Virus record (IMG/VR): IMGVR_UViG_3300018080_000186
Span: 1 to 62,665 of that record
Length of the DNA: 62,665 nucleotides
Source: a virus
Strand: one strand, 5' to 3'
The notes below the pieces were generated by a model that ran no database searches, had not been told where the DNA came from, and saw only the letters and a program-made list of their open reading frames with translations. Below, piece by piece: positions 1 to 62,665 of this stretch (positions within the stretch are counted from its first letter, which is position 1; each line of letters begins with the position of its first letter). Made by a program: the position numbers and the translations under genes.

Positions 1-123
1 CAACCCCCTTCGCATCTACAGCGGCTACGGCAAGGTCAAGGTCTCCCTCGGCATCATGCTCCCGGCCCTCGTCGGCGGCACCGGTGCTCTGGGTTCGACC
101 CTTCTCATGCGGGCGTTCGTGCC
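1..123. repeat. Terminal overlap, left copy (identical to 62543-62665)
   Basis: The first 123 bases are identical to the last 123. An open reading frame beginning at 62490 crosses the junction in phase and ends at 610. This is what an assembler leaves at the ends of a circular molecule, and it puts the unique length at 62,542 bp. A true short terminal repeat of a linear virion genome cannot be excluded, but a gene running straight through it makes that less likely. Confidence 0.9.
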
Positions 124-610
124 CCCGGAGAAGAAGGACGAGTCGGGCAACGCCATCATCGAGGACGGGAAGCCCAAGCTGAATCCGTTCTGGAAGTACG
201 CCGGCCTCATCGGCGGCGGCATCGGCGTCGTGGCATCCTGCATCCTGGGTCCGTTCCAGGGATGGGGCGCGGCCGTCGCCGGTGGCATCACCGCGGCCAT
301 GGCGGGGCTCACGGCCCAGTTCGCCAACATGGTCGTGCCCGAGGAGAAGCGTCACCTCGCGCAGTACGGTCGCCGCTACGGAGCGGTCACCTCGATCCCG
401 GCCAGGGATCGGACGGCGCGGGTCAACGTGATGTCCGGTCTCGGTCGCAAGGGTCTCGGCTCGGGCCAGGGCAACGGCTTCGGCCTCGTCTACGCCCAGG
501 AGACCGGTGGCCAGCAGGCAGGACGCACCCCCGGCGGGTTCATGCCCGAGGCCGTCACGGCGCAGGCCAACATGGCCGCCTTCGGGACCGGCACCGGGAT
601 GGGCTTCTAG
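2..610 (+). CDS. Three-helix virion membrane protein (3' part)
   Basis: This is the 3' part of a 220-residue protein whose start codon is at 62490; the window shows residues 19-220 here. The whole protein has a Lys/Arg-rich N-terminus (residues 3-12), two Tyr-Gly motifs (YKGYG near 14-18 and YSGYG near 24-28), then hydrophobic segments at roughly 33-55, 82-104 and 107-128, and a Gly-rich tail. It lies just upstream of the candidate capsid genes. The likely role is an abundant structural protein of a virion membrane; no family is recognised. Confidence 0.8.
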   Translation, partial: NPLRIYSGYGKVKVSLGIMLPALVGGTGALGSTLLMRAFVPPEKKDESGNAIIEDGKPKLNPFWKYAGLIGGGIGVVASCILGPFQGWGAAVAGGITAAMAGLTAQFANMVVPEEKRHLAQYGRRYGAVTSIPARDRTARVNVMSGLGRKGLGSGQGNGFGLVYAQETGGQQAGRTPGGFMPEAVTAQANMAAFGTGTGMGF

Positions 611-634
611 CCCGTCTGACGACAACGCAACGAG

Positions 635-651
635 CCACGGTTTAACCGTGC
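635..651 (+). promoter_or_regulatory. Small hairpin before first capsid-candidate gene
   Basis: The gap before 671 holds a CACGG/CCGTG inverted repeat with a five-base loop, followed by an AAGGAG ribosome site. The stem is short and its role is unknown. Confidence 0.3.
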
Positions 652-670
652 ACTGAGAAGGAGACAAGTC

Positions 671-1357
671 ATGGCATCAGTCGACAGTGTCCGTCTAGCG
701 ACGGGTCAGATTTTCGACATCACCGACTTCGGTCATTACCCTCTGTGGTCCACGTTCGCGGGGATCATGGCGGGGATGCCGAGCGAGGGTGTCTGGGCAT
801 TCAACTACACCACCGGCCAGACCATTCCGGGCACGAACCGGAGGGCCAACGAGCTGGACACGAACCTGAGCTCGGCCAACCAGGGCCTGGGCTACGCCGA
901 GGAGATGATGGTCTACTCCGTCACCCTCGAGCTGCCCCAGCGTCCCGGCCTGCAGGATCCCGAGGAGCAGGAGCAGCCGGACAACCTGCTGCTCCACGAC
1001 ATGCAGATCCTCGCGGAGCGGTCCCTGTTCCAGTTCTACGTGACGCGCAAGGTCTACACCGAGGGCGTCATCACCCGCTACCCCTTCGGTGGCGGCCTCT
1101 GGGCGGAGACCAACATCAACAACGCGGAGCTCGTCAACAACGGGTTCCCGGTGGCCGGTGCACAGCGCCCGCTCGCGCTGCCCATCCACCTGATGTCCGA
1201 GGAGCCGTTCTACGCGCTGCTCCGGTTCTTCCCCGATTCGGGAACCCTCCTGAACACGTTCCAGGAGGAGACCCCCGGGGATCCCGAGTCCCGCGTGGAG
1301 GTCGGCTACGACATCCGGTGCTGGCTCGACGGCATCCGTCGGCGCCCGGTGGCGTAG
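671..1357 (+). CDS. Candidate major capsid protein A
   Basis: A 228-residue protein with no membrane segment and no signal peptide, rich in alternating hydrophobic stretches and Gly/Pro/Asn turns as in beta-sandwich folds, and ending in an Arg-rich strand (WLDGIRRRPVA). The start has a good AAGGAG site. It lies directly before a second beta-rich protein of 283 residues. The pair resembles in size the two single jelly-roll capsid proteins of P23-77-type membrane phages (known family feature), but I see no diagnostic motif. The capsid role is inferred from position, size, composition and the flanking hairpins. Confidence 0.4.
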   Translation: MASVDSVRLATGQIFDITDFGHYPLWSTFAGIMAGMPSEGVWAFNYTTGQTIPGTNRRANELDTNLSSANQGLGYAEEMMVYSVTLELPQRPGLQDPEEQEQPDNLLLHDMQILAERSLFQFYVTRKVYTEGVITRYPFGGGLWAETNINNAELVNNGFPVAGAQRPLALPIHLMSEEPFYALLRFFPDSGTLLNTFQEETPGDPESRVEVGYDIRCWLDGIRRRPVA

Positions 1358-1386
1358 CCACGGCCTGACCGCGATCTCGATGTGGC

Positions 1387-1417
1387 CTGGTCACCCGCCG
1401 CCCTGGCGGGTGGCCAG
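1387..1417 (+). terminator. Strong 13-bp hairpin between the two capsid candidates
   Basis: CTGGTCACCCGCC (1387-1399) pairs with GGCGGGTGGCCAG (1405-1417) through 13 pairs including one G-T wobble, around a five-base loop. No T-run follows, so it is not a standard intrinsic terminator. It could be a partial terminator, a processing site or an mRNA 3'-end stabiliser that sets unequal expression of the genes on either side. Confidence 0.55.
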
Positions 1418-1485
1418 TGCCACTGATGAACCTGACCAACGCCTCGCGACCATAGGTCGTGTGTGCGTGGTGACAGGAGGACACA

Positions 1486-2337
1486 GTGGGACGACCAACC
1501 ATCATGTTTCAGCGCCTGGCCGTACCGGCGAGCCCCGCTGCGGTTCCCGCCGGTGCCCCCGGCTTGCTGCAGCGAACGGAGCCTTCCTTCTTCTCGGCCC
1601 CCGAGGCCATGAAGGTCGACTACATGTTCGTGGACAGCGAGAATGGCAACAGCGGCGACATCGTCATCCGCCCGTTCTTGCACGAGCGTGAGTTTTGGGT
1701 GGAGGAGCCAGTGCTTCCGTCCACCTACAACAACCTCGCTCGGGTTTCGGACTCGGACGACTACGGCGAGTGGTGGCTCGATGAGCCCTTCCTCGCCGTT
1801 CGCGGCCACGCCATCGGCATCGAGATCCAGAACCGATTCGCAGGAATGGCGACGGGTCTCATCGTGACGATGCAGGGCGTGGGAAGCGAGAGCGGTCGGG
1901 AGTACTCCCTGAGGTTCGACTGCAACGTTCCTCCGGGAACGGTCAACGGGGTGCAGCAGGCCTACGGGGGTCGGGACTCCTACGTGTCCGGTCGCGAAGA
2001 TGTCTGGATCCGTTGCATCACCTGGGCCCGCAAGCCGGGAAATCCCGACGAGGAAGGCGTGCCATTCGGGTTCGATCCGAGGCTCATCGGAATGCAGATC
2101 AAGCCGAGCTACGGCGTGAAGTGGAGTGGGCCCGGTGGCGGTGGCGCAGGCGGATCGTTCATTCCCCTGATCGTCATGAGCAACATCCGTGGCCCGCGGG
2201 CGGCTTGCTTCTACAAGCCGAGCAAGGATCTCGTACTGGAGCAGAACGATGTCTTCGGCATGGAGGTCTTCCCGTACACCCCGAACAACCCGACCGACGC
2301 TCTCATCGCCCTGGTCGGAACCACGATCTCGGAGTAG
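1486..2337 (+). CDS. Candidate capsid protein B (GTG start)
   Basis: A 283-residue soluble protein. The GTG at 1486 is preferred because AGGAGG sits at 1475-1480; ATG 1504 is the alternative. It has no transmembrane segment or long charged region, many aromatic/Gly strands, and a Gly-rich loop near residues 212-222. With its neighbour 671-1357 it forms the most capsid-like pair in the late operon. No motif assigns it to a named family, so the call rests on context. Confidence 0.4.
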   Translation: MGRPTIMFQRLAVPASPAAVPAGAPGLLQRTEPSFFSAPEAMKVDYMFVDSENGNSGDIVIRPFLHEREFWVEEPVLPSTYNNLARVSDSDDYGEWWLDEPFLAVRGHAIGIEIQNRFAGMATGLIVTMQGVGSESGREYSLRFDCNVPPGTVNGVQQAYGGRDSYVSGREDVWIRCITWARKPGNPDEEGVPFGFDPRLIGMQIKPSYGVKWSGPGGGGAGGSFIPLIVMSNIRGPRAACFYKPSKDLVLEQNDVFGMEVFPYTPNNPTDALIALVGTTISE

Positions 2338-2341
2338 GGAC

Positions 2342-2749
2342 ATGGGCGAGCGGCATACCGATACGCAGTACAAGAGGGTCCAGGTCTTCAACACGGCGAC
2401 CCAGGTCCTCGTCATGGCCAACCGGAAGCGCCGCGTCCACCTGAACATCGGAACGCTTGCGCCCCCGATCTTCATTTCGGAAACACCAGATGTGACGGCA
2501 GGCACTGGCAGGCTCGTGAACAGGTGGAAGGGGCTCGACTACGATCTGGGTCCTGGGGAATTGCTGTACGCCGTGACGGTGGGGCCCTTTGGATCCGTTC
2601 TCTTCGTGACGGTGACGGACAAGCAAGATGAAGGACAGTTCACAGACGATGGGTCAGGCATTGAGGGAGCTCTCGGTGGTGGAGGGGACTCTGAGAAGGA
2701 CCCTCCCACAGCTCCACGCCCTGGCTCAGAGAGAACTGCTCGCGGCTGA
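2342..2749 (+). CDS. Small late beta-rich protein with acidic/Gly tail
   Basis: A 135-residue protein starting 4 bases after the previous stop. Residues 1-95 look beta-rich (LYAVTVGPFGSVLFVTVTD near the end) and the last 40 residues are Gly/Pro/Glu-rich and probably disordered. It overlaps the next frame by about 120 bases, which is unusual here, so either its true tail is shorter-lived in evolution or the next gene starts later. Probably a minor capsid or cement-type component, by position only. Confidence 0.6.
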   Translation: MGERHTDTQYKRVQVFNTATQVLVMANRKRRVHLNIGTLAPPIFISETPDVTAGTGRLVNRWKGLDYDLGPGELLYAVTVGPFGSVLFVTVTDKQDEGQFTDDGSGIEGALGGGGDSEKDPPTAPRPGSERTARG

Positions 2750-3407
2750 CCTCAACGGGTACGCCAATCTACGCGAGCACTGGGTTTACGCCCTGAGGGT
2801 GTGCTGCGCCTTCATGCAGGAGAAGGGTGTGCCCGAGCAGTTCGTCTCGCAGATCTACGAAACGGTTCCAGAGGTGCCGGATCTGATGAGCTACGCCGTC
2901 AACGCCCCACCTCCCTCGGCAATCCTGCAGCAGGTGGGGGAGTTGTTCCCGGAGTGGGTGAGGACGTTCGCTGCGGACACCCCCCTGCTCGAGCGCGGAA
3001 CGACGACGGTGGCCACCAGCCAGTCGGTCGATCCCGAGGGAGCCGACATCAAGAGGCTGCTGTACCAGTTGGAATCCCATGGCCACGGAGCCGTCCTCGA
3101 GGAGGTGGTGCAGGGGGAGATCTGGGGCATCCCGATCGAGAACACCGTGAAGGTCTCCTTGAGGATGGCGGCGGCGTTCGACCTCTACGTGGATCTCCGT
3201 CTCGGATCCGTTCCCCAGCAGTCCGCACCCAGGAAGAGGTTCTTCATCGATCCGGCATGGATACTCCTCGGCCTCTCAGGGGCAACCGTGGCGGCCCACG
3301 CGGCCGGCGAGGTGCTGAGCTCGAGAGCCAGGGCGCAGCAGCAGGGAAAGAAGCGCAGCAAAAGCGTCAGCGAGCTCGCAGAGTTCATCAGGCAGCAGGA
3401 GGGGTAG
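2628..3407 (+). CDS. Late protein with C-terminal membrane segment
   Basis: A 259-residue protein if started at ATG 2628; ATG 2649 is equally possible because neither has a clear ribosome site. Residues 1-200 look alpha-helical and acidic. A hydrophobic helix near residues 205-225 is followed by a basic stretch and a Glu-rich end, giving a soluble body anchored near its C-terminus. No family recognised. Confidence 0.7.
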   Translation: MKDSSQTMGQALRELSVVEGTLRRTLPQLHALAQRELLAADLNGYANLREHWVYALRVCCAFMQEKGVPEQFVSQIYETVPEVPDLMSYAVNAPPPSAILQQVGELFPEWVRTFAADTPLLERGTTTVATSQSVDPEGADIKRLLYQLESHGHGAVLEEVVQGEIWGIPIENTVKVSLRMAAAFDLYVDLRLGSVPQQSAPRKRFFIDPAWILLGLSGATVAAHAAGEVLSSRARAQQQGKKRSKSVSELAEFIRQQEG

Positions 3408-3410
3408 AAG

Positions 3411-3605
3411 ATGACAGTGGTCGTCAAGACAAAGGGAGGAGCCGTTCTGGGGCTCCTGGCGAGCATCGGTAGGGCGGTGGCCACCGGGATGTCGGCGGCG
3501 AAGGATGTGGATGAGGGGTGTGACTCGTGTCCTGACGATCCCCCTCCTCGGAGACGGCGCCAGAGGCCTCGGCCGAGGATCCGGCCGCACAGGAGGAGAC
3601 GATGA
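3411..3605 (+). CDS. Small protein, hydrophobic N-terminus and Arg-rich tail
   Basis: A 64-residue protein starting 4 bases after the previous stop and ending in an ATGA overlap with the next gene; both facts support it despite its size. It has a Gly/Ala hydrophobic segment at about residues 8-28 and an extremely Arg/Pro-rich C-terminus suited to nucleic-acid contact. Function unknown. Confidence 0.6.
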   Translation: MTVVVKTKGGAVLGLLASIGRAVATGMSAAKDVDEGCDSCPDDPPPRRRRQRPRPRIRPHRRRR

Positions 3606-4276
3606 CTCTCGAGCAGGCAATGGGCATCATCGCCCGGGTGCAAATGGCCCTGATTTCTCACGGCTACAGCATCGGATCCTGGGGCCCATGCGGGGACGGG
3701 CTCGACGGACGTTGGGGGCCCGACACCCAGGAGGGGTGGAATGCGGCCATGTCGAACGCCGGGTTGCCGGCGACGTCCTCCGGCGATCTGCTCGCGGCCC
3801 TGAGCATCTCCGAGTTCGACGCGATGACCCTGCAGACCGCGATCACGGCCTGGAATCAGTGGCGCAGCCAGCAGGACCGCTCGAGGATGGACTACCACAC
3901 CACGGCCAACGCGGCCCTCGAGGCGGCGACCGGGATCAACGAGTCCACCTGCGTCGGCATGGAGCAGGCCGACAACGGTGTCCCTCCCGATCTCTACTCG
4001 CCCCCGCAGGAGAAGAAAGGAACGCTGCTGTGGCTCTGGATCCTGCTCGGCGTCGCCGGTGCCATCGCGGCCGGTGGAGGCGTCTGGTACTGGACCCAGT
4101 ACAAGAAGCGCAAGAAGCGCAAGAAGCGCAGTGGGATGAACGGGTACTCGGGTGGCGAGCAGGAGGATGACTCGGCCGGTCCAGAGATCACGGAGGCCGA
4201 GTTCTCTGGCCAGGGTGAGTTCACCTATGGCACCGACGAGGACTACGTGGACGAGGGCGACGAGGAGTACACCTGA
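3602..4276 (+). CDS. Single-span membrane protein with basic stop-transfer and acidic tail
   Basis: A 224-residue protein. Residues 1-135 are a soluble domain containing a G-x-W-G-P-D-T-Q-x-G-W pattern reminiscent of peptidoglycan-binding-type repeats. A membrane helix lies near 140-162, followed by a run of Lys/Arg and then an acidic, Tyr-rich tail (EEYT end) that carries GYSGG. It is one of many late proteins with one helix next to a strongly basic cluster. A cell-wall-binding role is possible but weakly supported. Confidence 0.75.
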   Translation: MTLEQAMGIIARVQMALISHGYSIGSWGPCGDGLDGRWGPDTQEGWNAAMSNAGLPATSSGDLLAALSISEFDAMTLQTAITAWNQWRSQQDRSRMDYHTTANAALEAATGINESTCVGMEQADNGVPPDLYSPPQEKKGTLLWLWILLGVAGAIAAGGGVWYWTQYKKRKKRKKRSGMNGYSGGEQEDDSAGPEITEAEFSGQGEFTYGTDEDYVDEGDEEYT

Positions 4277-4287
4277 ACGGGTGAATG

Positions 4288-4304
4288 ACTGCCCGTGGGG
4301 CAGT
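4288..4304 (+). promoter_or_regulatory. 7-bp hairpin just upstream of the 4315 start
   Basis: ACTGCCC and GGGCAGT pair perfectly around a three-base loop, ending 10 bases before the next start codon and abutting its weak GAGGT ribosome site. It may tune translation or mark an RNA-processing site. Confidence 0.4.
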
Positions 4305-4314
4305 GAGGTAGAAC

Positions 4315-5040
4315 ATGACGGAACCACTGGACAAGAGAATCAAGAAGATCCTGAAGGACCTCTACCCGGGACTCACGGAGATCCAGATCGTGATTGCGAC
4401 CTACGGCATCGACTTCGACGTGCCACACTACCACGGTCGCATCCCGGACTCCTGCGAGCTCATCGATCTGCAGGCACTCAGGATCGTCCTCGAGGCCCTC
4501 GGCGTGGTGTTCCCCTCGCCTGGCCCGAACGAGGCGATCCTTCTCGATGGCACCGTTCTCGACTCCTCGATCGTTGATCCCCCGATCCGCGTCGAGGGAG
4601 CTCCCGCGACATACCCCATCGAGAGCAGCAGCCTCTACACGAGGGTGAGAAACGTGTGGTTCCCCTTGGATCTCACGTCCATGAAGACGTTCGCCCTGGT
4701 GACTGGCATTCGCCAGGGCATCATCAACCCCGTCGTCGGGGAGGCTGCCGACATCACGGGCAACAAGATCCTGGACATCATCTCCCTCGAGGGGGTGTCC
4801 GTGCCCGCGGGAACCGAGGTCCACTTCGTTCCGGCGAACCCGAACTGGCTGACAGAGGAAGGCCTTCGGGGGCGCACATGGAGATGGACGTTCGGATCGG
4901 GGCCCAACCAGGTCACCGAATACCCGATCGCGCAGAACCTGTACTCCGTGCCTGGCACATACACCGTGACCCTGACAGGAAGCACCGACGAGCAGGGTGA
5001 CATCTCGATCGTGAAGACGAACTACCTCACGGTCACGTAG
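4315..5040 (+). CDS. PKD-domain virion protein
   Basis: A 241-residue soluble protein. The last 80 residues fit an Ig-like PKD domain: W-x-F-G-S-G, then a Y-x-V-P-G-T-Y-T-V-T-L-T strand. PKD domains commonly mediate extracellular protein or carbohydrate contacts (family knowledge), so a surface or spike-base role is likely. The N-terminal 150 residues are unassigned. Confidence 0.7.
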   Translation: MTEPLDKRIKKILKDLYPGLTEIQIVIATYGIDFDVPHYHGRIPDSCELIDLQALRIVLEALGVVFPSPGPNEAILLDGTVLDSSIVDPPIRVEGAPATYPIESSSLYTRVRNVWFPLDLTSMKTFALVTGIRQGIINPVVGEAADITGNKILDIISLEGVSVPAGTEVHFVPANPNWLTEEGLRGRTWRWTFGSGPNQVTEYPIAQNLYSVPGTYTVTLTGSTDEQGDISIVKTNYLTVT

Positions 5041-5050
5041 GAGAAGATCC

Positions 5051-5350
5051 ATGGCAGACATCATGCTGAACCAGGTCGAGGTATCAAGGGCCGTCGGGGA
5101 GTTCGAGGTCGACACGGGAGACATGATCACCGTCGAGGCACCCATTCGCTTTCCCATCCGGCAGTCGCTGGATTTCCCGGAGCTGCAGACCGTGATCACG
5201 CCATTGAACGACTTCGCGCAGGACTACCAGCTCGAGGTGGCGTCCCAGGCCAACGACACGGGATTCATCACCTTCAACTTCACCAACCACACGGGGGGTG
5301 GACCCGACACCGGAGAGTTCCGTCTCGAGGTCCGCAAGACAAGAGGATAG
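5051..5350 (+). CDS. Small late beta-rich protein
   Basis: A 99-residue protein with alternating hydrophobic strands and a Gly/Thr-rich hairpin near residues 80-88 (NHTGGGPDTG). There is no membrane segment. It sits between the PKD protein and another small soluble protein. Function unknown. Confidence 0.75.
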   Translation: MADIMLNQVEVSRAVGEFEVDTGDMITVEAPIRFPIRQSLDFPELQTVITPLNDFAQDYQLEVASQANDTGFITFNFTNHTGGGPDTGEFRLEVRKTRG

Positions 5351-5386
5351 ACGCCCGCACAGGGCTGAACCAAGAGGAGAAGAGAC

Positions 5387-5776
5387 ATGGCCGCATCAGC
5401 AACAGTCGTCAAGACCCAGTACGGTGGAGCCTACAAGCGCGGAGTCTGGGTCAACGTCACCGATCCCGACGTGCCGGGTCCGGGATACCAGAAGGTCACG
5501 ATCCCCTACGACCTCGCCGGGGATCCCGAGGAGCGCCTCGACTACGTCCGCACCCAGGTGCCGAACCCGAAGGACGAGCAGGATCTCCTGGGCCCGCAGA
5601 TCGACCTCAGGGCCGGTCAGATTCCCGTGGTCGGTCCTCCCATCGATCACCTCTGGGAGGTCGAGGACGACGGTGCCGGCGGATGGAACATCGTGCTGTA
5701 CGCATTCCTCGCCGCGCAGGGCGCCACGTTCACCTGCTTCGTGGAGTACGGGAAGGCCTTCTCCACCGAGAAGTGA
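5387..5776 (+). CDS. Small late protein with N-terminal QYGGAY motif
   Basis: A 129-residue soluble protein preceded by AAGAGGAG. Residues 10-17 contain a Tyr-Gly-Gly motif of the kind seen across the late proteins. The rest looks beta-rich with a Trp/Asn-rich centre. Function unknown; a structural role is inferred from the motif and location. Confidence 0.75.
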   Translation: MAASATVVKTQYGGAYKRGVWVNVTDPDVPGPGYQKVTIPYDLAGDPEERLDYVRTQVPNPKDEQDLLGPQIDLRAGQIPVVGPPIDHLWEVEDDGAGGWNIVLYAFLAAQGATFTCFVEYGKAFSTEK

Positions 5777-5777
5777 T

Positions 5778-5795
5778 CGCTTCCCCGTGGAAGCG
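5778..5795 (+). terminator. 7-bp hairpin after the 5776 stop
   Basis: CGCTTCC and GGAAGCG pair perfectly around a four-base loop directly after the stop codon. No T-run follows. Together with the hairpin at 5896-5918 it makes the 146-base gap unusually structured. Confidence 0.4.
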
Positions 5796-5895
5796 AGAGC
5801 TTCTGACGGGGTGAAAACATAGGTCGAACAGCGGCTAGTCCACTGGGGCTGGCGCATCGGACGACCGGGACGACAGTCGAAACATCACGCCTGAT

Positions 5896-5918
5896 CCTCC
5901 TGGTTGTCCACCAGGAGG
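5896..5918 (+). promoter_or_regulatory. Hairpin sequestering the ribosome site of the 5923 gene
   Basis: CCTCCTGGT (5896-5904) pairs perfectly with ACCAGGAGG (5910-5918) around a five-base loop. The right arm contains the AGGAGG ribosome site for the ATG at 5923, so the folded RNA would hide it. This suggests regulated or coupled translation. Confidence 0.6.
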
Positions 5919-5922
5919 TCGC

Positions 5923-6744
5923 ATGATCAACCTCACCACAGCCTACGGTGGGTCCGGCTACGGCTCCTACGCTGGGATCTGGGATGACACCCAGACCTGG
6001 ATCCTCGAGACTCTGCCCTCGTGGATGACCGGGGTGATGCCCATCGACGTCCCCGAGGGCGAGGCGGGAGTCATCGCCATGGGGGAGATCCTCGACAGCA
6101 TCGACCCTGGCCAGAAGGTTCTGCTCTCGGCGCGGGCCCAGATGGCCCTGTGGACGATGCTCAAGAGATCTGCCGACAGCCTGGACCGGCAGTTCGTGGC
6201 CACGGCCGATGTGGGTGGCCCCACCGGCGAGACCATCCGCGGCTACCTCGAGCAGCAGAAGCAGGAGCTCATGAACCAGGCCCAGCAGCTCGTGAACCTC
6301 AGCAACGCTGCCTTCGACCGAGGGATCCCCGAGGCGAACATGGGCGAGTGGTTCCCTGAGGAGAGCTCGAGGACGGCCGGCGCCGCGGCCGTGGCCGTTT
6401 CCTCGCCGGTGATCTACCTCGTGCTCGCCATCGCCATCCCCGTGGCCATCGTCGCGGTGGCCATCGCCGGCGCCATCGTCTGGACCAAGTACCTCGACAT
6501 CGGCCAGCAGGAGCACGAGCTCGCGCTGCTCCCGGACGCGGAGGCCAAGATGGCCTACCTGAGCCGGAAGTTCGCTGCCGAAGCATCCGCGAAGAAGGAT
6601 GGATTCCCCTGGCCCTGGGTCATCGGGATCGGAGCGGCTGGCGTTGGCCTGGTGCTCCTCGTCTCCTGGGCCGAGGGAACCCTCGGGCGGTGGGTCAAGA
6701 AGCTCTCGACGGGAACCGGACGATCTCTCTACAGCATCAGGTGA
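5923..6744 (+). CDS. Two-helix YG-motif membrane protein
   Basis: A 273-residue protein with a clear N-terminal AYGGSGYG motif at residues 7-14. A helical, acidic domain follows, then membrane helices near residues 155-188 and 226-245 and a basic C-terminus. Its ribosome site is buried in the hairpin at 5896-5918. It is probably a structural membrane protein of the particle. Confidence 0.8.
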   Translation: MINLTTAYGGSGYGSYAGIWDDTQTWILETLPSWMTGVMPIDVPEGEAGVIAMGEILDSIDPGQKVLLSARAQMALWTMLKRSADSLDRQFVATADVGGPTGETIRGYLEQQKQELMNQAQQLVNLSNAAFDRGIPEANMGEWFPEESSRTAGAAAVAVSSPVIYLVLAIAIPVAIVAVAIAGAIVWTKYLDIGQQEHELALLPDAEAKMAYLSRKFAAEASAKKDGFPWPWVIGIGAAGVGLVLLVSWAEGTLGRWVKKLSTGTGRSLYSIR

Positions 6745-6747
6745 TCT

Positions 6748-7584
6748 GTGAAGTGGAACCAGAAAGCGGAGAGAGCGACCTACGGGTTCTCGATCTGGGT
6801 TGGTGCTGAAGGGGCGCCTCCTCTCCCGGATTCGTTCATCGACACGATCATCGCCATGACGGGGCCGGTGGAGGCGGAGGAGCTCGAGATCCCGTCCTAC
6901 TTCAGAGGTCCTCCCCCGACCTACATCCTCACCGGCTCCATCATGACCGACCGGGCGGCCTCGGAGCTCGCATCCATGGAGATGCCGCTGCTGCCCTGGA
7001 CGGACAAGGTGCCGATGGTGGCCGTGGATGGCCGGATGGTCCAGTTCATGATGACCACCTGGGGAGAGAAGATCGAGGCGCACCTCACCGAGATCGAGGC
7101 GATGCTCGGTGAAGGAGGTCCCCTCGCCGGGATCCTCTACGCTGCCTTCAACAACTACATCAGCGAGTACAAGTTCCTCATCAATGAAACATCGCGCCTG
7201 GTAGACGCGGCGAACGTCGCCGGTGTCCCCATCTGGCAGCAGGTCCATGCCCTCGTCGGCGGTGCGTCCGGGATGTTCATGCCGACCTACGTCATGATGC
7301 CCGCCACGGTCATCGAGGCATGGGCCCTCATGTACCTCGATGCAGGAGAGCTCCAGGGTGCGGTGCAGCTCTCGCTGATGAACGGGGAGCCAGAGGAACT
7401 CGTTCTCTACTACGCCAACGAGGTTACGCAGACCAGTCAGAGGGGCAAGGTCAGCGGTCCCATGCTCGTCGGGATCGCGGCCCTTGGAATGACCGCCGTG
7501 GGAATGTACGTGGCGGTACGCACGGGCGCAACGGGTCAAAAGACCCACACAGGAGAGGTGAGACGTGAGGGATCTGGTCAGTAA
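6748..7584 (+). CDS. Membrane-anchored late protein (GTG start)
   Basis: A 278-residue protein starting at GTG 6748, three bases after the previous stop. The long soluble domain is rich in Met and aromatic residues. A membrane helix lies near 235-258 and is followed by a polar, Thr/Gly-rich tail. The end overlaps the next gene by 20 bases. No family recognised. Confidence 0.75.
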   Translation: MKWNQKAERATYGFSIWVGAEGAPPLPDSFIDTIIAMTGPVEAEELEIPSYFRGPPPTYILTGSIMTDRAASELASMEMPLLPWTDKVPMVAVDGRMVQFMMTTWGEKIEAHLTEIEAMLGEGGPLAGILYAAFNNYISEYKFLINETSRLVDAANVAGVPIWQQVHALVGGASGMFMPTYVMMPATVIEAWALMYLDAGELQGAVQLSLMNGEPEELVLYYANEVTQTSQRGKVSGPMLVGIAALGMTAVGMYVAVRTGATGQKTHTGEVRREGSGQ

Positions 7585-8023
7585 CGTCAGGCAGAAGCTC
7601 GCAGCGAAGGTGGACACCAGGGCGAAGGCATATCGCGGGCCTCGACACAAGGCTGCGCGGACGAAGCATCCGCTGGTGAGGAAGAGCAATCGGAGGGCCA
7701 ATGCAACCCTGGCCCTTTTGAACCCCAACAGGACTCCTCGCCCTCGGGTGAGCGTCAACAAGAATCAGGTGCAGCCGAACCAGAGGATTCACACCAAGGC
7801 GAGCCCTCCCCCGAAGCTCATCACGAAGAGTGGGCGACAAAAGAAGAAGCGTTCGCTTTATGGACCGAAGGGGTACATAGGGGAGGCTGAGGTCTTGGCT
7901 GTCAAGAACGCACACTTCAGCAGGGGAGGGGATGCGAGGTTCAAGGTCAGGATCGAGGGAAAGTGTGAAGGATGGGCCAAGGTGACAGGGGCCGGCAATC
8001 TGAAACTCATCTCTCGGAAGTAG
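7565..8023 (+). CDS. Basic late protein, possible DNA- or RNA-binding
   Basis: A 152-residue protein starting at GTG 7565 behind GAGAGGTGAG. The first 100 residues are rich in Lys/Arg/Pro/Asn and probably disordered; the last 50 look like a small beta domain. Strong positive charge in a particle gene cluster suggests contact with packaged nucleic acid. Confidence 0.7.
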   Translation: MRDLVSNVRQKLAAKVDTRAKAYRGPRHKAARTKHPLVRKSNRRANATLALLNPNRTPRPRVSVNKNQVQPNQRIHTKASPPPKLITKSGRQKKKRSLYGPKGYIGEAEVLAVKNAHFSRGGDARFKVRIEGKCEGWAKVTGAGNLKLISRK

Positions 8024-8035
8024 AAGGAGAACACC

Positions 8036-8401
8036 ATGGCCGCAGAAATCATGACAGACATCGGTGCGAACGTTTCGATTGCGGAGATCCAGGACATCGC
8101 CGCCGGCGGATTCTCGGAGGTCAGGATCACGAACCCCGGGATCATGTCCATCGCCGCGAAGGTCCACCCGCCGCCTCTGGCCGAGCCGAACCCGGGAGTC
8201 TACGAGCTCACCGGGATCGTGACGCAGCTCACGAACCAGACGACGAGCGGATGGCACGTCGAGAACTTCGCCTGGGTTGTGGACCCGAACGGCAAGCCGA
8301 TCGCGATCGAGTTCGAGCTCCACAACGACGCGCCCGCCAACCCCGGGGACACCCTCTCCGTGAGGTTGACGGCGAAGCGCCACTTCAGCCCCACGAGGTA
8401 G
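8036..8401 (+). CDS. Small late beta-rich protein
   Basis: A 121-residue soluble protein after a GAAGGAG site. It has alternating beta-type stretches and no membrane segment. It may be a minor coat protein by position. Not recognised. Confidence 0.75.
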   Translation: MAAEIMTDIGANVSIAEIQDIAAGGFSEVRITNPGIMSIAAKVHPPPLAEPNPGVYELTGIVTQLTNQTTSGWHVENFAWVVDPNGKPIAIEFELHNDAPANPGDTLSVRLTAKRHFSPTR

Positions 8402-8404
8402 CCG

Positions 8405-8671
8405 ATGGAGCTCGTTGCCTACGGCGGGTACGGGGATGTGCAGGACGAGATCCCTGATGTCGCACTGGAGCGCCAACAGCTCTACGAGGAGCGCCTCGCT
8501 CGTGCGACCGAGGCGGCCATGGTCGCCGCATCGCAGGCCGAGATCAACGCAGCCCTCGCCGCCCAGGCCCAGGAGACCAATCACTCCATCATCATGGGGT
8601 TCGTGGGAACAGGGGCCGTGGGTATCATGGTGTGGGCCCTGAGCATGGCCTTCACTCATCGCAAGAGGTGA
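8405..8671 (+). CDS. Tail-anchored YGGYG protein
   Basis: An 88-residue protein that shows the late-protein architecture in its simplest form: AYGGYG at residues 5-10, an Ala/Glu-rich helix, a single membrane helix near 63-83 and a terminal HRKR. Confidence 0.8.
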   Translation: MELVAYGGYGDVQDEIPDVALERQQLYEERLARATEAAMVAASQAEINAALAAQAQETNHSIIMGFVGTGAVGIMVWALSMAFTHRKR

Positions 8672-8674
8672 ACG

Positions 8675-10798
8675 ATGTCCAAGCGGACTGGTCCATTCGG
8701 CATCATCCCCCCAGGGGTTCCCGTCGAGAGAGGTCCCTACCCGGAGACCATCGAGTGGCGGCACACGCACGAGACCACGGACAACCCCGAGTTGTTCATG
8801 GGATGGCTCTCGGACATCCAGGCGTCCCTCGCCCTCGTCGGGCTCTCCATGGTGTCGCAGACCACGGATGGTCGCACAGTCTGGACCGCGGCCGGTCACA
8901 AGGTCGCGGAGCTCGTCACCACCATGGACGGAAAGAAGGGAACCGTCTACGCACGCCCCATCGGGGGGCAGGCCCCGTCCCCGGGGATCCGTGGAAGGGT
9001 CGCTGCAGAGGAGCTGAGGAGGAGCTCGCAGTGGCTCGGCTACGGGCAGAGGACGGCCACGTTGCGTCCAGGCGGAGCAACCCACGTCCCGGCCGAGGAT
9101 CCGACCGACGCGCCGACCTGGGAGTCCACTGAGGTCGGCACCGTCACCGCGGTGTCCACGGCCACGGGGGACGTGACTCTCCGCGCACCGACATGGAGCG
9201 CGGCGACTGGGAAGGCGATGCCGCTGTTCCCGATCCCCGAGGACCTCTATCAGCAGGCCCTGGCAGATCTGAAGGCTGGAAAACTGAAGTACTACGGAGG
9301 CATCGGCCTCGGCGTCCTCGGGGCCCTTGGTGGTGTCGCGACCGCCATGATGAGAAAGAGTCTCGGAACAGCCGGAACGGTGGCCGCTGGAGCCGCGTCC
9401 GTCGGTGGTGTCGGCGGAGGCAGCCTCCTCGCCGTGAACGGGAAGAAGTCGCAGGAAGAGGCCGTGCTCGTCATCGAGCAGTACGAAATGCAGCAGGACT
9501 CGAGTCGGGGCACTTCGGAGATAGAGATCAGTGAGGAGGTCGAGGTTCTGGTACCGGATACCGATTCTGTTCAGGCAGTCGCCGGCGGATCAGCCTTCCG
9601 CGTCCTTCCGGCCGGTGAGATCGTCAACGGCATCGAGTCGCTTCCCGGGGATGCAAAGGTGACCATTCGCGATCTGGAGGTTCCAAGCACGACGTCTCAT
9701 TTCGACTACGATGCCGACGACATCTACGCGAATGTTTACTGGGATGGCGACCGCTCGCTGCTCTTCAGCAACATCCCCAGGGAAGGCCAACTGCTCATTC
9801 GCATCGGAGTCCACAGCAACGGAAACGTTGGGTATGGAGTCGAGGGACATGAGGGGTTTCAGCGGAAGAAGGGGAAGCAGGCCCCGGCATTTCTCGACGG
9901 TGCAATCCTTGCCAACGATCTCATTCAGCAGGGGGATGTGGGAGTGTTTGCGAACGATCTGTTCGCCAAGATCGGGCTCACCTACAACTACGGACTGTGC
10001 ATCGGGGATCGCGGCGGTGGAGCGCAGGATGGGTTCGGCCTTGCCCTGAAGAACTACAGGAGCCCCTGGGAGGTGATCTCTCACTGGGCCGAGCGCACCA
10101 TTGGCATCCTCGTCAAGATTGTCAGCGCATACGTCGGGGCGCAGGCGGCAACGAGTACCATCGGTGAGATGGTTTTCACCGCAGCGATGACTGGCGTGGA
10201 TGCCCTGCAGGTCCTTGCGACGGGAGGATCTCTCAGCGATCTGAAAAACATCGGACTGGGCCTGGCCAAGAAAATGGGGTTGCGACTGTTCCTCGAGTAC
10301 GGACGGGATTTCTGCATCAATGCCAACGAGAAAATACGGGCCGGGTTCTTGGAGCATCTCGGAAGGGAGTCTTCCCTGTACCAGTTCGCCAACTCGTTCT
10401 ACGAAACCATCCAGGACTACAAGAGCTCACTGATGGGCACCGTGGGTGGAATGGACATCTGGGACGAGCTCAAGTACATCCCGCAGTCGATGGGGGTGGC
10501 CGATCATGGTCTTCTGGAGAGAGTCAACGACGTCTGGAGAGAGAAGCAGGCGCTGGCGATCCAGACCTACGAGGACACGATTGTGGCCTATGGGACCTCG
10601 ATGCCCGCAAAGCAGTTGAACTACATCGAGGCGATGAAGCAGAAAATCACTGACAAGATGGGGAGACTGGTCAACGCGCACGAGATGATGATCGCGTCCA
10701 ACCTCAACGGGATGAACGAGAGTTTTCACGGTTACAGCAAGACCCTTATCGACGCTGGAGCACAGTACGACCAGGTCAGGATCGTCCTGTACCGATAG
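8675..10798 (+). CDS. Largest virion protein, with central membrane segments
   Basis: A 707-residue protein, the longest in the genome. Residues 1-190 are soluble and contain a GYGQ motif near 120. Gly-rich hydrophobic segments lie near 206-225 and 230-252. The long remainder is mixed beta/alpha and ends in helices. From about base 9500 the codons become visibly less GC-biased than in the first third, suggesting the two parts have different histories. Candidate roles include a vertex, DNA-delivery or penton-complex protein, but nothing in the sequence decides this. Confidence 0.75.
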   Translation: MSKRTGPFGIIPPGVPVERGPYPETIEWRHTHETTDNPELFMGWLSDIQASLALVGLSMVSQTTDGRTVWTAAGHKVAELVTTMDGKKGTVYARPIGGQAPSPGIRGRVAAEELRRSSQWLGYGQRTATLRPGGATHVPAEDPTDAPTWESTEVGTVTAVSTATGDVTLRAPTWSAATGKAMPLFPIPEDLYQQALADLKAGKLKYYGGIGLGVLGALGGVATAMMRKSLGTAGTVAAGAASVGGVGGGSLLAVNGKKSQEEAVLVIEQYEMQQDSSRGTSEIEISEEVEVLVPDTDSVQAVAGGSAFRVLPAGEIVNGIESLPGDAKVTIRDLEVPSTTSHFDYDADDIYANVYWDGDRSLLFSNIPREGQLLIRIGVHSNGNVGYGVEGHEGFQRKKGKQAPAFLDGAILANDLIQQGDVGVFANDLFAKIGLTYNYGLCIGDRGGGAQDGFGLALKNYRSPWEVISHWAERTIGILVKIVSAYVGAQAATSTIGEMVFTAAMTGVDALQVLATGGSLSDLKNIGLGLAKKMGLRLFLEYGRDFCINANEKIRAGFLEHLGRESSLYQFANSFYETIQDYKSSLMGTVGGMDIWDELKYIPQSMGVADHGLLERVNDVWREKQALAIQTYEDTIVAYGTSMPAKQLNYIEAMKQKITDKMGRLVNAHEMMIASNLNGMNESFHGYSKTLIDAGAQYDQVRIVLYR

Positions 10799-10807
10799 GA
10801 GAGGAAC

Positions 10808-11221
10808 ATGAGAAGCAACCTGATGACAGCCTACGGAGCTCCTCCTGGAATCCCGGAGGGCTACGAGCTCGAGACGCTGACCACTCCCTATGTCCACGAG
10901 GACGTGAGTGACGCGGTCGACTTCGCGGTGGAGATCCAGAACCTGTCGGACGAGCGTGGGTACGTGGTGCAGGGCATCGAGCCGGTCCAGGATCCCACGA
11001 CGGGCCTCTGGGGGGTCTACGTGGAGTACTGGAGGCCGCCCGTTGGGGCAATCCGTTCGGGAGAGGTGACCCAGGAGCCCGCGGAGATCCTTCGCACCCC
11101 GAGCAACACGACCGAGAAGAAGGGCTGGCCGTGGTACGCCTACGCTGGCATCGGACTGGGAGCCCTCGCCGTCCTGGGCGGTGGCTACCTCATCTACAAG
11201 GGAAGCAAGAAGAGGAGATGA
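10808..11221 (+). CDS. Tail-anchored late protein, AYGAP motif
   Basis: A 137-residue protein with TAYGAP at residues 7-12, a compact soluble domain, a membrane helix near residues 108-130 and a terminal KGSKKRR. The same layout recurs in the next three genes, which look like a diverged family of anchors. Confidence 0.8.
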   Translation: MRSNLMTAYGAPPGIPEGYELETLTTPYVHEDVSDAVDFAVEIQNLSDERGYVVQGIEPVQDPTTGLWGVYVEYWRPPVGAIRSGEVTQEPAEILRTPSNTTEKKGWPWYAYAGIGLGALAVLGGGYLIYKGSKKRR

Positions 11222-11223
11222 CC

Positions 11224-11820
11224 ATGAGAACGGCAGCGTTCCAGAGGAACATGAGGCAGGCTGGAATCCCGTCGCTGTACAGGGGCTACGGCCGTCAGAA
11301 CATGATGAGCTACGACGGGTACGGAGCGTGCAGCGGCTGCGGCCTCGGCCAGGAGAACGGGGAGGTCCCATTCGACCCCAACGCCCCCACCGAGGAGGAG
11401 ATCGCGGCGATGATGGCCGAGCTCCCGCCTCACATCATCGCGGATCCGAAGAAGGGAGTCCTGCTCTACCTGCAGAGTGCGGTGGCTCTCGACAGGGGGA
11501 CCGCAGAGGCGATCAAGCTCGCCGTTCAGCAGGCACTCGAGCACCACGACGTCATGGGTGTCGAGCGAATCGACATCGTCCAGCAGGAAGGCGTCTACTA
11601 CGTCGAGGCCCTGTTCTGGGGCGACATCGACGAGGACATGCTGCAGGGCGGGATCAACGAGTTCGAGATCGCGGAGGGCATCCAGGGCTTCGTGCGACTC
11701 GCCACCGAGGAGGACCGCAAGGTCGAGACGCCGAAGTGGCTGATCTACGGCGGCATCGGCGCGGGCGTGGTGGCCCTGGGTCTCGTGGGCCTGGTCATCT
11801 GGCGTCCCTGGAAGAAGTAG
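11224..11820 (+). CDS. Tail-anchored late protein with two YG motifs
   Basis: A 198-residue protein with YRGYG near residues 19-23 and YDGYGACSGCG near 30-40, including a CxxC pair. A soluble domain rich in Glu/Ile follows, then a membrane helix near 174-194 and a terminal PWKK. Confidence 0.8.
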   Translation: MRTAAFQRNMRQAGIPSLYRGYGRQNMMSYDGYGACSGCGLGQENGEVPFDPNAPTEEEIAAMMAELPPHIIADPKKGVLLYLQSAVALDRGTAEAIKLAVQQALEHHDVMGVERIDIVQQEGVYYVEALFWGDIDEDMLQGGINEFEIAEGIQGFVRLATEEDRKVETPKWLIYGGIGAGVVALGLVGLVIWRPWKK

Positions 11821-11829
11821 AGGTCTGAG

Positions 11830-12177
11830 ATGAGGTACGGAGCAAGCATCGACGCAGTGGCCTACGGGCAGATGGACGAGCGCCCCGCAGGACTGGATCC
11901 CTCGTGGGTCCTGAGGACCGAGCGGGACCCGACCGTGAGCGACAGCTACGACGTCGTGGCCGAGCGGATCGCGGCCATGGAGGAGAGGCTGGTCTCGAAG
12001 GGGTGGTACCCGCACGGGTACACCATCCCAGAGAACCCGGACGGGACCTACGGCCCTGCGGAGGTCCAGTATTGGGGTCCTCCCGAGGAGAAGGGTCCGA
12101 ACTGGGGTCTGATCGTCGGGGCTGGCGCGGCCGGCCTCTCGGTCATCGGGATCGTCCTGGCCATCGTGGAGAGCTGA
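11830..12177 (+). CDS. Tail-anchored late protein, VAYGQ motif
   Basis: A 115-residue protein with RYGAS and VAYGQ within the first 15 residues, a soluble domain and a C-terminal membrane helix ending in VES. Unlike its relatives it lacks a basic tail. Confidence 0.8.
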   Translation: MRYGASIDAVAYGQMDERPAGLDPSWVLRTERDPTVSDSYDVVAERIAAMEERLVSKGWYPHGYTIPENPDGTYGPAEVQYWGPPEEKGPNWGLIVGAGAAGLSVIGIVLAIVES

Positions 12178-12190
12178 GAGGAGGAGCACC

Positions 12191-12829
12191 GTGAAAATAG
12201 TCATGAACGGTCACAACAGCCAGATCCTGACCCCATCGTGGCCCGGGATGAGAGGATACGGCACCGATCCGGTCATCAATCACGGTGCCCCTCAGTCCCC
12301 CCAGGCGGGACCGGACGGGACCTTCAGGCCCGACTGGGGGTCCAGGGGAGCCACGGCCATCCCCAAGAGGCCCACGAGCAGGCCCGAGAGGGGCCTCAGC
12401 GCGTCCGTGGAGGCCCCTGGGGCCACCGAGACGTCCATGGGCACCTCCGACGCCGAGCCGACGCCTCAGGAGATGCTGGAGGCCGTCGCGGAGACGATGG
12501 AGACCATGGAGGAGGGCATCGACCAGGCCACGGCCATCCTCCAGGAGGCGCAGCAGGAGCTCCCCGAGGACGCGGCCGGGGATCAGCCCACGGTCACGGC
12601 GACCGAGCACCCGTACGATGTGCCGAACCCCGAGGTGCAGGCCACCGCCAGCGACGTCCCGAGCGGGGAGTACGTGGGCGGGACGGAGATCGGTCCCGAG
12701 GCCGGCAACGGGGTCACCTACCCCGACACCGAGGAGGAGAAGAGCAGGTGGCCCCTCTACGTGGGCGTCGGGGCCGGGATCGGGCTCCTGGGACTGCTCG
12801 GCCTGGCCGCCTGGGGAGCGAGCAAGTGA
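12191..12829 (+). CDS. Tail-anchored late protein with acidic low-complexity stalk
   Basis: A 212-residue protein. RGYGTD lies near residues 18-23. Residues 30-180 are rich in Pro, Ala, Thr and Glu and form a probable extended stalk, and one membrane helix near 188-208 ends in ASK. It starts at GTG 12191 behind GAGGAG. Confidence 0.75.
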   Translation: MKIVMNGHNSQILTPSWPGMRGYGTDPVINHGAPQSPQAGPDGTFRPDWGSRGATAIPKRPTSRPERGLSASVEAPGATETSMGTSDAEPTPQEMLEAVAETMETMEEGIDQATAILQEAQQELPEDAAGDQPTVTATEHPYDVPNPEVQATASDVPSGEYVGGTEIGPEAGNGVTYPDTEEEKSRWPLYVGVGAGIGLLGLLGLAAWGASK

Positions 12830-12832
12830 TCC

Positions 12833-13093
12833 ATGGCTCGGAAGCGGACCAGGAAGCGCAAGCTCTGCCCCGACGGGGTGGTGAGCGAGTGCGTCTACTG
12901 CGTCGAGCTCCGGGGCGACATCTGGAAGGTACTCGATCCGAGTGGAGCGACAATCGAGGAGTCGAAGAGCCAGCGCAAGGCCATGGGCATTGCGGACAAC
13001 TACATCATCTCGTGCGAGGCATCGAGATCGGGGTACGGGCAGAAGCAGAAGCGAAGGGATTTCAACCATCGGCGGGGGCCGTTCAGGTGGTGA
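12833..13093 (+). CDS. Small basic protein with SGYG motif
   Basis: An 86-residue protein with a Lys/Arg-rich N-terminus, two Cys near residues 20-23 and an SGYGQKQ motif near residue 62 followed by a basic end. There is no membrane helix. Possibly nucleic-acid-binding. Confidence 0.7.
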   Translation: MARKRTRKRKLCPDGVVSECVYCVELRGDIWKVLDPSGATIEESKSQRKAMGIADNYIISCEASRSGYGQKQKRRDFNHRRGPFRW

Positions 13094-13102
13094 GGTGATG
13101 AC

Positions 13103-13342
13103 GTGGTCAAGCTCTCGTGGCAGATGACGATCCTGTACTCAATCGCAATGATCATCATGGGCACCGTGATCGTGCTCGGGTTCTACAACGAGCAGGCAGC
13201 GGAGATGAGCAAGTATGCCTTCGGGCTCATCGCGGCCCTGCTCGGGTACGGGGGAGGGAAACTGCAGACGGTCTGGGAGATCAAGAAAGGCAACAACGGA
13301 GGAAGCGATGCACGACCTGCACAGCCCACTGAACGGGAGTGA
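13103..13342 (+). CDS. Two-helix small membrane protein (holin-like)
   Basis: A 79-residue protein from GTG 13103 with helices near residues 7-26 and 36-52 and a charged C-terminus. Size and topology fit a class II holin, and a lipoprotein and a transglycosylase follow downstream. It could equally be a virion membrane protein like its neighbours. Confidence 0.6.
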   Translation: MVKLSWQMTILYSIAMIIMGTVIVLGFYNEQAAEMSKYAFGLIAALLGYGGGKLQTVWEIKKGNNGGSDARPAQPTERE

Positions 13343-14066
13343 CATGAGGGAGAGCCATCCGAAGGTGACACGCCAGATCCGCGTGAGCCGTTGGTTGGTC
13401 CCCATCGCCGTCATGATCATCGTGACGCTGATGACGTTCATGCTCGGAGGTTGCGGGAGCTGGCTCAACGACACCCGCACCGGACTGCTTGCCGCCAACG
13501 CGAGCCTCAACGCCTACGACGACATCGCGGTGGAGGTCTGGGCCGATGCCCCGACAAACCCCGAGGCGAAGGCCGACCTGGGCATCAGCCTCTGCGCGTG
13601 CCTCATCACCCAGGACTCGCTGATCCAGGCATGGTCCGTGACCACGGCGGTGGACAAGGGCATTCAGAAGGAGGGCGACATCACGCCCTACCTCTCGACG
13701 GCCATCGGGGTGCTTGACTCGCTCGAGGACTACCTCGAGATGGGAGGTGTGCCGATTCCCCAGGCCATCAAGGCGGCCATCGCCTACCTCGAGGGGATGA
13801 ATCCGGGAGGTGTCCTTGCCCCGGACGCGGAGCCTCTCGAGCAGTGCACCGCGATCCTCGAGGAGAAGTTCCCGATGGCCGGCATCGGGAACGTGCCCTG
13901 GGAGACCATCGTGAGCTCGGGCGCGGAGCTCGCGCTGTTCCTGATGCAGATCATCAAGGACAACATCGAGGGCAACGACATCCCGGAGGGCGCCCTGGAG
14001 ACCTACATCCGATCCGTGCTCAAGCAGGCTTCCCTCTACGAGCACTCGCAGGGGGACCCGGAGTAG
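13308..14066 (+). CDS. Virus-encoded lipoprotein
   Basis: A 252-residue protein with a basic N-region, a hydrophobic signal segment and a lipobox LGGC with Cys at residue 49, counted from ATG 13308. That start has a GGAGG site at 13299-13303; ATG 13344 is the alternative and would give a shorter signal. The mature part is helical. The downstream position relative to a holin-like gene would suit a spanin, but its length is more like a host-surface or exclusion lipoprotein. Confidence 0.7.
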   Translation: MHDLHSPLNGSDMRESHPKVTRQIRVSRWLVPIAVMIIVTLMTFMLGGCGSWLNDTRTGLLAANASLNAYDDIAVEVWADAPTNPEAKADLGISLCACLITQDSLIQAWSVTTAVDKGIQKEGDITPYLSTAIGVLDSLEDYLEMGGVPIPQAIKAAIAYLEGMNPGGVLAPDAEPLEQCTAILEEKFPMAGIGNVPWETIVSSGAELALFLMQIIKDNIEGNDIPEGALETYIRSVLKQASLYEHSQGDPE

Positions 14067-14067
14067 G

Positions 14068-14514
14068 ATGCCGCCGAAGTGTACCAGGATCGACCGCGTC
14101 GAGCTCTGCACGACCACCACCGATGTCTGCGTCGAAGGTCCGATCACGAGCAGCGATCAGGTCTACCGGGTCTGCAAGGAGCTGATGATCTGCAACCGGA
14201 TGCAGGAGGAGTTCTGGGTCCTGTGCATCAGTCCCCGCGGCGACATCGTGAGCTACGCCCCCGTGACCAAGGGGACGACCGATGAGACCATGGTCATCCC
14301 CGCGGACGTGATGAGGATCGTTCTCGCCTCTGGGGTTCGCTCCATGATCCTGATCCACAACCACCCGAGCGGAGATCCCCAGCCGTCCGCGCAGGACCGC
14401 CACCTCACCATGAGGATGATGGAGGCGGCGAAGATGGTGGGGTTCACGGTGCTCGATCACATCATCGTGGCCGAGAGCAGCTACATCAGCTTTCGAGACG
14501 AGGGGATGATGTGA
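14068..14514 (+). CDS. RadC-like JAMM-domain protein
   Basis: A 148-residue protein matching the RadC/MPN+ family: HNHPSGDP with His97 and His99, and Asp110 completing the H-x-H-x10-D metal site. Only the JAMM domain is present; the N-terminal HhH region of host RadC is missing. JAMM proteins are zinc peptidases or deubiquitinase-like, but the function of bacterial RadC is unsettled. Its place among virion genes is notable. It overlaps the next gene by one base (TGATG). Confidence 0.8.
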   Translation: MPPKCTRIDRVELCTTTTDVCVEGPITSSDQVYRVCKELMICNRMQEEFWVLCISPRGDIVSYAPVTKGTTDETMVIPADVMRIVLASGVRSMILIHNHPSGDPQPSAQDRHLTMRMMEAAKMVGFTVLDHIIVAESSYISFRDEGMM

Positions 14515-15191
14515 TGGCGAGGCGGTTCGACTACTCGACGCTCTACCGCGAGGAGCCGCTCTCGTTCAGAGGATACGGCCAGCCTCAGCGCACGGTTCCG
14601 TGCGGCGAGACTCAGGTGAAGCCCACGCCGAAGAGGAGGGCGCCGGTACCGAAGAGCTACAGGGGGCTCTCGGCCGTCGAGCTCAAGCACTGCGATCTGC
14701 CGGACCACTACTTCGACCGCGAGAACCTGGCCTGGGGCACGCAGGTGGAGTTCGAGCACACCGATGACCCCGCAGTGGCGAAGTGCATCGCGAAGGCCCA
14801 TCTGCTCGAGCGCCCCGACTACTACGATCTGCTCGAGAAGTACGTGGAGGGACACGGCATGAGAGGACTCGAACGCAGACCCACCGGAGAGATCCGTCGG
14901 CCACGCGGGATGGGCAAGAAGCCGAGCTGCAGCCCGGTCGATGCCCAGGCCATGGCAAAGAAGCACCCGAAGACCTTCAAGGTGCCGAGCAAGGCCAAGC
15001 TCAAGAAGATCAAGAAGGGCGACACGGTGAAGATCACGGTGGCCGACGAGAGGTTCTGGGTCACGGTCACGAGCGTGAAGGGCAACAAGGTCTGCGGAAA
15101 GGTCGACAACGAGACCTCGGGCGAATGCAAGAAGTTCACCTACGGCAAGAAGGTGTGCTTCAAGAAGAAGAACATCTACGACGTCTGGTGA
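14514..15191 (+). CDS. YG-motif protein with DUF5661-like region
   Basis: A 225-residue protein. FRGYG lies near residues 17-21. The middle (about 70-110) carries the EFEHT...A..IA..HLLERPDYY pattern I associate with the phage domain DUF5661. The last 60 residues form a basic small beta domain with four Cys. There is no membrane helix. Function unknown. Confidence 0.7.
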   Translation: MARRFDYSTLYREEPLSFRGYGQPQRTVPCGETQVKPTPKRRAPVPKSYRGLSAVELKHCDLPDHYFDRENLAWGTQVEFEHTDDPAVAKCIAKAHLLERPDYYDLLEKYVEGHGMRGLERRPTGEIRRPRGMGKKPSCSPVDAQAMAKKHPKTFKVPSKAKLKKIKKGDTVKITVADERFWVTVTSVKGNKVCGKVDNETSGECKKFTYGKKVCFKKKNIYDVW

Positions 15192-15195
15192 GAGA

Positions 15196-16089
15196 GTGGA
15201 CAGAGACGGACAGATCGGTAGCTTCATCGGACTCGGCCTGACCGGTGCGTTCACCATCGGTAGCCTCGCGGCCCTGGTCCATGCCCGCAGTCGAGACGAG
15301 GCCGGGAAGATCGACCGGTGCCAGAGCTTCTACTCCGGCGAGGTGCCCGGGTACGACACGGAGCCTGGTCGTGACTACCTCGTGCTCGTGCAGGTCGACG
15401 GGATGATGCAGCCGGTCTGCGATGCCGTCGCGATCTGGTTCGGGAGCAGCGGTGAGGATGCCCGGTTCGTCTACGATCTGGGCAGGAGCGCGGGGGCCCT
15501 GCCTCCCCTCGGCGCCCTGCTCGCGGTCGGCCACCATCGCAGGAGCGGATCGCACTACCTGGGCAAGAAGGGGCCCATGCGCGGCTTCAACCTCTGGGGC
15601 CAGATGGCCGGGAAGAAGTGGCGCGAGGACGGCAAGCCGTTCGTGGCCTCCCATGGATCCGAGTTCGAGATCCGTGCTGGGGCATCCCAGGTCTCGGGGC
15701 CCTTCAAGAAGTTCTTCGACACCCCGGAGGAGAGCATCGGGGACTTCCTGGGCGCGTTGCGGAACAACTGGCCGCAGGCCTACGACGAGCTCAAGAGAAA
15801 GCAGCCGAATCCCTACGCCTACACCTGGTACCTGCAGGGGGCCCACTCGGTCTACGGTGGCAACTACGCCTCGACGCTCAAGGACGCGGGCGGGCCCTGG
15901 CTGATGGGCACGAGCATCGTCAGCAAGCTCAAGGCCGCCGCCGAGGCCCTGTACCAGGAGGCTTCCTACAACGGCCTCGTGGAGTGGGCAGAGTCGCTCC
16001 CAGAGCTCTCCTACCAGGAGGCCCTGGCCCTGGATGCGGAGTTCCCTGACCGGTCGGGTCCCTACCCCCTTGGAGGAGATCTACCATGA
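15196..16089 (+). CDS. Late protein with N-terminal membrane anchor
   Basis: A 297-residue protein from GTG 15196. A hydrophobic helix lies near residues 6-27 and is followed by a large soluble domain rich in Gly, Tyr and Trp. Its 3' end overlaps the transglycosylase gene by four bases, so the two may act together at the cell wall. Not recognised. Confidence 0.7.
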   Translation: MDRDGQIGSFIGLGLTGAFTIGSLAALVHARSRDEAGKIDRCQSFYSGEVPGYDTEPGRDYLVLVQVDGMMQPVCDAVAIWFGSSGEDARFVYDLGRSAGALPPLGALLAVGHHRRSGSHYLGKKGPMRGFNLWGQMAGKKWREDGKPFVASHGSEFEIRAGASQVSGPFKKFFDTPEESIGDFLGALRNNWPQAYDELKRKQPNPYAYTWYLQGAHSVYGGNYASTLKDAGGPWLMGTSIVSKLKAAAEALYQEASYNGLVEWAESLPELSYQEALALDAEFPDRSGPYPLGGDLP

Positions 16090-16895
16090 GCGGGTACTCG
16101 GGATCGTCCGGCAAGGACAGGTGGCCATCGGTCAAGGCCGCGATCAAGGCCGGCAAGAGCTCCACGGCGCACAAGAGGATCAGCAACTGCGTTCCCAAGA
16201 CGCTGCAGTGGACCTCCCTGTTCAACCAGTACCGCAAGGACATCCCTCTGGCCTTCATGGTCGTCAAGGCGGCCTTCGAGTCGTGCGGGAAGGCGGATGC
16301 CCTGACGAAGAGCGGGAAGGACATCGGTCTGTTCCAGCTCTTTCCCATCCACTTCGAGAGAAACGGGCTGACCCCGACGCAGGGACTCGATCCGGCCAAC
16401 AACACCAGGATCTTCGTGAAGGTGCTCGATGGGAGAGCAGCCTCGTTCGAGAAGAGCCACGGGTCCTGGTTCCCCAACGGCCGGGACTGGTCCTTCTGGG
16501 GCATCATGTGGCTCACCGCGGGCATCGGACCCGGGGCGACCCGTCACCTGCTCAACCAGGTCAGCCAGGGTCCTGGGGCCTTCAACAAAATCGTCTCGTT
16601 CGTGAGCTCCCACCCGGGATGGATGGAGGAGTACGCGCAGGACGCGAAGTGGGGAGTGCAGAGCGGCCGGCTCGTCGCGTTCCGGGTCATGGTGGCCTGG
16701 GACGTGGTGGGGGAGATCCGAAAGCTCGAGGCGAGCGGCGAGCTCGAGGAGTACGTCACGCAACCCGTTCCTGGGGTACCTCGTGGAGGTGACCTGGGGC
16801 GCATCTTCGGCATCACCCTCGCGGTCCTCGGATCTGCGAGTTCAGCAGCTCTGGTGGGATGGACCGCCTACCAGGGCCTGAGGAGGAAGAGATGA
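16086..16895 (+). CDS. Membrane-anchored lytic transglycosylase (SLT-like)
   Basis: A 269-residue protein. Glu65 in AAFESCG, followed by DIGLFQL and LDPANN, matches the SLT lysozyme-like fold, with Glu as the expected acid. The N-terminus carries SGYSGSSG. A C-terminal membrane helix near 242-262 ends in RRKR. A tail-anchored muralytic enzyme within the virion operon fits local cell-wall penetration during genome delivery. Confidence 0.75.
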   Translation: MSGYSGSSGKDRWPSVKAAIKAGKSSTAHKRISNCVPKTLQWTSLFNQYRKDIPLAFMVVKAAFESCGKADALTKSGKDIGLFQLFPIHFERNGLTPTQGLDPANNTRIFVKVLDGRAASFEKSHGSWFPNGRDWSFWGIMWLTAGIGPGATRHLLNQVSQGPGAFNKIVSFVSSHPGWMEEYAQDAKWGVQSGRLVAFRVMVAWDVVGEIRKLEASGELEEYVTQPVPGVPRGGDLGRIFGITLAVLGSASSAALVGWTAYQGLRRKR

Positions 16896-17605
16896 GATTC
16901 GGAGCATTCAGACCCCGACGGCCGGCACTGCCTCGCCGCCCCGGCTACTACAACAAGGATCGCGATGGATTCCCCACCAATCCGGTGATGGGAGTGCCCG
17001 AGATCCCGGGGGGCCAGGTCTCATACGGGCCCCACCCCGACGCCATGTGGCCGACCGAAGTGCTTCCTCCCGGCCCTGGGGTTCCGTGCCCGCCGGGGAT
17101 GCAGTGGACCTCGGCCGACCGCAAGTGCACACCGATGCAGCCTCAGTACTCGGGCCTCGGCGCCATCGCGAGAACGGCCCCGCATCAGGGGATGGCCACC
17201 ATGCCGAACTACTGGGCCCGCAACGCCTACAACCGCCAGGCCAACGTCAGGGCCTTCGGCGGGTACGGTGGATACCTGAGCCCCAACGTGGGCAAGGAGT
17301 GGCAGTGGGACTCGTTCGCGGTCGCTCTCGCGGCCATGGCGGCCACCGCCTCGGTGGGCCTCGCCGGCGCGGCCATTGCTCACCCCCAGAAGAAGGGTGG
17401 AGGACGCGGGAAGATGTCACGCACCATCATCCCGTTCGTGCTCCCGAGTCTGGGGGCCGGCGTGATCGCCTACCTGCTCCGATGGAACATGAACAAGGGA
17501 GAGCCCTGCAACGGGGATCGGGTGGATCAGTTGCCGGGACCGAGCACCGTGGGCCGCACTCGCACCGGAACGGTGGACACGGCCTACGAGCCAGAACTGA
17601 TCTGA
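16892..17605 (+). CDS. YGGYGGY membrane protein, two helices
   Basis: A 237-residue protein. A Pro-rich N-terminal half contains a CPPGMQW loop, and FGGYGGY sits near residues 124-130. Hydrophobic helices near 148-168 and 182-200 flank a Lys/Gly-rich loop. It sits between the transglycosylase and the spike gene and is probably structural. Confidence 0.75.
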   Translation: MRFGAFRPRRPALPRRPGYYNKDRDGFPTNPVMGVPEIPGGQVSYGPHPDAMWPTEVLPPGPGVPCPPGMQWTSADRKCTPMQPQYSGLGAIARTAPHQGMATMPNYWARNAYNRQANVRAFGGYGGYLSPNVGKEWQWDSFAVALAAMAATASVGLAGAAIAHPQKKGGGRGKMSRTIIPFVLPSLGAGVIAYLLRWNMNKGEPCNGDRVDQLPGPSTVGRTRTGTVDTAYEPELI

Positions 17606-17615
17606 GGAGGACAAC

Positions 17616-19259
17616 ATGAGCGCACCAGTCGTAATCTATTCCGATGACGTCGAGAGTTCACCGTTCGTGGTGACCAAGCTCTACGTCGACATCGTCAACG
17701 GCGACGACAACAACGACGGCCTGTCCTGGGCCACGGCGAAGCAGACGGACGCGGTCTTCGACCTGGTCCCCAACGGGGGCTGGTGTGCCGTCTACGTCAG
17801 GAGCCACGGTGGTACCTTCGTCATCGACAAGCGGACGCTGCCCTACGCCCAGTACGAGGGGCAGCTCTCGATCATCGGTGACGATGCGTGGGCCGAGACC
17901 GACTTCGGCGTGGTGACCAACTTCGCACACTTCGGTGGGAAGTACTTCCGCGATGAGATCACCATCGCGTGGGACTCGCATGTCCCCAGTGACGCCACGG
18001 ATCGTCAGCAGTTCATCCGCTTCACCGACGACGACGGGAACGAGTGGATCTGGAAGGTGTACGAGTACATGGGCGCGAACGTCTACGAGGCGTTCTCCGG
18101 GTTCGGCAACCCCAACATGGCCGCGGGAAACGAGGAGATCCACCTCGTCAAGCCGACGACGACCATCGCCCCTGCTCTCGTCACGCAGGCGGGAACCTTC
18201 GCGACGAACGGACGTGTCGGATTCATCGGATGCGTGCTGGCCTCCCCGGGGCAGAACGGGTTCCGCGAGTTCGACACCACGGCCTGCCACATCGACGCGA
18301 CGGCGCACAACGCTGCTTTCGCATGGGGCAGCAAGGGGTTCTGCACGAAGCTGTTCACCGACGACCTGGGCGTTCTCGCTCCGCAACTCTACATCCCTCG
18401 GCAACTGCTCGAGGGGACTGTCATGGAGAAAACGCAGGGGGGGGCCTACGGTGCTGCGAGCTACCTGGAGATGTCGGGTGCAGGCTACGCCTACTTCGCG
18501 GACGACAACCCGGGATCGTACAACCTCAGCCGCTGCAACGGATTGGTGTATGAGGGCGGGAATATCGAGTTCTGGAACGCGGTCCACACCACGTTCAACT
18601 ACGCCAGGGGAGTCGAGGACGGCGTGAGCGGATTCCGAGCTCTGGCCAGGTCACTCGTGGACACGAACGGCGTCAACTGCGACAAGGTCACCGCAGAGGC
18701 CGACGGCTACATCCGCGTGCAGACGCTGATGACCCCGGAGATCGACATCATCGAGGGGTGGCTGGGATCGAGCGGTGGCGTGAAGACCATCGACCTGGTG
18801 ACGAGCAACCCGACCCGAGACTCCCACTGCCTCAGGGTTCACCGAGGTGGCGTGACCGGACAGATCGAGATCAAGGGTGGATACTCGACCTCGGGTGTTG
18901 CTCTCCCGGCCACCAGGATCGACGGAATCTGCGAGGGACTCGAGCTGAACTTCGATGACATGGACAGGGGCGACGGTCCCGTGAACCACATCCGAGGCGG
19001 GGCTCGCGTCGAACTGATCAAGTGCGTGGGTGACAACCTCAACCTGGGAGTGGGTGGCACGAACGTCGGATTGCAGATCGAGGACCAGACCTACGTCGAG
19101 GCCGACGACGACGGCACCGGCAACCTCACCGCCACTGGTGCGGATGGGGACGTGCTGCTCGGCGCAAGCGCCGCGCCCATCGCGTGGCCAGCCCCCCCGA
19201 GCTACAACACGGACCTCGCTGCGGTTGCTCCGCAGATGTCGGTCCTCAAGATCGTGTAG
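17616..19259 (+). CDS. Beta-helix spike / receptor-binding protein
   Basis: A 547-residue protein with GAGGAG before the start. Residues 22-47 carry the signature LYVDIVNGDDNNDGLSWATA, typical of the entry to right-handed parallel beta-helix domains (pectate-lyase fold) in phage tailspikes. The remainder is Asn/Gly/Thr-rich with regular strands. In the absence of tail genes this is the best candidate for the host-recognition spike. Confidence 0.7.
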   Translation: MSAPVVIYSDDVESSPFVVTKLYVDIVNGDDNNDGLSWATAKQTDAVFDLVPNGGWCAVYVRSHGGTFVIDKRTLPYAQYEGQLSIIGDDAWAETDFGVVTNFAHFGGKYFRDEITIAWDSHVPSDATDRQQFIRFTDDDGNEWIWKVYEYMGANVYEAFSGFGNPNMAAGNEEIHLVKPTTTIAPALVTQAGTFATNGRVGFIGCVLASPGQNGFREFDTTACHIDATAHNAAFAWGSKGFCTKLFTDDLGVLAPQLYIPRQLLEGTVMEKTQGGAYGAASYLEMSGAGYAYFADDNPGSYNLSRCNGLVYEGGNIEFWNAVHTTFNYARGVEDGVSGFRALARSLVDTNGVNCDKVTAEADGYIRVQTLMTPEIDIIEGWLGSSGGVKTIDLVTSNPTRDSHCLRVHRGGVTGQIEIKGGYSTSGVALPATRIDGICEGLELNFDDMDRGDGPVNHIRGGARVELIKCVGDNLNLGVGGTNVGLQIEDQTYVEADDDGTGNLTATGADGDVLLGASAAPIAWPAPPSYNTDLAAVAPQMSVLKIV

Positions 19260-19268
19260 GAGGAGAAG

Positions 19269-19514
19269 ATGCCGTACGGACAGTACACGAAGAAGATCCA
19301 GGTCACGGTCGCTGCTGGAGCAACGGACAGCATTGCCAGTCCGATGACCGGCAGGATCCCCGACGAGGTCATGGTGAAGACCGAATCGGGAGATGCGAAA
19401 CTGCAGCTCTCGAACTGGGATCCGGCCAACAACACGTTCGACGCACACAACCCCGGAGCGATGTCCAACACCAGTACTCTGATCCTGGTGTACCGTCACT
19501 CCATCCCCAAGTGA
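19269..19514 (+). CDS. Small beta-rich protein next to the spike
   Basis: An 81-residue soluble protein starting MPYGQY, a Tyr-Gly motif at the extreme N-terminus. It is probably a beta-sandwich accessory to the spike. Good GAGGAG site. Not recognised. Confidence 0.75.
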   Translation: MPYGQYTKKIQVTVAAGATDSIASPMTGRIPDEVMVKTESGDAKLQLSNWDPANNTFDAHNPGAMSNTSTLILVYRHSIPK

Positions 19515-19522
19515 GGTGAACC

Positions 19523-20107
19523 ATGGCGGGAAAGAGGAAGATCACGATGGAGCTCATCGACTCCTCGCTCAAGGACGATCTGATCGACATCGGAGGACGT
19601 CTCGGGATCGAGGACGAGATCCACTACAAGGACACGAAGCCCGAGATCTACGAGAAGGTGGTGAAGGCCTTCAAGAAGCAGCAGCGTGCCGAGAAGAAGG
19701 GCAAGTCGAAGCCGAAGGCGAAGTCCAAGGCCTCTCCGACGACACCCGAGGTCCCGGAGTACATCGAGACGCCGACGGGTCTGGTTCCGACGACGCCCCC
19801 CTCGGCCCCTGCGGATTCGGATGCTGAGGAGGCACCCGAGGTGGTGCCGGGGACCATCGAGAAGGTGGACGAGCCCGTCGGGCCTCCTGTGCGCCGCCTC
19901 GATCCCGGCACTCACTACTTCGTCAACGACGAGGAGAGGACGAAGCAGTACTTCGTGAAGGCGGCGAGGGGGATGTTCGTCAAGCAGGGCGTCATCGATT
20001 TCGCTCTGAAGACGGCCAAGCGCCGGGGCGTCGGGAGCTTCAAGGCCCACGCCAGGTACCGCGGTCGCATCGCGCAGTTCAAGTTCGTCATCAGGGTGGT
20101 GAAGTAG
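19523..20107 (+). CDS. Late protein with charged linker and basic C-terminal domain
   Basis: A 194-residue protein: a short acidic/helical N-domain, a Lys/Ala/Pro-rich linker from about 52 to 115, and a basic C-terminal domain that ends in FVIRVVK. Not recognised. Confidence 0.75.
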   Translation: MAGKRKITMELIDSSLKDDLIDIGGRLGIEDEIHYKDTKPEIYEKVVKAFKKQQRAEKKGKSKPKAKSKASPTTPEVPEYIETPTGLVPTTPPSAPADSDAEEAPEVVPGTIEKVDEPVGPPVRRLDPGTHYFVNDEERTKQYFVKAARGMFVKQGVIDFALKTAKRRGVGSFKAHARYRGRIAQFKFVIRVVK

Positions 20108-20108
20108 A

Positions 20109-20423
20109 ATGGCTGACTTCACATGCACCAAGCGAGGGGCGAGGATGTTCGAGTTTCGGGATGCATCGATCCCGAACAACGGAGGATCGCGTACCTTCGC
20201 GTGTGTGGGGATCCCCGAAGATCCTTCTTCTCCCCAGTTCATCCCCCCGTTGCTGTCGATTCTCGGCACCAACGTCCATTTCCAGACCTACTACCAGAAC
20301 GGCGTGACATGGGATCCGCTCACTCGCACGGTCACATTCGAGCTCTTCAACACGACCCCTGGCGCAGGCGAGGATGGATTCTTGGACTTCGTCGTCTGGT
20401 TCCCCCACACGAAGGTCAGGTGA
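20109..20423 (+). CDS. Small late beta-rich protein
   Basis: A 104-residue soluble protein starting one base after the previous stop. It has alternating strands and a Gly-rich turn near residues 88-92. Function unknown. Confidence 0.7.
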   Translation: MADFTCTKRGARMFEFRDASIPNNGGSRTFACVGIPEDPSSPQFIPPLLSILGTNVHFQTYYQNGVTWDPLTRTVTFELFNTTPGAGEDGFLDFVVWFPHTKVR

Positions 20424-20427
20424 TGGG

Positions 20428-21453
20428 ATGGGGGCTCGAGTCTACAGTCGGTTTGGCCGGCGGGCCCGAGCCCCCTCTCGTTCCCTGGGCTTGATGTACG
20501 AGGACGAGGCCTTCGATAAGGCCGCTCGGGAGTGGGGCACCACCGACAATCCATACGACGCCGGATACATCCTGCCGGACGGATCCCTGCTGGACATGAG
20601 TGAGGGAGGTGGCGAGGGGAGAACTCTGGATCACAGGGCCGTCCAGGGTATCCTGCAGCGCGATTACCCACGTCAGGGTGCCATGGTCGAGTTCATGAGT
20701 CGTGGGGCCATCAGGATGCACGCCAGCCCCCGGGAGAGAGCCCTGTTCCTCGACGTGGTCCGGCGACCCACCGATGCCCAGGACTCCACGATCCGACGTC
20801 TCGTGCCATGGTTCGAGGAGGTCCGTGCGGAGATCACCAACCCGGACACTGGGTACGTCGAGGTCTGGGACCACTGGGGGGATCCTGGTGGCAAGAGACT
20901 GCACCCGCGGCCCGTCATCATGTTCCTGGACGAGCGCGGGATGCGCGGCCTCGGTGCTCGAGGACGAGCCGACTGGATCATCGTCGCTAGGGACCCGATC
21001 ACCGGAGAGCAGGTGACATGGGAGACGAGCTCTCATTCCGATGCGAGACGGAGGGCCGAACGGATCCGCAGGGAGCAGTGGCACGCAGATACGGAGTATG
21101 GCCGAGAGGCGGTCAGGTATCAGGATGTGAGGATCATCAGCAAGAGCCAAGGCCATATGCTCGACGGCCTCTCCGGGTTCCCGAAGGTGACCAGGTCCAC
21201 CCGCAAGGGCAAGAAGTTCAAGGTCAGGGTGTGCAGGAAGATCCGAGGAGAGCAGCGGTGCAAGACCATCCACTTCGGTGCGACGGGGTATCGCATCAAG
21301 CCGGGGACGAAGGCAGGTGACAGCTACTGCGCCCGCAGCGCCGCCCAGCAGGGAGCGGATGACCCGTTCAGCGCCGCGTACTGGTCCAGGCGGATGTGGG
21401 GTTGCGAGGGCAAGAAGAGCGTCAAGGGCAAGGCACTGAAGGTGGGAAAATGA
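20428..21453 (+). CDS. Two-domain late protein with FGATGY basic C-terminal domain
   Basis: A 341-residue protein; ATG 20428 directly follows the previous stop. Residues 45-75 hold GYILPDGSLLDMSEGGG...LDHR, a pattern I recall from phage polyvalent-type proteins. The last 90 residues are Lys/Arg-rich with four Cys and a HFGATGY...DSYCARS...YWSRRMWGC segment like the small basic FGA/YW domains of capsid-associated proteins in some large membrane viruses. That resemblance is recall, not alignment. Confidence 0.65.
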   Translation: MGARVYSRFGRRARAPSRSLGLMYEDEAFDKAAREWGTTDNPYDAGYILPDGSLLDMSEGGGEGRTLDHRAVQGILQRDYPRQGAMVEFMSRGAIRMHASPRERALFLDVVRRPTDAQDSTIRRLVPWFEEVRAEITNPDTGYVEVWDHWGDPGGKRLHPRPVIMFLDERGMRGLGARGRADWIIVARDPITGEQVTWETSSHSDARRRAERIRREQWHADTEYGREAVRYQDVRIISKSQGHMLDGLSGFPKVTRSTRKGKKFKVRVCRKIRGEQRCKTIHFGATGYRIKPGTKAGDSYCARSAAQQGADDPFSAAYWSRRMWGCEGKKSVKGKALKVGK

Positions 21454-21830
21454 AGAGACGACCCAGGAGGATCTCAGGACGGATGACACGGCCCCGGGGC
21501 GTCGGTGTGGGCGTGGACCCGGCGCGGTGCGACCAGATCCACTGGACGCAGATCGCCGGGGAGATCTCCGAGCTCAAGCGCATCTACACGGGTCTGCCGC
21601 TCCCGGGCAAGCCCAAGGTCGCGAAGAGGTGCATGTGGGCCCTCGAGACGGCCCTGGGCAAGTACGAGGAGGCGGAGACATACCGGGAGCGCGGGGAGTG
21701 CGAGCTCGCCGGAGAGTTCGGCCTGGACGCCATCCGCTACCATGGGATCTTCCTGCACTGCCAGATGAACCAGCCCAAGGCCAAGAAGAAGAAGCCGAAG
21801 AAGCGCAAGACGCGCAAGAAGAAGAGGTGA
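21450..21830 (+). CDS. Small helical protein with Lys-rich tail
   Basis: A 126-residue protein starting in an ATGA overlap. Arg-rich N-terminus, a helical centre with several Cys, and a Lys/Arg/Pro tail of about 20 residues. Possibly binds nucleic acid inside the particle. Confidence 0.75.
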   Translation: MKRRPRRISGRMTRPRGVGVGVDPARCDQIHWTQIAGEISELKRIYTGLPLPGKPKVAKRCMWALETALGKYEEAETYRERGECELAGEFGLDAIRYHGIFLHCQMNQPKAKKKKPKKRKTRKKKR

Positions 21831-21833
21831 GTC

Positions 21834-22145
21834 ATGATGGAAGCTGGAGCACAGATCGTTCCGAGGTCCTCCGAGGGTGTGGGAGCTCTGGCCTACCCTG
21901 GATTCGACCCTGTCCACCTGAACCCGGGTGAGCACGGGGTCGTGTCCCCGTCGGCAGCGTTTGGGAGTGACAAGCTCCTGAAGGCCTACGGTGGGTACGG
22001 GGAGATCAGCGACGGCGCCGCCGTGGCGGCTGCGGTGGGCATCGGGGTCGCGGCGCTGGTCGTGACCGTGGGATCCTACGCGCTGCTCGCCTACGTCATC
22101 GGATGGGGCGCGAGCAAGGGCTGGAAGAAGGCGAAGGGCAAGTGA
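21834..22145 (+). CDS. Tail-anchored AYGGYG protein
   Basis: A 103-residue protein; AYGGYG near residues 51-56 is followed directly by a membrane helix (about 62-90) and a KKAKGK end. Here the motif lies next to the helix rather than at the N-terminus. Confidence 0.8.
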   Translation: MMEAGAQIVPRSSEGVGALAYPGFDPVHLNPGEHGVVSPSAAFGSDKLLKAYGGYGEISDGAAVAAAVGIGVAALVVTVGSYALLAYVIGWGASKGWKKAKGK

Positions 22146-22168
22146 GACGCCGATACCCAGAGGAACCC

Positions 22169-22363
22169 ATGACGGTGGCCTACGGGCCCCCTGACGCTCG
22201 TGAGGGCCTTGGGGCACCCGGAGTCGAGGAGGAGTTCGAGGAGGCCGTCATCGAGGGCTCAGTGGTGCCCAGGGCCATCGCCATCGGCGGCGGCATCGTC
22301 TCGGGGGTCGTCATGTTCGGATCCATCGCCTACGCGATCGTCAAGAGGCCGAAGAGGCGGTGA
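22169..22363 (+). CDS. Tiny tail-anchored protein, VAYGPP motif
   Basis: A 64-residue protein: VAYGPP at residues 3-8, an acidic segment, a membrane helix near 37-58 and a VKRPKRR end. ATG 22169 is preferred over GTG 22142 because AGAGGA precedes it. Confidence 0.75.
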   Translation: MTVAYGPPDAREGLGAPGVEEEFEEAVIEGSVVPRAIAIGGGIVSGVVMFGSIAYAIVKRPKRR

Positions 22364-22379
22364 GACCTACGGGTACTGC

Positions 22380-23213
22380 ATGACCCTCGAGGAGTTCCGC
22401 ACGATCATGAGCAAGGGCGTCAACGGTCTGGGAGATGGAAGCATGAGACCCGGTATCACCTACACCTACTTCTTCGCGTTCGACCCGGAGATGAGCACCT
22501 GGATCGGGCCGTTCGACACGTTCGAGAGGGCCCTGCAGGAGATCGCGATGCGCTACTACTCCTACCACGAGAGGTACGGCGTGGAGGACGCGCAGCAGGA
22601 CGGCTACAAGGTGGGTGAGATCAGGACGAGCGACCCCGAGGATGCCGAGCGCATCATGGACACGAAGGGCCCCGAGCGAGACTACCCGGTGCGGGTCCAG
22701 GTGACCGATCGGGTGGCCTACGCGCACGGTGGAGGCCGGACCATGAGGGTTGCCCGAGACCAGAGCCTCAACGGCCTGGGAGGAGAAGACATGGACGACA
22801 TCGAGCAGAGGGCGGAGCAGCTCGCCTGGAGGGACACCCGAGACTCGTTCTGGGAGGGCCCGATGGACGAGAGCGACCGTACGAACTGGGCGGCGACCAT
22901 CGCGCAGCACCGCGACAGCGATCCTCTCGCCGTGAGCAACTACCGGGTCATCTCCCGGGACCTGGAGTCGAAGTTCCCCGACGACGTCGAGGAGCACCGA
23001 TTCAGCCACTGGGCGGTGGGCTGGATGGACCACCTGTTCGTCCGCATCCGGGACGACCAGGGCAACTTCACGCCGGCGTTCCTCCGAGTCATCGAGTGGG
23101 AGGAGGAGCTCGAGAACTACCCCGTCGCCAACGAGGAGGACCTCGGAGAGGTGGAGATGGAGATGGGCTACGACCCCGACACTGGGGAGTGGTCTGAGAG
23201 CATCGTGCACTGA
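22380..23213 (+). CDS. Last gene of the late operon, acidic soluble protein
   Basis: A 277-residue acidic protein without membrane helices, rich in Glu/Asp/Trp. It may consist of two similar halves, since each opens with an Asn-Gly-Leu-Gly pattern (VNGLGD near 16, LNGLGG near 136). Function unknown. A hairpin-rich gap follows. Confidence 0.75.
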   Translation: MTLEEFRTIMSKGVNGLGDGSMRPGITYTYFFAFDPEMSTWIGPFDTFERALQEIAMRYYSYHERYGVEDAQQDGYKVGEIRTSDPEDAERIMDTKGPERDYPVRVQVTDRVAYAHGGGRTMRVARDQSLNGLGGEDMDDIEQRAEQLAWRDTRDSFWEGPMDESDRTNWAATIAQHRDSDPLAVSNYRVISRDLESKFPDDVEEHRFSHWAVGWMDHLFVRIRDDQGNFTPAFLRVIEWEEELENYPVANEEDLGEVEMEMGYDPDTGEWSESIVH

Positions 23214-23290
23214 GATCCCAATCACCTACCAATCCGTACCAGATCTGGTAGATCCCTTCCCCGAACCCCCCTGAATCATTGAACTGAGAC

Positions 23291-23310
23291 CCCGCTCCTG
23301 CAGGAGCGGG
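23291..23310 (+). terminator. Late operon terminator candidate 1
   Basis: A 20-base perfect palindrome, CCCGCTCCTG/CAGGAGCGGG, in the 278-base gap after the late operon. It lacks a T-run but is the obvious stop structure, followed at once by a second hairpin. Confidence 0.5.
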
Positions 23311-23313
23311 ACA

Positions 23314-23354
23314 CACCTCGCCAGCGCAGGTGCTCTTCTGGTGCTGACGAGGTG
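23314..23354 (+). terminator. Late operon terminator candidate 2
   Basis: CACCTCG and CGAGGTG pair, extended by CAGC/GCTG after one mismatch, around an 18-base interior. It is tandem with the previous palindrome. Nothing else is seen in the 23214-23443 gap. Confidence 0.45.
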
Positions 23355-23443
23355 GCCCATGGAGGCGAGTAAGGTGAGCCAGGCCGTGATGCCCTCCCAC
23401 CGCGAGATTCCACCCTATCCCAGGCCCTCCTCGAGGTCAATTC

Positions 23444-23472
23444 TTGACAGGATTAAGAACCCGTGTTAGTCC
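23444..23472 (+). promoter_or_regulatory. Promoter of the 23.5-35.9 kb early operon
   Basis: A perfect -35 (TTGACA, 23444-23449), a 17-base spacer and a weaker -10 (TAGTCC, 23467-23472). The predicted start, about 23479, falls just before the conserved GGGAGCCGAACATG leader at 23481. Confidence 0.6.
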
Positions 23473-23480
23473 TGTGGTCT

Positions 23481-23494
23481 GGGAGCCGAACATG
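23481..23494 (+). promoter_or_regulatory. GGGAGCCGAACATG leader, copy 1
   Basis: GGGAG acts as the ribosome site six bases before ATG 23492. The same 11-base core GGGAGCCGAAC occurs at 39043, 47773, 50217 and 50400, in most cases at the head of a transcription unit. Confidence 0.6.
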
Positions 23495-23806
23495 ACAGCA
23501 AGATCAGACGAGGGCCAGGTCGGACTCTTCGACACGCCGCCACGGCCGCCCACCGAGCAGGAGAAGCAGATCAAGCGGGTCCGTGGCCGCATCCACAGGG
23601 CCATCCTGGCGTTCTTCGACAGGCTTGAGGTGGGGGAGCAGTTCACGATGGTGGCGCTGACTCGAGAGGTGGCCTCGAAGGTGCCGTCTCTGGCGCCGGA
23701 CAGCCCGGGACGGATCATGCGTCTGCTGCGTCGTGAAGGGAAGATCAACTACAAGGTCGTGAGCAGGGCGCAGTCCCTGTACGCGAAGAAGGAGAACGAA
23801 TCATGA
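23492..23806 (+). CDS. Winged-helix-like small protein
   Basis: A 104-residue protein; ATG 23492 is chosen because the upstream in-frame TTG is the promoter -35 box. The C-terminal 70 residues have helix-helix-strand spacing like a winged helix (VALTREVASKV then PGRIMRLLRREGKI). As first gene of the early operon it may be a regulator. Confidence 0.65.
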   Translation: MTARSDEGQVGLFDTPPRPPTEQEKQIKRVRGRIHRAILAFFDRLEVGEQFTMVALTREVASKVPSLAPDSPGRIMRLLRREGKINYKVVSRAQSLYAKKENES

Positions 23807-24144
23807 GCACGAACGTACACGAAGGTCCTCTCTGGGAGGTAGACATCAAGCAAGAGGTCTGGGAGCGTCTCAACAGCAACTCTGGACTCAAGCCAGCCTA
23901 TTCCTTCGTCAGGATCAATGAGCCGACAGAGGAACACGCCCGACTGTTTGGAATCCTTTGCCTCGAGGATGACGATGGTGGAGGAAACGAGATCCGGCTC
24001 ACCAATGAGGATGTGAATGTGTTCCCAGTCCATTGCGAGAAGTGCGGCGAGAGGGCCACGAAAATTTACCGTTTCCATGAGGACGATGGGGAGGAGGTTG
24101 AGTGGGAGCTCTGCGATTCCTGCTACGAGAAAGAGCAGTCGTGA
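23803..24144 (+). CDS. Zinc-ribbon protein
   Basis: A 113-residue acidic protein with CEKCG near residue 78 and CDSCY near 105, a four-Cys zinc ribbon. Function unknown. Confidence 0.7.
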   Translation: MSTNVHEGPLWEVDIKQEVWERLNSNSGLKPAYSFVRINEPTEEHARLFGILCLEDDDGGGNEIRLTNEDVNVFPVHCEKCGERATKIYRFHEDDGEEVEWELCDSCYEKEQS

Positions 24145-24818
24145 TCTTCTACATGGGCCACACCTCTGACCGCAAGATTGTGTCACAGGTCCGTGAGCGC
24201 CCCCAGAGAATGGGATTCCTGGTGCAGAGAGGCTACTCGGGGAGATACCCGATCCATGAGGGGATCCGGTGGGCCTACGACAACGGGGCCTACTCCGACT
24301 TCATCCATTCCCGTGAGTTCGACGCGGAGGCGTTCCGTGAGGATCTGACCCGGTTCATGGAGGAGGGGCTGAAGCCGAACTGGGTGGTCTTGCCCGACAT
24401 CGTGCAGGGAGGTCCCAGGAGCCTCGAGCACAGCCTCAGGTGGCTCGAGGAGCTGCCGAGGCAGTTCCCCTACCTGATCGCGGTGCAGGACGGGATGACG
24501 CGGGAGATGGTGGAGCCTCACATGAAGCCGATCCGGGGTCTCTTCGTCGGGGGGAGCTCGGAGTTCAAGGCCACCCTGCCCGAGTGGTGCCAGCTCGCGC
24601 ACGACCACGGCAAGATCTGCCACCTCGGCCGCTCGAGCAGCATCAACCGCATCCTCTGGGCGAAGGTGTGCGAGGCCGACTCCTGCGACTCCTCGTTCTT
24701 CAACTGGACCAGGGACAGGGTGGATGCCCTCCTGGAGTTCATCGATGCTGGATACGTGACCCGGCAGCAGTGGTTCGACTTCTTCAACGTGCAACCTCAG
24801 AGATGGGAGAAGCCATGA
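24141..24818 (+). CDS. TGT/DpdA-like TIM-barrel protein
   Basis: A 225-residue protein (GTG 24141 overlapping the previous stop; ATG 24153 is the alternative). It carries YDNGAY, LPDIVQGG (Asp86), AVQDG, GLFVGGSSE, CHLGR and SCDSS (Asp183). This layout resembles the tRNA-guanine transglycosylase superfamily and the phage DpdA proteins that insert 7-deazaguanines into DNA. It is short for DpdA, and I see no preQ0 biosynthesis genes (folE, queD, queE, queC), so substrate and activity are open. Confidence 0.5.
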   Translation: MIFYMGHTSDRKIVSQVRERPQRMGFLVQRGYSGRYPIHEGIRWAYDNGAYSDFIHSREFDAEAFREDLTRFMEEGLKPNWVVLPDIVQGGPRSLEHSLRWLEELPRQFPYLIAVQDGMTREMVEPHMKPIRGLFVGGSSEFKATLPEWCQLAHDHGKICHLGRSSSINRILWAKVCEADSCDSSFFNWTRDRVDALLEFIDAGYVTRQQWFDFFNVQPQRWEKP

Positions 24819-25450
24819 CGGAGCGATATGCGAGAAATGCAGCGTTTTGGGCCCTGTTCACGGTCCTGATGTTCCTGGCCTGGGTGCTCCTGACGGGGTG
24901 CGGAGGTGGGGCCTCGACGTTCACGGAGGGGGACTCATCAGACGACTCCCCTGAGGCCATCTGGGACGCCCCAGACGCCGTGGAGGACTCGGGGGAGCCC
25001 GAGGTACCCGATGACCCTCTGGAGGACCCTGACGCCGTAGAGGAGCCTCCGTGCGGGGGCCCTGACGACGACTGCGACGAGGACGGGTGGACGCCGGGGA
25101 CGGGGGACTGCTGCGATGACCATCCTGGGGTGCACCCGGGGGCCGGGTGGGCCTCGAGCCCCTACGAGTGTCCGGGTTCGGGGGAGGGGCCCTCCTGGGA
25201 CTGGGACTGCTCGGGGGAGGTGGAGGTCTCGGTCGAGGATGTCGGGGACGGCCTCGAGGAGCTCCTGCCGGACTCGGGGTGCGACGGGGTCAGCGGGAGC
25301 CTGCAGTGCAACGCAGCGGAGGGGTGGGTCCCGGAGCCCGAGTGCGGGGTGACCGCAGAGTACTTCCACTGCTTCTGGTACTCGACCACGACCTTCAGCG
25401 GGTGCTACCCGCACCCGGCGACCTGGGAAGGGGTGGTGGAGTGCCGATGA
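24815..25450 (+). CDS. Cys-rich lipoprotein with MopE-like motif
   Basis: A 211-residue protein with a signal sequence and lipobox LTGC (Cys29). The mature part is acidic and Cys-rich. DDDCDEDGW...DCCDDHPGVHPGA near 85-110 matches the metal-binding repeat of MopE-type lipoproteins common in myxobacteria. It was probably acquired from such a host and may alter the cell surface. Confidence 0.7.
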   Translation: MTERYARNAAFWALFTVLMFLAWVLLTGCGGGASTFTEGDSSDDSPEAIWDAPDAVEDSGEPEVPDDPLEDPDAVEEPPCGGPDDDCDEDGWTPGTGDCCDDHPGVHPGAGWASSPYECPGSGEGPSWDWDCSGEVEVSVEDVGDGLEELLPDSGCDGVSGSLQCNAAEGWVPEPECGVTAEYFHCFWYSTTTFSGCYPHPATWEGVVECR

Positions 25451-26154
25451 CCGAGCAAGAGGCAAGGAATCTCCTGGAGATCGGTGACGCCTTCACCCCC
25501 CAGGATCTGAAGACTGCGTTCAGGAAGGCTTCCATGACGAAGCATCCCGACATCGGGGGATCCCAGGAAGACTTCATCGCGCTGATGGGAGCCTTCGATC
25601 TGCTCAAGCCACTGGCCTCCGCGACTGGCGCCGCCACCGGCGAGCTGAAGAAGATCACCACCGTCGATGGTCGTCCGCTCTCAGAGCTCGGGAAGGGATA
25701 CCCGATCACCATCTCAGCCAGAACATGCGACTCCTGCAATGGTCTCGGCTACCGGGAGTTCCACGAGCAGAGAAGTGTGATGGCGACGTGCAAGAGGTGC
25801 GGTGGCTGCGGGATGGTTCGGTATCCATGCAAGAGGTGCGGCGGGGATGGCAAGTACAAGCATCCTCGCTCCGGCAAGGTCGTCGGGGAATGCCATCGCT
25901 GCAAGGGGTCCGGCTGGTTCTATCCAGAGGACAAGAGGCGCCATCGTGGAACCTTCGGTGTGTTCGAGAGAGTCGTCTACATTCCGGGAACGGATAGGCC
26001 AGCACGGAAGTGCGGCGCATGTAATGGACTCGGAAGATCGTGGCAGGAGATCGATCAGGGAGGCGCCCTCTACGCGGAGTGCATGAAATGCCATGGCGTG
26101 GGCGAGATCAAGATGGGGAACCCAGTGATCCCCAGGGGGTACTTTCGGAGATGA
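25447..26154 (+). CDS. J-domain protein with DnaJ-type zinc fingers
   Basis: A 235-residue protein. Residues 5-55 form a short J-domain with HPD at 33-35. From about residue 93 on there are CxxCxGxG-type repeats (CDSCNGLG, CKRCGGCG, CKRCGGDG, CHRCKGSG, CGACNGLG, CMKCHGVG). The substrate-binding C-terminal domain of DnaJ is absent. It may recruit host DnaK to viral assembly or replication complexes. Confidence 0.75.
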   Translation: MTEQEARNLLEIGDAFTPQDLKTAFRKASMTKHPDIGGSQEDFIALMGAFDLLKPLASATGAATGELKKITTVDGRPLSELGKGYPITISARTCDSCNGLGYREFHEQRSVMATCKRCGGCGMVRYPCKRCGGDGKYKHPRSGKVVGECHRCKGSGWFYPEDKRRHRGTFGVFERVVYIPGTDRPARKCGACNGLGRSWQEIDQGGALYAECMKCHGVGEIKMGNPVIPRGYFRR

Positions 26155-26354
26155 ACGAAGATCGCCAGGGACGAGTGCCCAGGGGATGGAGATACTACCG
26201 GGGGCCCGAGGAGACCGTGATCCAGCTCGGGACCCGCCGGCACGTCTGGAAGGGAAGGCCGCCGTGCTTCGCGAGCATCGCAGCGGCATGGAGATTCGAG
26301 AACGAATGCGACTGCGACGAGTGCCAGCCGCAGCAACAGGAGGAAGACTCATGA
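26151..26354 (+). CDS. Small Trp/Arg-rich protein
   Basis: A 67-residue protein in an ATGA overlap on both sides. Aromatic and basic first half, CDCDEC cluster near residue 52, Gln/Glu-rich end. Unknown. Confidence 0.65.
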   Translation: MNEDRQGRVPRGWRYYRGPEETVIQLGTRRHVWKGRPPCFASIAAAWRFENECDCDECQPQQQEEDS

Positions 26355-26620
26355 AGTTCAAGATCGTGCAGTTCGATGACGGCGAGAATGCCTACATCGT
26401 GATCAACAAGAGGGGCCTCGCGTTCCTGATCGCGGCCGGGTTCAAGCCCACGGTGAAGTACCAGGGCCACGAGGTCGACGCGCAGCGCGGCCGGTGGGCC
26501 GGGGAGTTCCAGTTCGGGGCCATCGAGGACGCCAAGGTCTTCGCGGACAGGTTCCTCGAGGATCTCACCGAGGTCGAGGAGGTGGTGAAGGAGGTCGACA
26601 AGGAGGAGAGCGATGGGTGA
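26351..26620 (+). CDS. Small acidic protein
   Basis: An 89-residue protein, beta-type N-terminal half and Glu/Val-rich C-terminal helix. Not recognised. Confidence 0.65.
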   Translation: MKFKIVQFDDGENAYIVINKRGLAFLIAAGFKPTVKYQGHEVDAQRGRWAGEFQFGAIEDAKVFADRFLEDLTEVEEVVKEVDKEESDG

Positions 26621-27113
26621 GGAGGAGAGGAAGAAGACGAGCGGCCCGTACTGCTACAGCGATGTGGTGGCCGAGGTGATCGATTCCCTGTACAAGGCCC
26701 CGAAGACCCACCAGATCCGAGTCCTCAACGCAGTCGCCGCCTACTACGAACTGGACGAGGACGAGGAGTGCGACTGCGAGGACGACTCGTGCGAGGTGGA
26801 TGCGACCTCCGACGATCCCCGCTCCACCCACACGAAGGCCCTCGTCCATCTCTACAGAGACGTCGAAGATGAGGAGGAGGTCGCCCTTCGACGTCTATGC
26901 CACAGGTTCTCGTTCTTCATGCTCCAGAAGATGATTCACAAGAAGAGAACCGACGGCTACTACGGGTGGGAGGAGAAGACCACCGACAACGCGAAGGGCC
27001 TGCGAGACGGCATCGAGAACCACTGGGAGAGGGACGACCGCTACGAGATCTCCAACCTCATCGACCTCGCCAACTTCTGCGCCTTCCTCTGGAACCTGGA
27101 GCGCGAGGCATGA
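26613..27113 (+). CDS. Acidic helical protein with Cys/Asp cluster
   Basis: A 166-residue protein. Residues 50-66 are a dense Asp/Glu/Cys stretch, possibly metal-binding. The rest is helical. Unknown. Confidence 0.7.
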   Translation: MGEEERKKTSGPYCYSDVVAEVIDSLYKAPKTHQIRVLNAVAAYYELDEDEECDCEDDSCEVDATSDDPRSTHTKALVHLYRDVEDEEEVALRRLCHRFSFFMLQKMIHKKRTDGYYGWEEKTTDNAKGLRDGIENHWERDDRYEISNLIDLANFCAFLWNLEREA

Positions 27114-27571
27114 GCGGCGGGGATCTCGAGGGGGCCTTCGAGGAGCTCGGGGAGTTCTCGGTCAAGCCAGGGACCGGAATGCCGATCGTGGACTTCACCC
27201 ACCGCGACGAGGTGAACCAGTGCTTCGGCAAGATGGCCAAGCCTCCGAACTGGCACGTCGACAAGAAGTACTCCAACGGTCGCAGGTGGGTGCGGGGCAA
27301 GAAGAGGGACGAGGTCCTCATCGCCTCCATCGGCAAGGAGCAGGACGGGAAGGTGTGGCTGCACGTCTCGTACTCCCGGCCCCATCGGATGCCGAGCTAC
27401 GAGGACCTGCTCCAGATCAAGAAGCACTGGATCGGGGAGATGTCGAAGGCGATCATGGTCTTCCCTCCGAAGGAGTTCCACGTCTCGATCCACGAGTACT
27501 GCCTGCACCTCTGGTGCTGCCTAGACGAGGACCCACTGCCTGAGTTCAGTTGGGGAGAGGGGAGGATCTGA
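27110..27571 (+). CDS. DUF7694-like protein
   Basis: A 153-residue protein with the order WLHVS.SRPHRMPSYEDL...K..WIG...KAIMVFPP...HVSIHEYCLHLW, which I associate with a widespread phage domain of unknown role (DUF7694). Confidence 0.65.
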   Translation: MSGGDLEGAFEELGEFSVKPGTGMPIVDFTHRDEVNQCFGKMAKPPNWHVDKKYSNGRRWVRGKKRDEVLIASIGKEQDGKVWLHVSYSRPHRMPSYEDLLQIKKHWIGEMSKAIMVFPPKEFHVSIHEYCLHLWCCLDEDPLPEFSWGEGRI

Positions 27572-28044
27572 TGCAGTTCACGCCAGCGAGCATCGACCAG
27601 ACTCTGAAGGGTCTGAAGCGGAAGACCAGGAGGCCATTCAGGGAGGGTGATAAGAGCACGACCGGCCGTGAGGGCGTGGCCTACGTCGAGGACAAAAATG
27701 GGCGACTGAAGTGGCGCCTCGGAAACACCTACGCCATCCAACCTGGCCGGGGGAGGAAGGGTATCGAGGGTCACCGGATCAAGATCATCGGGATCCAGTG
27801 CGAGAAGCTTGGGGACATCAGTCCAACGGACGCGATGGCCGAGGGCCTCGTGGTTGTGGCACCTGCTGGAGGAGGCTGCGATGGCATCTACGGGTACGGC
27901 CGAGACCCTGAGAAGGGCCACGACATCATGTGGACGGCCCCGAGCATCACCGAGGCCTACATCGAGATGTACCAGTCCATGCATCCGAAGGCGAAGCGCG
28001 AGGATCTGGTCTGGGTCCTCGAGTTCGATCTGGTGAAGTCATGA
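27571..28044 (+). CDS. ASCH-fold protein 1
   Basis: A 157-residue protein. A central QPGRGRKG...HRIKIIGIQCEKLGDIS..DAMAEG segment resembles the ASCH/PUA-like fold, which in phages binds RNA or modified nucleotides. A second, different ASCH-type protein lies at 28615. Confidence 0.6.
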   Translation: MQFTPASIDQTLKGLKRKTRRPFREGDKSTTGREGVAYVEDKNGRLKWRLGNTYAIQPGRGRKGIEGHRIKIIGIQCEKLGDISPTDAMAEGLVVVAPAGGGCDGIYGYGRDPEKGHDIMWTAPSITEAYIEMYQSMHPKAKREDLVWVLEFDLVKS

Positions 28045-28400
28045 CCATGGACGACATCGAGGTGGAGGTGCGGGAGCGGCGCGAGCAGGGGTACAAGGTG
28101 GAGTTCGAGATGATCCACGAGGTCTACGTCAAGATGCCGCTCTCGCTCGACAGGGTCTCGGCGGCGAAGAAGGCCATCCGATGGGTGCGCGAGTACATGA
28201 AGACCCTCCCTGAGGGCCACAGGCTCCGTCAGGCCTGTCCGCAGCGCCATGTGACCCTCGGCAAGGACGGCCGTGAGAACGGCGGTCACTGGCTCGTGAA
28301 GTGCATCTGCACGCGCAAGAGCCCCGAGCCGCTGGAGACTGGCTGGAACGATCTGCTGGATCTGGATCTCGCGCAGATGAGGAGAATGGCGAGACCATGA
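28041..28400 (+). CDS. Small helical protein
   Basis: A 119-residue basic/acidic mixed protein with a Cys pair late in the sequence. Unknown; coupled to both neighbours by ATGA overlaps. Confidence 0.65.
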   Translation: MTMDDIEVEVRERREQGYKVEFEMIHEVYVKMPLSLDRVSAAKKAIRWVREYMKTLPEGHRLRQACPQRHVTLGKDGRENGGHWLVKCICTRKSPEPLETGWNDLLDLDLAQMRRMARP

Positions 28401-28615
28401 AGATCTGCAAGGTCTGCGGCCGCGAGCTCCCCCTCTCGGCATTCCGGGAGCGCACGGTGCGCGGGAAGGGGACCTGGGTCGAGGGAAAGTGCCTGGAGTG
28501 CGCGAAGGCCTACGACACAGCCCAGAAGAGAGCACGGCGCCAGGGTGAGGGCAAGGAAGCCTACAACCGCTACATGCGCGACTACATGAGGAAGAGAGCA
28601 CTGGAGGGTAAGTGA
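28397..28615 (+). CDS. Zinc-finger protein (CKVCG type)
   Basis: A 72-residue protein with CKVCG at residues 4-8 and CLECAKAYD near 34, then a basic helix. The LPLSAFRER spacing is typical of short phage zinc fingers related to HNH-associated ribbons, but no HNH motif is present. Confidence 0.65.
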   Translation: MKICKVCGRELPLSAFRERTVRGKGTWVEGKCLECAKAYDTAQKRARRQGEGKEAYNRYMRDYMRKRALEGK

Positions 28616-29439
28616 TGAGGCGACATGAACTGAAGACATGGCCTGGTCCTTTTGACGAGATTCGTAGAGGGAACAAGACCCACGAGTTCCGCAAGGCCGA
28701 TCGTGGATTCCAGGTTGGCGATGAGCTGCTTCTACAGGAGTACGATCCCGAGAAGGAAGCCTACCTCGGATCCGACGACGTCTTGGTCCAGATCACGGCC
28801 ATCACCCACGGCCCCGCCTACGGGATCCCCGAGGGGTTCTGCGTCATGAGCATCAGGAAGCCCGAACCTTCGATGATGGACCTGTTCGACAAGCTCACGG
28901 GAGGACTGAACGAGAAGGAGCGCGAGCTCGTGCACGACTTCAACATCCGCAAGCAGGAGCACCTGCAGGACAAGGCCACGGCGGTGCTCAACCGGGTGAA
29001 GATCCTCCGCAACGTTTTCCACCGGGAGCAGCAGAAGTGCCTCAAGGTGGCCGAGCGGATCGAGGCCGAGGAGATGGACGTCGAGACCAGGGAGATCGCG
29101 GCCAGGAACGCCCGAGCTCGAGCAGCTCACTTCGGTGACAGCCTGCAGATGCTGCACCAGGAGTTCGAGGAGATCGAGGTCCTGGCCATCGACCAGAAGC
29201 CCCGGTGCCCGATCTGCGGCCAGGAGGTGAAGGACCTCGCCAGCCACTTCAAGGAGCACCAGGAGGTCAGGAAGCAGATCAACCAGGATCTTCAGGCCGG
29301 AGAGAGGGCTCGTGGCATCAAGTGGGCGGCTCCGGGGTTGCCGCTGGACCCCTTGATGCCGCTGGACCCGGCTCACAACACCAAGGTGGTCATGAAGGCC
29401 CTCGAGATCGAGCCCATCGCTGAGGAGGAGGAGCCATGA
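28615..29439 (+). CDS. DUF3850/ASCH protein with coiled coil and zinc finger
   Basis: A 274-residue protein. Residues 3-80 fit DUF3850, an ASCH-like domain (HELKTWPGPFDEI..GNKTHEFRKADR.F.VGD). A coiled coil follows, then a C2H2-type finger near 200-222 (CPICG...H...H). Likely an RNA- or nucleotide-binding regulator. Confidence 0.75.
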   Translation: MRRHELKTWPGPFDEIRRGNKTHEFRKADRGFQVGDELLLQEYDPEKEAYLGSDDVLVQITAITHGPAYGIPEGFCVMSIRKPEPSMMDLFDKLTGGLNEKERELVHDFNIRKQEHLQDKATAVLNRVKILRNVFHREQQKCLKVAERIEAEEMDVETREIAARNARARAAHFGDSLQMLHQEFEEIEVLAIDQKPRCPICGQEVKDLASHFKEHQEVRKQINQDLQAGERARGIKWAAPGLPLDPLMPLDPAHNTKVVMKALEIEPIAEEEEP

Positions 29440-29657
29440 TCGAGCTCAACACCGCTTGGCTCGGAAAGAGGCAGCGGGTGACCACCCGAATCACGCCTCA
29501 GCAGAAGGAGTGGGTCGTGAAGGAGTGCAAGAAGAGAGGGATCTCCGTCTCGGAGTTCCTGCGACTCCTGGTCATCGAGGAGCGCCGCCGCCACGCCGTC
29601 GAGTGGAGGGGCGACTACTTCAAGAACAAGTCGATGCCGCCCGAGGAGGAGCTATGA
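29436..29657 (+). CDS. Ribbon-helix-helix-like protein 1
   Basis: A 73-residue protein with a short strand (VTTRITPQ) followed by two helices (WVVKECKKRGISVSEFLRLLV), the RHH pattern of small DNA-binding regulators. Confidence 0.65.
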   Translation: MIELNTAWLGKRQRVTTRITPQQKEWVVKECKKRGISVSEFLRLLVIEERRRHAVEWRGDYFKNKSMPPEEEL

Positions 29658-29911
29658 GGGAAAGAACAAACGGGCTGTTCGAGCTCGGCACATCACCGAA
29701 CAACGCAGAGCACCAGGAGGTGCGGGTCTCGTTCCGGGATCGCGGGGTGACCAAGCCTTCGGCCAGCTTCGAGAACGTGGGTGAGGCCGCGCTGTGGGGT
29801 CGCTGGTTCGTCATGGAGCGGACCAATGATCGTGGAGAGATCATCCGCACCGCCATCCCCATGGCGGCCATCTCGCAGGTCTCCGTCATCAGGGGAAAGG
29901 GGGAACCATGA
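29654..29911 (+). CDS. Small protein, unknown
   Basis: An 85-residue mixed beta/alpha protein starting in an ATGA overlap. Not recognised. Confidence 0.65.
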   Translation: MRERTNGLFELGTSPNNAEHQEVRVSFRDRGVTKPSASFENVGEAALWGRWFVMERTNDRGEIIRTAIPMAAISQVSVIRGKGEP

Positions 29912-30213
29912 AGAACACGAAGATCGAGGAGATCGAGATCGGGAAGGACGAAGCTGAGTTCAGTTACGACGCCGCGGATCTCGCCACCTCCAGATTCATC
30001 GAGACGTACCCTGGCCGGTTCACCCAGGTCAACGCCCAGGTCATCGGTGACAGGGAGGATTCATGGATCGTCCAGGTGATGGGGTCGAAGGGTCACGAAT
30101 CGGTCCTGGGAGAGAAGCAGGATGGACTGAGCCCAGGGTCGCCACGACTCCAGTACGAGGAGCACGACCACGAGTGCCCTGAGTGCGGGCACCAGTGGAA
30201 GGAAGGTGAGTGA
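29908..30213 (+). CDS. Small acidic protein with terminal zinc knuckle
   Basis: A 101-residue protein; HDHECPECGHQW near the end is a short Cys/His knuckle. Unknown. Confidence 0.65.
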   Translation: MKNTKIEEIEIGKDEAEFSYDAADLATSRFIETYPGRFTQVNAQVIGDREDSWIVQVMGSKGHESVLGEKQDGLSPGSPRLQYEEHDHECPECGHQWKEGE

Positions 30214-30374
30214 TGGAGAAGCGAGAGCATCTGGTGCAGGCGCGACTGAGCAAGGGCGATTACGGATTCCTCGTCAAGGAGGCCGACAAGGAGGGGTGCA
30301 GCATCGCCGCCTACTTGAGGCGCCTGGTGAAGCGAGATCGACGTGCGGCCAGGCGGGCGAGGGGGAGGTCATGA
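30213..30374 (+). CDS. Ribbon-helix-helix-like protein 2 (53 aa)
   Basis: A very short gene in a TGATG overlap with its neighbour upstream and an ATGA overlap downstream. Reads LVQARLSKGDYGFLVKEADK then CSIAAYLRRLVKRD, a strand plus two helices of RHH type with a basic tail. Overlap at both ends makes it credible. Confidence 0.65.
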   Translation: MEKREHLVQARLSKGDYGFLVKEADKEGCSIAAYLRRLVKRDRRAARRARGRS

Positions 30375-30733
30375 AGGAGACCCTCTACACCTGGATGGAG
30401 ACACAGGTGAGGTACACCGAGATCCGGGAGGAGTCCGAGAGGATCGAGAAGGAGTTCGAGGCGGCCGGGAAGGCCCATCGTGAGAGGTGGCCGCTCACGA
30501 AGAAGATGAAGGACGCCATCTACGGGGCATTCGCTGAGGGCCGACCTCTCTGCTGCAAGGAGGGAAGGAAGGTGCTGAAGGAGCTCGGAGTGGATTCGTG
30601 CTGGCGCGAGTACATCAATGACTGGGCATACAACTCCCTCGGATGCACCGAGAGCGACAAGCCCGGGGGGTGCTTCTACGAGAGGTACCTCGAGAACCTC
30701 AGGGTGTTCCTGTACGGAGGGAAGAGGACATGA
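30371..30733 (+). CDS. Small helical protein
   Basis: A 120-residue charged helical protein with four scattered Cys in its second half. Unknown. Confidence 0.65.
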   Translation: MKETLYTWMETQVRYTEIREESERIEKEFEAAGKAHRERWPLTKKMKDAIYGAFAEGRPLCCKEGRKVLKELGVDSCWREYINDWAYNSLGCTESDKPGGCFYERYLENLRVFLYGGKRT

Positions 30734-30981
30734 AGACGGAACTGGCCTGCCCGGAGTGGTACGCGGATATGACCCGCGAGCGACAGAACGCGGTGTTCTC
30801 GAGGTGCATGACCAAGCTCGGCCTGGGGCAGCAGCTCCTGGACTCAGAGCTCGACCTCATGAAGTGGATCTCCCAGGAGAGCGTCAATGCGGCCATGATG
30901 CAGAGCATGGCCCACGAGGTCCTCGAGGAGGTGGACGAGGACGCCATCGAGCAGGTGGCGAGAGGAGGGTACCCGCGATGA
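30730..30981 (+). CDS. Small acidic helical protein
   Basis: An 83-residue Met/Glu-rich helical protein. Unknown; immediately precedes the DUF5131 gene, with which it overlaps. Confidence 0.65.
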   Translation: MKTELACPEWYADMTRERQNAVFSRCMTKLGLGQQLLDSELDLMKWISQESVNAAMMQSMAHEVLEEVDEDAIEQVARGGYPR

Positions 30982-31745
30982 CTGACTCGAAGATCTCCTG
31001 GGCAACCAAGAGCTACAACCCGATCCGCGGCTGCGATCCGATCAGCCCGGGCTGTGACAACTGCTACGCCTCGAGGATGGCGCACAGGTTCATGAACCCG
31101 AAGTCACCCTGGAAGGGCCTGGTGGACGAGGAGACGGCCGAGTGGAACGGCCGCGTGGTCTTCGATGAGAAGTCCCTCGACCTGCCGCGCCGGTGGAGGA
31201 AGCCTCAGCGGATCTTCGTCTGCTCGATGTCCGACCTCTTCAGCAAGAAGGTGCCGGACTCGTGGATCAGGAGGGTGTTCTCGGTGATGATCGCGAACGC
31301 GCATCACACCTACCTGGTCCTGACGAAGAGGGCAAACCGGATGAAGAACTTCCTCACGATGCACGAGGGAGATCAGTACAAGCACTGGCCTCACATCTGG
31401 TTGGGAGTGACCGCGGAGAACCAGGCCTATGCGAACTACAGGATCAGGAAGCTGATCCAAGTCCCGGCCGTGAACCGGTTCGTCTCGGTGGAGCCGATGC
31501 TCGGGCCCATCGACATGGAGCCCGAACTGGACTCCGGGAAGATCCACTGGGTCGTCTGCGGCGGAGAGAGCGGGGCCGGTCACCGGAAGATGGAGGAGGC
31601 CTGGGCCCTCGACCTCATGGACCAGTGTGAGAGCACGAGGGTCCCCTTCCACTTCAAGCAGCACTCGGGCCCGCGTCCCGGGTGGAAACCCGAGCTGGAC
31701 GGCGTGGAGCACCGGTGGGTTCCCCCGCTGCCGGGAGAGCGGTGA
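30978..31745 (+). CDS. DUF5131 (phage Gp37/Gp68) protein
   Basis: A 255-residue protein. SYNPIRGC...ISPGCDNCYA with Cys19, Cys26 and Cys29 is the hallmark of this phage family, thought to be radical-SAM-like. Further agreement: VFVCSMSDLF-type strand, LTKRANRM, WLGVTAENQ, VSVEPMLGPID and WVVCGGESG. Reaction unknown. A second protein with an analogous Cys cluster is at 46091-47578. Confidence 0.85.
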   Translation: MTDSKISWATKSYNPIRGCDPISPGCDNCYASRMAHRFMNPKSPWKGLVDEETAEWNGRVVFDEKSLDLPRRWRKPQRIFVCSMSDLFSKKVPDSWIRRVFSVMIANAHHTYLVLTKRANRMKNFLTMHEGDQYKHWPHIWLGVTAENQAYANYRIRKLIQVPAVNRFVSVEPMLGPIDMEPELDSGKIHWVVCGGESGAGHRKMEEAWALDLMDQCESTRVPFHFKQHSGPRPGWKPELDGVEHRWVPPLPGER

Positions 31746-32098
31746 TGAACGATCTTGGATGTAGTTGCATTATCGATTACGGGCACGACTGCGATCCGCC
31801 CGACTGCTTCAGCGAGAAGATGGTCACGGCCCGCAAGGAGCACAAGTGCTGCGAGTGCGGCGAGGCGATCAAGCCAGGTGAGAAGTACGAGAAGGCCACC
31901 GGTGTCTGGGACGGGAAGTGGGATACCTTCAAGACCTGCTTCCTCTGCGTGAGAGTGAGGAACGCATACTGCTGCACCTGGGAGTACGGGGGGCTACGGG
32001 AGACCCTCTGGGATGCACTGGGGATCGACTACATCACCGGGGACTCCTGGGACGATGACGACGATGAAGAGCCGGAGGAGGTGACCGATGACGTGTGA
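31745..32098 (+). CDS. Cys-rich zinc-binding protein
   Basis: A 117-residue protein with CCECGEAI near residue 37 and CFLC near 65 plus further Cys, then an Asp-rich tail. Probable treble-clef or ribbon; unknown role. Confidence 0.7.
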   Translation: MNDLGCSCIIDYGHDCDPPDCFSEKMVTARKEHKCCECGEAIKPGEKYEKATGVWDGKWDTFKTCFLCVRVRNAYCCTWEYGGLRETLWDALGIDYITGDSWDDDDDEEPEEVTDDV

Positions 32099-32546
32099 GC
32101 ACAAGGACGGGCTCGTGGCGTGTCCATTCTACAGCGGAGTGGAGGCTCGCGACTGCGTGAAGGGGCAGGAGCTGGACTGCCCCGAGGAATACCAGGACGG
32201 CTGTTTTATCCCGTGCGACTGCGCCGATGGTGATGACGTTGTTTCACGGGTGATACTCAACCAGAAGACTGGGGAGGTGAGATTCGAGGCAGTGCCCAAG
32301 CCCCCCGCCGACGGTGAGCGGGTGGCGGAGTTGGAGGGACGAGAGTCTACATGGAAGGCCGAACTCGATCTCACGGCAGCATGGCAGAAGCGAGCCGAGA
32401 CAGCAGAAGCCGACCTCGCCACCATGCGCCCCGTGGTGGAGGCCGCGGTGGCGCGAGAGAGTAAGTGCAACCGTGCTCGCATGTTCTGTAAGGACTGCGA
32501 AGACCAGCACATCTGCGCCGCCGTCGAGAAGTACAGGGAGAAGTGA
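32088..32546 (+). CDS. Cys-rich protein with coiled coil
   Basis: A 152-residue protein. Cys-rich first 50 residues, a coiled coil near 75-125, then CKDCEDQHIC. Unknown. Confidence 0.65.
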   Translation: MTCEHKDGLVACPFYSGVEARDCVKGQELDCPEEYQDGCFIPCDCADGDDVVSRVILNQKTGEVRFEAVPKPPADGERVAELEGRESTWKAELDLTAAWQKRAETAEADLATMRPVVEAAVARESKCNRARMFCKDCEDQHICAAVEKYREK

Positions 32547-32782
32547 TGGAGCAGGAGATCAGTTGTTATACTTGTGGTGCGAAGTGGATCACGTCGGAAC
32601 CAGAGGGTTGCCCCTGGTGCAAGTTGAAGGCCGCCGAGAAGGAGCGGGACGAGGGGGTGGTGGTGGAGGTTGGCCGGTGCAACTGTGCCAGCGGCATTAC
32701 CCTGCGTGACCCGAGGTTCGCTGGACTCGTGAGGTACGTCCCCGGTACCCGCCTGCGAATCGTGGAGGTGCCCAATGAGTGA
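32546..32782 (+). CDS. Double zinc-ribbon protein
   Basis: A 78-residue protein with CYTCG near residue 7 and CPWCK near 22, followed by a small basic domain. TGATG overlap at the start. Confidence 0.65.
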   Translation: MEQEISCYTCGAKWITSEPEGCPWCKLKAAEKERDEGVVVEVGRCNCASGITLRDPRFAGLVRYVPGTRLRIVEVPNE

Positions 32783-32963
32783 CAGCGACAACCGCAAGAT
32801 CGAGTTGCCAGACTACTGCTGTCCATGGGGTGGTTGGAGCAAGGGTGGTGACGAGGACTGCGACCACGACTATCCGCCAGAGTCGAAGAAGGAACACGAT
32901 GAGTACGTGTGCTGGTCATGCTCGAAGTGTGGGATGAAGCGTTGCTACGAGGTGTACCAATGA
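32775..32963 (+). CDS. Small Cys-rich protein
   Basis: A 62-residue acidic protein with CC, CDHD and CWSCSKCG clusters. Overlaps both neighbours. Base composition is a little less GC-rich here than around it. Confidence 0.6.
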   Translation: MSDSDNRKIELPDYCCPWGGWSKGGDEDCDHDYPPESKKEHDEYVCWSCSKCGMKRCYEVYQ

Positions 32964-33427
32964 GCGAACGAACATGTGAGAACTGCACTGGCTACGGGCA
33001 TTGCGGAGAGCGTCAAGACGACGGCACCTGCATCATTCCTGACCGCGGCACCACGCACCACGGGGTCGATAGGTGGTCACCATCGATAGAGGCGTTCGAG
33101 GCCGCCGAGAAGGAGATAGAAGATCAGAAGCACCGAGAGAGGGTGCTTTACGAACGGTGCGGGCACCTACAGGACGGACGCGACATTGCCCTCGCTCGCG
33201 TGGCCGTGATCAAGGAAGACGTCCGGGTGAGGGTCGACATCGCGGGGGACGACAAGAGGTACGCCCACATCAAGCTCTCGATGTCGCAGATCCTCGACAT
33301 CATCGGCGCCGACCTGAAGGTCGAGCGGATCGATGCCAAGCACGCGAGGGTCGCGGTCAACAAGGAGGCGAAGCGGATGGGCGTGGAGAAAGATGGCTAC
33401 CTGCTGCTCGTGAAGGTGACGCCATGA
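32960..33427 (+). CDS. Protein with N-terminal Cys cluster and C-terminal beta domain
   Basis: A 155-residue protein. CENCTGYGHCGE near residues 6-17 may bind zinc, and a coiled coil follows. The last 60 residues resemble a small beta/alpha domain (DIIGADLKVERIDAKHARVAV). Unknown. Confidence 0.65.
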   Translation: MSERTCENCTGYGHCGERQDDGTCIIPDRGTTHHGVDRWSPSIEAFEAAEKEIEDQKHRERVLYERCGHLQDGRDIALARVAVIKEDVRVRVDIAGDDKRYAHIKLSMSQILDIIGADLKVERIDAKHARVAVNKEAKRMGVEKDGYLLLVKVTP

Positions 33428-33588
33428 CCGAGAAGAAGCACTGCGGGAACTGCAGGTGGTTCGACCCGTGCGTGGCGCGGCTGCTGAAGGGCGTGGGCCG
33501 TTGCATGAATCCTGAGATCTGGAGAGGACAGGCCCTGCAGGGGATGCCGCCGAAGCAGTCCAACTGTTGGGAGGAGAAGAAGTCATGA
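33424..33588 (+). CDS. Tiny Cys-rich protein (54 aa)
   Basis: HCGNCRWFDPC, then GRCMNPE and SNCW, a layout common in small phage and bacterial proteins that probably fold around zinc. ATGA overlaps at both ends. Confidence 0.65.
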   Translation: MTEKKHCGNCRWFDPCVARLLKGVGRCMNPEIWRGQALQGMPPKQSNCWEEKKS

Positions 33589-34178
33589 AGAAGCTGACGA
33601 TCGCGTTCGACATCGACGGAGTCCTGAGGGACCTGGTTGGGTACACCCTCTCGAAGATGGATCCGCCGAGAAGCCCAGACGAGCTCCAGGCCTACGGAGA
33701 CTTCGTCAAACTGTTCCGCGGGAAGGAGGAGTGGAGATCGTTCGTGGACGGGAGCGGAGCCTGGTTCAACGCGATGCCCCATGGTGCCATGCGCGAGATC
33801 TTCTACGATCTGTCCTCGAGGCATGTCTGCATCATCGTGACGAGCAATTCTCATCCCATCGGGCAGCTCGCAACGATCGACTGGATCCGAACCAGCCTGA
33901 CCAAGAAGCCCCTCGACATCCACTTCGTCAACGACAAGACGCGGGTGCACTTCGACGCCATCGTGGAGGACATGCCGATGAACGCCATCAAGGCCGCGAA
34001 GAAGGGGCGACTGGCGTTCTTGGTGAAGCGTCCGTGGAGCTTCATCCCGGAAGGCAATCGGAAGAACCGGTCGTGGGCCCCGAGGCTCGTCAGTCTGCCC
34101 GAGGACGAGGTGGCAGGCCCCGTGATGGTCCGAGAGCTGGAGTACTGGCAGAGGTTCGCGAAGGAGAAGAAGTCATGA
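33585..34178 (+). CDS. HAD-superfamily phosphatase (5'-nucleotidase-like)
   Basis: A 197-residue protein. FDIDGV with Asp9 (nucleophile) and Asp11 is HAD motif I, TSNSH near residue 87 fits motif II, and VEDMPMNAI near 129 fits the acidic motif IV. Phage relatives act on nucleotides, so a role in dNTP pool control is likely. Confidence 0.7.
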   Translation: MKKLTIAFDIDGVLRDLVGYTLSKMDPPRSPDELQAYGDFVKLFRGKEEWRSFVDGSGAWFNAMPHGAMREIFYDLSSRHVCIIVTSNSHPIGQLATIDWIRTSLTKKPLDIHFVNDKTRVHFDAIVEDMPMNAIKAAKKGRLAFLVKRPWSFIPEGNRKNRSWAPRLVSLPEDEVAGPVMVRELEYWQRFAKEKKS

Positions 34179-34513
34179 GAAAGTTCGACTGGAAATCGTT
34201 CGGAGTGCGCCGACGCATGGTTCACCCGAGCGAGCACAGTGTCGCTGCGATCAAGAACCTCAATAGGCGCGTGAGTGCGATAGAGGAGGCACAGATGCCG
34301 GACGCCGATCTCGGTCCCGAGGTCATGCGGATGATGGGTCAGAAGCAGCTCGAGGAGATGGATCTCCAGTTCCGCGTGGACGAGTTCGTGGCGTGGGTGA
34401 AGGGCCTCACGCACCCCGACATTTCAGCAGAGGGCACGGAAGCATGTGTCGGTGCAACGAAGGGGGAGATGCTCGCGAAGCTGCGCGAGCTCGGCCTTGT
34501 GGAGAAGCCATGA
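34175..34513 (+). CDS. Small helical protein
   Basis: A 112-residue protein with basic N-terminus, helical throughout. Unknown. Confidence 0.65.
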   Translation: MRKFDWKSFGVRRRMVHPSEHSVAAIKNLNRRVSAIEEAQMPDADLGPEVMRMMGQKQLEEMDLQFRVDEFVAWVKGLTHPDISAEGTEACVGATKGEMLAKLRELGLVEKP

Positions 34514-34770
34514 GCGGCGACAGCAGCACGGCGGATCTGATGAACGCTGCGGTGAAGCAGCAGTCGGCCATCGATGAGAAGGCGAAGCGGATCCCGCCGC
34601 TGTACCGGAACTGGTACCTCAAGGCGATGGAGGGGAACTCTCGCAAGAACGCGATCACGGCGATGTGCCTGGACTGCACGAGCTGGAACCGGATCGAGGT
34701 GGAGAGGTGCTCGTCGCTGGCGTGCCCCCTGTACATGTACAGGCCGTACAAGCCCGAGGAGGAGCAGTGA
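34510..34770 (+). CDS. Small Cys-motif phage protein
   Basis: An 86-residue protein with CLDCTSWNRIEVERCSSLACPLYMYRPY near its end, a Cys pattern shared by many small phage proteins. Probably zinc-binding. Confidence 0.7.
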   Translation: MSGDSSTADLMNAAVKQQSAIDEKAKRIPPLYRNWYLKAMEGNSRKNAITAMCLDCTSWNRIEVERCSSLACPLYMYRPYKPEEEQ

Positions 34771-35291
34771 TGCGAAGAGGAAGAAGGACTTCGATGCCAA
34801 AGAAGAAGGTGTCCCGGACGGCGCCGAGGACTCGACACATGAGCTCCACTACGAAGATCAATGTGCCGTCCCCCATCATCGAGATTTCGCAGTATGGATA
34901 CCAGGGGAGCACGAACAAGATCGACAGAGTAGTCATCGGGGACGACCCCGAGATCATCTACATGGATGTGATCTCCGTGAAGGTGTTCGAGAGTCACGTC
35001 GTCATCGGGAAGAAGGATGGCAACAAGCGGACTACTACCCTTATTCCGATCTCGGATGCCGTCGAGGTTGTCATCGAGTCCAGATATATGAGGAACGAGG
35101 AATGGAGGAAGGAGGGGGTGAGGGAACTCGGGGCCCAGTGCAACCACACCTGCAAGTACTGGACGGACGGTGATGGATCTGAGGGGCCCGGTGGGAGAGA
35201 TGGATGCACGCTGTCCACAGAAGATTCCGAGGTGTGCCTCCGAGACGACACCCTGGAGTATTGGGAACCGCGGCCGGGGAAGGAAGCATGA
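34770..35291 (+). CDS. Basic N-terminus, Cys-containing C-terminus
   Basis: A 173-residue protein: Arg/Lys-rich first 30 residues, a beta-rich middle, then CNHTCKYW and two further Cys in the last third. Unknown. Confidence 0.65.
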   Translation: MRRGRRTSMPKKKVSRTAPRTRHMSSTTKINVPSPIIEISQYGYQGSTNKIDRVVIGDDPEIIYMDVISVKVFESHVVIGKKDGNKRTTTLIPISDAVEVVIESRYMRNEEWRKEGVRELGAQCNHTCKYWTDGDGSEGPGGRDGCTLSTEDSEVCLRDDTLEYWEPRPGKEA

Positions 35292-35896
35292 GCGCCACCC
35301 GGGGGATCAACGACCCCAAGAGACGCCCCCACGACTTCTACAGGACGCCTGAGTGGGCCACCAGGGCGATCCTCCCCGTCCTCGAGGAGCACATCAGGCC
35401 CAGGGCGATCCTGGAGCCTGGGGCCGGCTCAGGGGCCATCGCCTGGGTCATCCACCTGAGGTGGCCCAAGGCCGAGTACGTGGCCATCGAGTTGAACATC
35501 GAGCACCAGTGGTCGCTCCGCAACCTCGGAGTGGGCCTGACCATCGGTGACTACCTCGAGCAGGACGACAAGCTCCTGGTCCCTCCCTACGACCTGGTCA
35601 TCATGAATCCGCCCTACTCGGGGCCCAAGCGCCAGGACCTCGTGATGGAGTTCACGAAGCGGGCCCTGGTGCACGCCGGCAAGAAGGGGGTCGTGGCAGT
35701 GCTGACCCGGCTCAACTGGCTCGGTAGTCAGAAGAGGGCCCAGTGGCACAGAGACCACCGGCCCTTCGTCGGGATCCTGCCGAAGCGACCCTCGTTCACC
35801 GGGGACGGGAAGACGGATGCCGTCGAATACTGCTGGCTGGTCTACGGGATCCCGGATCTGCGCGGGCAGTGGCGGATCCTCGAACTACCGAAGTGA
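35288..35896 (+). CDS. DNA adenine-type methyltransferase
   Basis: A 202-residue protein. ILEPGAGSGAIAW near residue 42 is the SAM-binding motif I and NPPY at 107-110 is motif IV of N6-adenine methyltransferases. It opens DFYRTPEWATRAIL, like other solitary phage enzymes. No partner restriction enzyme is visible, so self-protection or regulation is more likely than restriction. Confidence 0.75.
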   Translation: MSATRGINDPKRRPHDFYRTPEWATRAILPVLEEHIRPRAILEPGAGSGAIAWVIHLRWPKAEYVAIELNIEHQWSLRNLGVGLTIGDYLEQDDKLLVPPYDLVIMNPPYSGPKRQDLVMEFTKRALVHAGKKGVVAVLTRLNWLGSQKRAQWHRDHRPFVGILPKRPSFTGDGKTDAVEYCWLVYGIPDLRGQWRILELPK

Positions 35897-35906
35897 TGGG
35901 GCTCTT

Positions 35907-36326
35907 CTAGCCCTCGTCGGGGATGTCCTTGGCGGGGTTCTGCTCGCCGGCTTCCTTGCAGAGCTGCTCGAGCGTGTCCGAGATCTTCGGCCACATCTCG
36001 GGGGGGAAGCAGGCCAGGAGTTGCGAGGCTGCCGCCCCGAAGTCTCCCAGGCCACCGGCAGGGGTCGGCGCCGGATCCCCAGGTTTCCAGGCCATGGGGT
36101 CGCGGGAGGCTGCCTTCTGGCCGCCTCCGAGGGTCGAGCCCACCGCGTTCGTGACCATCTCGATGATTCCCCCGGCCGAGGGCTCCACGTCGAGCTCGAG
36201 GAAGCGGGCCACGGAGCCCAGGACCGCTGCCTGGCTCCCGGGGTCGTCCAGCTCCACCAGGGCCTTCACGCAGTCGGTGTGGGCCCCCAGTTCCCTCTCC
36301 AGTGATTCCTTCATATTCTCGTCCAT
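35907..36326 (-). CDS. Minus-strand acidic helical protein
   Basis: A 139-residue protein starting at ATG 36326 behind AGGAGG, with its own TTGACT-N18-TACGTT promoter. Two helical halves are joined by a Pro/Gly-rich linker. It faces the early operon with only a 10-base gap, so the two transcripts converge. Candidate regulator by position only. Confidence 0.7.
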   Translation of the reverse strand: MDENMKESLERELGAHTDCVKALVELDDPGSQAAVLGSVARFLELDVEPSAGGIIEMVTNAVGSTLGGGQKAASRDPMAWKPGDPAPTPAGGLGDFGAAASQLLACFPPEMWPKISDTLEQLCKEAGEQNPAKDIPDEG

Positions 36327-36357
36327 CTCATCCTCCTGTAGGCCCCGCGTCGAGGAC

Positions 36358-36387
36358 AACGTAGCAGGGCCCTGAGACGGTAGTCAA
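36358..36387 (-). promoter_or_regulatory. Leftward promoter for 35907-36326
   Basis: On the minus strand TTGACT (36387-36382), an 18-base spacer and TACGTT (36363-36358). The predicted start, near 36350, lies just upstream of the AGGAGG site. Confidence 0.55.
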
Positions 36388-36614
36388 GCAGGCCGACGAC
36401 TGGTGACGGCCAGATCTGTCCGTGACGGGGCGAAATTGGACCGTCAGGGGCCGTTCGCGCACCGTGCATCCGGTCGGTACCCCCGCGATCCACGGCGATT
36501 CTGGGGCGTCTGGGGGCCCCTGAGGGCCATGAGGCTGGAGGCTGGATTGAGGGATTCCCGGACCAGGGGCTGAGGGGCACGAACCCCCCAGGGGCCTGCA
36601 GGGCCATCATGCAA

Positions 36615-36632
36615 GTATACGTTATGGTATAC
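36615..36632. promoter_or_regulatory. Twin GTATAC palindromes
   Basis: GTATAC at 36615-36620 and again at 36627-36632, so the centres are 12 bases apart, roughly one helical turn. They could be a dimeric operator or overlapping -10 boxes; the genome uses TATACC as a -10 box at 47601 and 49702. Confidence 0.4.
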
Positions 36633-36638
36633 CCCCCT

Positions 36639-36664
36639 GTAAGTAAATCCCCATATTTACTTAC
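36639..36664. promoter_or_regulatory. 10-bp inverted repeat, operator candidate
   Basis: GTAAGTAAAT and ATTTACTTAC form a perfect inverted repeat around a six-base centre. AT-rich in a GC-rich genome and placed just upstream of the rightward unit, it resembles a repressor operator. Confidence 0.5.
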
Positions 36665-36720
36665 TGGACATACCACGAGTCTTCATGCTACCTCTTCTGA
36701 AGGTGAAGGAGGGCCCATGG

Positions 36721-36900
36721 ATGGCGTCACATCTGCTGCTGGAGAAGGACAACTTCGGAGTTCTGACAATCCGTCTGCTCTGCATGGAATGCGGGAACAC
36801 CTGGTGGGTATCGGAGTCGGAGAAGGACCGCATCTGCACCTGCCCGTGCTGCCACCACCGCTCCAACGTCCAGCAGGACCGCCGGCGGGCCCTGCGGTGA
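36721..36900 (+). CDS. Zinc-ribbon protein (59 aa)
   Basis: A short protein with CMECG and CTCPCCHH. ATG 36721 is preferred because AAGGAGG lies just upstream; an earlier in-frame ATG at 36685 has no ribosome site. Ends in a GTGA overlap with the sigma-like gene. Confidence 0.6.
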   Translation: MASHLLLEKDNFGVLTIRLLCMECGNTWWVSESEKDRICTCPCCHHRSNVQQDRRRALR

Positions 36901-37277
36901 GGCCGGTCGTCCGTGGTGACTGCATCGACGGCCCTCGGCCGTGCCCGTGGGTCGGGTGCCGATACCACATGCTCCTCGAGTTGGCACCGAGAGACCTGGG
37001 GCTCGGGGGCAAGAAGCTCCGGCGCGGCGACCCGGATGTGCTGGTCAACTACCTCATGAAGATGCGCGACACCTGCGTGCTCGACCTGGCCGAGTACCCG
37101 TGGACCCTCGACCAGATCGGTCGGCTCTTCGACGTGACCCGTGAGCGCATCCGCCAGATCGAGGACAAATCACTCAAGAAGCTACGTGCGAGGCTTGGGG
37201 GAACCACCAACCTCGAAGAGATCAAGGAGCTCCTGCGCGAGGTGGGGGCCGCACACAGAGAAAGGGATCCGTTCTGA
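36897..37277 (+). CDS. Sigma-70 region 4-like regulator
   Basis: A 126-residue protein from GTG 36897. An N-terminal RPCPWVGCRYH block precedes WTLDQIGRLFDVTRERIRQIEDKSLKKLR, a near-canonical sigma region 4 helix-turn-helix, without regions 2 and 3. It should bind -35-like DNA or RNA polymerase and is a good candidate for switching viral transcription. Confidence 0.8.
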   Translation: MRPVVRGDCIDGPRPCPWVGCRYHMLLELAPRDLGLGGKKLRRGDPDVLVNYLMKMRDTCVLDLAEYPWTLDQIGRLFDVTRERIRQIEDKSLKKLRARLGGTTNLEEIKELLREVGAAHRERDPF

Positions 37278-38368
37278 TGAAGAAGAAGTACAGGATGAAG
37301 CACGACTGCGTGATCGCAGAGCAGGATTTCGAGAACGGTGGCGCGTGGGCAGTCGAGCCCCCCGGAGGCGGATGGTTGTTCTATCTGGGTGGAGCCCCCT
37401 TCCACCAGTTCTTTGAGCTCGTGGAGGAGGAGGGCACGGACTGCGCTCGGTGCGGAGCCCCAGAGAACTGGGCGATGAGCCAAGAGGCATTAGACCATCA
37501 TCTGGGTGAAGTCCGAGGGGCCGTTGGAGTGAAGGACGGTGAGTCCCTACTCTGCCGCATCAAGGAGCTCGTGGAGAAGGAGACGAAACTCGCCGCCCTT
37601 GAGGATGATGTCGACAGACTACAGAAAAGCAACGACATGATCCGAGACATCTGCAAGCCACCAGAGGGCATCAACATCTACTACCGCGTCCGGCAACTGG
37701 TGGATACCGAGAAGGCTGTTGGGATCATCAGGCTGGACAACGATCGCAAGGACAAGGCCCTGAACAAGATCCGCACCGCCTGCAGGGCTCGGGACGGACA
37801 GGGAATCAGGGAGCGTTGCGAGCAGCTCGTGGAGACCGAGAACCAGTGCGTGAAACTCATCGCGGAGAACGACCGCCTCGAGGAGGAGAACGAGCGGCTG
37901 CGCGGCATCGCGGAGATCGAGCTGTTCCGATGCTCGACGTGCGGGATGGAGTTCCCCTCAGCTATCAGCAGGGACTGCCACCAGTCCCAGTGCGAGGCGA
38001 GCACCCCGGGCTACATCTGTCATCTTTGCTGCCACGGACTTCCCTGCGAGCTCGGAAAGATCGCGACCTCCGCGAACACCTGTGGATCGCTCAAGAGGGA
38101 GTTCGGGGACAGCGACATCCTCCCCAAGGCCGAGATCACCGCGAAGGATAGCGTGAGGATCCTCGACGGGATCAAGAAGGTGGAGAAGAGCATCATTCTC
38201 ATCAACGAATGGCTGGACGAGGACTGGAAGGATCTCAACAAGACCAAGCAGCGGTTCTGCAATCTGCGCGAGACCATGAACAGTCACATGCAGGAGACAA
38301 CGGGGCTTCGGGATCGGCTCCTCGAGCTCACAGAGCGCGTGGGGGCCCTGGAGAGCAAGGAGCGATGA
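37277..38368 (+). CDS. Coiled-coil protein with zinc fingers
   Basis: A 363-residue protein. CARCG near residue 55, long coiled coils near 95-215, a C2H2-like finger near 219-240 (CSTCGMEF...C), and a final coiled coil. One-base overlap with the sigma-like gene. Function unknown. Confidence 0.7.
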   Translation: MKKKYRMKHDCVIAEQDFENGGAWAVEPPGGGWLFYLGGAPFHQFFELVEEEGTDCARCGAPENWAMSQEALDHHLGEVRGAVGVKDGESLLCRIKELVEKETKLAALEDDVDRLQKSNDMIRDICKPPEGINIYYRVRQLVDTEKAVGIIRLDNDRKDKALNKIRTACRARDGQGIRERCEQLVETENQCVKLIAENDRLEEENERLRGIAEIELFRCSTCGMEFPSAISRDCHQSQCEASTPGYICHLCCHGLPCELGKIATSANTCGSLKREFGDSDILPKAEITAKDSVRILDGIKKVEKSIILINEWLDEDWKDLNKTKQRFCNLRETMNSHMQETTGLRDRLLELTERVGALESKER

Positions 38369-38679
38369 TGACCGACGCTGAACTGAAGAAGATGACGAAG
38401 AAGGATCTGATCGAGGAGATCAAGGAGCTCCACGAGGGCCGCGAGAAGCAGTTCGAGCTGCTGTTGGAGCACAAGGGCAAGGCCAACAGCCTGATGCAGC
38501 ACCTCGATCACCTCGCCCTGTACACCAAGATGAGATCGTTCGTGATGGATGCACTGCGTGCCGAGGACACCGAGGATCACAAGATGTGGAATCACATGCT
38601 CGGCGGCAAGAACGTCGCCTACAACGAGATCCACGCCCTCGTCCTGAACATCATCAAGATCCACGAGGAGCAATCATGA
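38365..38679 (+). CDS. Small helical protein
   Basis: A 104-residue Lys/Glu/His-rich helical protein starting in an ATGA overlap. Unknown. Confidence 0.65.
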   Translation: MMTDAELKKMTKKDLIEEIKELHEGREKQFELLLEHKGKANSLMQHLDHLALYTKMRSFVMDALRAEDTEDHKMWNHMLGGKNVAYNEIHALVLNIIKIHEEQS

Positions 38680-38909
38680 GCGATGTCATTGCCATTGAGG
38701 TCCAGAGATCGGACGGCGAGAAGGAGAAGCTCGGGGTGCATCACTTTCCCGCGGTTCCCAGAAAGGGGGACCACATCTGCCTCGACGGGAAGGACGTCCT
38801 CATCGTCGGCTGGATCATCTGGGTGCCCATGAAGGTCGAGTATGACGGGAGCAACTACCACGTTCGTCAGTACACGACGCCCCTCATGCTCGTGAGCAAG
38901 CCCGAGTGA
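38676..38909 (+). CDS. Small beta-rich protein
   Basis: A 77-residue protein with regular strands and no Cys. Unknown. A 144-base gap follows, containing a hairpin and the conserved leader. Confidence 0.65.
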   Translation: MSDVIAIEVQRSDGEKEKLGVHHFPAVPRKGDHICLDGKDVLIVGWIIWVPMKVEYDGSNYHVRQYTTPLMLVSKPE

Positions 38910-38968
38910 ACATGACGACTGCAATCCTCCTCGAGGCGGTGGTGGCAAGCCTCGCGGAGTTCGGATCG

Positions 38969-38986
38969 GGCTGGCCGTGGCCAGCC
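38969..38986 (+). terminator. Hairpin in the 38.9-39.05 kb gap
   Basis: GGCTGGCC and GGCCAGCC flank a two-base centre. It is probably a terminator or processing stem between two sub-operons; no T-run follows. Confidence 0.4.
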
Positions 38987-39042
38987 ATGATCCTTCGTGA
39001 GTACGGATGGCCCACACACACCCTGCCACTGACACACAAGAA

Positions 39043-39056
39043 GGGAGCCGAACATG
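39043..39056 (+). promoter_or_regulatory. GGGAGCCGAACATG leader, copy 2
   Basis: Identical to the copy at 23481 and again ending at a start codon (ATG 39054), after a gene-free gap. No convincing promoter is seen upstream. Confidence 0.55.
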
Positions 39057-39605
39057 GACGAGGAGAAGAAGACGAGACTGGAGGAGAAGCACGAGATCTA
39101 CGGCAAGCCACCGGCTGGAAAGATGGACATCTCCGAAGAGGATGGCGTCCACGAGGAGTGGTACAAGGACGTCGCTGATCTCAAGACGCCCGAGGACCTG
39201 ATGGTCTTCATGCAGAACCTGGACGACAACTATCATCACGACTACGGGACGATCTGCCACGCCATCGCCGCATCCGGTCTCGGTGCCATGAAGGTCGCGG
39301 ATCACCACTGGAAGCAGGGCGGCATCACCGGGTTCCAGGCGAGCTGCATCATGTGGGAGGTCCTGAAGCACTGGCTGCACGAGAAGGGCCCTCTGCGCCT
39401 CGTGAGGTACGAAAAGATGCTCTACCCGCAGTACGCCGACAAGTTCGGTCTCACTATCAGCAAGCATGCCTGGGAGTGGCTGCAGGAGCACGCAGAGAAG
39501 AGGCTCGGTGAGGACGACTCCCCGGTGAACGAGAACGTGAAGAACCACTGGGCCAGCATCATCGCCGGCGTGGTGCCGTTCGGCTACAAGGTGGAGGAGG
39601 ACTGA
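39054..39605 (+). CDS. Acidic/helical protein, unknown
   Basis: A 183-residue protein rich in His, Trp and Glu. ATG 39054 is set by the conserved GGGAG leader. Residues 95-183 read like a helical domain. Unknown. Confidence 0.7.
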   Translation: MDEEKKTRLEEKHEIYGKPPAGKMDISEEDGVHEEWYKDVADLKTPEDLMVFMQNLDDNYHHDYGTICHAIAASGLGAMKVADHHWKQGGITGFQASCIMWEVLKHWLHEKGPLRLVRYEKMLYPQYADKFGLTISKHAWEWLQEHAEKRLGEDDSPVNENVKNHWASIIAGVVPFGYKVEED

Positions 39606-39606
39606 C

Positions 39607-40185
39607 ATGGACGAGCGCGAAGACATCATGAAGATGATCAATGACTCGAAGGGATCGTCGTGGGCCACCCTGGGGGCCCTCGGTTACGGAGCCGCCCTGC
39701 CGATGCTTATGGGAGGCCTGATGGGCAAGCTCGGAAGGATCAAGGAAGTGAAGCTCGTCTACGAGAAGATCTCTCTCAGCGCGTTCGATGACCGACACGT
39801 CATCGTGCTCATCGGGCCCGATTCCAGAGTCTGGGGTAGCCTGAGCACCCATGCCGTCGAGCAGCTCAAGCGCCAGCCCGGAGACGTCCTCAGGCTCGGT
39901 GAGGTGCCCGAGGAGGAGGAGAAGGACGAGGACACCCCCGAGGACGAGGAGCCCACTGAGCAGCCAGGGAGGGCCCCTGAGGAGGGCCCGGATATTGACG
40001 AGGGCACCGGCCTCGTCGGAGCCGGGAGAGGCAACTACTTCTACTGTCCGTTCTGCGGGAAGATGCTCGCTGGACCACGGAGGCGGGCCGATCACATCAG
40101 GAGGGAGCATGAATCCTTCCTGGACAAGTACCCCAAGATCAAGGCCGAGGTCGAGGAGATCCTGCACGGGAAGGATGAAGGATGA
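39607..40185 (+). CDS. Protein with N-terminal hydrophobic segment and C2H2 finger
   Basis: A 192-residue protein: Gly/Met-rich hydrophobic segment near 20-42, a small domain, an acidic linker near 100-135, and a C-terminal YCPFCGKML...H...H finger. Unknown. Confidence 0.65.
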   Translation: MDEREDIMKMINDSKGSSWATLGALGYGAALPMLMGGLMGKLGRIKEVKLVYEKISLSAFDDRHVIVLIGPDSRVWGSLSTHAVEQLKRQPGDVLRLGEVPEEEEKDEDTPEDEEPTEQPGRAPEEGPDIDEGTGLVGAGRGNYFYCPFCGKMLAGPRRRADHIRREHESFLDKYPKIKAEVEEILHGKDEG

Positions 40186-40625
40186 GTGGGGCATTCGGAC
40201 CCAGCATCATCGGTGGCGGCATGGGTGGGGGGCTTCGATGGCGCGATATCAGGACTGGGGTGCGTTGCATCCACTGCGGCAAGGGCGAGTTCCTGATCAG
40301 TCACGAGGCCAGTGACACAAGGTGGGGCGTGGACGGATACTACGTCACCTGCACCTTCAGCCCACGACAGGGGGCCATCTGCCCCTGGGTCGAGAAGACC
40401 GACTACCGAGGCTACCCGCTCACAGAGGAGCAGGCCAGATTTTTCATCCCCCACGAGGGCAACCCGGACGCCATGGCCTATCTGCTTAGGCAGTACTGCC
40501 CCGAGCTCCGCGATGCGGTCCTCGAGCAGTTCGACCCGCACAAGCATGACCCGTACCAGAGGGCAGCAGACAGGGCGGCCGACGAGGAGCACGTCGAGAA
40601 GCACAAGGGGAGGAAGAAGCTATGA
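40182..40625 (+). CDS. Cys/His-containing protein
   Basis: A 147-residue protein with CIHCG near residue 29 and two later Cys, then a His/Arg/Lys-rich helix. Unknown. Confidence 0.65.
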   Translation: MSGAFGPSIIGGGMGGGLRWRDIRTGVRCIHCGKGEFLISHEASDTRWGVDGYYVTCTFSPRQGAICPWVEKTDYRGYPLTEEQARFFIPHEGNPDAMAYLLRQYCPELRDAVLEQFDPHKHDPYQRAADRAADEEHVEKHKGRKKL

Positions 40626-40810
40626 GTGATGAGGCGAGAAGGTGGGCGGTGGCGAGCATGAAGGCGGGGGATCTCCTCAGCAAGTGGTTCTGGAAGCACC
40701 CACGAATCCTCAAGACAATCGCACCGAAGCTCCCCGAGATCATCGACGTGCTCAAGGCCGCAGACATCCAGAAGATCGAGGTCCTGCTCGAGCACGGGTG
40801 GAAGCAGTGA
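40622..40810 (+). CDS. Small helical protein (62 aa)
   Basis: A basic, Trp/Leu/Ile-rich, possibly amphipathic helical protein. Precedes the holin-like gene, with which it overlaps. Confidence 0.65.
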   Translation: MSDEARRWAVASMKAGDLLSKWFWKHPRILKTIAPKLPEIIDVLKAADIQKIEVLLEHGWKQ

Positions 40811-41262
40811 AGGCCTGGTATGCGGCCGCGGCCATCGCGATGATCGCAGGGGCCGTCTATGCGCTGTGGAAGATCGACTGGGAGTGGAGCCAGGAGCTCG
40901 CCCCGACCCTGGCCATGATGATCATCCTCGGGGTTCTCATGCTATTTGCCTGGGCCTCGGAGCACATTCTGGAACCATTCAAGAAACGGAAGGAGAAGAA
41001 CATGTCCGAAGGAGTCTACAAGCTGTTCGTCCCGTGCCCGAAGTGCGGGAAGCCCCACGGTGTCCGTCTCGTGGTGGACGAGTCCGAGTTCAGGGTTGTG
41101 TGCATCAGTTGCGAGGAGATGGATGAGAGCGTGGAGCTCGACCAGGTCCTCGAGACGGTGAGCACCCTGACGCTGGTGGCCCACGACGAGGGCCCCCTCG
41201 AGGAGCAGAAGGTGCAGGAGGTCGTGGCGGATCTGCTCGGGCTCCCGGAGGAGGAAGAATGA
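40807..41262 (+). CDS. Holin-like two-helix protein fused to a zinc ribbon
   Basis: A 151-residue frame from GTG 40807. Helices near 3-20 and 30-52 with a KKRKEK stop resemble a holin. The remainder (from residue 66) starts at an internal ATG 41002 with its own AAGGAG site and reads as an independent zinc ribbon (CPKCG...CISC). It may yield two products from one frame. Confidence 0.6.
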   Translation: MKAWYAAAAIAMIAGAVYALWKIDWEWSQELAPTLAMMIILGVLMLFAWASEHILEPFKKRKEKNMSEGVYKLFVPCPKCGKPHGVRLVVDESEFRVVCISCEEMDESVELDQVLETVSTLTLVAHDEGPLEEQKVQEVVADLLGLPEEEE

Positions 41263-41465
41263 AGCTCTCGCAGGTGGTGGACCGTGTCATCAGGGCCATC
41301 GAGGAGCGCCTCGAGCCCGATCAGGCATACCAGACCACCATGCTCCGTGGCATGGCCGGACAGCTCATCAGGCAGTTCGGGGACCTGGAGCTCAACATCA
41401 TCGTGAAGCGGATCCCGCTCGAGGAGGTGCAGGATGGGGAAGCGGCGGAAAAGGACGAGAAGTAG
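41259..41465 (+). CDS. Small helical protein (68 aa)
   Basis: A charged amphipathic protein with Glu-rich end, overlapping both neighbours. Unknown. Confidence 0.6.
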   Translation: MKLSQVVDRVIRAIEERLEPDQAYQTTMLRGMAGQLIRQFGDLELNIIVKRIPLEEVQDGEAAEKDEK

Positions 41466-41838
41466 GGCCCCTGCGATGGACCCTCAGGAGAGGGCCACCA
41501 ACCAGAGGGCCATCGGGATGCTCAAGCGCATCACCCGGCGACTGGGACGTGGACAGCAGATGCCGTTCCTGGTGGTCTCGGTGGAGCCTGGGAGGCACCC
41601 GACCACCGGGGAGGTCCGGGCCCTGCCCGCGATCCTCAGCACCAGGATGGAGCAGAAAAAGTCTGCGTTCCTGATCCAGGCCCTGTTCAGCCACCTGGCG
41701 GAGATCGGGGCCGTGAAGCCCAATCCTGGGCCCCAGGAGGCCGAGAAGGCCTCGGGGGTGGTCCAGGGTGCCCCCGACCCTTCCGGGGGCCTGGACACGA
41801 ACCTGGACGAGCCTGACGCGGACGTGGATGGCGAGTAG
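41434..41838 (+). CDS. Small protein with basic N-terminus and acidic tail
   Basis: A 134-residue protein with a Lys/Arg-rich start, a compact middle and a Gly/Pro/Asp-rich disordered end. AGGAGG precedes ATG 41434. Unknown. Confidence 0.65.
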   Translation: MGKRRKRTRSRAPAMDPQERATNQRAIGMLKRITRRLGRGQQMPFLVVSVEPGRHPTTGEVRALPAILSTRMEQKKSAFLIQALFSHLAEIGAVKPNPGPQEAEKASGVVQGAPDPSGGLDTNLDEPDADVDGE

Positions 41839-42658
41839 CCCTGACCTGCAGGGCTTCGAGACCTGGCTGCGCCGTCGTCAACTCAGAGCTCTGACCATCA
41901 AGGCCTACGTGGCCTCGGTGAAGTTCGCCTACAAGCGGGGCAACCCGGTCAAGGCCCTGTCCGGGGCCAAGAGCCGGGGACGCCACACGCAGCTCCGCAG
42001 CGCCCTCAACCAGTACGCGAGGTTCTCCAAGAACGAGGCCATGCTCGAGGACATCCGGGCTGTTCAGAGACCCCGAACGAAGCGCAAGCCGGCCCGCAGG
42101 CCCCTGGACACCCAGGAGTGGAACGAACTGCTCCGGTCGGTGAAGATCGAGGAGGAGCCCATCTCACAGGCCCTCGTGCTCATCGTCCACACTGGACTGC
42201 GGAGCTCGGATGTGCTGAACATCGAGAGAAGCTACGCCGAGCAGGGCCTCGAGAACGGCATCCTGCAACTGGAGCAGAAGGGAGGGGACTACAGGCCCTT
42301 CCCCGTCGGCGGGGGCATGAGGACGGCCCTGCGCGAGCTCGTGGAGTACTGGGAATGGGAGAGGCTCCGGGACATCATCTCCGACGGTCAGAGCGACAAC
42401 GCCGCCTACATGGTCGTCTACCGCAAGCTCAAGAAGGCTGCGGAGAGGGCCGGGTTCGAGCCGGGGCGTGTCCACCCCCACCTGCTGCGGATCACTGCGG
42501 CCATCCAGCTCTACACCAGGACCAAGGACATCTGGGCGGTCAAGGAGTGGCTCGGGCACTCCGACATCGCCACGACCCAGATCTATCTAAGCAAGTACAC
42601 CAACCCCGACAACCTCATGGACTCGATGAGAGCCCTGCAAGAGGAGAGAGAGGAGTAG
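41828..42658 (+). CDS. Tyrosine recombinase
   Basis: A 276-residue enzyme with the full catalytic set: Arg125 (HTGLRSSD), His218 and Arg221 (HPHLLR), His244 (LGHSD) and Tyr253 (IYLSKY). An N-terminal SAM-like core-binding domain is present but no arm-binding domain, so it is closer to XerC/D in build than to lambda integrase. It may resolve genome multimers or integrate; no attachment site was identified. Confidence 0.85.
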   Translation: MASSPDLQGFETWLRRRQLRALTIKAYVASVKFAYKRGNPVKALSGAKSRGRHTQLRSALNQYARFSKNEAMLEDIRAVQRPRTKRKPARRPLDTQEWNELLRSVKIEEEPISQALVLIVHTGLRSSDVLNIERSYAEQGLENGILQLEQKGGDYRPFPVGGGMRTALRELVEYWEWERLRDIISDGQSDNAAYMVVYRKLKKAAERAGFEPGRVHPHLLRITAAIQLYTRTKDIWAVKEWLGHSDIATTQIYLSKYTNPDNLMDSMRALQEEREE

Positions 42659-42660
42659 TC

Positions 42661-43191
42661 ATGAAAAGGAAGCAGAACAGACTCTTCAGGCCGCCGATGA
42701 TCGGAAAGAAACAGCGGCTGCGGTTCGTCATCGGTCCCGACATGGAGATGGCCTGGCTCACTCGCGAGGAGCGCAAGGCCCTCAGCGACCACGGCCAGGA
42801 GGTCATGAACCAGCAGTACGAGGAGGACGCCGCCGAGAAGGCCGTGTTCGAGAAGTTCGAGTCCGAGCTCGAGGCGGCCGCCCGCGCCGAGATCAAGGAG
42901 CTGCTCAAGGACCCGGACACGATCAACGACAAGTGGCCCACCGAGGAGTTCGCTTACCTGCTGCACATCGCCGGCGGGTCGCCCCCGGATTCCTGCCACA
43001 CCTGGACGGGGGGCGACATGAACGAGTTCCGTCTCGCCCACACCCTCAGCGTGGAGATCCCCAAGGAGCTCGAGCCCGAGGCCATCGGCCTCATCAATCC
43101 CATCGATTTCCCGAACGCATTCGAAGATGTCACGAAGGGGATGAAGGCCCTGCTGGATCACTTCGGTCTCACCATCAAGGAGGAGGAATAG
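42661..43191 (+). CDS. Acidic helical protein
   Basis: A 176-residue protein with a basic first 20 residues then Glu-rich helices. It directly follows the recombinase. Not recognised. Confidence 0.65.
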   Translation: MKRKQNRLFRPPMIGKKQRLRFVIGPDMEMAWLTREERKALSDHGQEVMNQQYEEDAAEKAVFEKFESELEAAARAEIKELLKDPDTINDKWPTEEFAYLLHIAGGSPPDSCHTWTGGDMNEFRLAHTLSVEIPKELEPEAIGLINPIDFPNAFEDVTKGMKALLDHFGLTIKEEE

Positions 43192-43193
43192 CC

Positions 43194-43664
43194 ATGACCG
43201 AGACACTGTGGGCAAGGGTAGAGGAGCGCAAGAGGGGCAAGGCCCTCGTGCTCTACCGCAACGAACTGGTGAGCGGCCCGAGGGGCCCGATGGTCGAGGC
43301 ACGGACGGTGTTCGTGGTCGAGAAGATCGGGAAGTCCTTCGAGGCATTCGACGGCGAGGCCGCCTCGCTCGAGCTCACCTCCACCGAGGTCGGCGGCGAC
43401 ATCACCGTCAGCGCCACCATCAAGCACTCCGCGCAGGATCCCCGCGATCCCGAGATCCCGCGCATCGGGTTCGAGGACAAGGTGCCCGAGCACGAGGAGA
43501 AGAAGAAGAAGATCCGCAAGCGCGGGATGGGCAAGTTTTTGGGCAAGGACGACAAGAAGGCCGCCACGCAGAAGCCTGGCTCGCCCCCCGTCCCCCCCGA
43601 GCAGCGCCGTCGCGGAGCCTCCGGCCTCAGGGCCCCCACACGCCGTCGCAGGCCGAAGAGGTGA
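43194..43664 (+). CDS. Beta domain with Lys/Arg-rich tail
   Basis: A 156-residue protein: a strand-rich domain up to about residue 90, then a strongly basic disordered tail ending RRRRPKR. Likely nucleic-acid-binding. Confidence 0.65.
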   Translation: MTETLWARVEERKRGKALVLYRNELVSGPRGPMVEARTVFVVEKIGKSFEAFDGEAASLELTSTEVGGDITVSATIKHSAQDPRDPEIPRIGFEDKVPEHEEKKKKIRKRGMGKFLGKDDKKAATQKPGSPPVPPEQRRRGASGLRAPTRRRRPKR

Positions 43665-43667
43665 TCC

Positions 43668-44150
43668 ATGGAGCCAGTACGCAAGCAGCAGTACAAGGAG
43701 GCCCTGGAGCCCATCCTGGGCCCCGGAGACGTCGTCCTGGTCGTCTGCAACGACGACAGCCACACCCTGCTCTACGGGCAGGACTACAGGACCGCCTACG
43801 CGCAGGGCCAGTGGAGCCCCCGCTACACCGTCTGGTCGGTCCTGCTCGGGTTCAAGATCCTCGGAGAGCTTATCGGTGAGCACATGAAGGTCGTGTTCCC
43901 CGGCGAGAACCTCGACCCCATGACCATGGAGCTCACGCAAGAGCAGCTCGAGGTCCTGCAGAAGAGCCTCGCCTCGGGGTCGCTGATGCCCAACGAGACG
44001 TTCCCTCTCGTGGCGGCCGGCTTCCGTCAGCTCGCCCAGGCCCTCGAGGGTCACCTCGCATCCTGCGCCCCCAACGAGTACCGCCAGATGCAGGAGAACA
44101 TGAAGAAGCCGATCGAGAAACCCATGGGGGGTGAAAGGAGCGGGAACTGA
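43668..44150 (+). CDS. Unknown protein next to the lysozyme
   Basis: A 160-residue soluble protein with a short hydrophobic stretch near 55-70. One-base overlap with the downstream enzyme gene suggests coupled expression. Confidence 0.65.
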   Translation: MEPVRKQQYKEALEPILGPGDVVLVVCNDDSHTLLYGQDYRTAYAQGQWSPRYTVWSVLLGFKILGELIGEHMKVVFPGENLDPMTMELTQEQLEVLQKSLASGSLMPNETFPLVAAGFRQLAQALEGHLASCAPNEYRQMQENMKKPIEKPMGGERSGN

Positions 44151-45151
44151 TGGACAACCCATGGTTTCCCAAGGCTGGAACGGTCATCCTCTTGCTGTTC
44201 GTGATCACCATCATCGTCGCCCACTTCCCAGACTGCCCCGGCGATGCCCACGGAGAGGATGAGGTACCCACACACCACGAGCAGTGGTGCGAGAACATCG
44301 ACGGTTGGTGCCCCACCGTGACCAACGGAATCCACGCCGGCAAGAAGTGGTGCAACAGCCCGAAGAAGAAGTGTTACACTAGCCACCGCAACCGATCCTA
44401 CGACATCTACATGGCGCTGAAGGACTGGTTCAATCTCTACCCCTCGGGCAAGCACGGCCTCTTCAAGAGCGGGACGATCCGAACCGAGAGCGAGCTCACC
44501 TGGGACAGCAAGACCAGTTCGTCCACCGAGGAGTGCGGGATCGCCAGCGTCGACCGCTCCAAGGCCAAGAAGTGGAACATCAATGCCTGCGACCCAGAGG
44601 CCAACCTCTGGGCGGCGCAGTCCATGGACGCGAGCCGGCTCATCAGGATGCGAGAGAAATACCCGGAGCTCGAGCTCGCACCACTCTCCGACCAGTGGAA
44701 GATCGCAGGGGCCGGTGGGGCCATCGGCAGCAACAAGGTCTACAACCTCATCAAGGGATCCGGGGCCCTGCGCCTGAAGAAGGGCGAGGACATCCTCGTC
44801 TACAAGCACCCGCACGACCGGATCATGAAGTGGCTGGTGTGGAAGGATAAGAGCGACCCGTCCTTCTTCTACAACTTCATGGCCATCCCGCTGCTCGGAA
44901 AGAACCAGGGCAAGGGGGCGTTCCGCCTGGCCCGCTCAGAGGGACAGGAGAATCTATTCGAGGATCTCTTCGTCCATGGCCTCGAGAGCGCCTACGGAGA
45001 GCCCACGATGCCCGCAAGACCCCTGGGGGCCTACCCCTTCCCCGACAACGCCAAGCACCACTGCCAGTGCTGGAGATGGCCGGAACTGGCCGATGTGATG
45101 CCGACCCCGCACACGGTCGGCGTGGATGTCATCGATCCGAGATTGCTCTGA
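44150..45151 (+). CDS. Membrane-anchored lysozyme-like enzyme
   Basis: A 333-residue protein with a signal-anchor helix at 8-25. RTESEL (Glu113) followed by CGIASVDRS and CDPEANLWAA resembles the SLT/lysozyme fold, with several Cys that could form disulfides outside the membrane. Placed in the early half, away from the virion enzyme at 16086, it is the better candidate for the host-lysis endolysin, though Glu113 is assigned only by motif. Confidence 0.6.
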   Translation: MDNPWFPKAGTVILLLFVITIIVAHFPDCPGDAHGEDEVPTHHEQWCENIDGWCPTVTNGIHAGKKWCNSPKKKCYTSHRNRSYDIYMALKDWFNLYPSGKHGLFKSGTIRTESELTWDSKTSSSTEECGIASVDRSKAKKWNINACDPEANLWAAQSMDASRLIRMREKYPELELAPLSDQWKIAGAGGAIGSNKVYNLIKGSGALRLKKGEDILVYKHPHDRIMKWLVWKDKSDPSFFYNFMAIPLLGKNQGKGAFRLARSEGQENLFEDLFVHGLESAYGEPTMPARPLGAYPFPDNAKHHCQCWRWPELADVMPTPHTVGVDVIDPRLL

Positions 45152-45405
45152 TGGCGTCGAAGGGCTGGGCATCCTGTCACCAGAACTGGGTGGACGCGAT
45201 GAAGAAGAACCGCGACCGCCGCACCATCGCGATCGTCTACACCGGGTTTACCCGGGCCCCCTACAGGATCTGGATGCTCGAGGACGACCGAGTCATCATG
45301 AGGGGCACGTTCCGATTCAGTGACCTGCAGCACGTCGTCAGCGCCGTGGACTCCATCTACCGGGCCGCGGGGATCACCGGCTACTACGCCACCAACATGC
45401 AATGA
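45151..45405 (+). CDS. Small protein, unknown
   Basis: An 84-residue basic, Tyr/Arg-rich protein in a TGATG overlap with the lysozyme gene. Unknown. Confidence 0.65.
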   Translation: MASKGWASCHQNWVDAMKKNRDRRTIAIVYTGFTRAPYRIWMLEDDRVIMRGTFRFSDLQHVVSAVDSIYRAAGITGYYATNMQ

Positions 45406-45416
45406 GGAGAAGAACC

Positions 45417-45650
45417 ATGGAAGCCTATCTGTGCGACATCACAGTCCACGTCCGAAAGCGCGTCGGCCCCGGGGCTCTCCCCGACCACGATGCCATGCGT
45501 CAGTTCGACAAGGACGCGGTCGAGTTCGTCAAGAAGAGCCTCATCAAGGGAGGCTTCGTCAGCGGCGACAGGCTGCGCTTCGAGGTCGACCCCCTCACCT
45601 GCGCCGATGGTCTCATCCAGGTATCAGTGAAGATCGGGTCGGCGCCATGA
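45417..45650 (+). CDS. Small alpha/beta protein
   Basis: A 77-residue protein; ATG 45417 has GAGGAG just upstream, although ATG 45402 would overlap the previous stop in the usual way. Unknown. Confidence 0.6.
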   Translation: MEAYLCDITVHVRKRVGPGALPDHDAMRQFDKDAVEFVKKSLIKGGFVSGDRLRFEVDPLTCADGLIQVSVKIGSAP

Positions 45651-45874
45651 AAGACCGAGACCACTACTGGGTCGTCGTGCCGAAGTCTCAGAAGCGTGAG
45701 CCGTTCATGCTCAAGGAGAAGAACGCCTCACGGGTTTGGGAGAGGATCCGCGAAGAGGTCGGGGGTGCCGAGATCGAAGACGTGATCCACCTATGCGATG
45801 TTCTGGATGCGAGGGATCTGGTTGAGAGTATTCGAGACTTCGGAAGGAGTCTTGGATTCAGGTCCGTTCAATGA
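45647..45874 (+). CDS. Small charged protein
   Basis: A 75-residue Arg/Glu-rich protein in ATGA overlaps on both sides. Unknown. Confidence 0.6.
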   Translation: MKDRDHYWVVVPKSQKREPFMLKEKNASRVWERIREEVGGAEIEDVIHLCDVLDARDLVESIRDFGRSLGFRSVQ

Positions 45875-46101
45875 TGCCGCTCACCAGCAAGCAGAGGGTC
45901 TCCGTCCTCGAGAAGATGGATCCAGATCAGCGCCTCGAGACCTACGTCTCGATCAGGAATCGGGTGGACCGGAATCTCCAGCAGGATGTGGGGTATCACT
46001 TCAGCGACGAGTACGATCGATTGCTGGACGAGCTCCAGGACTACTGGACTGCCATGACGGAAGAGGAGCGCATCAAGGCGCAACGTCAGCTCACACGCTG
46101 A
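45871..46101 (+). CDS. Small helical protein at convergent operon end
   Basis: A 76-residue helical protein. Its last 11 bases overlap the end of the minus-strand gene, so the two coding regions collide tail to tail. Confidence 0.6.
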   Translation: MMPLTSKQRVSVLEKMDPDQRLETYVSIRNRVDRNLQQDVGYHFSDEYDRLLDELQDYWTAMTEEERIKAQRQLTR

Positions 46102-47578
46102 ACGCCTCCTCCATCGTGACGGGCACCACGGTGGGGTGACCTCTCTCCTCGCGCACCGCATTCTCCTTCTCGATCTTGACGTAGTCCGGCTCGTAGCCAT
46201 GGGCGAAGAACGCCTGGTTCGGGGTCCAGACTCCGAGCTGGCCATCGGGCCGTGGCGTGGCCGCCCTCTCCTCGTCGGTCATCATGCACCAGCGGCACTT
46301 CTGGCATGTGGCGTAGACGCGGGGGTTGGTCGCGGAGCACTCGGTCGGGTCCCCGATCTCGGTGTGCAGAGATCCGCAGTGGTACCCGAACACGGTGGTG
46401 ACTCGGACCCGGTCCCCAAACTCGTCGCTGATGGCGTTGCGGAACGCGGCGAGGATCTTGTCCTGGGGCTCGGCGGTGGCGTAGCTGAGGTGGCCGTTCA
46501 TCTTCGAGGCCGCCTTCGCGAGCTGCTCGACGCTGTTGGGCCCACCACGATCCCTGCTCGTGGGCGTGGAGGGATCCAGGGAGAACTGCAGCCGCAGGTT
46601 GGGACGGGGCACGAGCTTCTCGGCCGTGTCCTTCTTCCTCGAGAACCCCCAGACGATGAGATCGGGGTGTCGCTCTGTCATCCTGTTCACGAGTCGGATG
46701 GTGCCCTTGTTGAAGTCGCCGCCGCCGTTCCAGCGGATGTTGAGCGGGGCGTCGAGGGGCAGACGCTTCGACCTCTCCCCCTTCTGCGTGAAGAACTTCT
46801 CCCTCACCTGCTCGTAGAACAGATCTGCCTGCTCGCTGATCTCGGCCGACGATGCGGTCGCGTACATCTCCGATACGATCAGGTTCTGCAGGTACCTGGC
46901 CTGCTGGCGGCTCAGGTTGTACCAGTGCTGCTCGTCCCATCCGACGAAGCGGCCGACCTTGGCGTAGCAGTGCTTCATGCACCACGCCGTGGGTCGGCAG
47001 GTTCCGCCGATCTCGGGGTGCAGACGTGCAACCGCGGCCATGGGCGACCTCGACGGGTCCTTCTTCTTCTGCTTGCCCTTGAACGTGGTCGCGAGGGCGC
47101 CGAGGTACTTCTGGATCCTGATGTTGAAGGAGAACCCGGTCTTGAAGTTGACCGAGAGGTACATCACCTTGTTCTGGATGTCCGAGATGACCTCCTTGGG
47201 GGCGTGGCGGATGATGGCCGGGAGCTTCTCGCGCCAGGACATCTCCTCGGCCCACTGCTCGTCCACGATCTGCTGGATGGCCGGATCGAGCCGGTAGTCG
47301 GCCCCGACCCGGACGTCACGGATGCTCGTCGTGGGGTCGAATGGGGACCCCGCCGGCTCCGCCTCGTTCTCGATCTCCCGGCCCTCGATGTCCAGGAGCT
47401 TCACCTTGGCTCCGTACCCCGGATCCACAGGCATCCATGGGTAGGGATCGTAGAAGTCCCCCAGGCCCGTGTACCCGGCCTCCTCCATCGCCTCAGCGGC
47501 CATCTCCGGGATCACGCACTGGTCGGGCGGGAACCACAGATCATCGGTGGGCTCTTCGACTACTCGTACTCCTGGCAT
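46091..47578 (-). CDS. GP88-like phage protein with Cys cluster
   Basis: A 495-residue protein from ATG 47578 behind AGGAGG. CRPTAWCMKHCYA (Cys194, Cys200, Cys204) followed by a basic-aromatic stretch matches the phage GP88 domain and echoes the CxxCYA cluster of DUF5131 at 30978. LNIRWNGGGDFNKGTIRLVN, LQFSLD and CxxCRWC late in the chain fit a metal- or Fe-S-binding enzyme. Activity unknown. It is transcribed against the flanking operons from its own promoter. Confidence 0.7.
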   Translation of the reverse strand: MPGVRVVEEPTDDLWFPPDQCVIPEMAAEAMEEAGYTGLGDFYDPYPWMPVDPGYGAKVKLLDIEGREIENEAEPAGSPFDPTTSIRDVRVGADYRLDPAIQQIVDEQWAEEMSWREKLPAIIRHAPKEVISDIQNKVMYLSVNFKTGFSFNIRIQKYLGALATTFKGKQKKKDPSRSPMAAVARLHPEIGGTCRPTAWCMKHCYAKVGRFVGWDEQHWYNLSRQQARYLQNLIVSEMYATASSAEISEQADLFYEQVREKFFTQKGERSKRLPLDAPLNIRWNGGGDFNKGTIRLVNRMTERHPDLIVWGFSRKKDTAEKLVPRPNLRLQFSLDPSTPTSRDRGGPNSVEQLAKAASKMNGHLSYATAEPQDKILAAFRNAISDEFGDRVRVTTVFGYHCGSLHTEIGDPTECSATNPRVYATCQKCRWCMMTDEERAATPRPDGQLGVWTPNQAFFAHGYEPDYVKIEKENAVREERGHPTVVPVTMEEAFSV

Positions 47579-47600
47579 ATCGGTCACCTCCTGATCAGAA

Positions 47601-47630
47601 GGTATACCCGCAGGGGCCGCTCTATGTCCA
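47601..47630 (-). promoter_or_regulatory. Leftward promoter of the GP88-like gene
   Basis: On the minus strand TGGACA (47630-47625), an 18-base spacer and TATACC (47606-47601). The -10 box is half of a GGTATACC palindrome. Predicted start about 47594, just before the ribosome site. Confidence 0.6.
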
Positions 47631-47696
47631 GACAGGACCGCCGAGGTGTGACGATGCCGACACCGATCCCTCGAAAAACTACCAATTATTTCCGCC

Positions 47697-47725
47697 GTGA
47701 TTTCAGACACTTCTCAGCCTATACA
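47697..47725 (+). promoter_or_regulatory. Weak rightward promoter candidate
   Basis: GTGATT, 17 bases, then TATACA, in an AT-rich patch of the 205-base divergent gap 47579-47783. The -10 is good, the -35 poor. Confidence 0.35.
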
Positions 47726-47772
47726 AGGTCGTTGGTTGAATAAAAAGGTGTGCATATGCGTTGATATGGGCA

Positions 47773-47786
47773 GGGAGCCGAACATG
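47773..47786 (+). promoter_or_regulatory. GGGAGCCGAACATG leader, copy 3
   Basis: Same sequence as copies 1 and 2, ending at ATG 47784, the first gene of the 47.8-49.5 kb unit. Confidence 0.6.
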
Positions 47787-47999
47787 AAGAAACCATCCGA
47801 CAAGTACATCATTGGAACGCCGGCACAGAGGCGGTGGCTTGATGCCGTGATCCGAGATGCCGTCTGGAGATGCAGCGACATGGAGCCGGACCACCGAAGG
47901 TACGCCGTCATGGCATGGCTCATGACCAGGGCTGAAATGCACCAGACGACGTTCACGGGTCTCGTGAAGGAGATCAAGGAGGAGAAGGAGAGATCATGA
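47784..47999 (+). CDS. Small helical protein
   Basis: A 71-residue basic, Met/Trp-rich helical protein set by the conserved leader. Possibly DNA-binding; not recognised. Confidence 0.65.
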   Translation: MKKPSDKYIIGTPAQRRWLDAVIRDAVWRCSDMEPDHRRYAVMAWLMTRAEMHQTTFTGLVKEIKEEKERS

Positions 48000-48166
48000 T
48001 CTACACGAACGAGGATGCCAAGTTTGATGCAGAGGCGCAGGGACGCTGCCCCATCTGTGGAAGAACCCCCCTCGATGGATGCACCCACTGCGACATTTGC
48101 GGTGACCTTGACTGCGATGGGACATGCGAAGACTGGGACGAGGAGCAGGAGCAGGATCAGTCATGA
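47996..48166 (+). CDS. Small acidic Cys-rich protein (56 aa)
   Basis: Short gene with ATGA overlaps at both ends. CPICGRTPLDGCTHCDICG near residues 18-36 is a dense zinc-binding cluster, followed by an Asp/Glu/Gln tail. Confidence 0.65.
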   Translation: MIYTNEDAKFDAEAQGRCPICGRTPLDGCTHCDICGDLDCDGTCEDWDEEQEQDQS

Positions 48167-48474
48167 AGATGTACAGACACCAGATCGAAGAACTGAAGTG
48201 GAGGCCCGGGTACGGTTACATGGGTCTGCTGATCGACTTCGCGGATCTCAACGGGGTCCAGTTCAAGCGAAAGACCGACGTGGCGGAGAAGCAGAGCACC
48301 TACTACTACCTCGCGCAGGATCCCCTCATTCGAACGCTGGCCAAGTGGCTGATGATCAAGGTGCTCGAAGACCCGAAGGAACCGTTCATCGAATACCCAG
48401 ACTGTGACAAGGAGGCGCGAGACTTCGAGCGTGAGTGCTGCCTGGATGAGGACACAGAAGAGGAGGGATCATGA
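48163..48474 (+). CDS. Small protein, unknown
   Basis: A 103-residue mixed protein with Tyr-rich middle and acidic end. Unknown. Confidence 0.65.
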   Translation: MKMYRHQIEELKWRPGYGYMGLLIDFADLNGVQFKRKTDVAEKQSTYYYLAQDPLIRTLAKWLMIKVLEDPKEPFIEYPDCDKEARDFERECCLDEDTEEEGS

Positions 48475-48686
48475 AGGACTTCATTGTGTACGCGAATGGG
48501 CTCGTCCACTGCTCGGTCTGCTCGAGCCTCCCAGAGGAGGATGTTGTCCTGCGCGTCAACATCGCGAATCCGACGGGGGTCACTCCATGGAGGATCGTGG
48601 AGGAGAAGTTCAAGACCGGCGAACCGAACCCGTGTCCGTGCGACAAGTACCCGGACACGCACAAGCACTACCTGTTCACCTGCTGA
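48471..48686 (+). CDS. Small Cys-containing protein
   Basis: A 71-residue protein with CSVC near residue 14 and CPC near 55. Unknown. Confidence 0.65.
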   Translation: MKDFIVYANGLVHCSVCSSLPEEDVVLRVNIANPTGVTPWRIVEEKFKTGEPNPCPCDKYPDTHKHYLFTC

Positions 48687-48697
48687 AGGAGGGAGCC

Positions 48698-48877
48698 ATG
48701 GGCTACGGAAGAGAGAAGGAATGGTACGAGATCCACCTCGAGCGTGGATGTCACTCGTGCTACTACGTGGACGAGAAGCAGCTCGACGTCGGGCCGTGCT
48801 GCACCTTCGTCGGCAAGCTCGGTGTCGACGCCAAGGGCACCTGCACGAAGAGGAAGATCAAGAAGGTGAAGTCATGA
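48698..48877 (+). CDS. Small Cys-rich basic protein (59 aa)
   Basis: GCHSCYY and GPCCTF clusters, Lys-rich end. GAGGGAG precedes ATG 48698. Confidence 0.6.
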   Translation: MGYGREKEWYEIHLERGCHSCYYVDEKQLDVGPCCTFVGKLGVDAKGTCTKRKIKKVKS

Positions 48878-49083
48878 GGATCAAGAAGGCGGATCGTGGG
48901 GCAGTGGCAATCGTCCTGTCGGTTGCATATTACATTCTCATGTGTTCGTGGCCAATCGCCATCGCGAAACTTCTGCTTCCACAGGAACTGGAATGGATCA
49001 TGCTCCCCGTGTTCACCGTTTGCATTATCTACGGGTTGGCTGGCGCTGGTGTTGCAATGGCATGGGTTGAGGAGAAGCCATGA
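48874..49083 (+). CDS. Two-helix small membrane protein
   Basis: A 69-residue protein with hydrophobic helices near 10-30 and 38-62 and short charged ends. Could be holin- or antiholin-like, or an inner-membrane accessory. Confidence 0.65.
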   Translation: MRIKKADRGAVAIVLSVAYYILMCSWPIAIAKLLLPQELEWIMLPVFTVCIIYGLAGAGVAMAWVEEKP

Positions 49084-49337
49084 ACCTCGAAACTGACACC
49101 CCGTGCGTGGCGACCGACCGTCACAACGTCGTGGAGCACGCCGTGAGGACTCGATCGGACGGGGTTCCCACCCAGTACCGGTTCTGCGCCCGCTGTGGGG
49201 CCGAGTGGTTCCTCGAGCAGCGAGATGGGGTCTGGGTCGTGGCCGCCCACGTCGGGCCCCAGGAGGACGCTGAGGAGGACGAGGACGAGTTCGGCGCCTG
49301 CCAGGGCGGCTTCGGGCAGGAGGGCGACGATGACTGA
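49080..49337 (+). CDS. Zinc-knuckle protein with acidic tail
   Basis: An 85-residue protein; CARCGAEWF near residue 36 and a Glu/Asp/Gly-rich end. Unknown. Confidence 0.65.
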   Translation: MNLETDTPCVATDRHNVVEHAVRTRSDGVPTQYRFCARCGAEWFLEQRDGVWVVAAHVGPQEDAEEDEDEFGACQGGFGQEGDDD

Positions 49338-49533
49338 AGATCGCGTGCCCTACGGCAACCAGAAGCGCGGTGCGAGCCGCATCCACCTCTACTACCCGAC
49401 CGAGGATCAGATGGAGCTCGCGGAGGCCGTCGAGCTCTCACCCTTCCGATCCGCCTCGGCCCTGGTCCGTCACCTCGTGCGCCAGTACCGTCGAGGCCAG
49501 CTCAACAAGATCAAGCGTTCCTGCAACTCCTGA
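49330..49533 (+). CDS. Ribbon-helix-helix-like protein 3
   Basis: A 67-residue basic protein with a strand (SRIHLYYPTE) and helices (SASALVRHLVRQYRR), an RHH-like pattern. Last gene of its unit. Confidence 0.6.
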   Translation: MTEDRVPYGNQKRGASRIHLYYPTEDQMELAEAVELSPFRSASALVRHLVRQYRRGQLNKIKRSCNS

Positions 49534-49695
49534 CCCCCATGACATAGCCGCGGTCGCGGGCCTGACATAGAACTGCCCCGGGGAGCGAGGTTGGGGGGGA
49601 CCTTCTCCTCCGGGGCATGGGGCCCTGGAGAACGCGGGGCGTCAGGCTCCCCAGGGCGCGACGGCCAACCACCTTCACCACCTACCCTACCGTCA
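49534..49695 (-). ncRNA. Structured leftward RNA candidate
   Basis: A near-consensus promoter (49702-49730, minus) points into this gene-free stretch. The minus-strand RNA would fold into a 10-bp stem with one wobble (plus positions 49622-49631 with 49648-49657), a GC stem (49575-49581 with 49610-49616) and a CCGCG/CGCGG stem near its 3' end. No minus-strand frame has a ribosome site. It would run toward and antisense to the 47.8-49.5 kb operon. It could instead be a bidirectional terminator between converging genes. Confidence 0.4.
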
Positions 49696-49701
49696 AGACT
49701 A

Positions 49702-49730
49702 GGTATACCGAGGGTCGCAGGATCTGTCAA
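49702..49730 (-). promoter_or_regulatory. Near-consensus leftward promoter
   Basis: Minus strand TTGACA (49730-49725), exactly 17 bases, TATACC (49707-49702). It overlaps the stop codon of the minus-strand gene 49727-50095 and drives no visible ORF, which supports a noncoding transcript. Confidence 0.65.
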
Positions 49731-50095
49731 CGGACGTGCGGACGGATGCCCTTGATCGCCTCCATCACATCGGCGTGGAAGCCTTTCTCCATTCGGTGAG
49801 CTGTGTTGCTGATGACCGAGATCAACTTCGAGCGGATCTCGGCGTAGGCGGCGAGCATGGCCCTCATCTCGGGGCTGACCTTCTCACCGAGGCCGAAGTG
49901 GAGGAGGAACCGGGCGGCCTCTGAGCGGTTTCCCACGACGGCCTGGCCCTCGCACTTCGGGCAGGTGGAGCCGTCGCTGAGAACGGTGTCACCCTGACAC
50001 TTCGGGCAATCCTGTGGGAATTCTTGAACTGCGAAGGCCTCGAGATCGGCCAGGAGCTCTTCGTGTACCTTGACGGTCAGCGGATACGTCTTCAC
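49727..50095 (-). CDS. Minus-strand zinc-ribbon/helical protein
   Basis: A 122-residue protein. GTG 50095 is chosen because CTGGGAGG lies upstream and a promoter sits at 50122-50151. CPKCQGD...CPKCEG near residues 30-52 is a zinc ribbon, followed by helices. Its position opposite the replication operon suits a regulator. Confidence 0.65.
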   Translation of the reverse strand: MKTYPLTVKVHEELLADLEAFAVQEFPQDCPKCQGDTVLSDGSTCPKCEGQAVVGNRSEAARFLLHFGLGEKVSPEMRAMLAAYAEIRSKLISVISNTAHRMEKGFHADVMEAIKGIRPHVR

Positions 50096-50121
50096 CCACG
50101 CCTCCCAGTGCCCCGTGGAGC

Positions 50122-50151
50122 ACCCTATCACCCGCTGCACTTGAATGGCAA
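50122..50151 (-). promoter_or_regulatory. Leftward promoter of 49727-50095
   Basis: Minus strand TTGCCA (50151-50146), 18 bases, TAGGGT (50127-50122). Predicted start near 50115, about 20 bases before GTG 50095. Confidence 0.5.
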
Positions 50152-50359
50152 GTTGACGACACACCTCCCCCAACTGGAGCAAGGGGAGGCTGACCATGCT
50201 GTAGTTGCATGTCGGTGGGAGCCGAACACGCGGGCCGACCCCCGAAGGGGCGGTACAGGTGGGTCACCTGGGTTGTCCCACGAGAGGATCCTGGTGTCAA
50301 GCAAGGTCGCTGAATCACAGCCTGAAATGGCCGTTGTGGCCGTTGCTTCGTCATTTTTC

Positions 50360-50388
50360 TGGACGGATGTCACAGGGGTGTGCTACAG
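50360..50388 (+). promoter_or_regulatory. Rightward promoter candidate of the replication operon
   Basis: TGGACG, 17 bases, CTACAG. Predicted start near 50395, so the message would begin almost at ATG 50398. Confidence 0.4.
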
Positions 50389-50397
50389 ATCGTGACC

Positions 50398-50595
50398 ATG
50401 GGAGCCGAACAGTTCGTGGATGCGAGGACACTTGCCGATCGCCTGGGTCTCTCGACCCGCACCATCTACACCTACGTCAGCGAGGGGAGGATCCCCTTCA
50501 TCAGGCTCCGTCACAGCCCCGTGCCACGATATAGGTTCAACATCACGGAAGTGATCGAACACCTGAGAGGAGAAAGTCATGAACGCACCAAGTGA
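50398..50595 (+). CDS. Excisionase/MerR-type HTH protein
   Basis: A 65-residue protein: VDARTLADRLGLSTRTIYTYVSEGRIP, then ITEVIEHLRG. This is the helix-turn-helix-wing layout of HTH_17 excisionase-like proteins. ATG 50398 lacks an upstream ribosome site; GTG 50416, after the GGGAG at 50400, is an alternative. Could regulate the operon or act with the recombinase at 41828. Confidence 0.7.
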   Translation: MGAEQFVDARTLADRLGLSTRTIYTYVSEGRIPFIRLRHSPVPRYRFNITEVIEHLRGESHERTK

Positions 50596-51547
50596 GAGCC
50601 AGCAGGATCCGAAGGTCGAGCTCGTGGCTGCAATGCCCGACCGTCCTGACCCCGACGATCTTCACATGAGGATCATCCGCTCGGCCAAGAACATGAAGCA
50701 GCTCGTGGAGGCGTACAAGATGGTACGCACCCATGTGCTCGACATGACGGAGCCCGACGACTGGATGATCCACGGACAGGATGGAGACCCGGATCCCAGG
50801 GTCTACCTCTGCGCCGACGGCGCCATCAGGATCGGACTCGGCCTCGGCGTTCAGTGGGGCGGCTTCAAGCAGGAGAGGATCGAGCACCAGGACTCCAACG
50901 GAGCCTTCTACGAGATCGTGACCACGGCCCACTTCATGTACTGCGGCCGCTACATCGAGGCGACCGGCTCCGCGGACACCCGCGACAGCTTCTTCTCCCA
51001 TCAGGGCCAGCTCGACAGCGACGATGTCGACATCCAGAACATCCGCTACAAGAGCGAGACGGCGTGCGTGCGCCGTGGCATCTCGGCCGTGCTCGCGCTG
51101 CGTGGGCTTCGAGTCTCCCACCTGCCCGATTCGATGAAGAGCCGTGTCCTCGGCAACACCGTCGGGTACGTGAAGGGCAACAAGGGCGGCAGCATCCAGG
51201 AGAAGGGTGAGCGCGAGCTCGCGGTGAAGTGCTGGAATGCCTGCATCACCATGTGCGGCGGCGACGTGGATGTCGCGACCAAACTGCTCGAGACGGTCAC
51301 CAAGTTCAAGGGCGACGACGGCGACGTCTGGGTGAAGGGTCCCGAGCACCTCAAGAAGATCAAGAGCGGCTGGCTGCAGCGCGTGAAGAACGATCTCGAG
51401 AAGGAGTGGCGGATGTGGAACGAGAAGGGCGCCATCCCCTACGTCATGGCCGACTTCGAGGCACCCCCCGAGGAGGGCCAGGGCGATGGTGGCGCTGACG
51501 GTGAGCCGAGCTCCGAGGAGCCCCCAGTCCAGAATCCGCTCGGGTGA
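50579..51547 (+). CDS. Probable single-strand annealing recombinase
   Basis: A 322-residue protein. The YKSETACVRRGISAVLALRGL segment near 160-180 recalls the ETxAxxRA..R helix of Erf/Rad52-type annealing proteins, and the gene is followed directly by a Cas4-like nuclease, the usual partner. The end is acidic and Pro/Gly-rich, typical for SSB-like or annealing proteins. Assignment is by context plus a weak motif. Confidence 0.5.
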   Translation: MNAPSESQQDPKVELVAAMPDRPDPDDLHMRIIRSAKNMKQLVEAYKMVRTHVLDMTEPDDWMIHGQDGDPDPRVYLCADGAIRIGLGLGVQWGGFKQERIEHQDSNGAFYEIVTTAHFMYCGRYIEATGSADTRDSFFSHQGQLDSDDVDIQNIRYKSETACVRRGISAVLALRGLRVSHLPDSMKSRVLGNTVGYVKGNKGGSIQEKGERELAVKCWNACITMCGGDVDVATKLLETVTKFKGDDGDVWVKGPEHLKKIKSGWLQRVKNDLEKEWRMWNEKGAIPYVMADFEAPPEEGQGDGGADGEPSSEEPPVQNPLG

Positions 51548-51550
51548 TCC

Positions 51551-52573
51551 ATGGAGACACTGGGGATCGCCAAGAGGCTGGATGAGGAAGCGAAGGGCCG
51601 GATCAAGATCTGGCCGGCGAAGTCGAACCGGGCCTCCTCGCTCGGCCGGCCCTGCATCCGCTACCACGTCCTGAGACGGACCAGGTGGAACGAGATGCGG
51701 GCCCACGACCTCGGACTGCAGCGGGTCTTCGATGAGGGAGTGGCGCAGGAGAAGATCGTCCTGCAGCGCCTCATGGCCATCGGCGTCGAGGTGCTCGAGC
51801 AGCAGCGTGCGTTCCGGGTGCCGCCACGGTGTCAGGGGTGCGGTCACTTCCGCGACATGTTCCAGACCACGGCCGCGTGCCCCGAGTGCGGCACCGACGA
51901 CTGGTACGACTACCAGATCACCGGCCACATCGACGGCATGGTGGACGACGGGATGGGCTACCACATTCCCCTTGAGATCAAGAGCATGAGCCCGTGGGCG
52001 TTCAACACCCTCTACTCCGCCGAGGACCTTGTGGAGACCATGCTCGCCGGCCCTCCGCACCACCAGACCTACCCGCCGCAGCTCCTGCTCTACATGAAGT
52101 TCACCGGCAAGCCTCGGGGCGCGTGGCTCTTCAAGGAGAAATTGGCGGGCCGACATCACGATCCCGTGATCTACCTCTCCCCCCACGAGCACATCATCGA
52201 GGGGCTGCTCGACAAGGCCCGGGTCATCAATGATCACATCGAGCAGAAGACCGAACCGGATCCTATCAACGACTACTCGATCTGCTCGGCGTGTGGGTTC
52301 AACCACATCTGCCTGCCTGGCCATGAGGGCAAGCAGGCGATCATGGACGCGGAGCTCGAGTGGTACGTGGATGAGAAGCGCAAGCGCGAGGATAGCATTC
52401 GCGATGTGAAGGCCGAGATCCGGGCCCTCGAGGACGAGATCAAGGAGAGAACGAAGGGGCGCGAGGAGATGATCATCAGCGGCAAGTACCGCTGTGTACC
52501 TCGCACCGTGAACGTGAAGCCTCGAGAGGGGTACTCCTACACCAAGTACGAATTTCAGAACGCGACAGAGTAA
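51551..52573 (+). CDS. PD-(D/E)XK nuclease, Cas4/RecB-like
   Basis: A 340-residue protein. GHIDGM (Asp128) and LEIKSM (Glu142, Lys144) form the PD-(D/E)XK core. An inserted CxxC pair (CQGCGH, CPECG) binds zinc and a late CSACGFNHIC suggests an Fe-S or zinc site as in Cas4. A coiled coil follows. Likely the exonuclease of the recombination pair. Confidence 0.75.
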   Translation: METLGIAKRLDEEAKGRIKIWPAKSNRASSLGRPCIRYHVLRRTRWNEMRAHDLGLQRVFDEGVAQEKIVLQRLMAIGVEVLEQQRAFRVPPRCQGCGHFRDMFQTTAACPECGTDDWYDYQITGHIDGMVDDGMGYHIPLEIKSMSPWAFNTLYSAEDLVETMLAGPPHHQTYPPQLLLYMKFTGKPRGAWLFKEKLAGRHHDPVIYLSPHEHIIEGLLDKARVINDHIEQKTEPDPINDYSICSACGFNHICLPGHEGKQAIMDAELEWYVDEKRKREDSIRDVKAEIRALEDEIKERTKGREEMIISGKYRCVPRTVNVKPREGYSYTKYEFQNATE

Positions 52574-52577
52574 CCAC

Positions 52578-52622
52578 GACCGAGGGCCCTGCGGGAACTG
52601 CCTCCCTCGAGGGCCCTCGGTC
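52578..52622 (+). terminator. 13-bp inverted repeat after the nuclease gene
   Basis: GACCGAGGGCCCT (52578-52590) pairs perfectly with AGGGCCCTCGGTC (52610-52622) around 19 bases. It ends 18 bases before ATG 52640 and may attenuate transcription into the replication genes. No T-run. Confidence 0.55.
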
Positions 52623-52639
52623 ACAACATGGAGGACGAC

Positions 52640-52840
52640 ATGGCAAAGGACAACGGAAAGAAGAGCAAGACCTTCCGCAGCAAGGAGCAGATCGCATTCG
52701 AGCACGGGCGCCAGCTCATGAACTACTGCGTCGGTGCCGGGAAGTGGGACTGGGTCGAGCAGCTCACCCCGATTATCAAGGACCTCGCGCCGAGCGACCA
52801 GGCCGATCCGCAGAAGGAGCTCGCCGTCGATCCGCAGTAG
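52640..52840 (+). CDS. Small Lys-rich helical protein
   Basis: A 66-residue protein; ATG 52640 is preferred over 52628 because GGAGG lies between them. Basic N-terminus, Trp-containing helix. Unknown. Confidence 0.6.
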   Translation: MAKDNGKKSKTFRSKEQIAFEHGRQLMNYCVGAGKWDWVEQLTPIIKDLAPSDQADPQKELAVDPQ

Positions 52841-52844
52841 TCGG

Positions 52845-52871
52845 TTGACAGCGGCCGAGGGCCGTGAGAGT
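52845..52871 (+). promoter_or_regulatory. Possible internal promoter before the replisome organizer
   Basis: A perfect TTGACA at 52845-52850, but the -10 region (GAGAGT/GAGTCT near 52866-52873) is poor. It would give a long leader containing the hairpin at 52930. Confidence 0.35.
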
Positions 52872-52929
52872 CTGGTTCTGCCACGAACGATCTGGGAGCA
52901 CTCATGAGATCATCTACATTTTCGACCAT

Positions 52930-52985
52930 CCGGTGGGGCCCCGTGGGGGTTTCCCAGATACCCCGTGGCCGCGGGGTCCCACCGG
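52930..52985 (+). promoter_or_regulatory. 14-bp leader hairpin of the replisome organizer gene
   Basis: CCGGTGGGGCCCCG (52930-52943) pairs with CGGGGTCCCACCGG (52972-52985) with one G-T wobble around a 28-base loop that can itself fold. It ends 6 bases before the GAGGAGG ribosome site, a good place for translational or antitermination control of replication. Confidence 0.6.
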
Positions 52986-53004
52986 GTGGCCGAGGAGGTG
53001 GGTG

Positions 53005-53892
53005 ATGGGGCGGTGGATCCGAGTCGACGTTCTCGTCCACGACAACCCGAAGGTCGTGGCTGCCGGATTCTGGGGAATGACGGTCATCCAGGCCGCCTGG
53101 AGGATGAGCAAGGCTCACGATCTCGACGGTGAGCTCTCCGACCGCCACTGGACCCCCCAGATGCTGCTGAGATGGACCCTGGCGACCCCAGATCAGCTCG
53201 AGGACATCCAGGACGGGATGGCGGCCTGCATCAGCGAGGGGCTGGTGGAAACCGTTACGCGTAACGACCGTAACGCATTTCAGCTACACGATTGGGACGA
53301 CTACCAGAAGGATCCGACGGCCGCCGAGAGGATGAGAAGATACCGAGAGCGAAAGAAGAAGGAGAAGAAATCTAACGTAAGTGCCCGAAAACTCGATCCA
53401 GCACCCCCCGTTACGCGTAACGGCCGTAACGTTACGCTACAGGACATGACAGGACAAGACAGAAGAATGGATGAGAGGGGACGCTCTTCTCGTATGGAGA
53501 GATCTGATTCGACAGCATTGTCAGAATCGAATGAGCATAGAGACAGCAGTATCGAGAGTAGTGATCGTAGCGCCCCCTTGGTCTGGGACCTGTGGCCCAT
53601 CTACATCGAGTTTTACAATGAGTCGAAAGGTGTCCCGCCTGCCACAAGCTCCTCCACACAGACCCAACTTGAGAAACTCTACGACTACATCGGCCAGATC
53701 ATGGATCAGGAGCAGGTGTCCTCTGCGGACGAGGATGATCGACACCAGAAGACTCTCATGTTCGCGAGGGCCGTCCTGAAAAAGTACTTCGAGAGCGATG
53801 ATGAGTTCGTGGTCAACAAGGCCGAGTTCTCCCTGGCCTACTTCGTGAGCAACGCGATGCCATCTCTTGCCAGCAAGGTTCTTGGGAAATGA
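53005..53892 (+). CDS. Replisome organizer / initiator
   Basis: A 295-residue protein. The N-terminal 120 residues, with DLDGELSDRHWTP..LLRWTLATPDQL and HDWDDYQKDPT, match the winged-helix N-domain of phage replisome organizers. A basic helix (MRRYRERKKKEKK) and a long Ser/Arg/Asp linker lead to a small C-terminal domain, the expected helicase-loader end. It immediately precedes and overlaps the DnaB gene. DNA repeats inside the gene encode the repeated peptide VTRNxRN. Confidence 0.75.
   Translation: MGRWIRVDVLVHDNPKVVAAGFWGMTVIQAAWRMSKAHDLDGELSDRHWTPQMLLRWTLATPDQLEDIQDGMAACISEGLVETVTRNDRNAFQLHDWDDYQKDPTAAERMRRYRERKKKEKKSNVSARKLDPAPPVTRNGRNVTLQDMTGQDRRMDERGRSSRMERSDSTALSESNEHRDSSIESSDRSAPLVWDLWPIYIEFYNESKGVPPATSSSTQTQLEKLYDYIGQIMDQEQVSSADEDDRHQKTLMFARAVLKKYFESDDEFVVNKAEFSLAYFVSNAMPSLASKVLGK
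53253..53437. other. Candidate replication origin inside the initiator gene
   Basis: Two near-identical blocks lie in the initiator gene. CCGTTACGCGTAACG with the palindrome GTTACGCGTAAC at 53254-53265 is followed by CCGTAACG. The same block occurs at 53410-53421, extended by GTAACGTTAC (53426-53435). Between them is a TAACGTAAG half-site. An AT-richer linker follows. Iterons within the initiator gene are the lambda O arrangement. Confidence 0.6.
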
Positions 53893-55337
53893 GCGCCCCC
53901 ATCGGTACATACCAGGGCAAGACTCCTCCGCACTCAACCGAGGCCGAGCAGTCAGTGCTTGGCGCTGTCCTTCTTAGGCAAAACGTGATGGACGAGATCG
54001 TGGATGTGGTGAGGGTCAGCGACTTCTTCCACGAGGCCAACGGTACGATCTTCGACGCGATGTGCGATCTGCACGAGAAGCGCAAGCCCATCGACCCGGT
54101 CACCCTTGGTGAGAAGCTCAGATCCAAGGGGATGCTCGAACAGGTGGGCGGGCTGCAGTACATCATCTCGCTCCCCGACAAGGTGGTGACCACGGCGAAC
54201 ATCCGGCAGCACGCTCGCATCATCGCTAACTCGTCCACGTACCGTGCTGTCGCCGGAGTCTGCATGGACACGCTCCAGCAGGTCTACAACTGGGACCTCG
54301 ATGACGCGCCCAATTACGCTTCGGATGTGCAGGGGCGACTTGACGAGGTCGTGGACCGTCGAGAGCAGCAAAGGATCGCCTCCATACGCGAGGGAGTCTC
54401 GCAGACACTCAAGAAGATGAACGAGGAGCTCAAGAGCCCCAGGACGCTCACGGGGGTCTCCACTGGATTCTTCGGAGTCGATCAGTTCACGCAGGGATTG
54501 CAGCCATCGGATCTGATCATCGTCGCAGGCCGTCCGTCGATGGGCAAGACAGCCGTGGCGATGAACATGGCCGTCAACGCGGCGAAGAGCGAGGTCGAGT
54601 TCGTCAAGGAGCACGGAGAGGAAGACGATCAGCCACGGAGGATCGCAGTCTTCTCCTTGGAGATGAGCACGGACAAGCTGATTCGACGGATGCTCGCGGT
54701 TGAGGCTGGCGTACCGGGATGGAGGCTGATGAATCCAAAGAGCCTCTCCACGAAGGCAACCGAGAGCATCGTGGCCGCTGGGGGCGCCCTCGATGCTCTC
54801 CCGATTGTCATCGATGACACGGATGGGATGAACGTGCGTGACATTGTGGTTAGGTCACGCCGACTCAACCGACGACAGCCGCTGTCGATGGTCGTCGTGG
54901 ACTACCTGCAGATCGTGAAGGCTCTTCCGCGCAAGGGAGATAAGTACAACCGGGACCGCGAGCTCGGGGAGATCACCGCTGCCCTGAAGGGGCTCGCGAA
55001 GGAGCTGCAGATCCCCGTGCTCCTCATCAGCCAGCTCAACCGTGGCAACGAGTCGAGACAGGACAAGCGGCCTCAGCTTTCGGATCTGCGAGAGTCGGGA
55101 GCCATCGAGCAGGATGCCGACGTCGTGGCCTTCATTCACCGCGAGGCCTACTACGACGAGAAGGCTGATCGCGAGCTGGCCGAGCTCATCTTCCGCAAGC
55201 AGCGCAACGGTCCCCTCGGCACCGTGCTGCTTCGATGGGAGGAGCACATCACCAGGTTCAGCAACACCGCGGAGCAAGACGAGCTCGCGGCCTCATTCGA
55301 GCAGGAGGGGTTCGATTGGGATCAGCAACCATCCTAG
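53889..55337 (+). CDS. dnaB: Replicative DNA helicase (DnaB-like)
   Basis: A 482-residue protein of normal DnaB length. N-domain PHSTEAEQSVLGAVL, Walker A GRPSMGKT near 213-220, Walker B VVVDYLQI, and LLISQLNRG...RPQLSDLRESGAIEQDADVV. No intein. It unwinds DNA at the viral fork and should load through the organizer encoded just upstream, with host primase and polymerase. Confidence 0.95.
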   Translation: MSAPIGTYQGKTPPHSTEAEQSVLGAVLLRQNVMDEIVDVVRVSDFFHEANGTIFDAMCDLHEKRKPIDPVTLGEKLRSKGMLEQVGGLQYIISLPDKVVTTANIRQHARIIANSSTYRAVAGVCMDTLQQVYNWDLDDAPNYASDVQGRLDEVVDRREQQRIASIREGVSQTLKKMNEELKSPRTLTGVSTGFFGVDQFTQGLQPSDLIIVAGRPSMGKTAVAMNMAVNAAKSEVEFVKEHGEEDDQPRRIAVFSLEMSTDKLIRRMLAVEAGVPGWRLMNPKSLSTKATESIVAAGGALDALPIVIDDTDGMNVRDIVVRSRRLNRRQPLSMVVVDYLQIVKALPRKGDKYNRDRELGEITAALKGLAKELQIPVLLISQLNRGNESRQDKRPQLSDLRESGAIEQDADVVAFIHREAYYDEKADRELAELIFRKQRNGPLGTVLLRWEEHITRFSNTAEQDELAASFEQEGFDWDQQPS

Positions 55338-55858
55338 CCGTGGACCCCGGTGCCTCGAGCGGATGGGCGATCCTCACGGGCATGAAGGTGGCCGACTGGG
55401 GGGTCGTGAGGCTCGGCAATGTCAACGCACCCGATGAGATGAGAATGGTGGGCTCCCAGGCCGTCCGGCTCGGGGCCCGCACCATGATCATCGAGGGTCC
55501 GTTCCCCTTCACCCCACCTCACGCGAAAGATCTGGAGGAGGACGACAAGGTCCGCATCGGATGGCGCACAGGATACTCCCTCGGCGTGTCGCGTGGACGG
55601 TGGGAGCAGACTGCCCTGCTCGTCGGTCTCGGCGTCGAGGAGGTCAATCCGAGGACCTGGCAGGCTGCTACGGTTGGCACGGGCCGTCGAGAGCAGCAGA
55701 TCGCGAAGTACCGAGACCGAGCGGCCTCAATGGCGAAGGTTTCGGCAAAGGAGATCCCCGCTGACGCTGCTGCTGCCATCTGCATCGGTGACTGGTGGAT
55801 GGTTCGCGAGCGCATTCAGCCCCCCTGGAAGAAGGGCGGATTCCGCCTGAAACCCTGA
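55316..55858 (+). CDS. RuvC-like nuclease (Holliday junction resolvase fold)
   Basis: A 180-residue protein. LAVDPGASSGW (Asp10) and TMIIEGPF (Glu60) match the RNase H-fold RuvC core, and late Asp residues (ADAAAAICIGDWW) complete it. TTG 55316 is chosen because AGGAGGGG ends 5 bases upstream and it begins right at the first strand. It overlaps dnaB by 22 bases. Confidence 0.7.
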   Translation: MGSATILAVDPGASSGWAILTGMKVADWGVVRLGNVNAPDEMRMVGSQAVRLGARTMIIEGPFPFTPPHAKDLEEDDKVRIGWRTGYSLGVSRGRWEQTALLVGLGVEEVNPRTWQAATVGTGRREQQIAKYRDRAASMAKVSAKEIPADAAAAICIGDWWMVRERIQPPWKKGGFRLKP

Positions 55859-55873
55859 TCTGACCGGACCATA

Positions 55874-55893
55874 GGCACCGGAGAGGCACCGGA
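55874..55893 (+). repeat. Two GGCACCGGA repeats
   Basis: GGCACCGGA at 55874-55882 and 55885-55893, period 11. Same ACCGG core as the repeats that follow. Confidence 0.4.
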
Positions 55894-55911
55894 CGATGTT
55901 TCGGAAAATGC

Positions 55912-55947
55912 TCCGGTTGAGGATCCGGTAGAGGATCCGGTCGATTC
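55912..55947 (+). repeat. Three 12-bp TCCGGT iterons
   Basis: TCCGGTTGAGGA, TCCGGTAGAGGA and TCCGGTCGATTC in perfect tandem, with a degenerate fourth unit, just upstream of a TTGACA promoter. They could be an operator array or a second replication-control locus. Confidence 0.55.
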
Positions 55948-55956
55948 ATCGGTTCC

Positions 55957-55986
55957 TTGACATCCCCTGCAGCCCTCTGATACCAC
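55957..55986 (+). promoter_or_regulatory. Promoter of the 56.0-59.9 kb unit
   Basis: TTGACA (55957-55962), 18 bases, TACCAC (55981-55986). It lies directly after the iterons, so a protein bound there would act on it. Confidence 0.55.
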
Positions 55987-56015
55987 TTTGAACGTGCGGG
56001 GCAGGGGAGTGTGCG

Positions 56016-56492
56016 GTGAGTTCCAACCAGCACGACAAGCTCGGGCTGACGCCAGAGCAGATCGAAGCACTCGAAAATCCTGAGAAGCGAAAGCAGGGCG
56101 ACACCCGCGAGCTCACGCCCGAGCAGCGCAGGGCCGTCGAGAAGCGCAAGCAGGTGACCGCCCCCACCGTCTCGTCGTTCCAGCACCCAGATCAGACCTG
56201 GAAAAAGATCCAGGGACGTGAAGGACCAAGCCCCTTCGACAAGCTCCTCGAGCACAAGGGGGCGATGCTCGAGGAGGACGTGTGCTGCAAGTGCCGTCAC
56301 TTCGTGGACAAAAAGCAGGGACAGGAGGAGTTGAAGCGCGACCAGTTCTGGGAGCGTGTCTTCAACAACCACGGCGATGGCACCGATTTCAAGCTCAAGC
56401 ACATCGGTGATCCCAGGGCTTACTCCATCTGTCGTCTGAAGGGATGCGCCACGCACGAGCTCGGCATGGACTGCAAGGAGTTCGAGCAGTGA
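56016..56492 (+). CDS. Zinc-binding protein with disordered N-terminus
   Basis: A 158-residue protein from GTG 56016 behind GGGGAG. Charged N-terminal half, then CCKCRHF and C..KGC...MDCKEFE, a Cys pattern common in phage proteins. Unknown. Confidence 0.65.
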   Translation: MSSNQHDKLGLTPEQIEALENPEKRKQGDTRELTPEQRRAVEKRKQVTAPTVSSFQHPDQTWKKIQGREGPSPFDKLLEHKGAMLEEDVCCKCRHFVDKKQGQEELKRDQFWERVFNNHGDGTDFKLKHIGDPRAYSICRLKGCATHELGMDCKEFEQ

Positions 56493-56776
56493 CCCCAGTC
56501 GAGCTCCTGCTCTACTGGCTGGCCCCAACCCTCGCGATTGTCTACGTGGTCGGCTACTCGTTGCTGTTCGATTCCATTCGGAAGTGGACTCGGTGGCCGC
56601 AGATCATCAAGGACCTGCTCGGTTGTCCGATGTGCATCGGTGGTTGGGCCGGGATGTTCGTAGGATTCATGAACTGGATGCCGGTCGAATGGCCGGCGGG
56701 GATGCAACACGTCGCCCTCGGGTGCTGTCTGTCGATCTCGGCGCAGTATCTCATCGAGGTTTTTGGAAGGGAGTGA
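56489..56776 (+). CDS. DUF1360-like membrane protein
   Basis: A 95-residue protein from GTG 56489. Helices near 5-25, 42-60 and 68-88, with LLGCPMCIGGWAGMFVG between, the C-x2-C-x2-W pattern of DUF1360-type proteins. Inner-membrane location expected. Confidence 0.65.
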   Translation: MTPVELLLYWLAPTLAIVYVVGYSLLFDSIRKWTRWPQIIKDLLGCPMCIGGWAGMFVGFMNWMPVEWPAGMQHVALGCCLSISAQYLIEVFGRE

Positions 56777-56779
56777 GAC

Positions 56780-58753
56780 ATGGCAGCGAAGGGAAGGAAG
56801 CAGGTCGAGAAAATCAGTGGCAGTCCTCTGCAGAAGCTCCTGGCTCTGGCGCAGGAGCACAACCTCGAGCACTACCGATGCCTGGTCCGTCGGCGCAAGC
56901 CCGACGGCACGATGAAGATCATCAAGACCTACAAGCATCTCAAGCCGGAAGAGATCGACCACATGGTGGACTGGATCCCGGAGATGTACGGAGGCGGTGA
57001 CTTCGAGGTGGAGATCACGCACCCGATGGATCCTCAGCAGAGGTGGTACAACTGGGGCTTCGAGGCGGAGGGAGATCCCGTCGAGCCTCAGCGCAAGGGG
57101 TCGACTCCCGTCAGTGGCATCGACCAGTCCCTGCAGGGGGCGCAGGCGCAGCAGCAGTACCCCCCGTGGAATCCTCCGCAGCAGCATGCCCCGATGGCGC
57201 AGCAGGGCCCACCGAGACCGGGGATGCCCCCCGGATCTCCCCTCGCCGGGTACGCCCCTCCCGGAATGCCCCAGTACAACCCGTGGGGCTACCAGCGCCC
57301 ACAGGCCACCCCGCAGTCCACAGGCCCCTCGGCTCGCGAGAGGGCCCTCGAGCAGGAGATGGCGGCGCTGAGGAAGCAGAACGAGGACATGCTCCGCAAT
57401 CTCCAGGACCAGCGCCACCAGGAGGAGCTCCGTCGTCAGCGCGAGGAGTCGGATCGGCAGTTCCGCGAGCTCAAGACGAGCATGGACCAGCAGATCCAGC
57501 TCCTGAAGAACGAGCTCACGCAGAACCGCAACCGCCCCGACGACGGCGGCGGCATGAAGGATCTGTTCAACATCTTCATGAAGAGCCAGGAGGCCAACCA
57601 GACCATGCTCACCTCGCTGATGAAGCGAGACAGCGAGAGTGCCAAGGACCAGCTCAAGCACATGCAGTCGCAGATGGAGAAGGATCTGGAGTTCCGCAAG
57701 GAGATGTACCAGATGGCGATGGACCAGAAGGATCCATCGCAGGCCGCGGCGATGCTCGACGTGATGGGCCAGCAGACCGCCTCGATGCTCAACCTCATCA
57801 ACCAGGCGGTGAGCTCGGGTCTGCTCGGCCAGGCCGACGGAGATCCCGCATGGCTGAGAGCGGTGCAGCAGGGGCTGCAGGGGCTGCAGGAGTTCGGGCA
57901 GAATTTCCTCACGGCCAAGCAGCAGGAGGCCGCGATGGCCCAGCTCCGTCAGCCACCGCAGCCCGGAGCCCCGAGGTTCCCCCCGCAGAGACCCGGAGCC
58001 CCGCCGCAGCAGGGCCCACCGATGCCTGGACAGGCCCCCGCGGCGCCGGCGATGCCGCCACAGGGCCCGCAGGCACCGACGGCGGTACCGGGGATGCAGG
58101 CGGCCGGACTCGGCCAGCCCCCGGCCCAGGCGCAGCAGCAGGAGCAGGAGCCCGAGGATGAGGAGGAATACGAGGAGGGAGGGGCACCTCAGGCTCCCCC
58201 CTCTCTCATCGTCCCGATCCAGAAATACGAGGAGGGAGGGGCACCTCAGGCTCCCCCCTCGCTCATCATTCCGATTCAGAGGTTCACCAGCGCCATCGCG
58301 GATGGGGCACCCCCGGAGATCGTCGCGGACCTCATCTACTCCTTCGTGGACTTCCTCCGTGCCAACGACATGCTGCCGCCGGAGTGGCGCAACGTCTACA
58401 CCGACCCGGCCGACACCATCGACAAGTTCCTGCAGGCGTTCGTTCCCCACATCCAGCCCACCCGTGACTACCTGACTGAGGTCGGGGGCTACTTCCTCGA
58501 GAACGAGCGCGAGTACGGTCCCGACAGCGAAGACGGGAGCCCCGGGCCGAGCGCGAAGCTCCAGGTCGTGGATTCTCCAACCCCGCCGGCGTCCCCCGAC
58601 GAGGAGGAACCGGAGGTGCAGGAGGTCGAGGCGAAGGAGAAGGTGATCGAGGAGGAGGAGACGGAGAGCGACAAACCCGATCCCGACATCGAGCCACCCT
58701 CACCGCTCGAGCCGCCCAAGGACGAGAGCCCGCAGCCCCCGGCCTCGGAGTAG
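56780..58753 (+). CDS. Large Pro/Gln-rich coiled-coil protein
   Basis: A 657-residue protein. An N-terminal basic domain (1-80), a Pro/Gln/Gly-rich stretch (110-180), long coiled coils (190-310), a helical region, a second Pro/Gln-rich stretch, a tandem 19-residue repeat (58169-58282), a compact helical domain (about 500-590) and an acidic Pro-rich tail. It lies just before the late operon. A scaffold or assembly organiser is plausible; no tape-measure features. Confidence 0.7.
   Translation: MAAKGRKQVEKISGSPLQKLLALAQEHNLEHYRCLVRRRKPDGTMKIIKTYKHLKPEEIDHMVDWIPEMYGGGDFEVEITHPMDPQQRWYNWGFEAEGDPVEPQRKGSTPVSGIDQSLQGAQAQQQYPPWNPPQQHAPMAQQGPPRPGMPPGSPLAGYAPPGMPQYNPWGYQRPQATPQSTGPSARERALEQEMAALRKQNEDMLRNLQDQRHQEELRRQREESDRQFRELKTSMDQQIQLLKNELTQNRNRPDDGGGMKDLFNIFMKSQEANQTMLTSLMKRDSESAKDQLKHMQSQMEKDLEFRKEMYQMAMDQKDPSQAAAMLDVMGQQTASMLNLINQAVSSGLLGQADGDPAWLRAVQQGLQGLQEFGQNFLTAKQQEAAMAQLRQPPQPGAPRFPPQRPGAPPQQGPPMPGQAPAAPAMPPQGPQAPTAVPGMQAAGLGQPPAQAQQQEQEPEDEEEYEEGGAPQAPPSLIVPIQKYEEGGAPQAPPSLIIPIQRFTSAIADGAPPEIVADLIYSFVDFLRANDMLPPEWRNVYTDPADTIDKFLQAFVPHIQPTRDYLTEVGGYFLENEREYGPDSEDGSPGPSAKLQVVDSPTPPASPDEEEPEVQEVEAKEKVIEEEETESDKPDPDIEPPSPLEPPKDESPQPPASE
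58169..58282 (+). repeat. Tandem 57-bp repeat within the coiled-coil gene
   Basis: Two units (58169-58225, 58226-58282) encode YEEGGAPQAPPSL followed by I-V/I-P-I-Q-K/R. The few differences are mostly silent or conservative, so the duplication is recent. Confidence 0.8.
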
Positions 58754-58756
58754 GCC

Positions 58757-59206
58757 ATGGTCGGGGTGCTGGCGGGATGGCTCCTGCGAAAATGGTGGGA
58801 GAGGCGCAACGCGCCGCCCCCTCCCGAGCCGGAGCCGGATCCCAACGGAATCTACGAGGGAACCGTGACCCTCTCGAGCGTCGTGGCGGGCCCGGTTCGT
58901 CGTGAGTGCAAGATCAGCGAGCCGCTGGACGAGGACGGCACCCGGGTGCTCCTCGAGGAGGGCGAGAAACTCGTGGAGACGACGCAGTGGGCCACGAGCA
59001 TGAAGAGCCGGGAGGACGGTCGAATCACGATCCGCTTCGAGGGAGACAGCGGTGCTCGCGACGAGATGATGAGGGCCGGAGTCGGAGACGAGTACCGCCT
59101 CGAGTTCTATCTCCTGAAGAAGGAGAAGCCACCCGTGCGGCCCGCACCATGGGAGGGTGGACATCGACCGTTCGGTGACGATGCGGGAGGAGGGATGTTC
59201 TCATGA
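58757..59206 (+). CDS. Protein with short N-terminal membrane anchor
   Basis: A 149-residue protein: a short hydrophobic start (VGVLAGWLL) with RKWWERR, a Pro/Glu linker, then a beta-rich domain and Gly-rich end. ATGA overlap with the next gene. Unknown. Confidence 0.65.
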   Translation: MVGVLAGWLLRKWWERRNAPPPPEPEPDPNGIYEGTVTLSSVVAGPVRRECKISEPLDEDGTRVLLEEGEKLVETTQWATSMKSREDGRITIRFEGDSGARDEMMRAGVGDEYRLEFYLLKKEKPPVRPAPWEGGHRPFGDDAGGGMFS

Positions 59207-59898
59207 GCACGAAGAAGGATTCAGTCATGTTGTGCTTCGCGCCGATGCACAACACGAAGAACCGTCGGGACGCGAACGAGTTCCAGCGCCAGGCCGCCTA
59301 CTTCCTGGACTACCACAACCAGGACATGGGGATGCTGGTGCTCGTGGACAACAAGCAGTCGAAGTCGCGGATGCGAAAGACGGTGTACGATGCCATCGAG
59401 GAGTACTGCGGCGGACAGATCTGCTCGGTCCACTTCTTCTGCCACGGGTACCGCAAGGGGATCCAGTTCGGATTCACGACGAGGAACCTCGAGCTGCTCG
59501 CCAGAAAGATCTGGGCCGCAACGAGTTCGGCGCCAATCGTGACCTTCTATTCCTGCGACGTGGGACGTGACGCTGATCGCAACCGCCAGGACGACCTGCA
59601 GACCATCGGTGGCGACGGCGGGTTCTGCGACGAGTTCCGCGACGAGCTCTGTCGAGTGGGCGCAGTCAACTGCAGGGTCGATGGGCACACCACGGCGGGT
59701 CACACGACCAGGAATCCCCACGTCCGCCGCTTCAACGGTGCCGGCTCGATGACCGGCGGCCTGGGCGGCTTCTACCTCGTGTCGCGGGGCAAGAAGGATC
59801 TCTGGAAGATCTGGCGACAGGAGCTCACTGGTGACTACCGCTTCGAGTACCCGTTCCAGACCGAGAACGAGATCATCGACTACCTGAAGAGCCTCTGA
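59203..59898 (+). CDS. Caspase/CHAT-fold-like putative protease
   Basis: A 231-residue protein. HFFCHGYRKGIQFGF (His81 before Gly) and TFYSCDVGRD (Cys118) are spaced and embedded in strands like the His-Cys dyad of clan CD peptidases or DUF4347-type proteins. It is the last gene before the late promoter and could process virion proteins, but activity is inferred from the dyad alone. Confidence 0.5.
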   Translation: MSTKKDSVMLCFAPMHNTKNRRDANEFQRQAAYFLDYHNQDMGMLVLVDNKQSKSRMRKTVYDAIEEYCGGQICSVHFFCHGYRKGIQFGFTTRNLELLARKIWAATSSAPIVTFYSCDVGRDADRNRQDDLQTIGGDGGFCDEFRDELCRVGAVNCRVDGHTTAGHTTRNPHVRRFNGAGSMTGGLGGFYLVSRGKKDLWKIWRQELTGDYRFEYPFQTENEIIDYLKSL

Positions 59899-59962
59899 CT
59901 TCCCTCTTTGAGGCCTGAAAAGCCCATCTCGCAAGACCCCTGTCAAGTACGAATTTGGGGGT

Positions 59963-60023
59963 GGTATACCTTAAGGTAAGACGGTCCCGGCCCGACCGGC
60001 ATTCCGAAAACCCGTGGTATAGA
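59963..60023 (+). promoter_or_regulatory. Late operon control region
   Basis: GGTATACC (59963-59970) overlaps the perfect 12-bp palindrome TACCTTAAGGTA (59967-59978). A TATAGA -10-like box lies at 60018-60023, but no good -35 is present at the right distance, so an activator at the palindrome is likely. It drives the late unit that crosses the contig ends. Confidence 0.5.
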
Positions 60024-60031
60024 TGCCTTGT

Positions 60032-60655
60032 ATGTCGGGAGCGGTATCCACAGACACGCAAGTGGCAGGCTACTCAATCGTCGGAGACGACGACCGGGTA
60101 GAGCTCATCCGTCAGATGGTCTTCGAGAGCATCAAGGACCCGCTTGTGCTCTGGACCGCTCGACACATCACAGCGAAGTGCCAAGGGCGCGACGATCACT
60201 GCGAACTGGAAGCCTTGTACGAGGCCGTCAAGAAGGGTCCGATACCTCTGCCCGATGGGGACAGCGGGAAGGTGATCGAGACACCCGGATTGAGGTTCGT
60301 CAACGACCCGCGATTCACGGACACCTACCCTACCGCGGGGAAGATCCTGAGGTGGCAGGCGCAGGGGGCGAACGGGGAGGACTGCGACGGCCACACGATC
60401 TTGGTCGATGCGATGCTCAACGCACTGGGCTGGCTCACGGGCGGGGTGATCGCGAGCAAGGACGGCAACGAGTTCGTCCATGTGTTCCCGGTCGCCGGCT
60501 ACCCCAAGGATGAACCGACCGAGTGGATCCCGATGGACACCACGGTGAAGGAGGCGAGTGTAGGTTGGTGGCCGCCCAAGACCCTCGTGAGGCGCATGAG
60601 GATCTACGGATTCCTGCCAAACTTCCAGGCGAAGGGAAGGGAGCTCAGACTATGA
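60032..60655 (+). CDS. Transglutaminase-like cysteine protease
   Basis: A 207-residue protein (ATG 60032; ATG 60023 lies within the promoter box). GEDCDGH (Cys118), FVHVFPV (His150) and MDTT (Asp169) form the Cys-His-Asp triad of the transglutaminase-like fold, with the typical CD..T.L..A.L...G pattern. As the first late gene it is a good candidate for cutting or crosslinking particle proteins. Confidence 0.65.
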   Translation: MSGAVSTDTQVAGYSIVGDDDRVELIRQMVFESIKDPLVLWTARHITAKCQGRDDHCELEALYEAVKKGPIPLPDGDSGKVIETPGLRFVNDPRFTDTYPTAGKILRWQAQGANGEDCDGHTILVDAMLNALGWLTGGVIASKDGNEFVHVFPVAGYPKDEPTEWIPMDTTVKEASVGWWPPKTLVRRMRIYGFLPNFQAKGRELRL

Positions 60656-61737
60656 ACATCATCAGCGGCGCAGCGATGCCGGGTGGCCCCTGGATTCTCC
60701 CCGAGGAGTTCGAGCACCCGAACTGGTTCACGCTTCAGAGCGCGAGCTCTCAGCAGATCCTCGAGGGCCGTGGGTTGCCCTCGTTCCCGCAGTACAGCGG
60801 CTACGGCGCCGCTCGCATGGAGCGACCGGCAGCGATGCGGCGCAGCGCAGCCCGGAGAAGGTTCGTTCAATCTCATCCGAGAACACCAGAAGAGTTCCGT
60901 CAGGAGCTCAACCAAGCAGAGCAAATGCTGGCCAACATGGGTTACAGCATCACCTCCAGGGAGATCGGTCACTTCTATGGTGACTCAGCAGGGAACCAGA
61001 TCGAATACTACAGCCAAGTGGGCCCATACGGATTCCACATGGCCAAAGAGTTCTACAAGCCTGACGGAGGATACTATTCCACCGTTTTCTGGGATGTATT
61101 GGATCGCAACGTCAGGGAGTACGCCGAGAGTCATCCGCAGACGCAGGCCACGCCATCCCGCCGCGGAGCTCTCCGCGGCCTCGGCGCCGCAGCTCCTCGC
61201 AGTGCAACGAGATCCAGGAGACCGACAACTCCGACGCGGAGGGGTAGCTACACTCACCCCCCCACGTTCGAGAACGCAAAGCGACAGCTCGAGTCGGAAC
61301 TGCGGAGTCGCGGGTGGACGCAGTTCCGGGAAGAGGTCGACCCATACGAAAGTCCACGCGGCCCTGGCGAGGACCACTACTTCTACGTGAGGGGCCCGGA
61401 CCAGGAGTACCAGTACGCCTGGTATCAGACACAGCCACCCGGAGGCCCTACCCCATACGGATTCTCTGGACACGTCGAGTTCAGTATCCTTCGGGTGGCC
61501 GATGCTCCGGCGCAGAGATCTCGTACGCACCTTCCCCAGAGAAAGGTTCCGATGCGAGGCCTCGGCCGGAACATCTCCTGCGCCCAGACCATGGGTGGAG
61601 AGCTCCAGTGCTCCTACACGGAGGCTCCCCGGGGCCGCGTCCGTCAGTCGATGCTGATGGGTCTCGGCGCCGGCCCGCGGGCGAACTCGAGGCGGCTCCC
61701 CTGGTCGGCGTTCCGAGGCGAGGTTGTCCTGCCGTGA
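60652..61737 (+). CDS. YG-motif late protein with duplicated domain
   Basis: A 361-residue protein. YSGYGAAR near residue 48, then two related domains (about 75-160 and 205-290), each starting with EF/ENxxxxL and carrying Y/H-rich strands, joined by an Arg/Thr/Pro linker. A basic C-terminal region follows. Function unknown. Confidence 0.7.
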   Translation: MNIISGAAMPGGPWILPEEFEHPNWFTLQSASSQQILEGRGLPSFPQYSGYGAARMERPAAMRRSAARRRFVQSHPRTPEEFRQELNQAEQMLANMGYSITSREIGHFYGDSAGNQIEYYSQVGPYGFHMAKEFYKPDGGYYSTVFWDVLDRNVREYAESHPQTQATPSRRGALRGLGAAAPRSATRSRRPTTPTRRGSYTHPPTFENAKRQLESELRSRGWTQFREEVDPYESPRGPGEDHYFYVRGPDQEYQYAWYQTQPPGGPTPYGFSGHVEFSILRVADAPAQRSRTHLPQRKVPMRGLGRNISCAQTMGGELQCSYTEAPRGRVRQSMLMGLGAGPRANSRRLPWSAFRGEVVLP

Positions 61738-61931
61738 GAGTGGTCGTTCCCAGGAGCTACCGCAGGCTCGAGCAGATCCCCGAGGAGCTCGCGCTGCCGG
61801 CCTCCCAGATCGGGGCCACGCAGCCGTCGTCCCGGGGTGAGGCCATCTCGGTGATCGGCGTCACCCTCGCGTTCTTCTCCACCCTCATGATCTTCGCATC
61901 ACTGATGGGACAGGGGGCCGAGAAGCGATGA
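61734..61931 (+). CDS. Small single-span membrane protein
   Basis: A 65-residue protein from GTG 61734, overlapping the previous stop (GTGA). Basic N-terminus, one membrane helix near 40-60 and a short GAEKR end. Confidence 0.7.
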   Translation: MRVVVPRSYRRLEQIPEELALPASQIGATQPSSRGEAISVIGVTLAFFSTLMIFASLMGQGAEKR

Positions 61932-62260
61932 GGAAGCGCAAGCCCAGGAAGGTGCCGATCCACGATCCTGGCCTCGGGGCCAATCTCGACGTGATGACCC
62001 TCTCGGGCTACGGGGAGAAGCGCAAGGGTCTCTGGCAGGAAGTCTACGGGGGCAAGCGCAACTACCCGAAGCTCAACGGCACTGGCAAGAAGAAGTGCGT
62101 GAGCTGGAAGACGGTCGGGAAGGGATGCAAGTGCAAGCCCCAGTGCGTGAGCTTCACCTCGCGATCCAAGGGCATGAGCAAGAAAGCAGCCGTCTCGCAA
62201 TGCGAGCGGAAGTGTTCAACCAAGAAGCGCCGGAAAAAGAGCCGACGCGGGAGGAAGTAA
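61928..62260 (+). CDS. Basic Cys-containing protein with SGYG motif
   Basis: A 110-residue very basic protein: SGYGEK near residue 26, then six Cys within a Lys-rich region and a KKRRKKSRRGRK end. Resembles small DNA-condensing or capsid-associated proteins. Confidence 0.7.
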   Translation: MRKRKPRKVPIHDPGLGANLDVMTLSGYGEKRKGLWQEVYGGKRNYPKLNGTGKKKCVSWKTVGKGCKCKPQCVSFTSRSKGMSKKAAVSQCERKCSTKKRRKKSRRGRK

Positions 62261-62451
62261 TGGCAAAGAAGAAGAGGAAGATCTGCCGCAGCAAGTCCAC
62301 CGGCAAGATCGTGTCCTGCAAGCGCCAGAGGGCCGGCCGCAAGGCCGCCAAGTCGAAGGGCACGCGGGGACTCGGCAAGTCCAAGCGCAAGGGTCGCTGC
62401 CTGAAGTGGAGCAAGGGGCGCACCCGGTGCATGAAGAGGAAGAAGAGCTAG
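62260..62451 (+). CDS. Extremely basic small protein
   Basis: A 63-residue protein, close to half Lys/Arg, with four Cys. Starts in a TAATG overlap. A DNA-packaging or condensing role is likely from composition. Confidence 0.7.
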   Translation: MAKKKRKICRSKSTGKIVSCKRQRAGRKAAKSKGTRGLGKSKRKGRCLKWSKGRTRCMKRKKS

Positions 62452-62489
62452 GGGTCGTACCCCCATCGCCATAGAAGGAGGAAACCATC

Positions 62490-62665
62490 ATGGCAAAGAA
62501 GCGCAAGAAGTCCAAGAAGCGCCGCTCGTACAAGGGGTACGGCAACCCCCTTCGCATCTACAGCGGCTACGGCAAGGTCAAGGTCTCCCTCGGCATCATG
62601 CTCCCGGCCCTCGTCGGCGGCACCGGTGCTCTGGGTTCGACCCTTCTCATGCGGGCGTTCGTGCC
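62490..62665 (+). CDS. Three-helix virion membrane protein (5' part)
   Basis: Start of the protein completed at 2-610. ATG 62490 follows AGAAGGAGGAAACC. The visible N-terminus is a Lys/Arg run, two Tyr-Gly motifs and the first hydrophobic helix. The frame continues across the circular junction. Confidence 0.85.
   Translation, partial: MAKKRKKSKKRRSYKGYGNPLRIYSGYGKVKVSLGIMLPALVGGTGALGSTLLMRAFV
62543..62665. repeat. Terminal overlap, right copy
   Basis: Identical to 1-123; see the left copy. One of the two should be dropped when the circle is closed. Confidence 0.9.

What the first reader, a model, noticed from the sequence alone, without database searches (positions are those of the whole stretch)
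5923..22363. A recurrent Tyr-Gly motif marks many late proteins
YGGYG, SGYG, RGYG or AYG[GAPQ] occurs in at least 14 late proteins (62490/2, 5387, 5923, 8405, 10808, 11224, 11830, 12191, 12833, 14514, 16892, 21834, 22169, 60652, 61928). It is often near the N-terminus and lies in otherwise unrelated proteins. It is nearly absent from early genes. It could be a virion-targeting tag, a protease site or an assembly sticker.
Basis: seen in the sequence. Interest (0 to 1): 0.9.

Follow-up and report, generated by a model that had tools for sequence, protein, structure and literature searches.

The report
Candidate protease-site motif in virion proteins
A short tyrosine/leucine-glycine motif really is concentrated in the late proteins of this uncultured bacterial virus and of distant relatives that carry a LapG-like cysteine protease gene, and the best guess is that it marks where the virus cuts its own particle proteins during assembly, much as adenovirus does.

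Summary
Of all tripeptides, GYG and GLG are the two most over-represented in the late proteome. The fuller motif is [LMFY]-x-G-[YLF]-G: 19 sites outside hydrophobic stretches against 1.5 expected. Synonymous codons vary freely, so it is a protein signal and not a DNA element. I found about a dozen distant relatives. All but a provirus encode a transglutaminase-fold cysteine peptidase with invariant Cys-His-Asp; its closest solved relative is the protease LapG. In the window that gene (60023-60655) lies beside a polyprotein-like gene with four motif sites. Two relatives (L031, L032) show the same extended motif 11- to 13-fold enriched; another clade uses GFG/GLG; Ile/Val controls are flat. A close relative lacking the peptidase (a Gemmatimonadota provirus) shows no significant enrichment. 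Best explanation: recognition site of a virus-coded maturation protease, functionally like adenovirus (M/I/L)xGx|G sites but with an unrelated enzyme. Cleavage is inferred, not shown; an N-terminal docking or 'sticker' peptide is the main rival. The enrichment is not universal among peptidase-bearing relatives, and single sites turn over.

The parts
60023..60655 (+). Transglutaminase-fold cysteine peptidase (NGEDCDGHT, FVHVF, IPMDTT), candidate maturation protease; the start may be 60116
   Evidence: Cys, His and Asp invariant in all homologues aligned; two homologues pass the Pfam Transglut_core cut-off; profile hit to LapG 4u65 E=3e-5; Foldseek top hit LapG 4fgo, then transglutaminases, TglA, TgpA. 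The window copy alone gives no Pfam hit.
60652..61737 (+). Polyprotein-like late protein: two weakly similar domains separated by four motif sites (QYSGYG|A 60799-60807, ALRGLG|A 61177-61185, PMRGLG|R 61558-61566, MLMGLG|A 61660-61668)
   Evidence: overlaps the peptidase gene end by 4 bases
62490..62665 (+). Virion membrane protein running across the record ends (continues to 610): N-terminal YKGYG (62535-62543) and YSGYG (62565-62573) before the membrane segment, C-terminal MSGLG (437-445) and GLG (452-460)
   Evidence: homologous proteins G001 29602 and G002 16686 carry motifs on both sides of the same core
5923..6744 (+). Late membrane protein with N-terminal AYGGSGYG (sites at 5941-5949 and 5956-5964)
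8405..8671 (+). Small tail-anchored protein, N-terminal AYGGYG (8417-8434)
10808..11221 (+). Tail-anchored protein, N-terminal TAYGA (AYG 10829-10837)
11224..11820 (+). Tail-anchored protein with three N-terminal sites: YRGYG (11284-11292), YDGYG (11317-11325), CGLG (11341-11349)
11830..12177 (+). Tail-anchored protein, N-terminal VAYGQ (AYG 11860-11868)
12191..12829 (+). Tail-anchored protein, MRGYG site 12254-12262
12833..13093 (+). Small basic protein, SGYG site 13031-13039
14514..15191 (+). DUF5661-containing protein; FRGYG site 14571-14579 and further RGLS/RGLE/RGMG-like stretches flanking the domain
16892..17605 (+). Membrane protein with YSGLG (17153-17161) and FGGYG (17261-17269)
20494..21453 (+). 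Late protein, MRGLG site 20947-20955
21834..22145 (+). Small membrane protein, AYGGYG at 21984-22001
22169..22363 (+). Small tail-anchored protein, N-terminal VAYGP (22178-22186) and EGLG (22205-22213)
22380..23213 (+). Late protein with VNGLG (22425-22433) and LNGLG (22773-22781) between segments
61928..62260 (+). Basic late protein, PGLG (61970-61978) and LSGYG (62006-62014)
   Evidence: similarly placed protein of G001 has TLSGM at the same place (read by eye)
62260..62451 (+). Basic late protein, TRGLG (62368-62376)
671..1357 (+). Most conserved late protein shared with relatives, inferred major capsid protein (capsid role not demonstrated)
   Evidence: 24-35% identity to relatives; no Pfam or PDB sequence hit; AF2 model unreliable, pLDDT 42
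59203..59898 (+). Caspase-like protein (HFFCHG ... TFYSCDVG), an alternative protease candidate
   Evidence: sequence motifs; only a sub-threshold DUF4347 hit; no homologue found in G001, G002, G006 or the provirus

Best explanation
The motif, in full [LMFY]-x-G-[YL]-G in this virus, with a shorter N-terminal variant [AG]-[FYL]-G in tail-anchored virion proteins, is the recognition site of a virus-encoded maturation protease. The most likely enzyme is the transglutaminase-fold cysteine peptidase at 60023-60655. It would cut precursor particle proteins during or after assembly: trimming N-terminal leaders from membrane-anchored proteins and splitting multi-domain precursors such as the 60652 protein. 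Shown here: the motif, its late-gene specificity, its protein-level origin, its recurrence in several distant relatives, and the peptidase family. Inferred: that the peptidase cuts at the motif, the exact bond (before or after the last Gly), and the role in maturation.
For: (1) Late-specific enrichment, first and second of all tripeptides. (2) Extended motif with hydrophobic residue two before GxG, 21/33 sites, p=1e-4 at that one of 11 positions; absent in early proteins; 19 vs 1.5 expected outside hydrophobic stretches. (3) Same extended motif in two other peptidase-bearing lineages: L031 8 vs 0.7, L032 9 vs 0.7; G[IVM]G and [IV]xG[IV] controls flat; early sets flat. The G002 clade has G[FL]G enriched in late proteins only. 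(4) N-terminal [FYL]G in tail-anchored late proteins: in seven peptidase-bearing loci whose gene lists I had not read when the pattern was set, 30 vs 11.1. (5) The peptidase has invariant Cys-His-Asp, and its closest solved relative is LapG, a protease that cuts an adhesin near its N-terminus (PMC3032545). (6) Sites lie between domains or between domain and membrane anchor; four lie in the 60652 protein next to the peptidase gene, and in L031/L032 a GLG lies between the peptidase's own membrane segment and its catalytic domain. (7) A provirus whose putative capsid protein is 73% identical to G002's lacks the peptidase and shows no significant enrichment (14 vs 16.2 for G[LFY]G). (8) P1 Gly with hydrophobic P2 or P4 is a usual preference of papain-fold and viral Cys proteases (established knowledge); compare adenovirus IVGL|G (PMC4246237).
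Against: No cleavage data. Enrichment of the internal motif is weak or absent in other peptidase-bearing relatives (L034, L039, L042; L033, L035, L036 and L041 only marginal), and G001/L037/L038 show only LxGL without the last Gly. Individual sites are not better conserved than background between G002-clade orthologues (26/58 kept; controls 57% and 42%). Only one peptidase-lacking genome was available, and it keeps some GLG (11 vs 7.1 in the 20 kb around its capsid gene). Some motifs lie 3-5 residues from the N-terminus, leaving little to remove. The fold model of the peptidase is of modest quality (pLDDT 63) and no Foldseek match has E below 0.001. TGase-fold enzymes can also cross-link or hydrolyse other bonds.
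Confidence: 0.48

Rival explanations
1. The motif is a docking or sticker peptide: short aromatic/Leu-Gly segments on the flexible tails of membrane and core proteins that bind the capsid or each other (as GLFG/FG or [GS]Y[GS] stickers do), and are not cut.
For: Many sites are close to the N-terminus of tail-anchored proteins; several copies per protein, including repeated GFGxxTIDP units in G002; F, L, Y and W exchange at the same site.
Against: The [LMFY] at -2 and the exact G-x-G frame fit a recognition cleft better than loose stickers; single sites exist between folded domains; the provirus with a 73% identical putative capsid protein should keep a capsid-docking motif but shows no significant enrichment.
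Confidence: 0.28
2. The motif is a cleavage site, but for another enzyme: the caspase-like protein at 59203-59898, another unrecognised viral peptidase, or a host protease.
For: The caspase-like gene is only two genes upstream of the 60652 polyprotein-like gene; one relative (G006) encodes a C39 peptidase, a family that cuts after Gly-Gly leaders.
Against: No homologue of the caspase-like gene was found in G001, G002, G006 or the provirus; caspase-fold enzymes mostly prefer Asp/Arg/Lys at P1; C39 was seen in one relative only.
Confidence: 0.1
3. It is only flexible Gly-linker or membrane-segment composition without a specific function.
For: Late proteins are Gly-richer (10.6% vs 7.5%) and rich in membrane anchors.
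Against: Expected values come from each protein's own composition; membrane segments were masked; GG and G[IVM]G are not enriched and only certain middle residues are.
Confidence: 0.09
4. It is a by-product of a repeated DNA element or of recent gene duplication.
For: Neighbouring small tail-anchored genes look alike in layout.
Against: 20 different 9-mers among 35 sites, and no out-of-frame or antisense copies of the GYG 9-mer in late genes; the carrier proteins are otherwise unrelated.
Confidence: 0.02

Closest known systems
Adenovirus maturation protease AVP (family C5) and its (M/I/L)xGx|G and (M/I/L)xGG|x sites
   Same: A short hydrophobic-x-G-x-G motif spread over membrane-active, core and scaffold-like virion precursors; window sites such as LSGYG, MRGLG, LRGLG, LNGLG, MSGLG fit the formal consensus; basic core-like proteins among the carriers.
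   Different: AVP is an Ulp1-like enzyme; here the candidate is transglutaminase-fold. Tyr/Leu is fixed at the fourth position, Tyr/Phe are common at the first, xGG sites are not enriched, and the host is a bacterium.
LapG, bacterial transglutaminase-like cysteine proteinase (BTLCP, DUF920)
   Same: Same fold class and Cys-His-Asp triad; nearest solved sequence and structure match; cuts a large surface protein near its N-terminus (PMC3032545).
   Different: LapG cuts between two Ala and is regulated by LapD/c-di-GMP; the viral proteins share only remote similarity and have putative Gly-centred sites in many substrates.
Peptidase C39 and double-glycine leaders
   Same: N-terminal leaders ending in Gly; Cys peptidase; G006 encodes one.
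   Different: Leader consensus and enzyme differ; the motif here is also internal; no C39 was recognised in the window.
Tailless icosahedral viruses with two single jelly-roll capsid proteins and internal membrane (Sphaerolipoviridae, Simuloviridae, P23-77-like)
   Same: Many small membrane-anchored late proteins, no tail or terminase recognised.
   Different: 62.5 kb circular genome; no sequence match of the putative capsid protein to Pfam or PDB; jelly-roll fold not demonstrated.

Membership tests
Transglutaminase-fold cysteine peptidases (Transglut_core / LapG-like) | Cys-His-Asp catalytic triad in the order C, H, D | tested here: met
   DCD / H / D-T(S)-T invariant across the homologues aligned
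Transglutaminase-fold cysteine peptidases (Transglut_core / LapG-like) | Profile or fold similarity | tested here: met
   PF01841 above cut-off in two homologues; family profile hits LapG 4u65 E=3e-5; Foldseek LapG/TGases top but E>=0.02; the window protein alone has no Pfam hit
Transglutaminase-fold cysteine peptidases (Transglut_core / LapG-like) | Proteolytic activity | not testable with these tools
   needs biochemistry
Adenovirus protease (C5, AVP) family | Ulp1-like fold with AVP sequence similarity | tested here: not met
   no Pfam, PHROGs or PDB match of that kind for the late proteins searched; the candidate enzyme is of another fold; only the site resembles it
Adenovirus protease (C5, AVP) family | (M/I/L)xGx|G substrate motif in several virion precursors | tested here: inconclusive
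   formal match for part of the sites; strict [MIL]xGxG 20 vs 13.9, p=0.056; enrichment lies in [LMFY]xG[YLF]G
Peptidase C39 double-glycine system | C39 peptidase gene | tested here: not met
   no C39 signature among predicted window proteins; present in G006 only
Single/double jelly-roll tailless viruses | Jelly-roll major capsid protein | tested here: inconclusive
   AF2 model pLDDT 42, no sequence hits

The most novel reading that the evidence does not exclude
A widespread, undescribed lineage of bacterial viruses (some integrated in Gemmatimonadota) matures its particles by adenovirus-like multi-site proteolysis with a LapG-like transglutaminase-fold protease; the site drifts between lineages (GYG, GLG, GFG, LxGL), presumably with the enzyme, and decays where the enzyme is lost.
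Probability: 0.36. Interest if true: 0.82.

Novelty: new variant of a known kind. Interest (0 to 1): 0.66.

Why it matters
If true, an enzyme class not, to my knowledge, described as a virion maturation protease would do the job that Ulp1-like proteases do in adenoviruses, in bacterial viruses with many membrane-anchored virion proteins. It gives a concrete handle (site, enzyme, substrates) on a virus lineage whose late proteins match essentially nothing in Pfam, PHROGs or the PDB, and lets late genes of related contigs be recognised by a short motif.

Tried and rejected
Close-relative scans with the window's capsid-like, peptidase and DnaB proteins found nothing, nor did phage-collection searches. 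One early scan used an alignment in which two rows were hand-made variants of a 78-residue peptidase stretch, only to widen the search pattern; it found nothing. A second such set for the capsid protein was generated as text but not used; I stopped that approach and used an IUPAC pattern instead, which found the first relative. The strict adenovirus consensus [MIL]xGxG was tested and is not significant by itself. Site-by-site conservation in the G002 clade is not above background. The capsid model was too poor to search. Proteins with no Pfam/PHROGs hits. Literature searches found no description of such a system in the held library.
Full report
What was checked. The window is a circular virus record (62,542 unique bases plus a 123-base terminal repeat) with a late block from about 59.2 kb through the ends to 23.2 kb and an early block of small genes including DnaB and a tyrosine recombinase. 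Two listed proteins (5387, 16892) fit only loosely.

The real motif. Counting every tripeptide against each protein's own composition, GYG and GLG are the two most over-represented in the late proteins. Looking at neighbours, the residue two before the first Gly is hydrophobic (mostly Y, L, M) in 21 of 33 sites outside membrane segments, p=1e-4 for that position out of 11 examined, and not in early proteins. The full motif [LMFY]xG[LFY]G occurs 19 times outside hydrophobic stretches against 1.5 expected; the same patterns with Ile/Val/Met are at expectation. This window figure is partly circular, because the motif was read from the same sites; the test is in the relatives. The codons vary (20 different 9-mers in 35 sites), and the GYG-coding 9-mer is never found out of frame or on the other strand of late genes, so selection acts on protein.

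Where it sits. A shorter form, [TV]AYG or AYGGYG, is within 4-14 residues of the start of tail-anchored or other membrane proteins (5923, 8405, 10808, 11830, 22169). The 60652 protein has two weakly similar domains (E=0.016 in a direct comparison) with sites before, between and after them, like a polyprotein. The gene starts four bases before the end of the peptidase gene.

Relatives. An IUPAC pattern from the conserved late protein at 671 (putative major capsid protein) found a first relative, and alignments then found others: G001, the G002 clade (G002, L013, L014, G006), a provirus in a Gemmatimonadota chromosome (CP070815.1), and twelve more peptidase loci of which one is G001 again. All but the provirus encode a transglutaminase-fold protein with invariant Cys, His and Asp. 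Since most of these loci were fetched by the peptidase, its presence in them is no independent evidence; the independent cases are those found by the capsid-like protein (G001, L013, L014, L015/G006, and the provirus without it). Pfam Transglut_core is passed by two members; the family profile finds LapG (4u65, E=3e-5), and a modest AF2 model matches LapG and transglutaminases best.

Motif against peptidase. Late-only enrichment of G[FL]G is seen in G002, G006, L013, L014, and of the window's own extended motif in L031 (8 vs 0.7) and L032 (9 vs 0.7). G001, L037 and L038 show LxGL (2.1- to 3.6-fold, weak after masking). L041 has MRGLG, LRGMG, LRGLG and LRGLS near the starts of late proteins next to its peptidase (by eye). 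L034, L039 and L042 show no internal signal; L033, L035 and L036 are marginal, but tail-anchored late proteins there begin with an [FYL]G (2.6- to 5.8-fold). Counting that N-terminal feature only in loci whose gene lists I had not read when the pattern was set gives 30 versus 11.1, p=2e-6. The provirus, close to G002 by capsid-like protein (73%), lacks the peptidase by profile search of the whole genome and of all six frames of the provirus, and its late proteins are at expectation (14 vs 16.2). This is one genome, and near its capsid gene some GLG sites remain (11 vs 7.1), so I treat it as suggestive.

Mechanism. The simplest reading is that the motif marks cleavage by the peptidase: Gly at P1 (or P1 and P1') with a hydrophobic residue in a subsite is ordinary for papain-fold and viral Cys proteases, and it mirrors adenovirus sites such as IVGL|G (PMC4246237). 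Inter-domain placement, several sites in one precursor, and a GLG between membrane anchor and catalytic domain of the peptidase itself in L031/L032 suit it. Against it: no cleavage data, turnover of single sites at background rate, patchy distribution, and some motifs so near the N-terminus that little would be removed. A docking or sticker peptide remains a serious rival.

Novelty. Maturation proteolysis is a known kind; a transglutaminase-fold, LapG-like enzyme as its agent in bacterial viruses with membrane-anchored virion proteins is, as far as the held literature shows, undescribed. It is therefore a new variant of a known kind, conditional on the mechanism.

Noticed in passing
L017 (CP070815.1, about 3.65-3.72 Mb): Provirus of this virus lineage integrated in a Gemmatimonadota MAG chromosome; it lacks the peptidase. 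This points to a host phylum for the G002 clade.
   Followed up: partly
window 1-62665: No recognisable terminase, portal, tail or packaging ATPase: DnaB holds the only clear ATPase Walker A (one further match is a GTRGLGKS stretch in the basic 62260 protein). G002 has a HerA-like gene at 76326, read by eye.
   Followed up: partly
window 62260-62451 and provirus (L017-oriented coordinates) 28734-28904: Two small basic proteins from distant members share a near-identical 18-residue segment (KGRCLKWSKGRSRCMKR-like, 94%) although the rest of the genomes has diverged strongly.
   Followed up: no
window 59203-59898: Caspase-like protein (HFFCHG...FYSCDVG) in the late block, without homologues in the relatives examined.
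   Followed up: partly
L025:6841-7413 (G006): Peptidase C39 gene (E=2e-15) in a relative, a family known for Gly-Gly leader cleavage.
   Followed up: partly
L031:7302-8081 and L032:9869-10585: Peptidase homologues with an N-terminal membrane segment followed by a GLG motif before the catalytic domain, as if released by self-cleavage.
   Followed up: no
window 23.3-58.8 kb: Early proteins are strongly enriched in C..CG / CP.C zinc-finger-like motifs (C..CG 22 vs 0.9 expected).
   Followed up: no
window 24815-25450: Lipoprotein-like Asp/Cys-rich protein (DCDEDGWTPGTGDCCDDHPGVHPGA) resembling surface lipoproteins of Myxococcota-like bacteria (from memory, not tested); possible host hint.
   Followed up: no
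L036: QGA repeats (20 vs 4.3) in late proteins of one peptidase-bearing relative, possibly its own version of a repeated motif.
   Followed up: no

What the first reader, a model, noticed from the sequence alone, without database searches (positions are those of the whole stretch)
59203..60655. Two putative cysteine proteases at the late-operon boundary
A caspase-fold-like protein (His81/Cys118) and a transglutaminase-like protein (Cys118/His150/Asp169) flank the late promoter. With no classical head protease, one or both may mature virion proteins, perhaps at the shared Tyr-Gly motifs.
Basis: inference. Interest (0 to 1): 0.7.

Follow-up and report, generated by a model that had tools for sequence, protein, structure and literature searches.

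The report
Virion cysteine protease of tailless phage
One of the two suspected proteases is a conserved cysteine enzyme shared by a group of tailless, membrane-containing bacterial viruses and may cut their particle proteins into shape, while the other is an unrelated accessory protein.

Summary
Both genes are real, but they are two separate stories. The second (P2, 60023-60655) is a transglutaminase-fold cysteine hydrolase. Its family matches Pfam Transglut_core (E 4e-12) and keeps Cys121/His153/Asp172. It is the late gene best conserved between this virus and six related IMG/VR contigs, which share its gene order. [quoted passage not shown] The first (P1, 59203-59898) belongs to a phage family with a caspase-like His/Cys signature. 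P1 was absent from all nine P2-bearing contigs found, and 11 of 23 P1-bearing contigs match tailed-phage terminase or portal families, so it is a poor candidate for this virus's maturation protease. The shared motif is real and sharper than 'YG': Tyr/Leu/Met-x-Gly-Tyr/Leu-Gly in late proteins, near N-termini and at domain boundaries, resembling the adenovirus protease site. My best reading is that P2 trims virion precursors at such sites. Family, triad, conservation and motif are shown; proteolysis and the cut site are inferred. No usable structure of P2 was obtained.

The parts
60023..60655 (+). P2: transglutaminase-fold cysteine hydrolase, first gene of the late operon; predicted triad Cys121/His153/Asp172. 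The start codon is uncertain: ATG 60023, ATG 60032 or GTG 60062.
59203..59898 (+). P1: phage protein with a caspase-like His81/Cys118 signature; last gene before the intergenic gap; accessory
59899..60022 (+). Intergenic gap between the two genes, with two GTGGTATA copies (59961, 60014) and the palindrome TATACCTTAAGGTA (59965-59978); presumed late promoter, unproved
60652..61737 (+). 361-aa late protein next to P2: two tandemly duplicated domains, each ending [LM]RGLG; polyprotein-like layout and candidate substrate
61928..62260 (+). Basic late protein with LSGYG near its N-terminus; candidate substrate
62490..62665 (+). 5' part of a 220-aa basic and transmembrane protein (KGYG, SGYG, SGLG) that runs across the 123-bp terminal repeat to base 610; candidate substrate
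1..610 (+). 3' part of the same 220-aa protein
671..1357 (+). 228-aa protein, matched by a profile of a virion-module protein present in six of six relatives
   Evidence: E 1.3e-5
14514..15191 (+). Late protein in which motif copies flank a DUF5661 domain (FRGYG, YRGLS, then DUF5661, then MRGLE and RGMG); candidate substrate
20494..21453 (+). Late protein with MRGLG and LDGLS between segments; the DUF5754 match starts four residues after LDGLS; candidate substrate
22380..23213 (+). Late protein with VNGLG and LNGLG; candidate substrate
8405..12829 (+). Stretch with late proteins (8405, 10808, 11224, 11830, 12191) that have an N-terminal Tyr-Gly motif and a C-terminal transmembrane segment; candidate substrates
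56489..58753 (+). Two genes upstream of P1 (95-aa membrane protein; 657-aa protein) whose homologues lie just upstream of P2 in the relatives
14068..14514 (+). RadC-like JAB-domain protein in the late operon; rival protease candidate

Best explanation
P2 is a transglutaminase-fold cysteine protease that belongs to the virion module of a group of tailless, internal-membrane viruses related to Salisaeta icosahedral phage 1. It most likely acts during or after assembly on precursors of late virion proteins, cutting at short glycine motifs: [YLM]-[RSKN]-G-[YL]-G in this virus and basic-[YF]-G near the N-termini in the relatives. The cuts would free mature membrane and DNA-condensing proteins from short, often basic, N-terminal extensions and would split a few multidomain proteins. 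P1 is a separate accessory protein with a caspase-like signature and does not mature the virion. Shown: transglutaminase family, conserved triad, conserved gene position, motif enrichment. Inferred: that P2 is a protease rather than another thiol enzyme, that the motif is its site, and that it acts in the particle.
For: Family: Transglut_core in 5 of 9 members, best E 4.2e-12. Cys121 is invariant in 9 of 9, and the search pattern did not require it. SSIP-1 gp34, annotated 'structural protein', was found by tblastn without any pattern, matches the P2 profile at E 1e-25 and keeps Cys, His and Asp. P2 is the window gene best matched by the relatives' gene clusters (E 6.8e-42; next 1.9e-8, 1.3e-5, 3.4e-5, 1.5e-4) and keeps its place in the gene order. 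Motif: [YLM][RSKN]G[YL]G 12 times in late proteins against 0.27 in shuffles, and 0 in 74 early proteins (pattern chosen after looking). Layout: tandem domains each ending [LM]RGLG in the gene beside P2 (E 9e-6); motif copies beside DUF5661 and DUF5754; 0 of 6 copies inside Pfam envelopes, 1.06 expected. The adenovirus protease site is (M/I/L)XGX-G or (M/I/L)XGG-X (passage of PMC3386624).
Against: No cleavage data and no usable model of P2 (pLDDT 34.9). A tandem duplication copies its flanking motif in any case, so that layout is not independent proof. In SSIP-1, N-terminal [YF]G is not enriched (3 against 4.8), although G[YLFM]G is (16 against 8.4). G[YLFM]G is also raised in two of ten control loci (L056, L062) and N-terminal [YF]G in one (L062, 8 against 4.4). 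The relatives' motif (basic-[YF]G) is not the same as the window's. Orthologues in the relatives are not independent counts. His153 and Asp172 were required by the search pattern.
Confidence: 0.4

Rival explanations
1. P2 is a virion-borne entry enzyme: a thiol peptidase or amidase that opens the cell wall at infection, and the YG/GLG motifs are only linkers or docking signals.
For: Papain-like phage enzymes are often wall hydrolases (passages of PMC10318531). SSIP-1 gp34 is annotated structural and ends in a hydrophobic stretch.
Against: The late region already encodes a lytic transglycosylase (16086-16895, SLT E 1e-4), and the relatives carry a separate homologue of SSIP-1 gp54. P2 itself has no predicted membrane segment and no Pfam wall-binding domain. 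This does not explain the late-only motif.
Confidence: 0.25
2. P2 is a true transglutaminase that cross-links virion proteins covalently, stabilising a large shell; the motifs mark flexible tails that are joined rather than cut.
For: Transglut_core family with Cys-His-Asp; many virion proteins with short tails that carry the motif.
Against: No conserved Gln or Lys context at the motif (position counts). Most prokaryotic members of this superfamily are thought to be proteases (recalled, not tested).
Confidence: 0.12
3. The YG/GLG motif is a sorting or docking tag that brings late proteins to the membrane or capsid, and P2 has no part in it.
For: The motif lies near N-termini of many single-span membrane proteins and often follows a run of Arg/Lys in the relatives, which would also suit DNA or lipid contact.
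Against: A docking tag need not sit between tandem domains or on both sides of one domain.
Confidence: 0.2
4. P1, the caspase-like protein, is the maturation protease.
For: Conserved family with a His/Cys signature; it lies beside the late operon.
Against: Found in 0 of 9 P2 contigs; P2 in only 1 of 23 P1 contigs; 11 of 23 P1 contigs match terminase or portal families. P1 neighbours are mixed: holins, tail fibre, baseplate, helicase. His and Cys were demanded by the search pattern, so their invariance proves nothing alone.
Confidence: 0.05
5. The RadC-like JAB protein (14068-14514) is the maturation protease.
For: JAB-domain family, late operon, RadC E 2e-35.
Against: Present in 1 of 11 records searched (G032); absent from the nine other P2 contigs and SSIP-1.
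Confidence: 0.04

Closest known systems
[quoted passage not shown]
   Same: P2-profile match E 1e-25; Cys, His and Asp kept; encoded upstream of most other structural genes; annotated structural protein
   Different: 304 aa with a C-terminal hydrophobic segment; about 26-35% identical to the family members that match it; annotated only as a structural protein, no enzyme named; found in a cultured phage
Adenovirus maturation protease (AVP) and its sites (M/I/L)XGX-G and (M/I/L)XGG-X
   Same: Virus-encoded cysteine protease of a non-tailed virus; glycine motif of similar shape in minor capsid and basic core proteins (passage of PMC3386624)
   Different: AVP belongs to another protease family (recalled); no DNA or peptide cofactor and no cleavage shown here; P2 is a transglutaminase-fold enzyme
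Prohead proteases of tailed phages
   Same: Would fill the same role, maturing particle proteins
   Different: No terminase or portal match in the window or the nine P2 contigs; different fold
DUF4347 / CHAT caspase-like domains (for P1)
   Same: Weak profile matches over the His and Cys stretch
   Different: Below Pfam's cut-off for the window protein; the P1 family has its own conserved C-terminal half (DGGFADxLRD, HxTxGHTTxNP)

Membership tests
Transglutaminase-like superfamily (P2) | Pfam Transglut_core profile match | tested here: met
   5 of 9 family members, best E 4.2e-12; P2 alone and a direct PF01841 search of the window give no match
Transglutaminase-like superfamily (P2) | Cys-His-Asp triad | tested here: met
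   C121, H153, D172 invariant in 9 of 9 and kept in SSIP-1 gp34; only Cys was free of the search pattern within the nine
Transglutaminase-like superfamily (P2) | Triad geometry in a fold model | tested here: inconclusive
   single-sequence model, pLDDT 34.9
SSIP-1-like tailless membrane viruses | Homologue of a structural protein of SSIP-1 in a late gene block | tested here: met
SSIP-1-like tailless membrane viruses | No tailed-phage terminase or portal | tested here: met
   0 of 10 for phrog_2 and phrog_12 (window and nine P2 contigs; family labels recalled)
SSIP-1-like tailless membrane viruses | Packaging ATPase | tested here: not met
   the only classical Walker A motif in any frame of 100 codons or more is DnaB; SSIP-1 has gp40. 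Hence I call the virus related, not a member.
SSIP-1-like tailless membrane viruses | Tailless icosahedral particle with an internal membrane | not testable with these tools
   indirect only: 18 of 41 late against 4 of 74 early proteins with a predicted transmembrane segment
Adenovirus-type proteolytic maturation | Consensus site in several virion precursors | tested here: inconclusive
   [YLMI].G[YL]G 17 against 1.95 in late proteins, but the strict [LMI].G.G only 20 against 14.0
Adenovirus-type proteolytic maturation | Cleavage of precursors by the protease | not testable with these tools
   needs virions or purified protein
Caspase-like fold, clan CD (P1) | Strand-helix order with His after strand 3 and Cys after strand 4 | tested here: inconclusive
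   model gives E7-14 H21-37 E43-48 H54-69 E75-81 H93-107 E112-118 with H81 and C118, but pLDDT is 44.5; caspases top the VIA list at Z 5.8, tied with other folds; no caspase among Foldseek's 50 best
Caspase-like fold, clan CD (P1) | Profile match to a clan CD family | tested here: inconclusive
   DUF4347 in 8 of 20 members, best E 5.5e-4; CHAT in 1, E 8.2e-4; that these families belong to clan CD is recalled

The most novel reading that the evidence does not exclude
Bacterial tailless membrane viruses have an adenovirus-like maturation programme run by a transglutaminase-fold protease carried in the particle, which cuts many membrane and DNA-condensing precursors at a Tyr/Leu-Gly motif and splits polyprotein-like genes. 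Proteolytic maturation in non-tailed viruses would then also exist in bacteria, with a different enzyme and a similar site.
Probability: 0.27. Interest if true: 0.85.

Novelty: new variant of a known kind. Interest (0 to 1): 0.6.

Why it matters
One published model (passage of PMC6260650) derives the maturation protease of eukaryotic double-jelly-roll viruses from a eukaryotic transposable element, with a bacterial phage ancestor credited only with capsid protein, polymerase and ATPase. A conserved virion cysteine hydrolase plus a repeated glycine site in tailless bacterial viruses would make proteolytic maturation of such phages directly testable, and SSIP-1 is a cultured phage in which to test it. 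I found no paper linking transglutaminase-like enzymes to tailless membrane phages in the listings (open-licence library only).

Tried and rejected
Rejected: P1 as maturation protease; RadC as maturation protease; a sigma-70-type late promoter in the gap (none found).

Led nowhere: exact-peptide searches with P1, P2 and virion proteins; tblastn in cultured phages and plasmids with window proteins and with three relatives' proteins; sequence searches of solved structures (nothing meaningful); NCBIfam. The P2 model was useless and the P1 model weak. Foldseek's best for P1 were KaiC at E 7e-3 with no caspase among the 50 rows; VIA-align put caspase-1 first at Z 5.8, within 1 of unrelated folds. 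The last viral scan with a closer P2 alignment returned only four contigs already known.

Weak result kept out of the argument: small membrane proteins near P1, 24 of 108 against 16.1 expected, p 0.01.

Rows dropped: 4 of 13 stretches (L005, L006, L007, L012) and 7 of 30 (L018, L019, L024, L025, L027, L032, L044) were broken or unrelated frames. A3 leaves out L022, L023, L029 and L033 (short, cut or near-duplicates); A4 leaves out L014. In one search, L057 was dropped because P1 was not called there, leaving 20 loci; one search scanned 88 of the 108 neighbour proteins. My gene calls are a simple codon-score method, not a curated annotation.

Full report
The window is a complete-looking virus record. 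It is 62,665 bases with a 123-base direct terminal repeat, so it is probably circular; one 220-aa gene runs across the junction. The late operon starts at P2 (60023), passes the junction and continues to about 23.2 kb. In my gene calls it has 41 late genes against 74 others. Of the late proteins 18 of 41 have a predicted transmembrane segment, against 4 of 74 of the others. Neither the family scans nor targeted searches show a terminase or portal, and the only classical Walker A motif in any long frame is that of DnaB.

The two reported proteins are real ORFs with the reported residues. Exact-peptide and tblastn searches found no relative of either. Degenerate DNA patterns built around the presumed active sites did: 9 of 13 stretches for P2 and 23 of 30 for P1 were true relatives.

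P2. Its relatives match Transglut_core (5 of 9, best E 4.2e-12). Cys121, His153 and Asp172 are invariant in the nine-row alignment. The search pattern required His and Asp but not Cys, so Cys is the independent test there. SSIP-1 gp34 came from an unpatterned tblastn search and keeps all three at profile E 1e-25; its record calls it a structural protein. SSIP-1 is described as a membrane-containing icosahedral phage of Salisaeta with a 44-kb circular dsDNA genome (passages of PMC6356626 and PMC6260650).

Six P2-bearing contigs (G002-G006, G009) share a gene block with the window: a small membrane protein, a 465-563 aa protein, P2, tiny basic proteins, a basic-then-transmembrane protein, and a ~230 aa protein. 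Profiles of the relatives' clusters match window genes 60023 (6.8e-42), 56489 (1.9e-8), 671 (1.3e-5), 3602 (3.4e-5) and 56780 (1.5e-4); P2 is far the best conserved.

P1. The family has 23 relatives beside the window protein, 27-47% identical to it for the 19 aligned. It shows HGxxxGxQ and YxC at a nearly fixed spacing, as expected of a caspase-like His/Cys pair, plus a conserved C-terminal half. His and Cys were in the search pattern, so their invariance is circular. Fold support is DUF4347 or CHAT in some members and a weak model with the expected strand order. P1 is missing from 9 of 9 P2 contigs, while the P2 profile is found in 1 of 23 P1 contigs (G032). Terminase or portal families match 11 of 23 P1 contigs, counted over together (8 and 5, two shared), and none of the window and nine P2 contigs. 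P1 neighbours are mixed. It is best seen as an accessory gene inserted just before the late operon here; its function is open. tblastn with two family members found no match in 50,697 phage records.

The motif. Aligned, the sites read [YLM]-[RSKN]-G-[YL]-G: 12 copies in 8 of 41 late proteins against 0.27 expected, none in 74 early proteins (chosen after looking). Of 52 motif copies, 28 lie in the first 40 residues against 11.9 expected. In 145 late proteins of the relatives, [YF]G in the first 35 residues is 62 against 31.1, with 12 against 11.0 in 83 upstream genes. There it often follows a run of Arg/Lys, and it is kept in 5 of 6 orthologues of the basic-transmembrane protein. SSIP-1 does not show the N-terminal form, and generic G[YLFM]G is raised in two of ten control loci.

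Layout. The protein beside P2 has two tandem domains (E 9e-6), each ending [LM]RGLG. In 14514-15191 a DUF5661 match (residues 68-109, profile 16-61 of 65) begins, extrapolated, at the residue where YRGLS ends, and MRGLE and RGMG follow it. A similar domain stands alone as a 70-aa gene in G032. In 20494-21453 the DUF5754 match starts four residues after LDGLS. Six motif copies fall in the five late proteins with a Pfam domain that I checked, none inside the domain, 1.06 expected: suggestive only.

Reading. A thiol hydrolase that is the best-conserved late gene of the group and is annotated as structural in SSIP-1, together with a repeated glycine motif at N-termini and domain junctions of late proteins, is what a virion maturation protease and its sites would look like. 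The closest parallel in shape is adenovirus, whose protease cuts (M/I/L)XGX-G and (M/I/L)XGG-X sites in minor capsid and core proteins. Papain-like enzymes often favour a large hydrophobic residue next to the cut residue (recalled), which would suit [YFL]-G followed by the cut. None of this shows cleavage. A wall-degrading, cross-linking or docking reading remains open, and I put the protease reading at 0.4.

Noticed in passing
window 1-62665: No classical Walker A protein other than DnaB in any long frame, so no recognised genome-packaging ATPase, although SSIP-1 has one (gp40).
   Followed up: partly
window 14068-14514: RadC-like JAB-domain protein inside the late operon; also in G032 but in no other P2 contig or SSIP-1.
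   Followed up: partly
window 59965-59980 and 36616-36631: A palindrome near TATACCTTAAGGTA occurs in the gap before P2, and a related one (2 mismatches) in the gap between the divergent genes 35907-36326 (-) and 36721-36900 (+); possibly a shared regulator site.
   Followed up: no
L046-L051, L066-L069 (G002-G006, G009): A group of 21-75 kb virus contigs with the same P2 gene block, no terminase or portal match, and four consecutive ~300-aa late proteins, three of them related to each other.
   Followed up: partly
L016-L045 (P1 loci): A family of caspase-like proteins in uncultivated phages, without a Pfam or PHROG family of its own in the window scan; two members gave no match in 50,697 phage records.
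   Followed up: partly
L055 (G032) 12803-13015: A free-standing 70-aa protein similar to the DUF5661 middle segment of the window's 14514-15191 protein; G032 also holds P1, a P2-like gene and RadC.
   Followed up: partly
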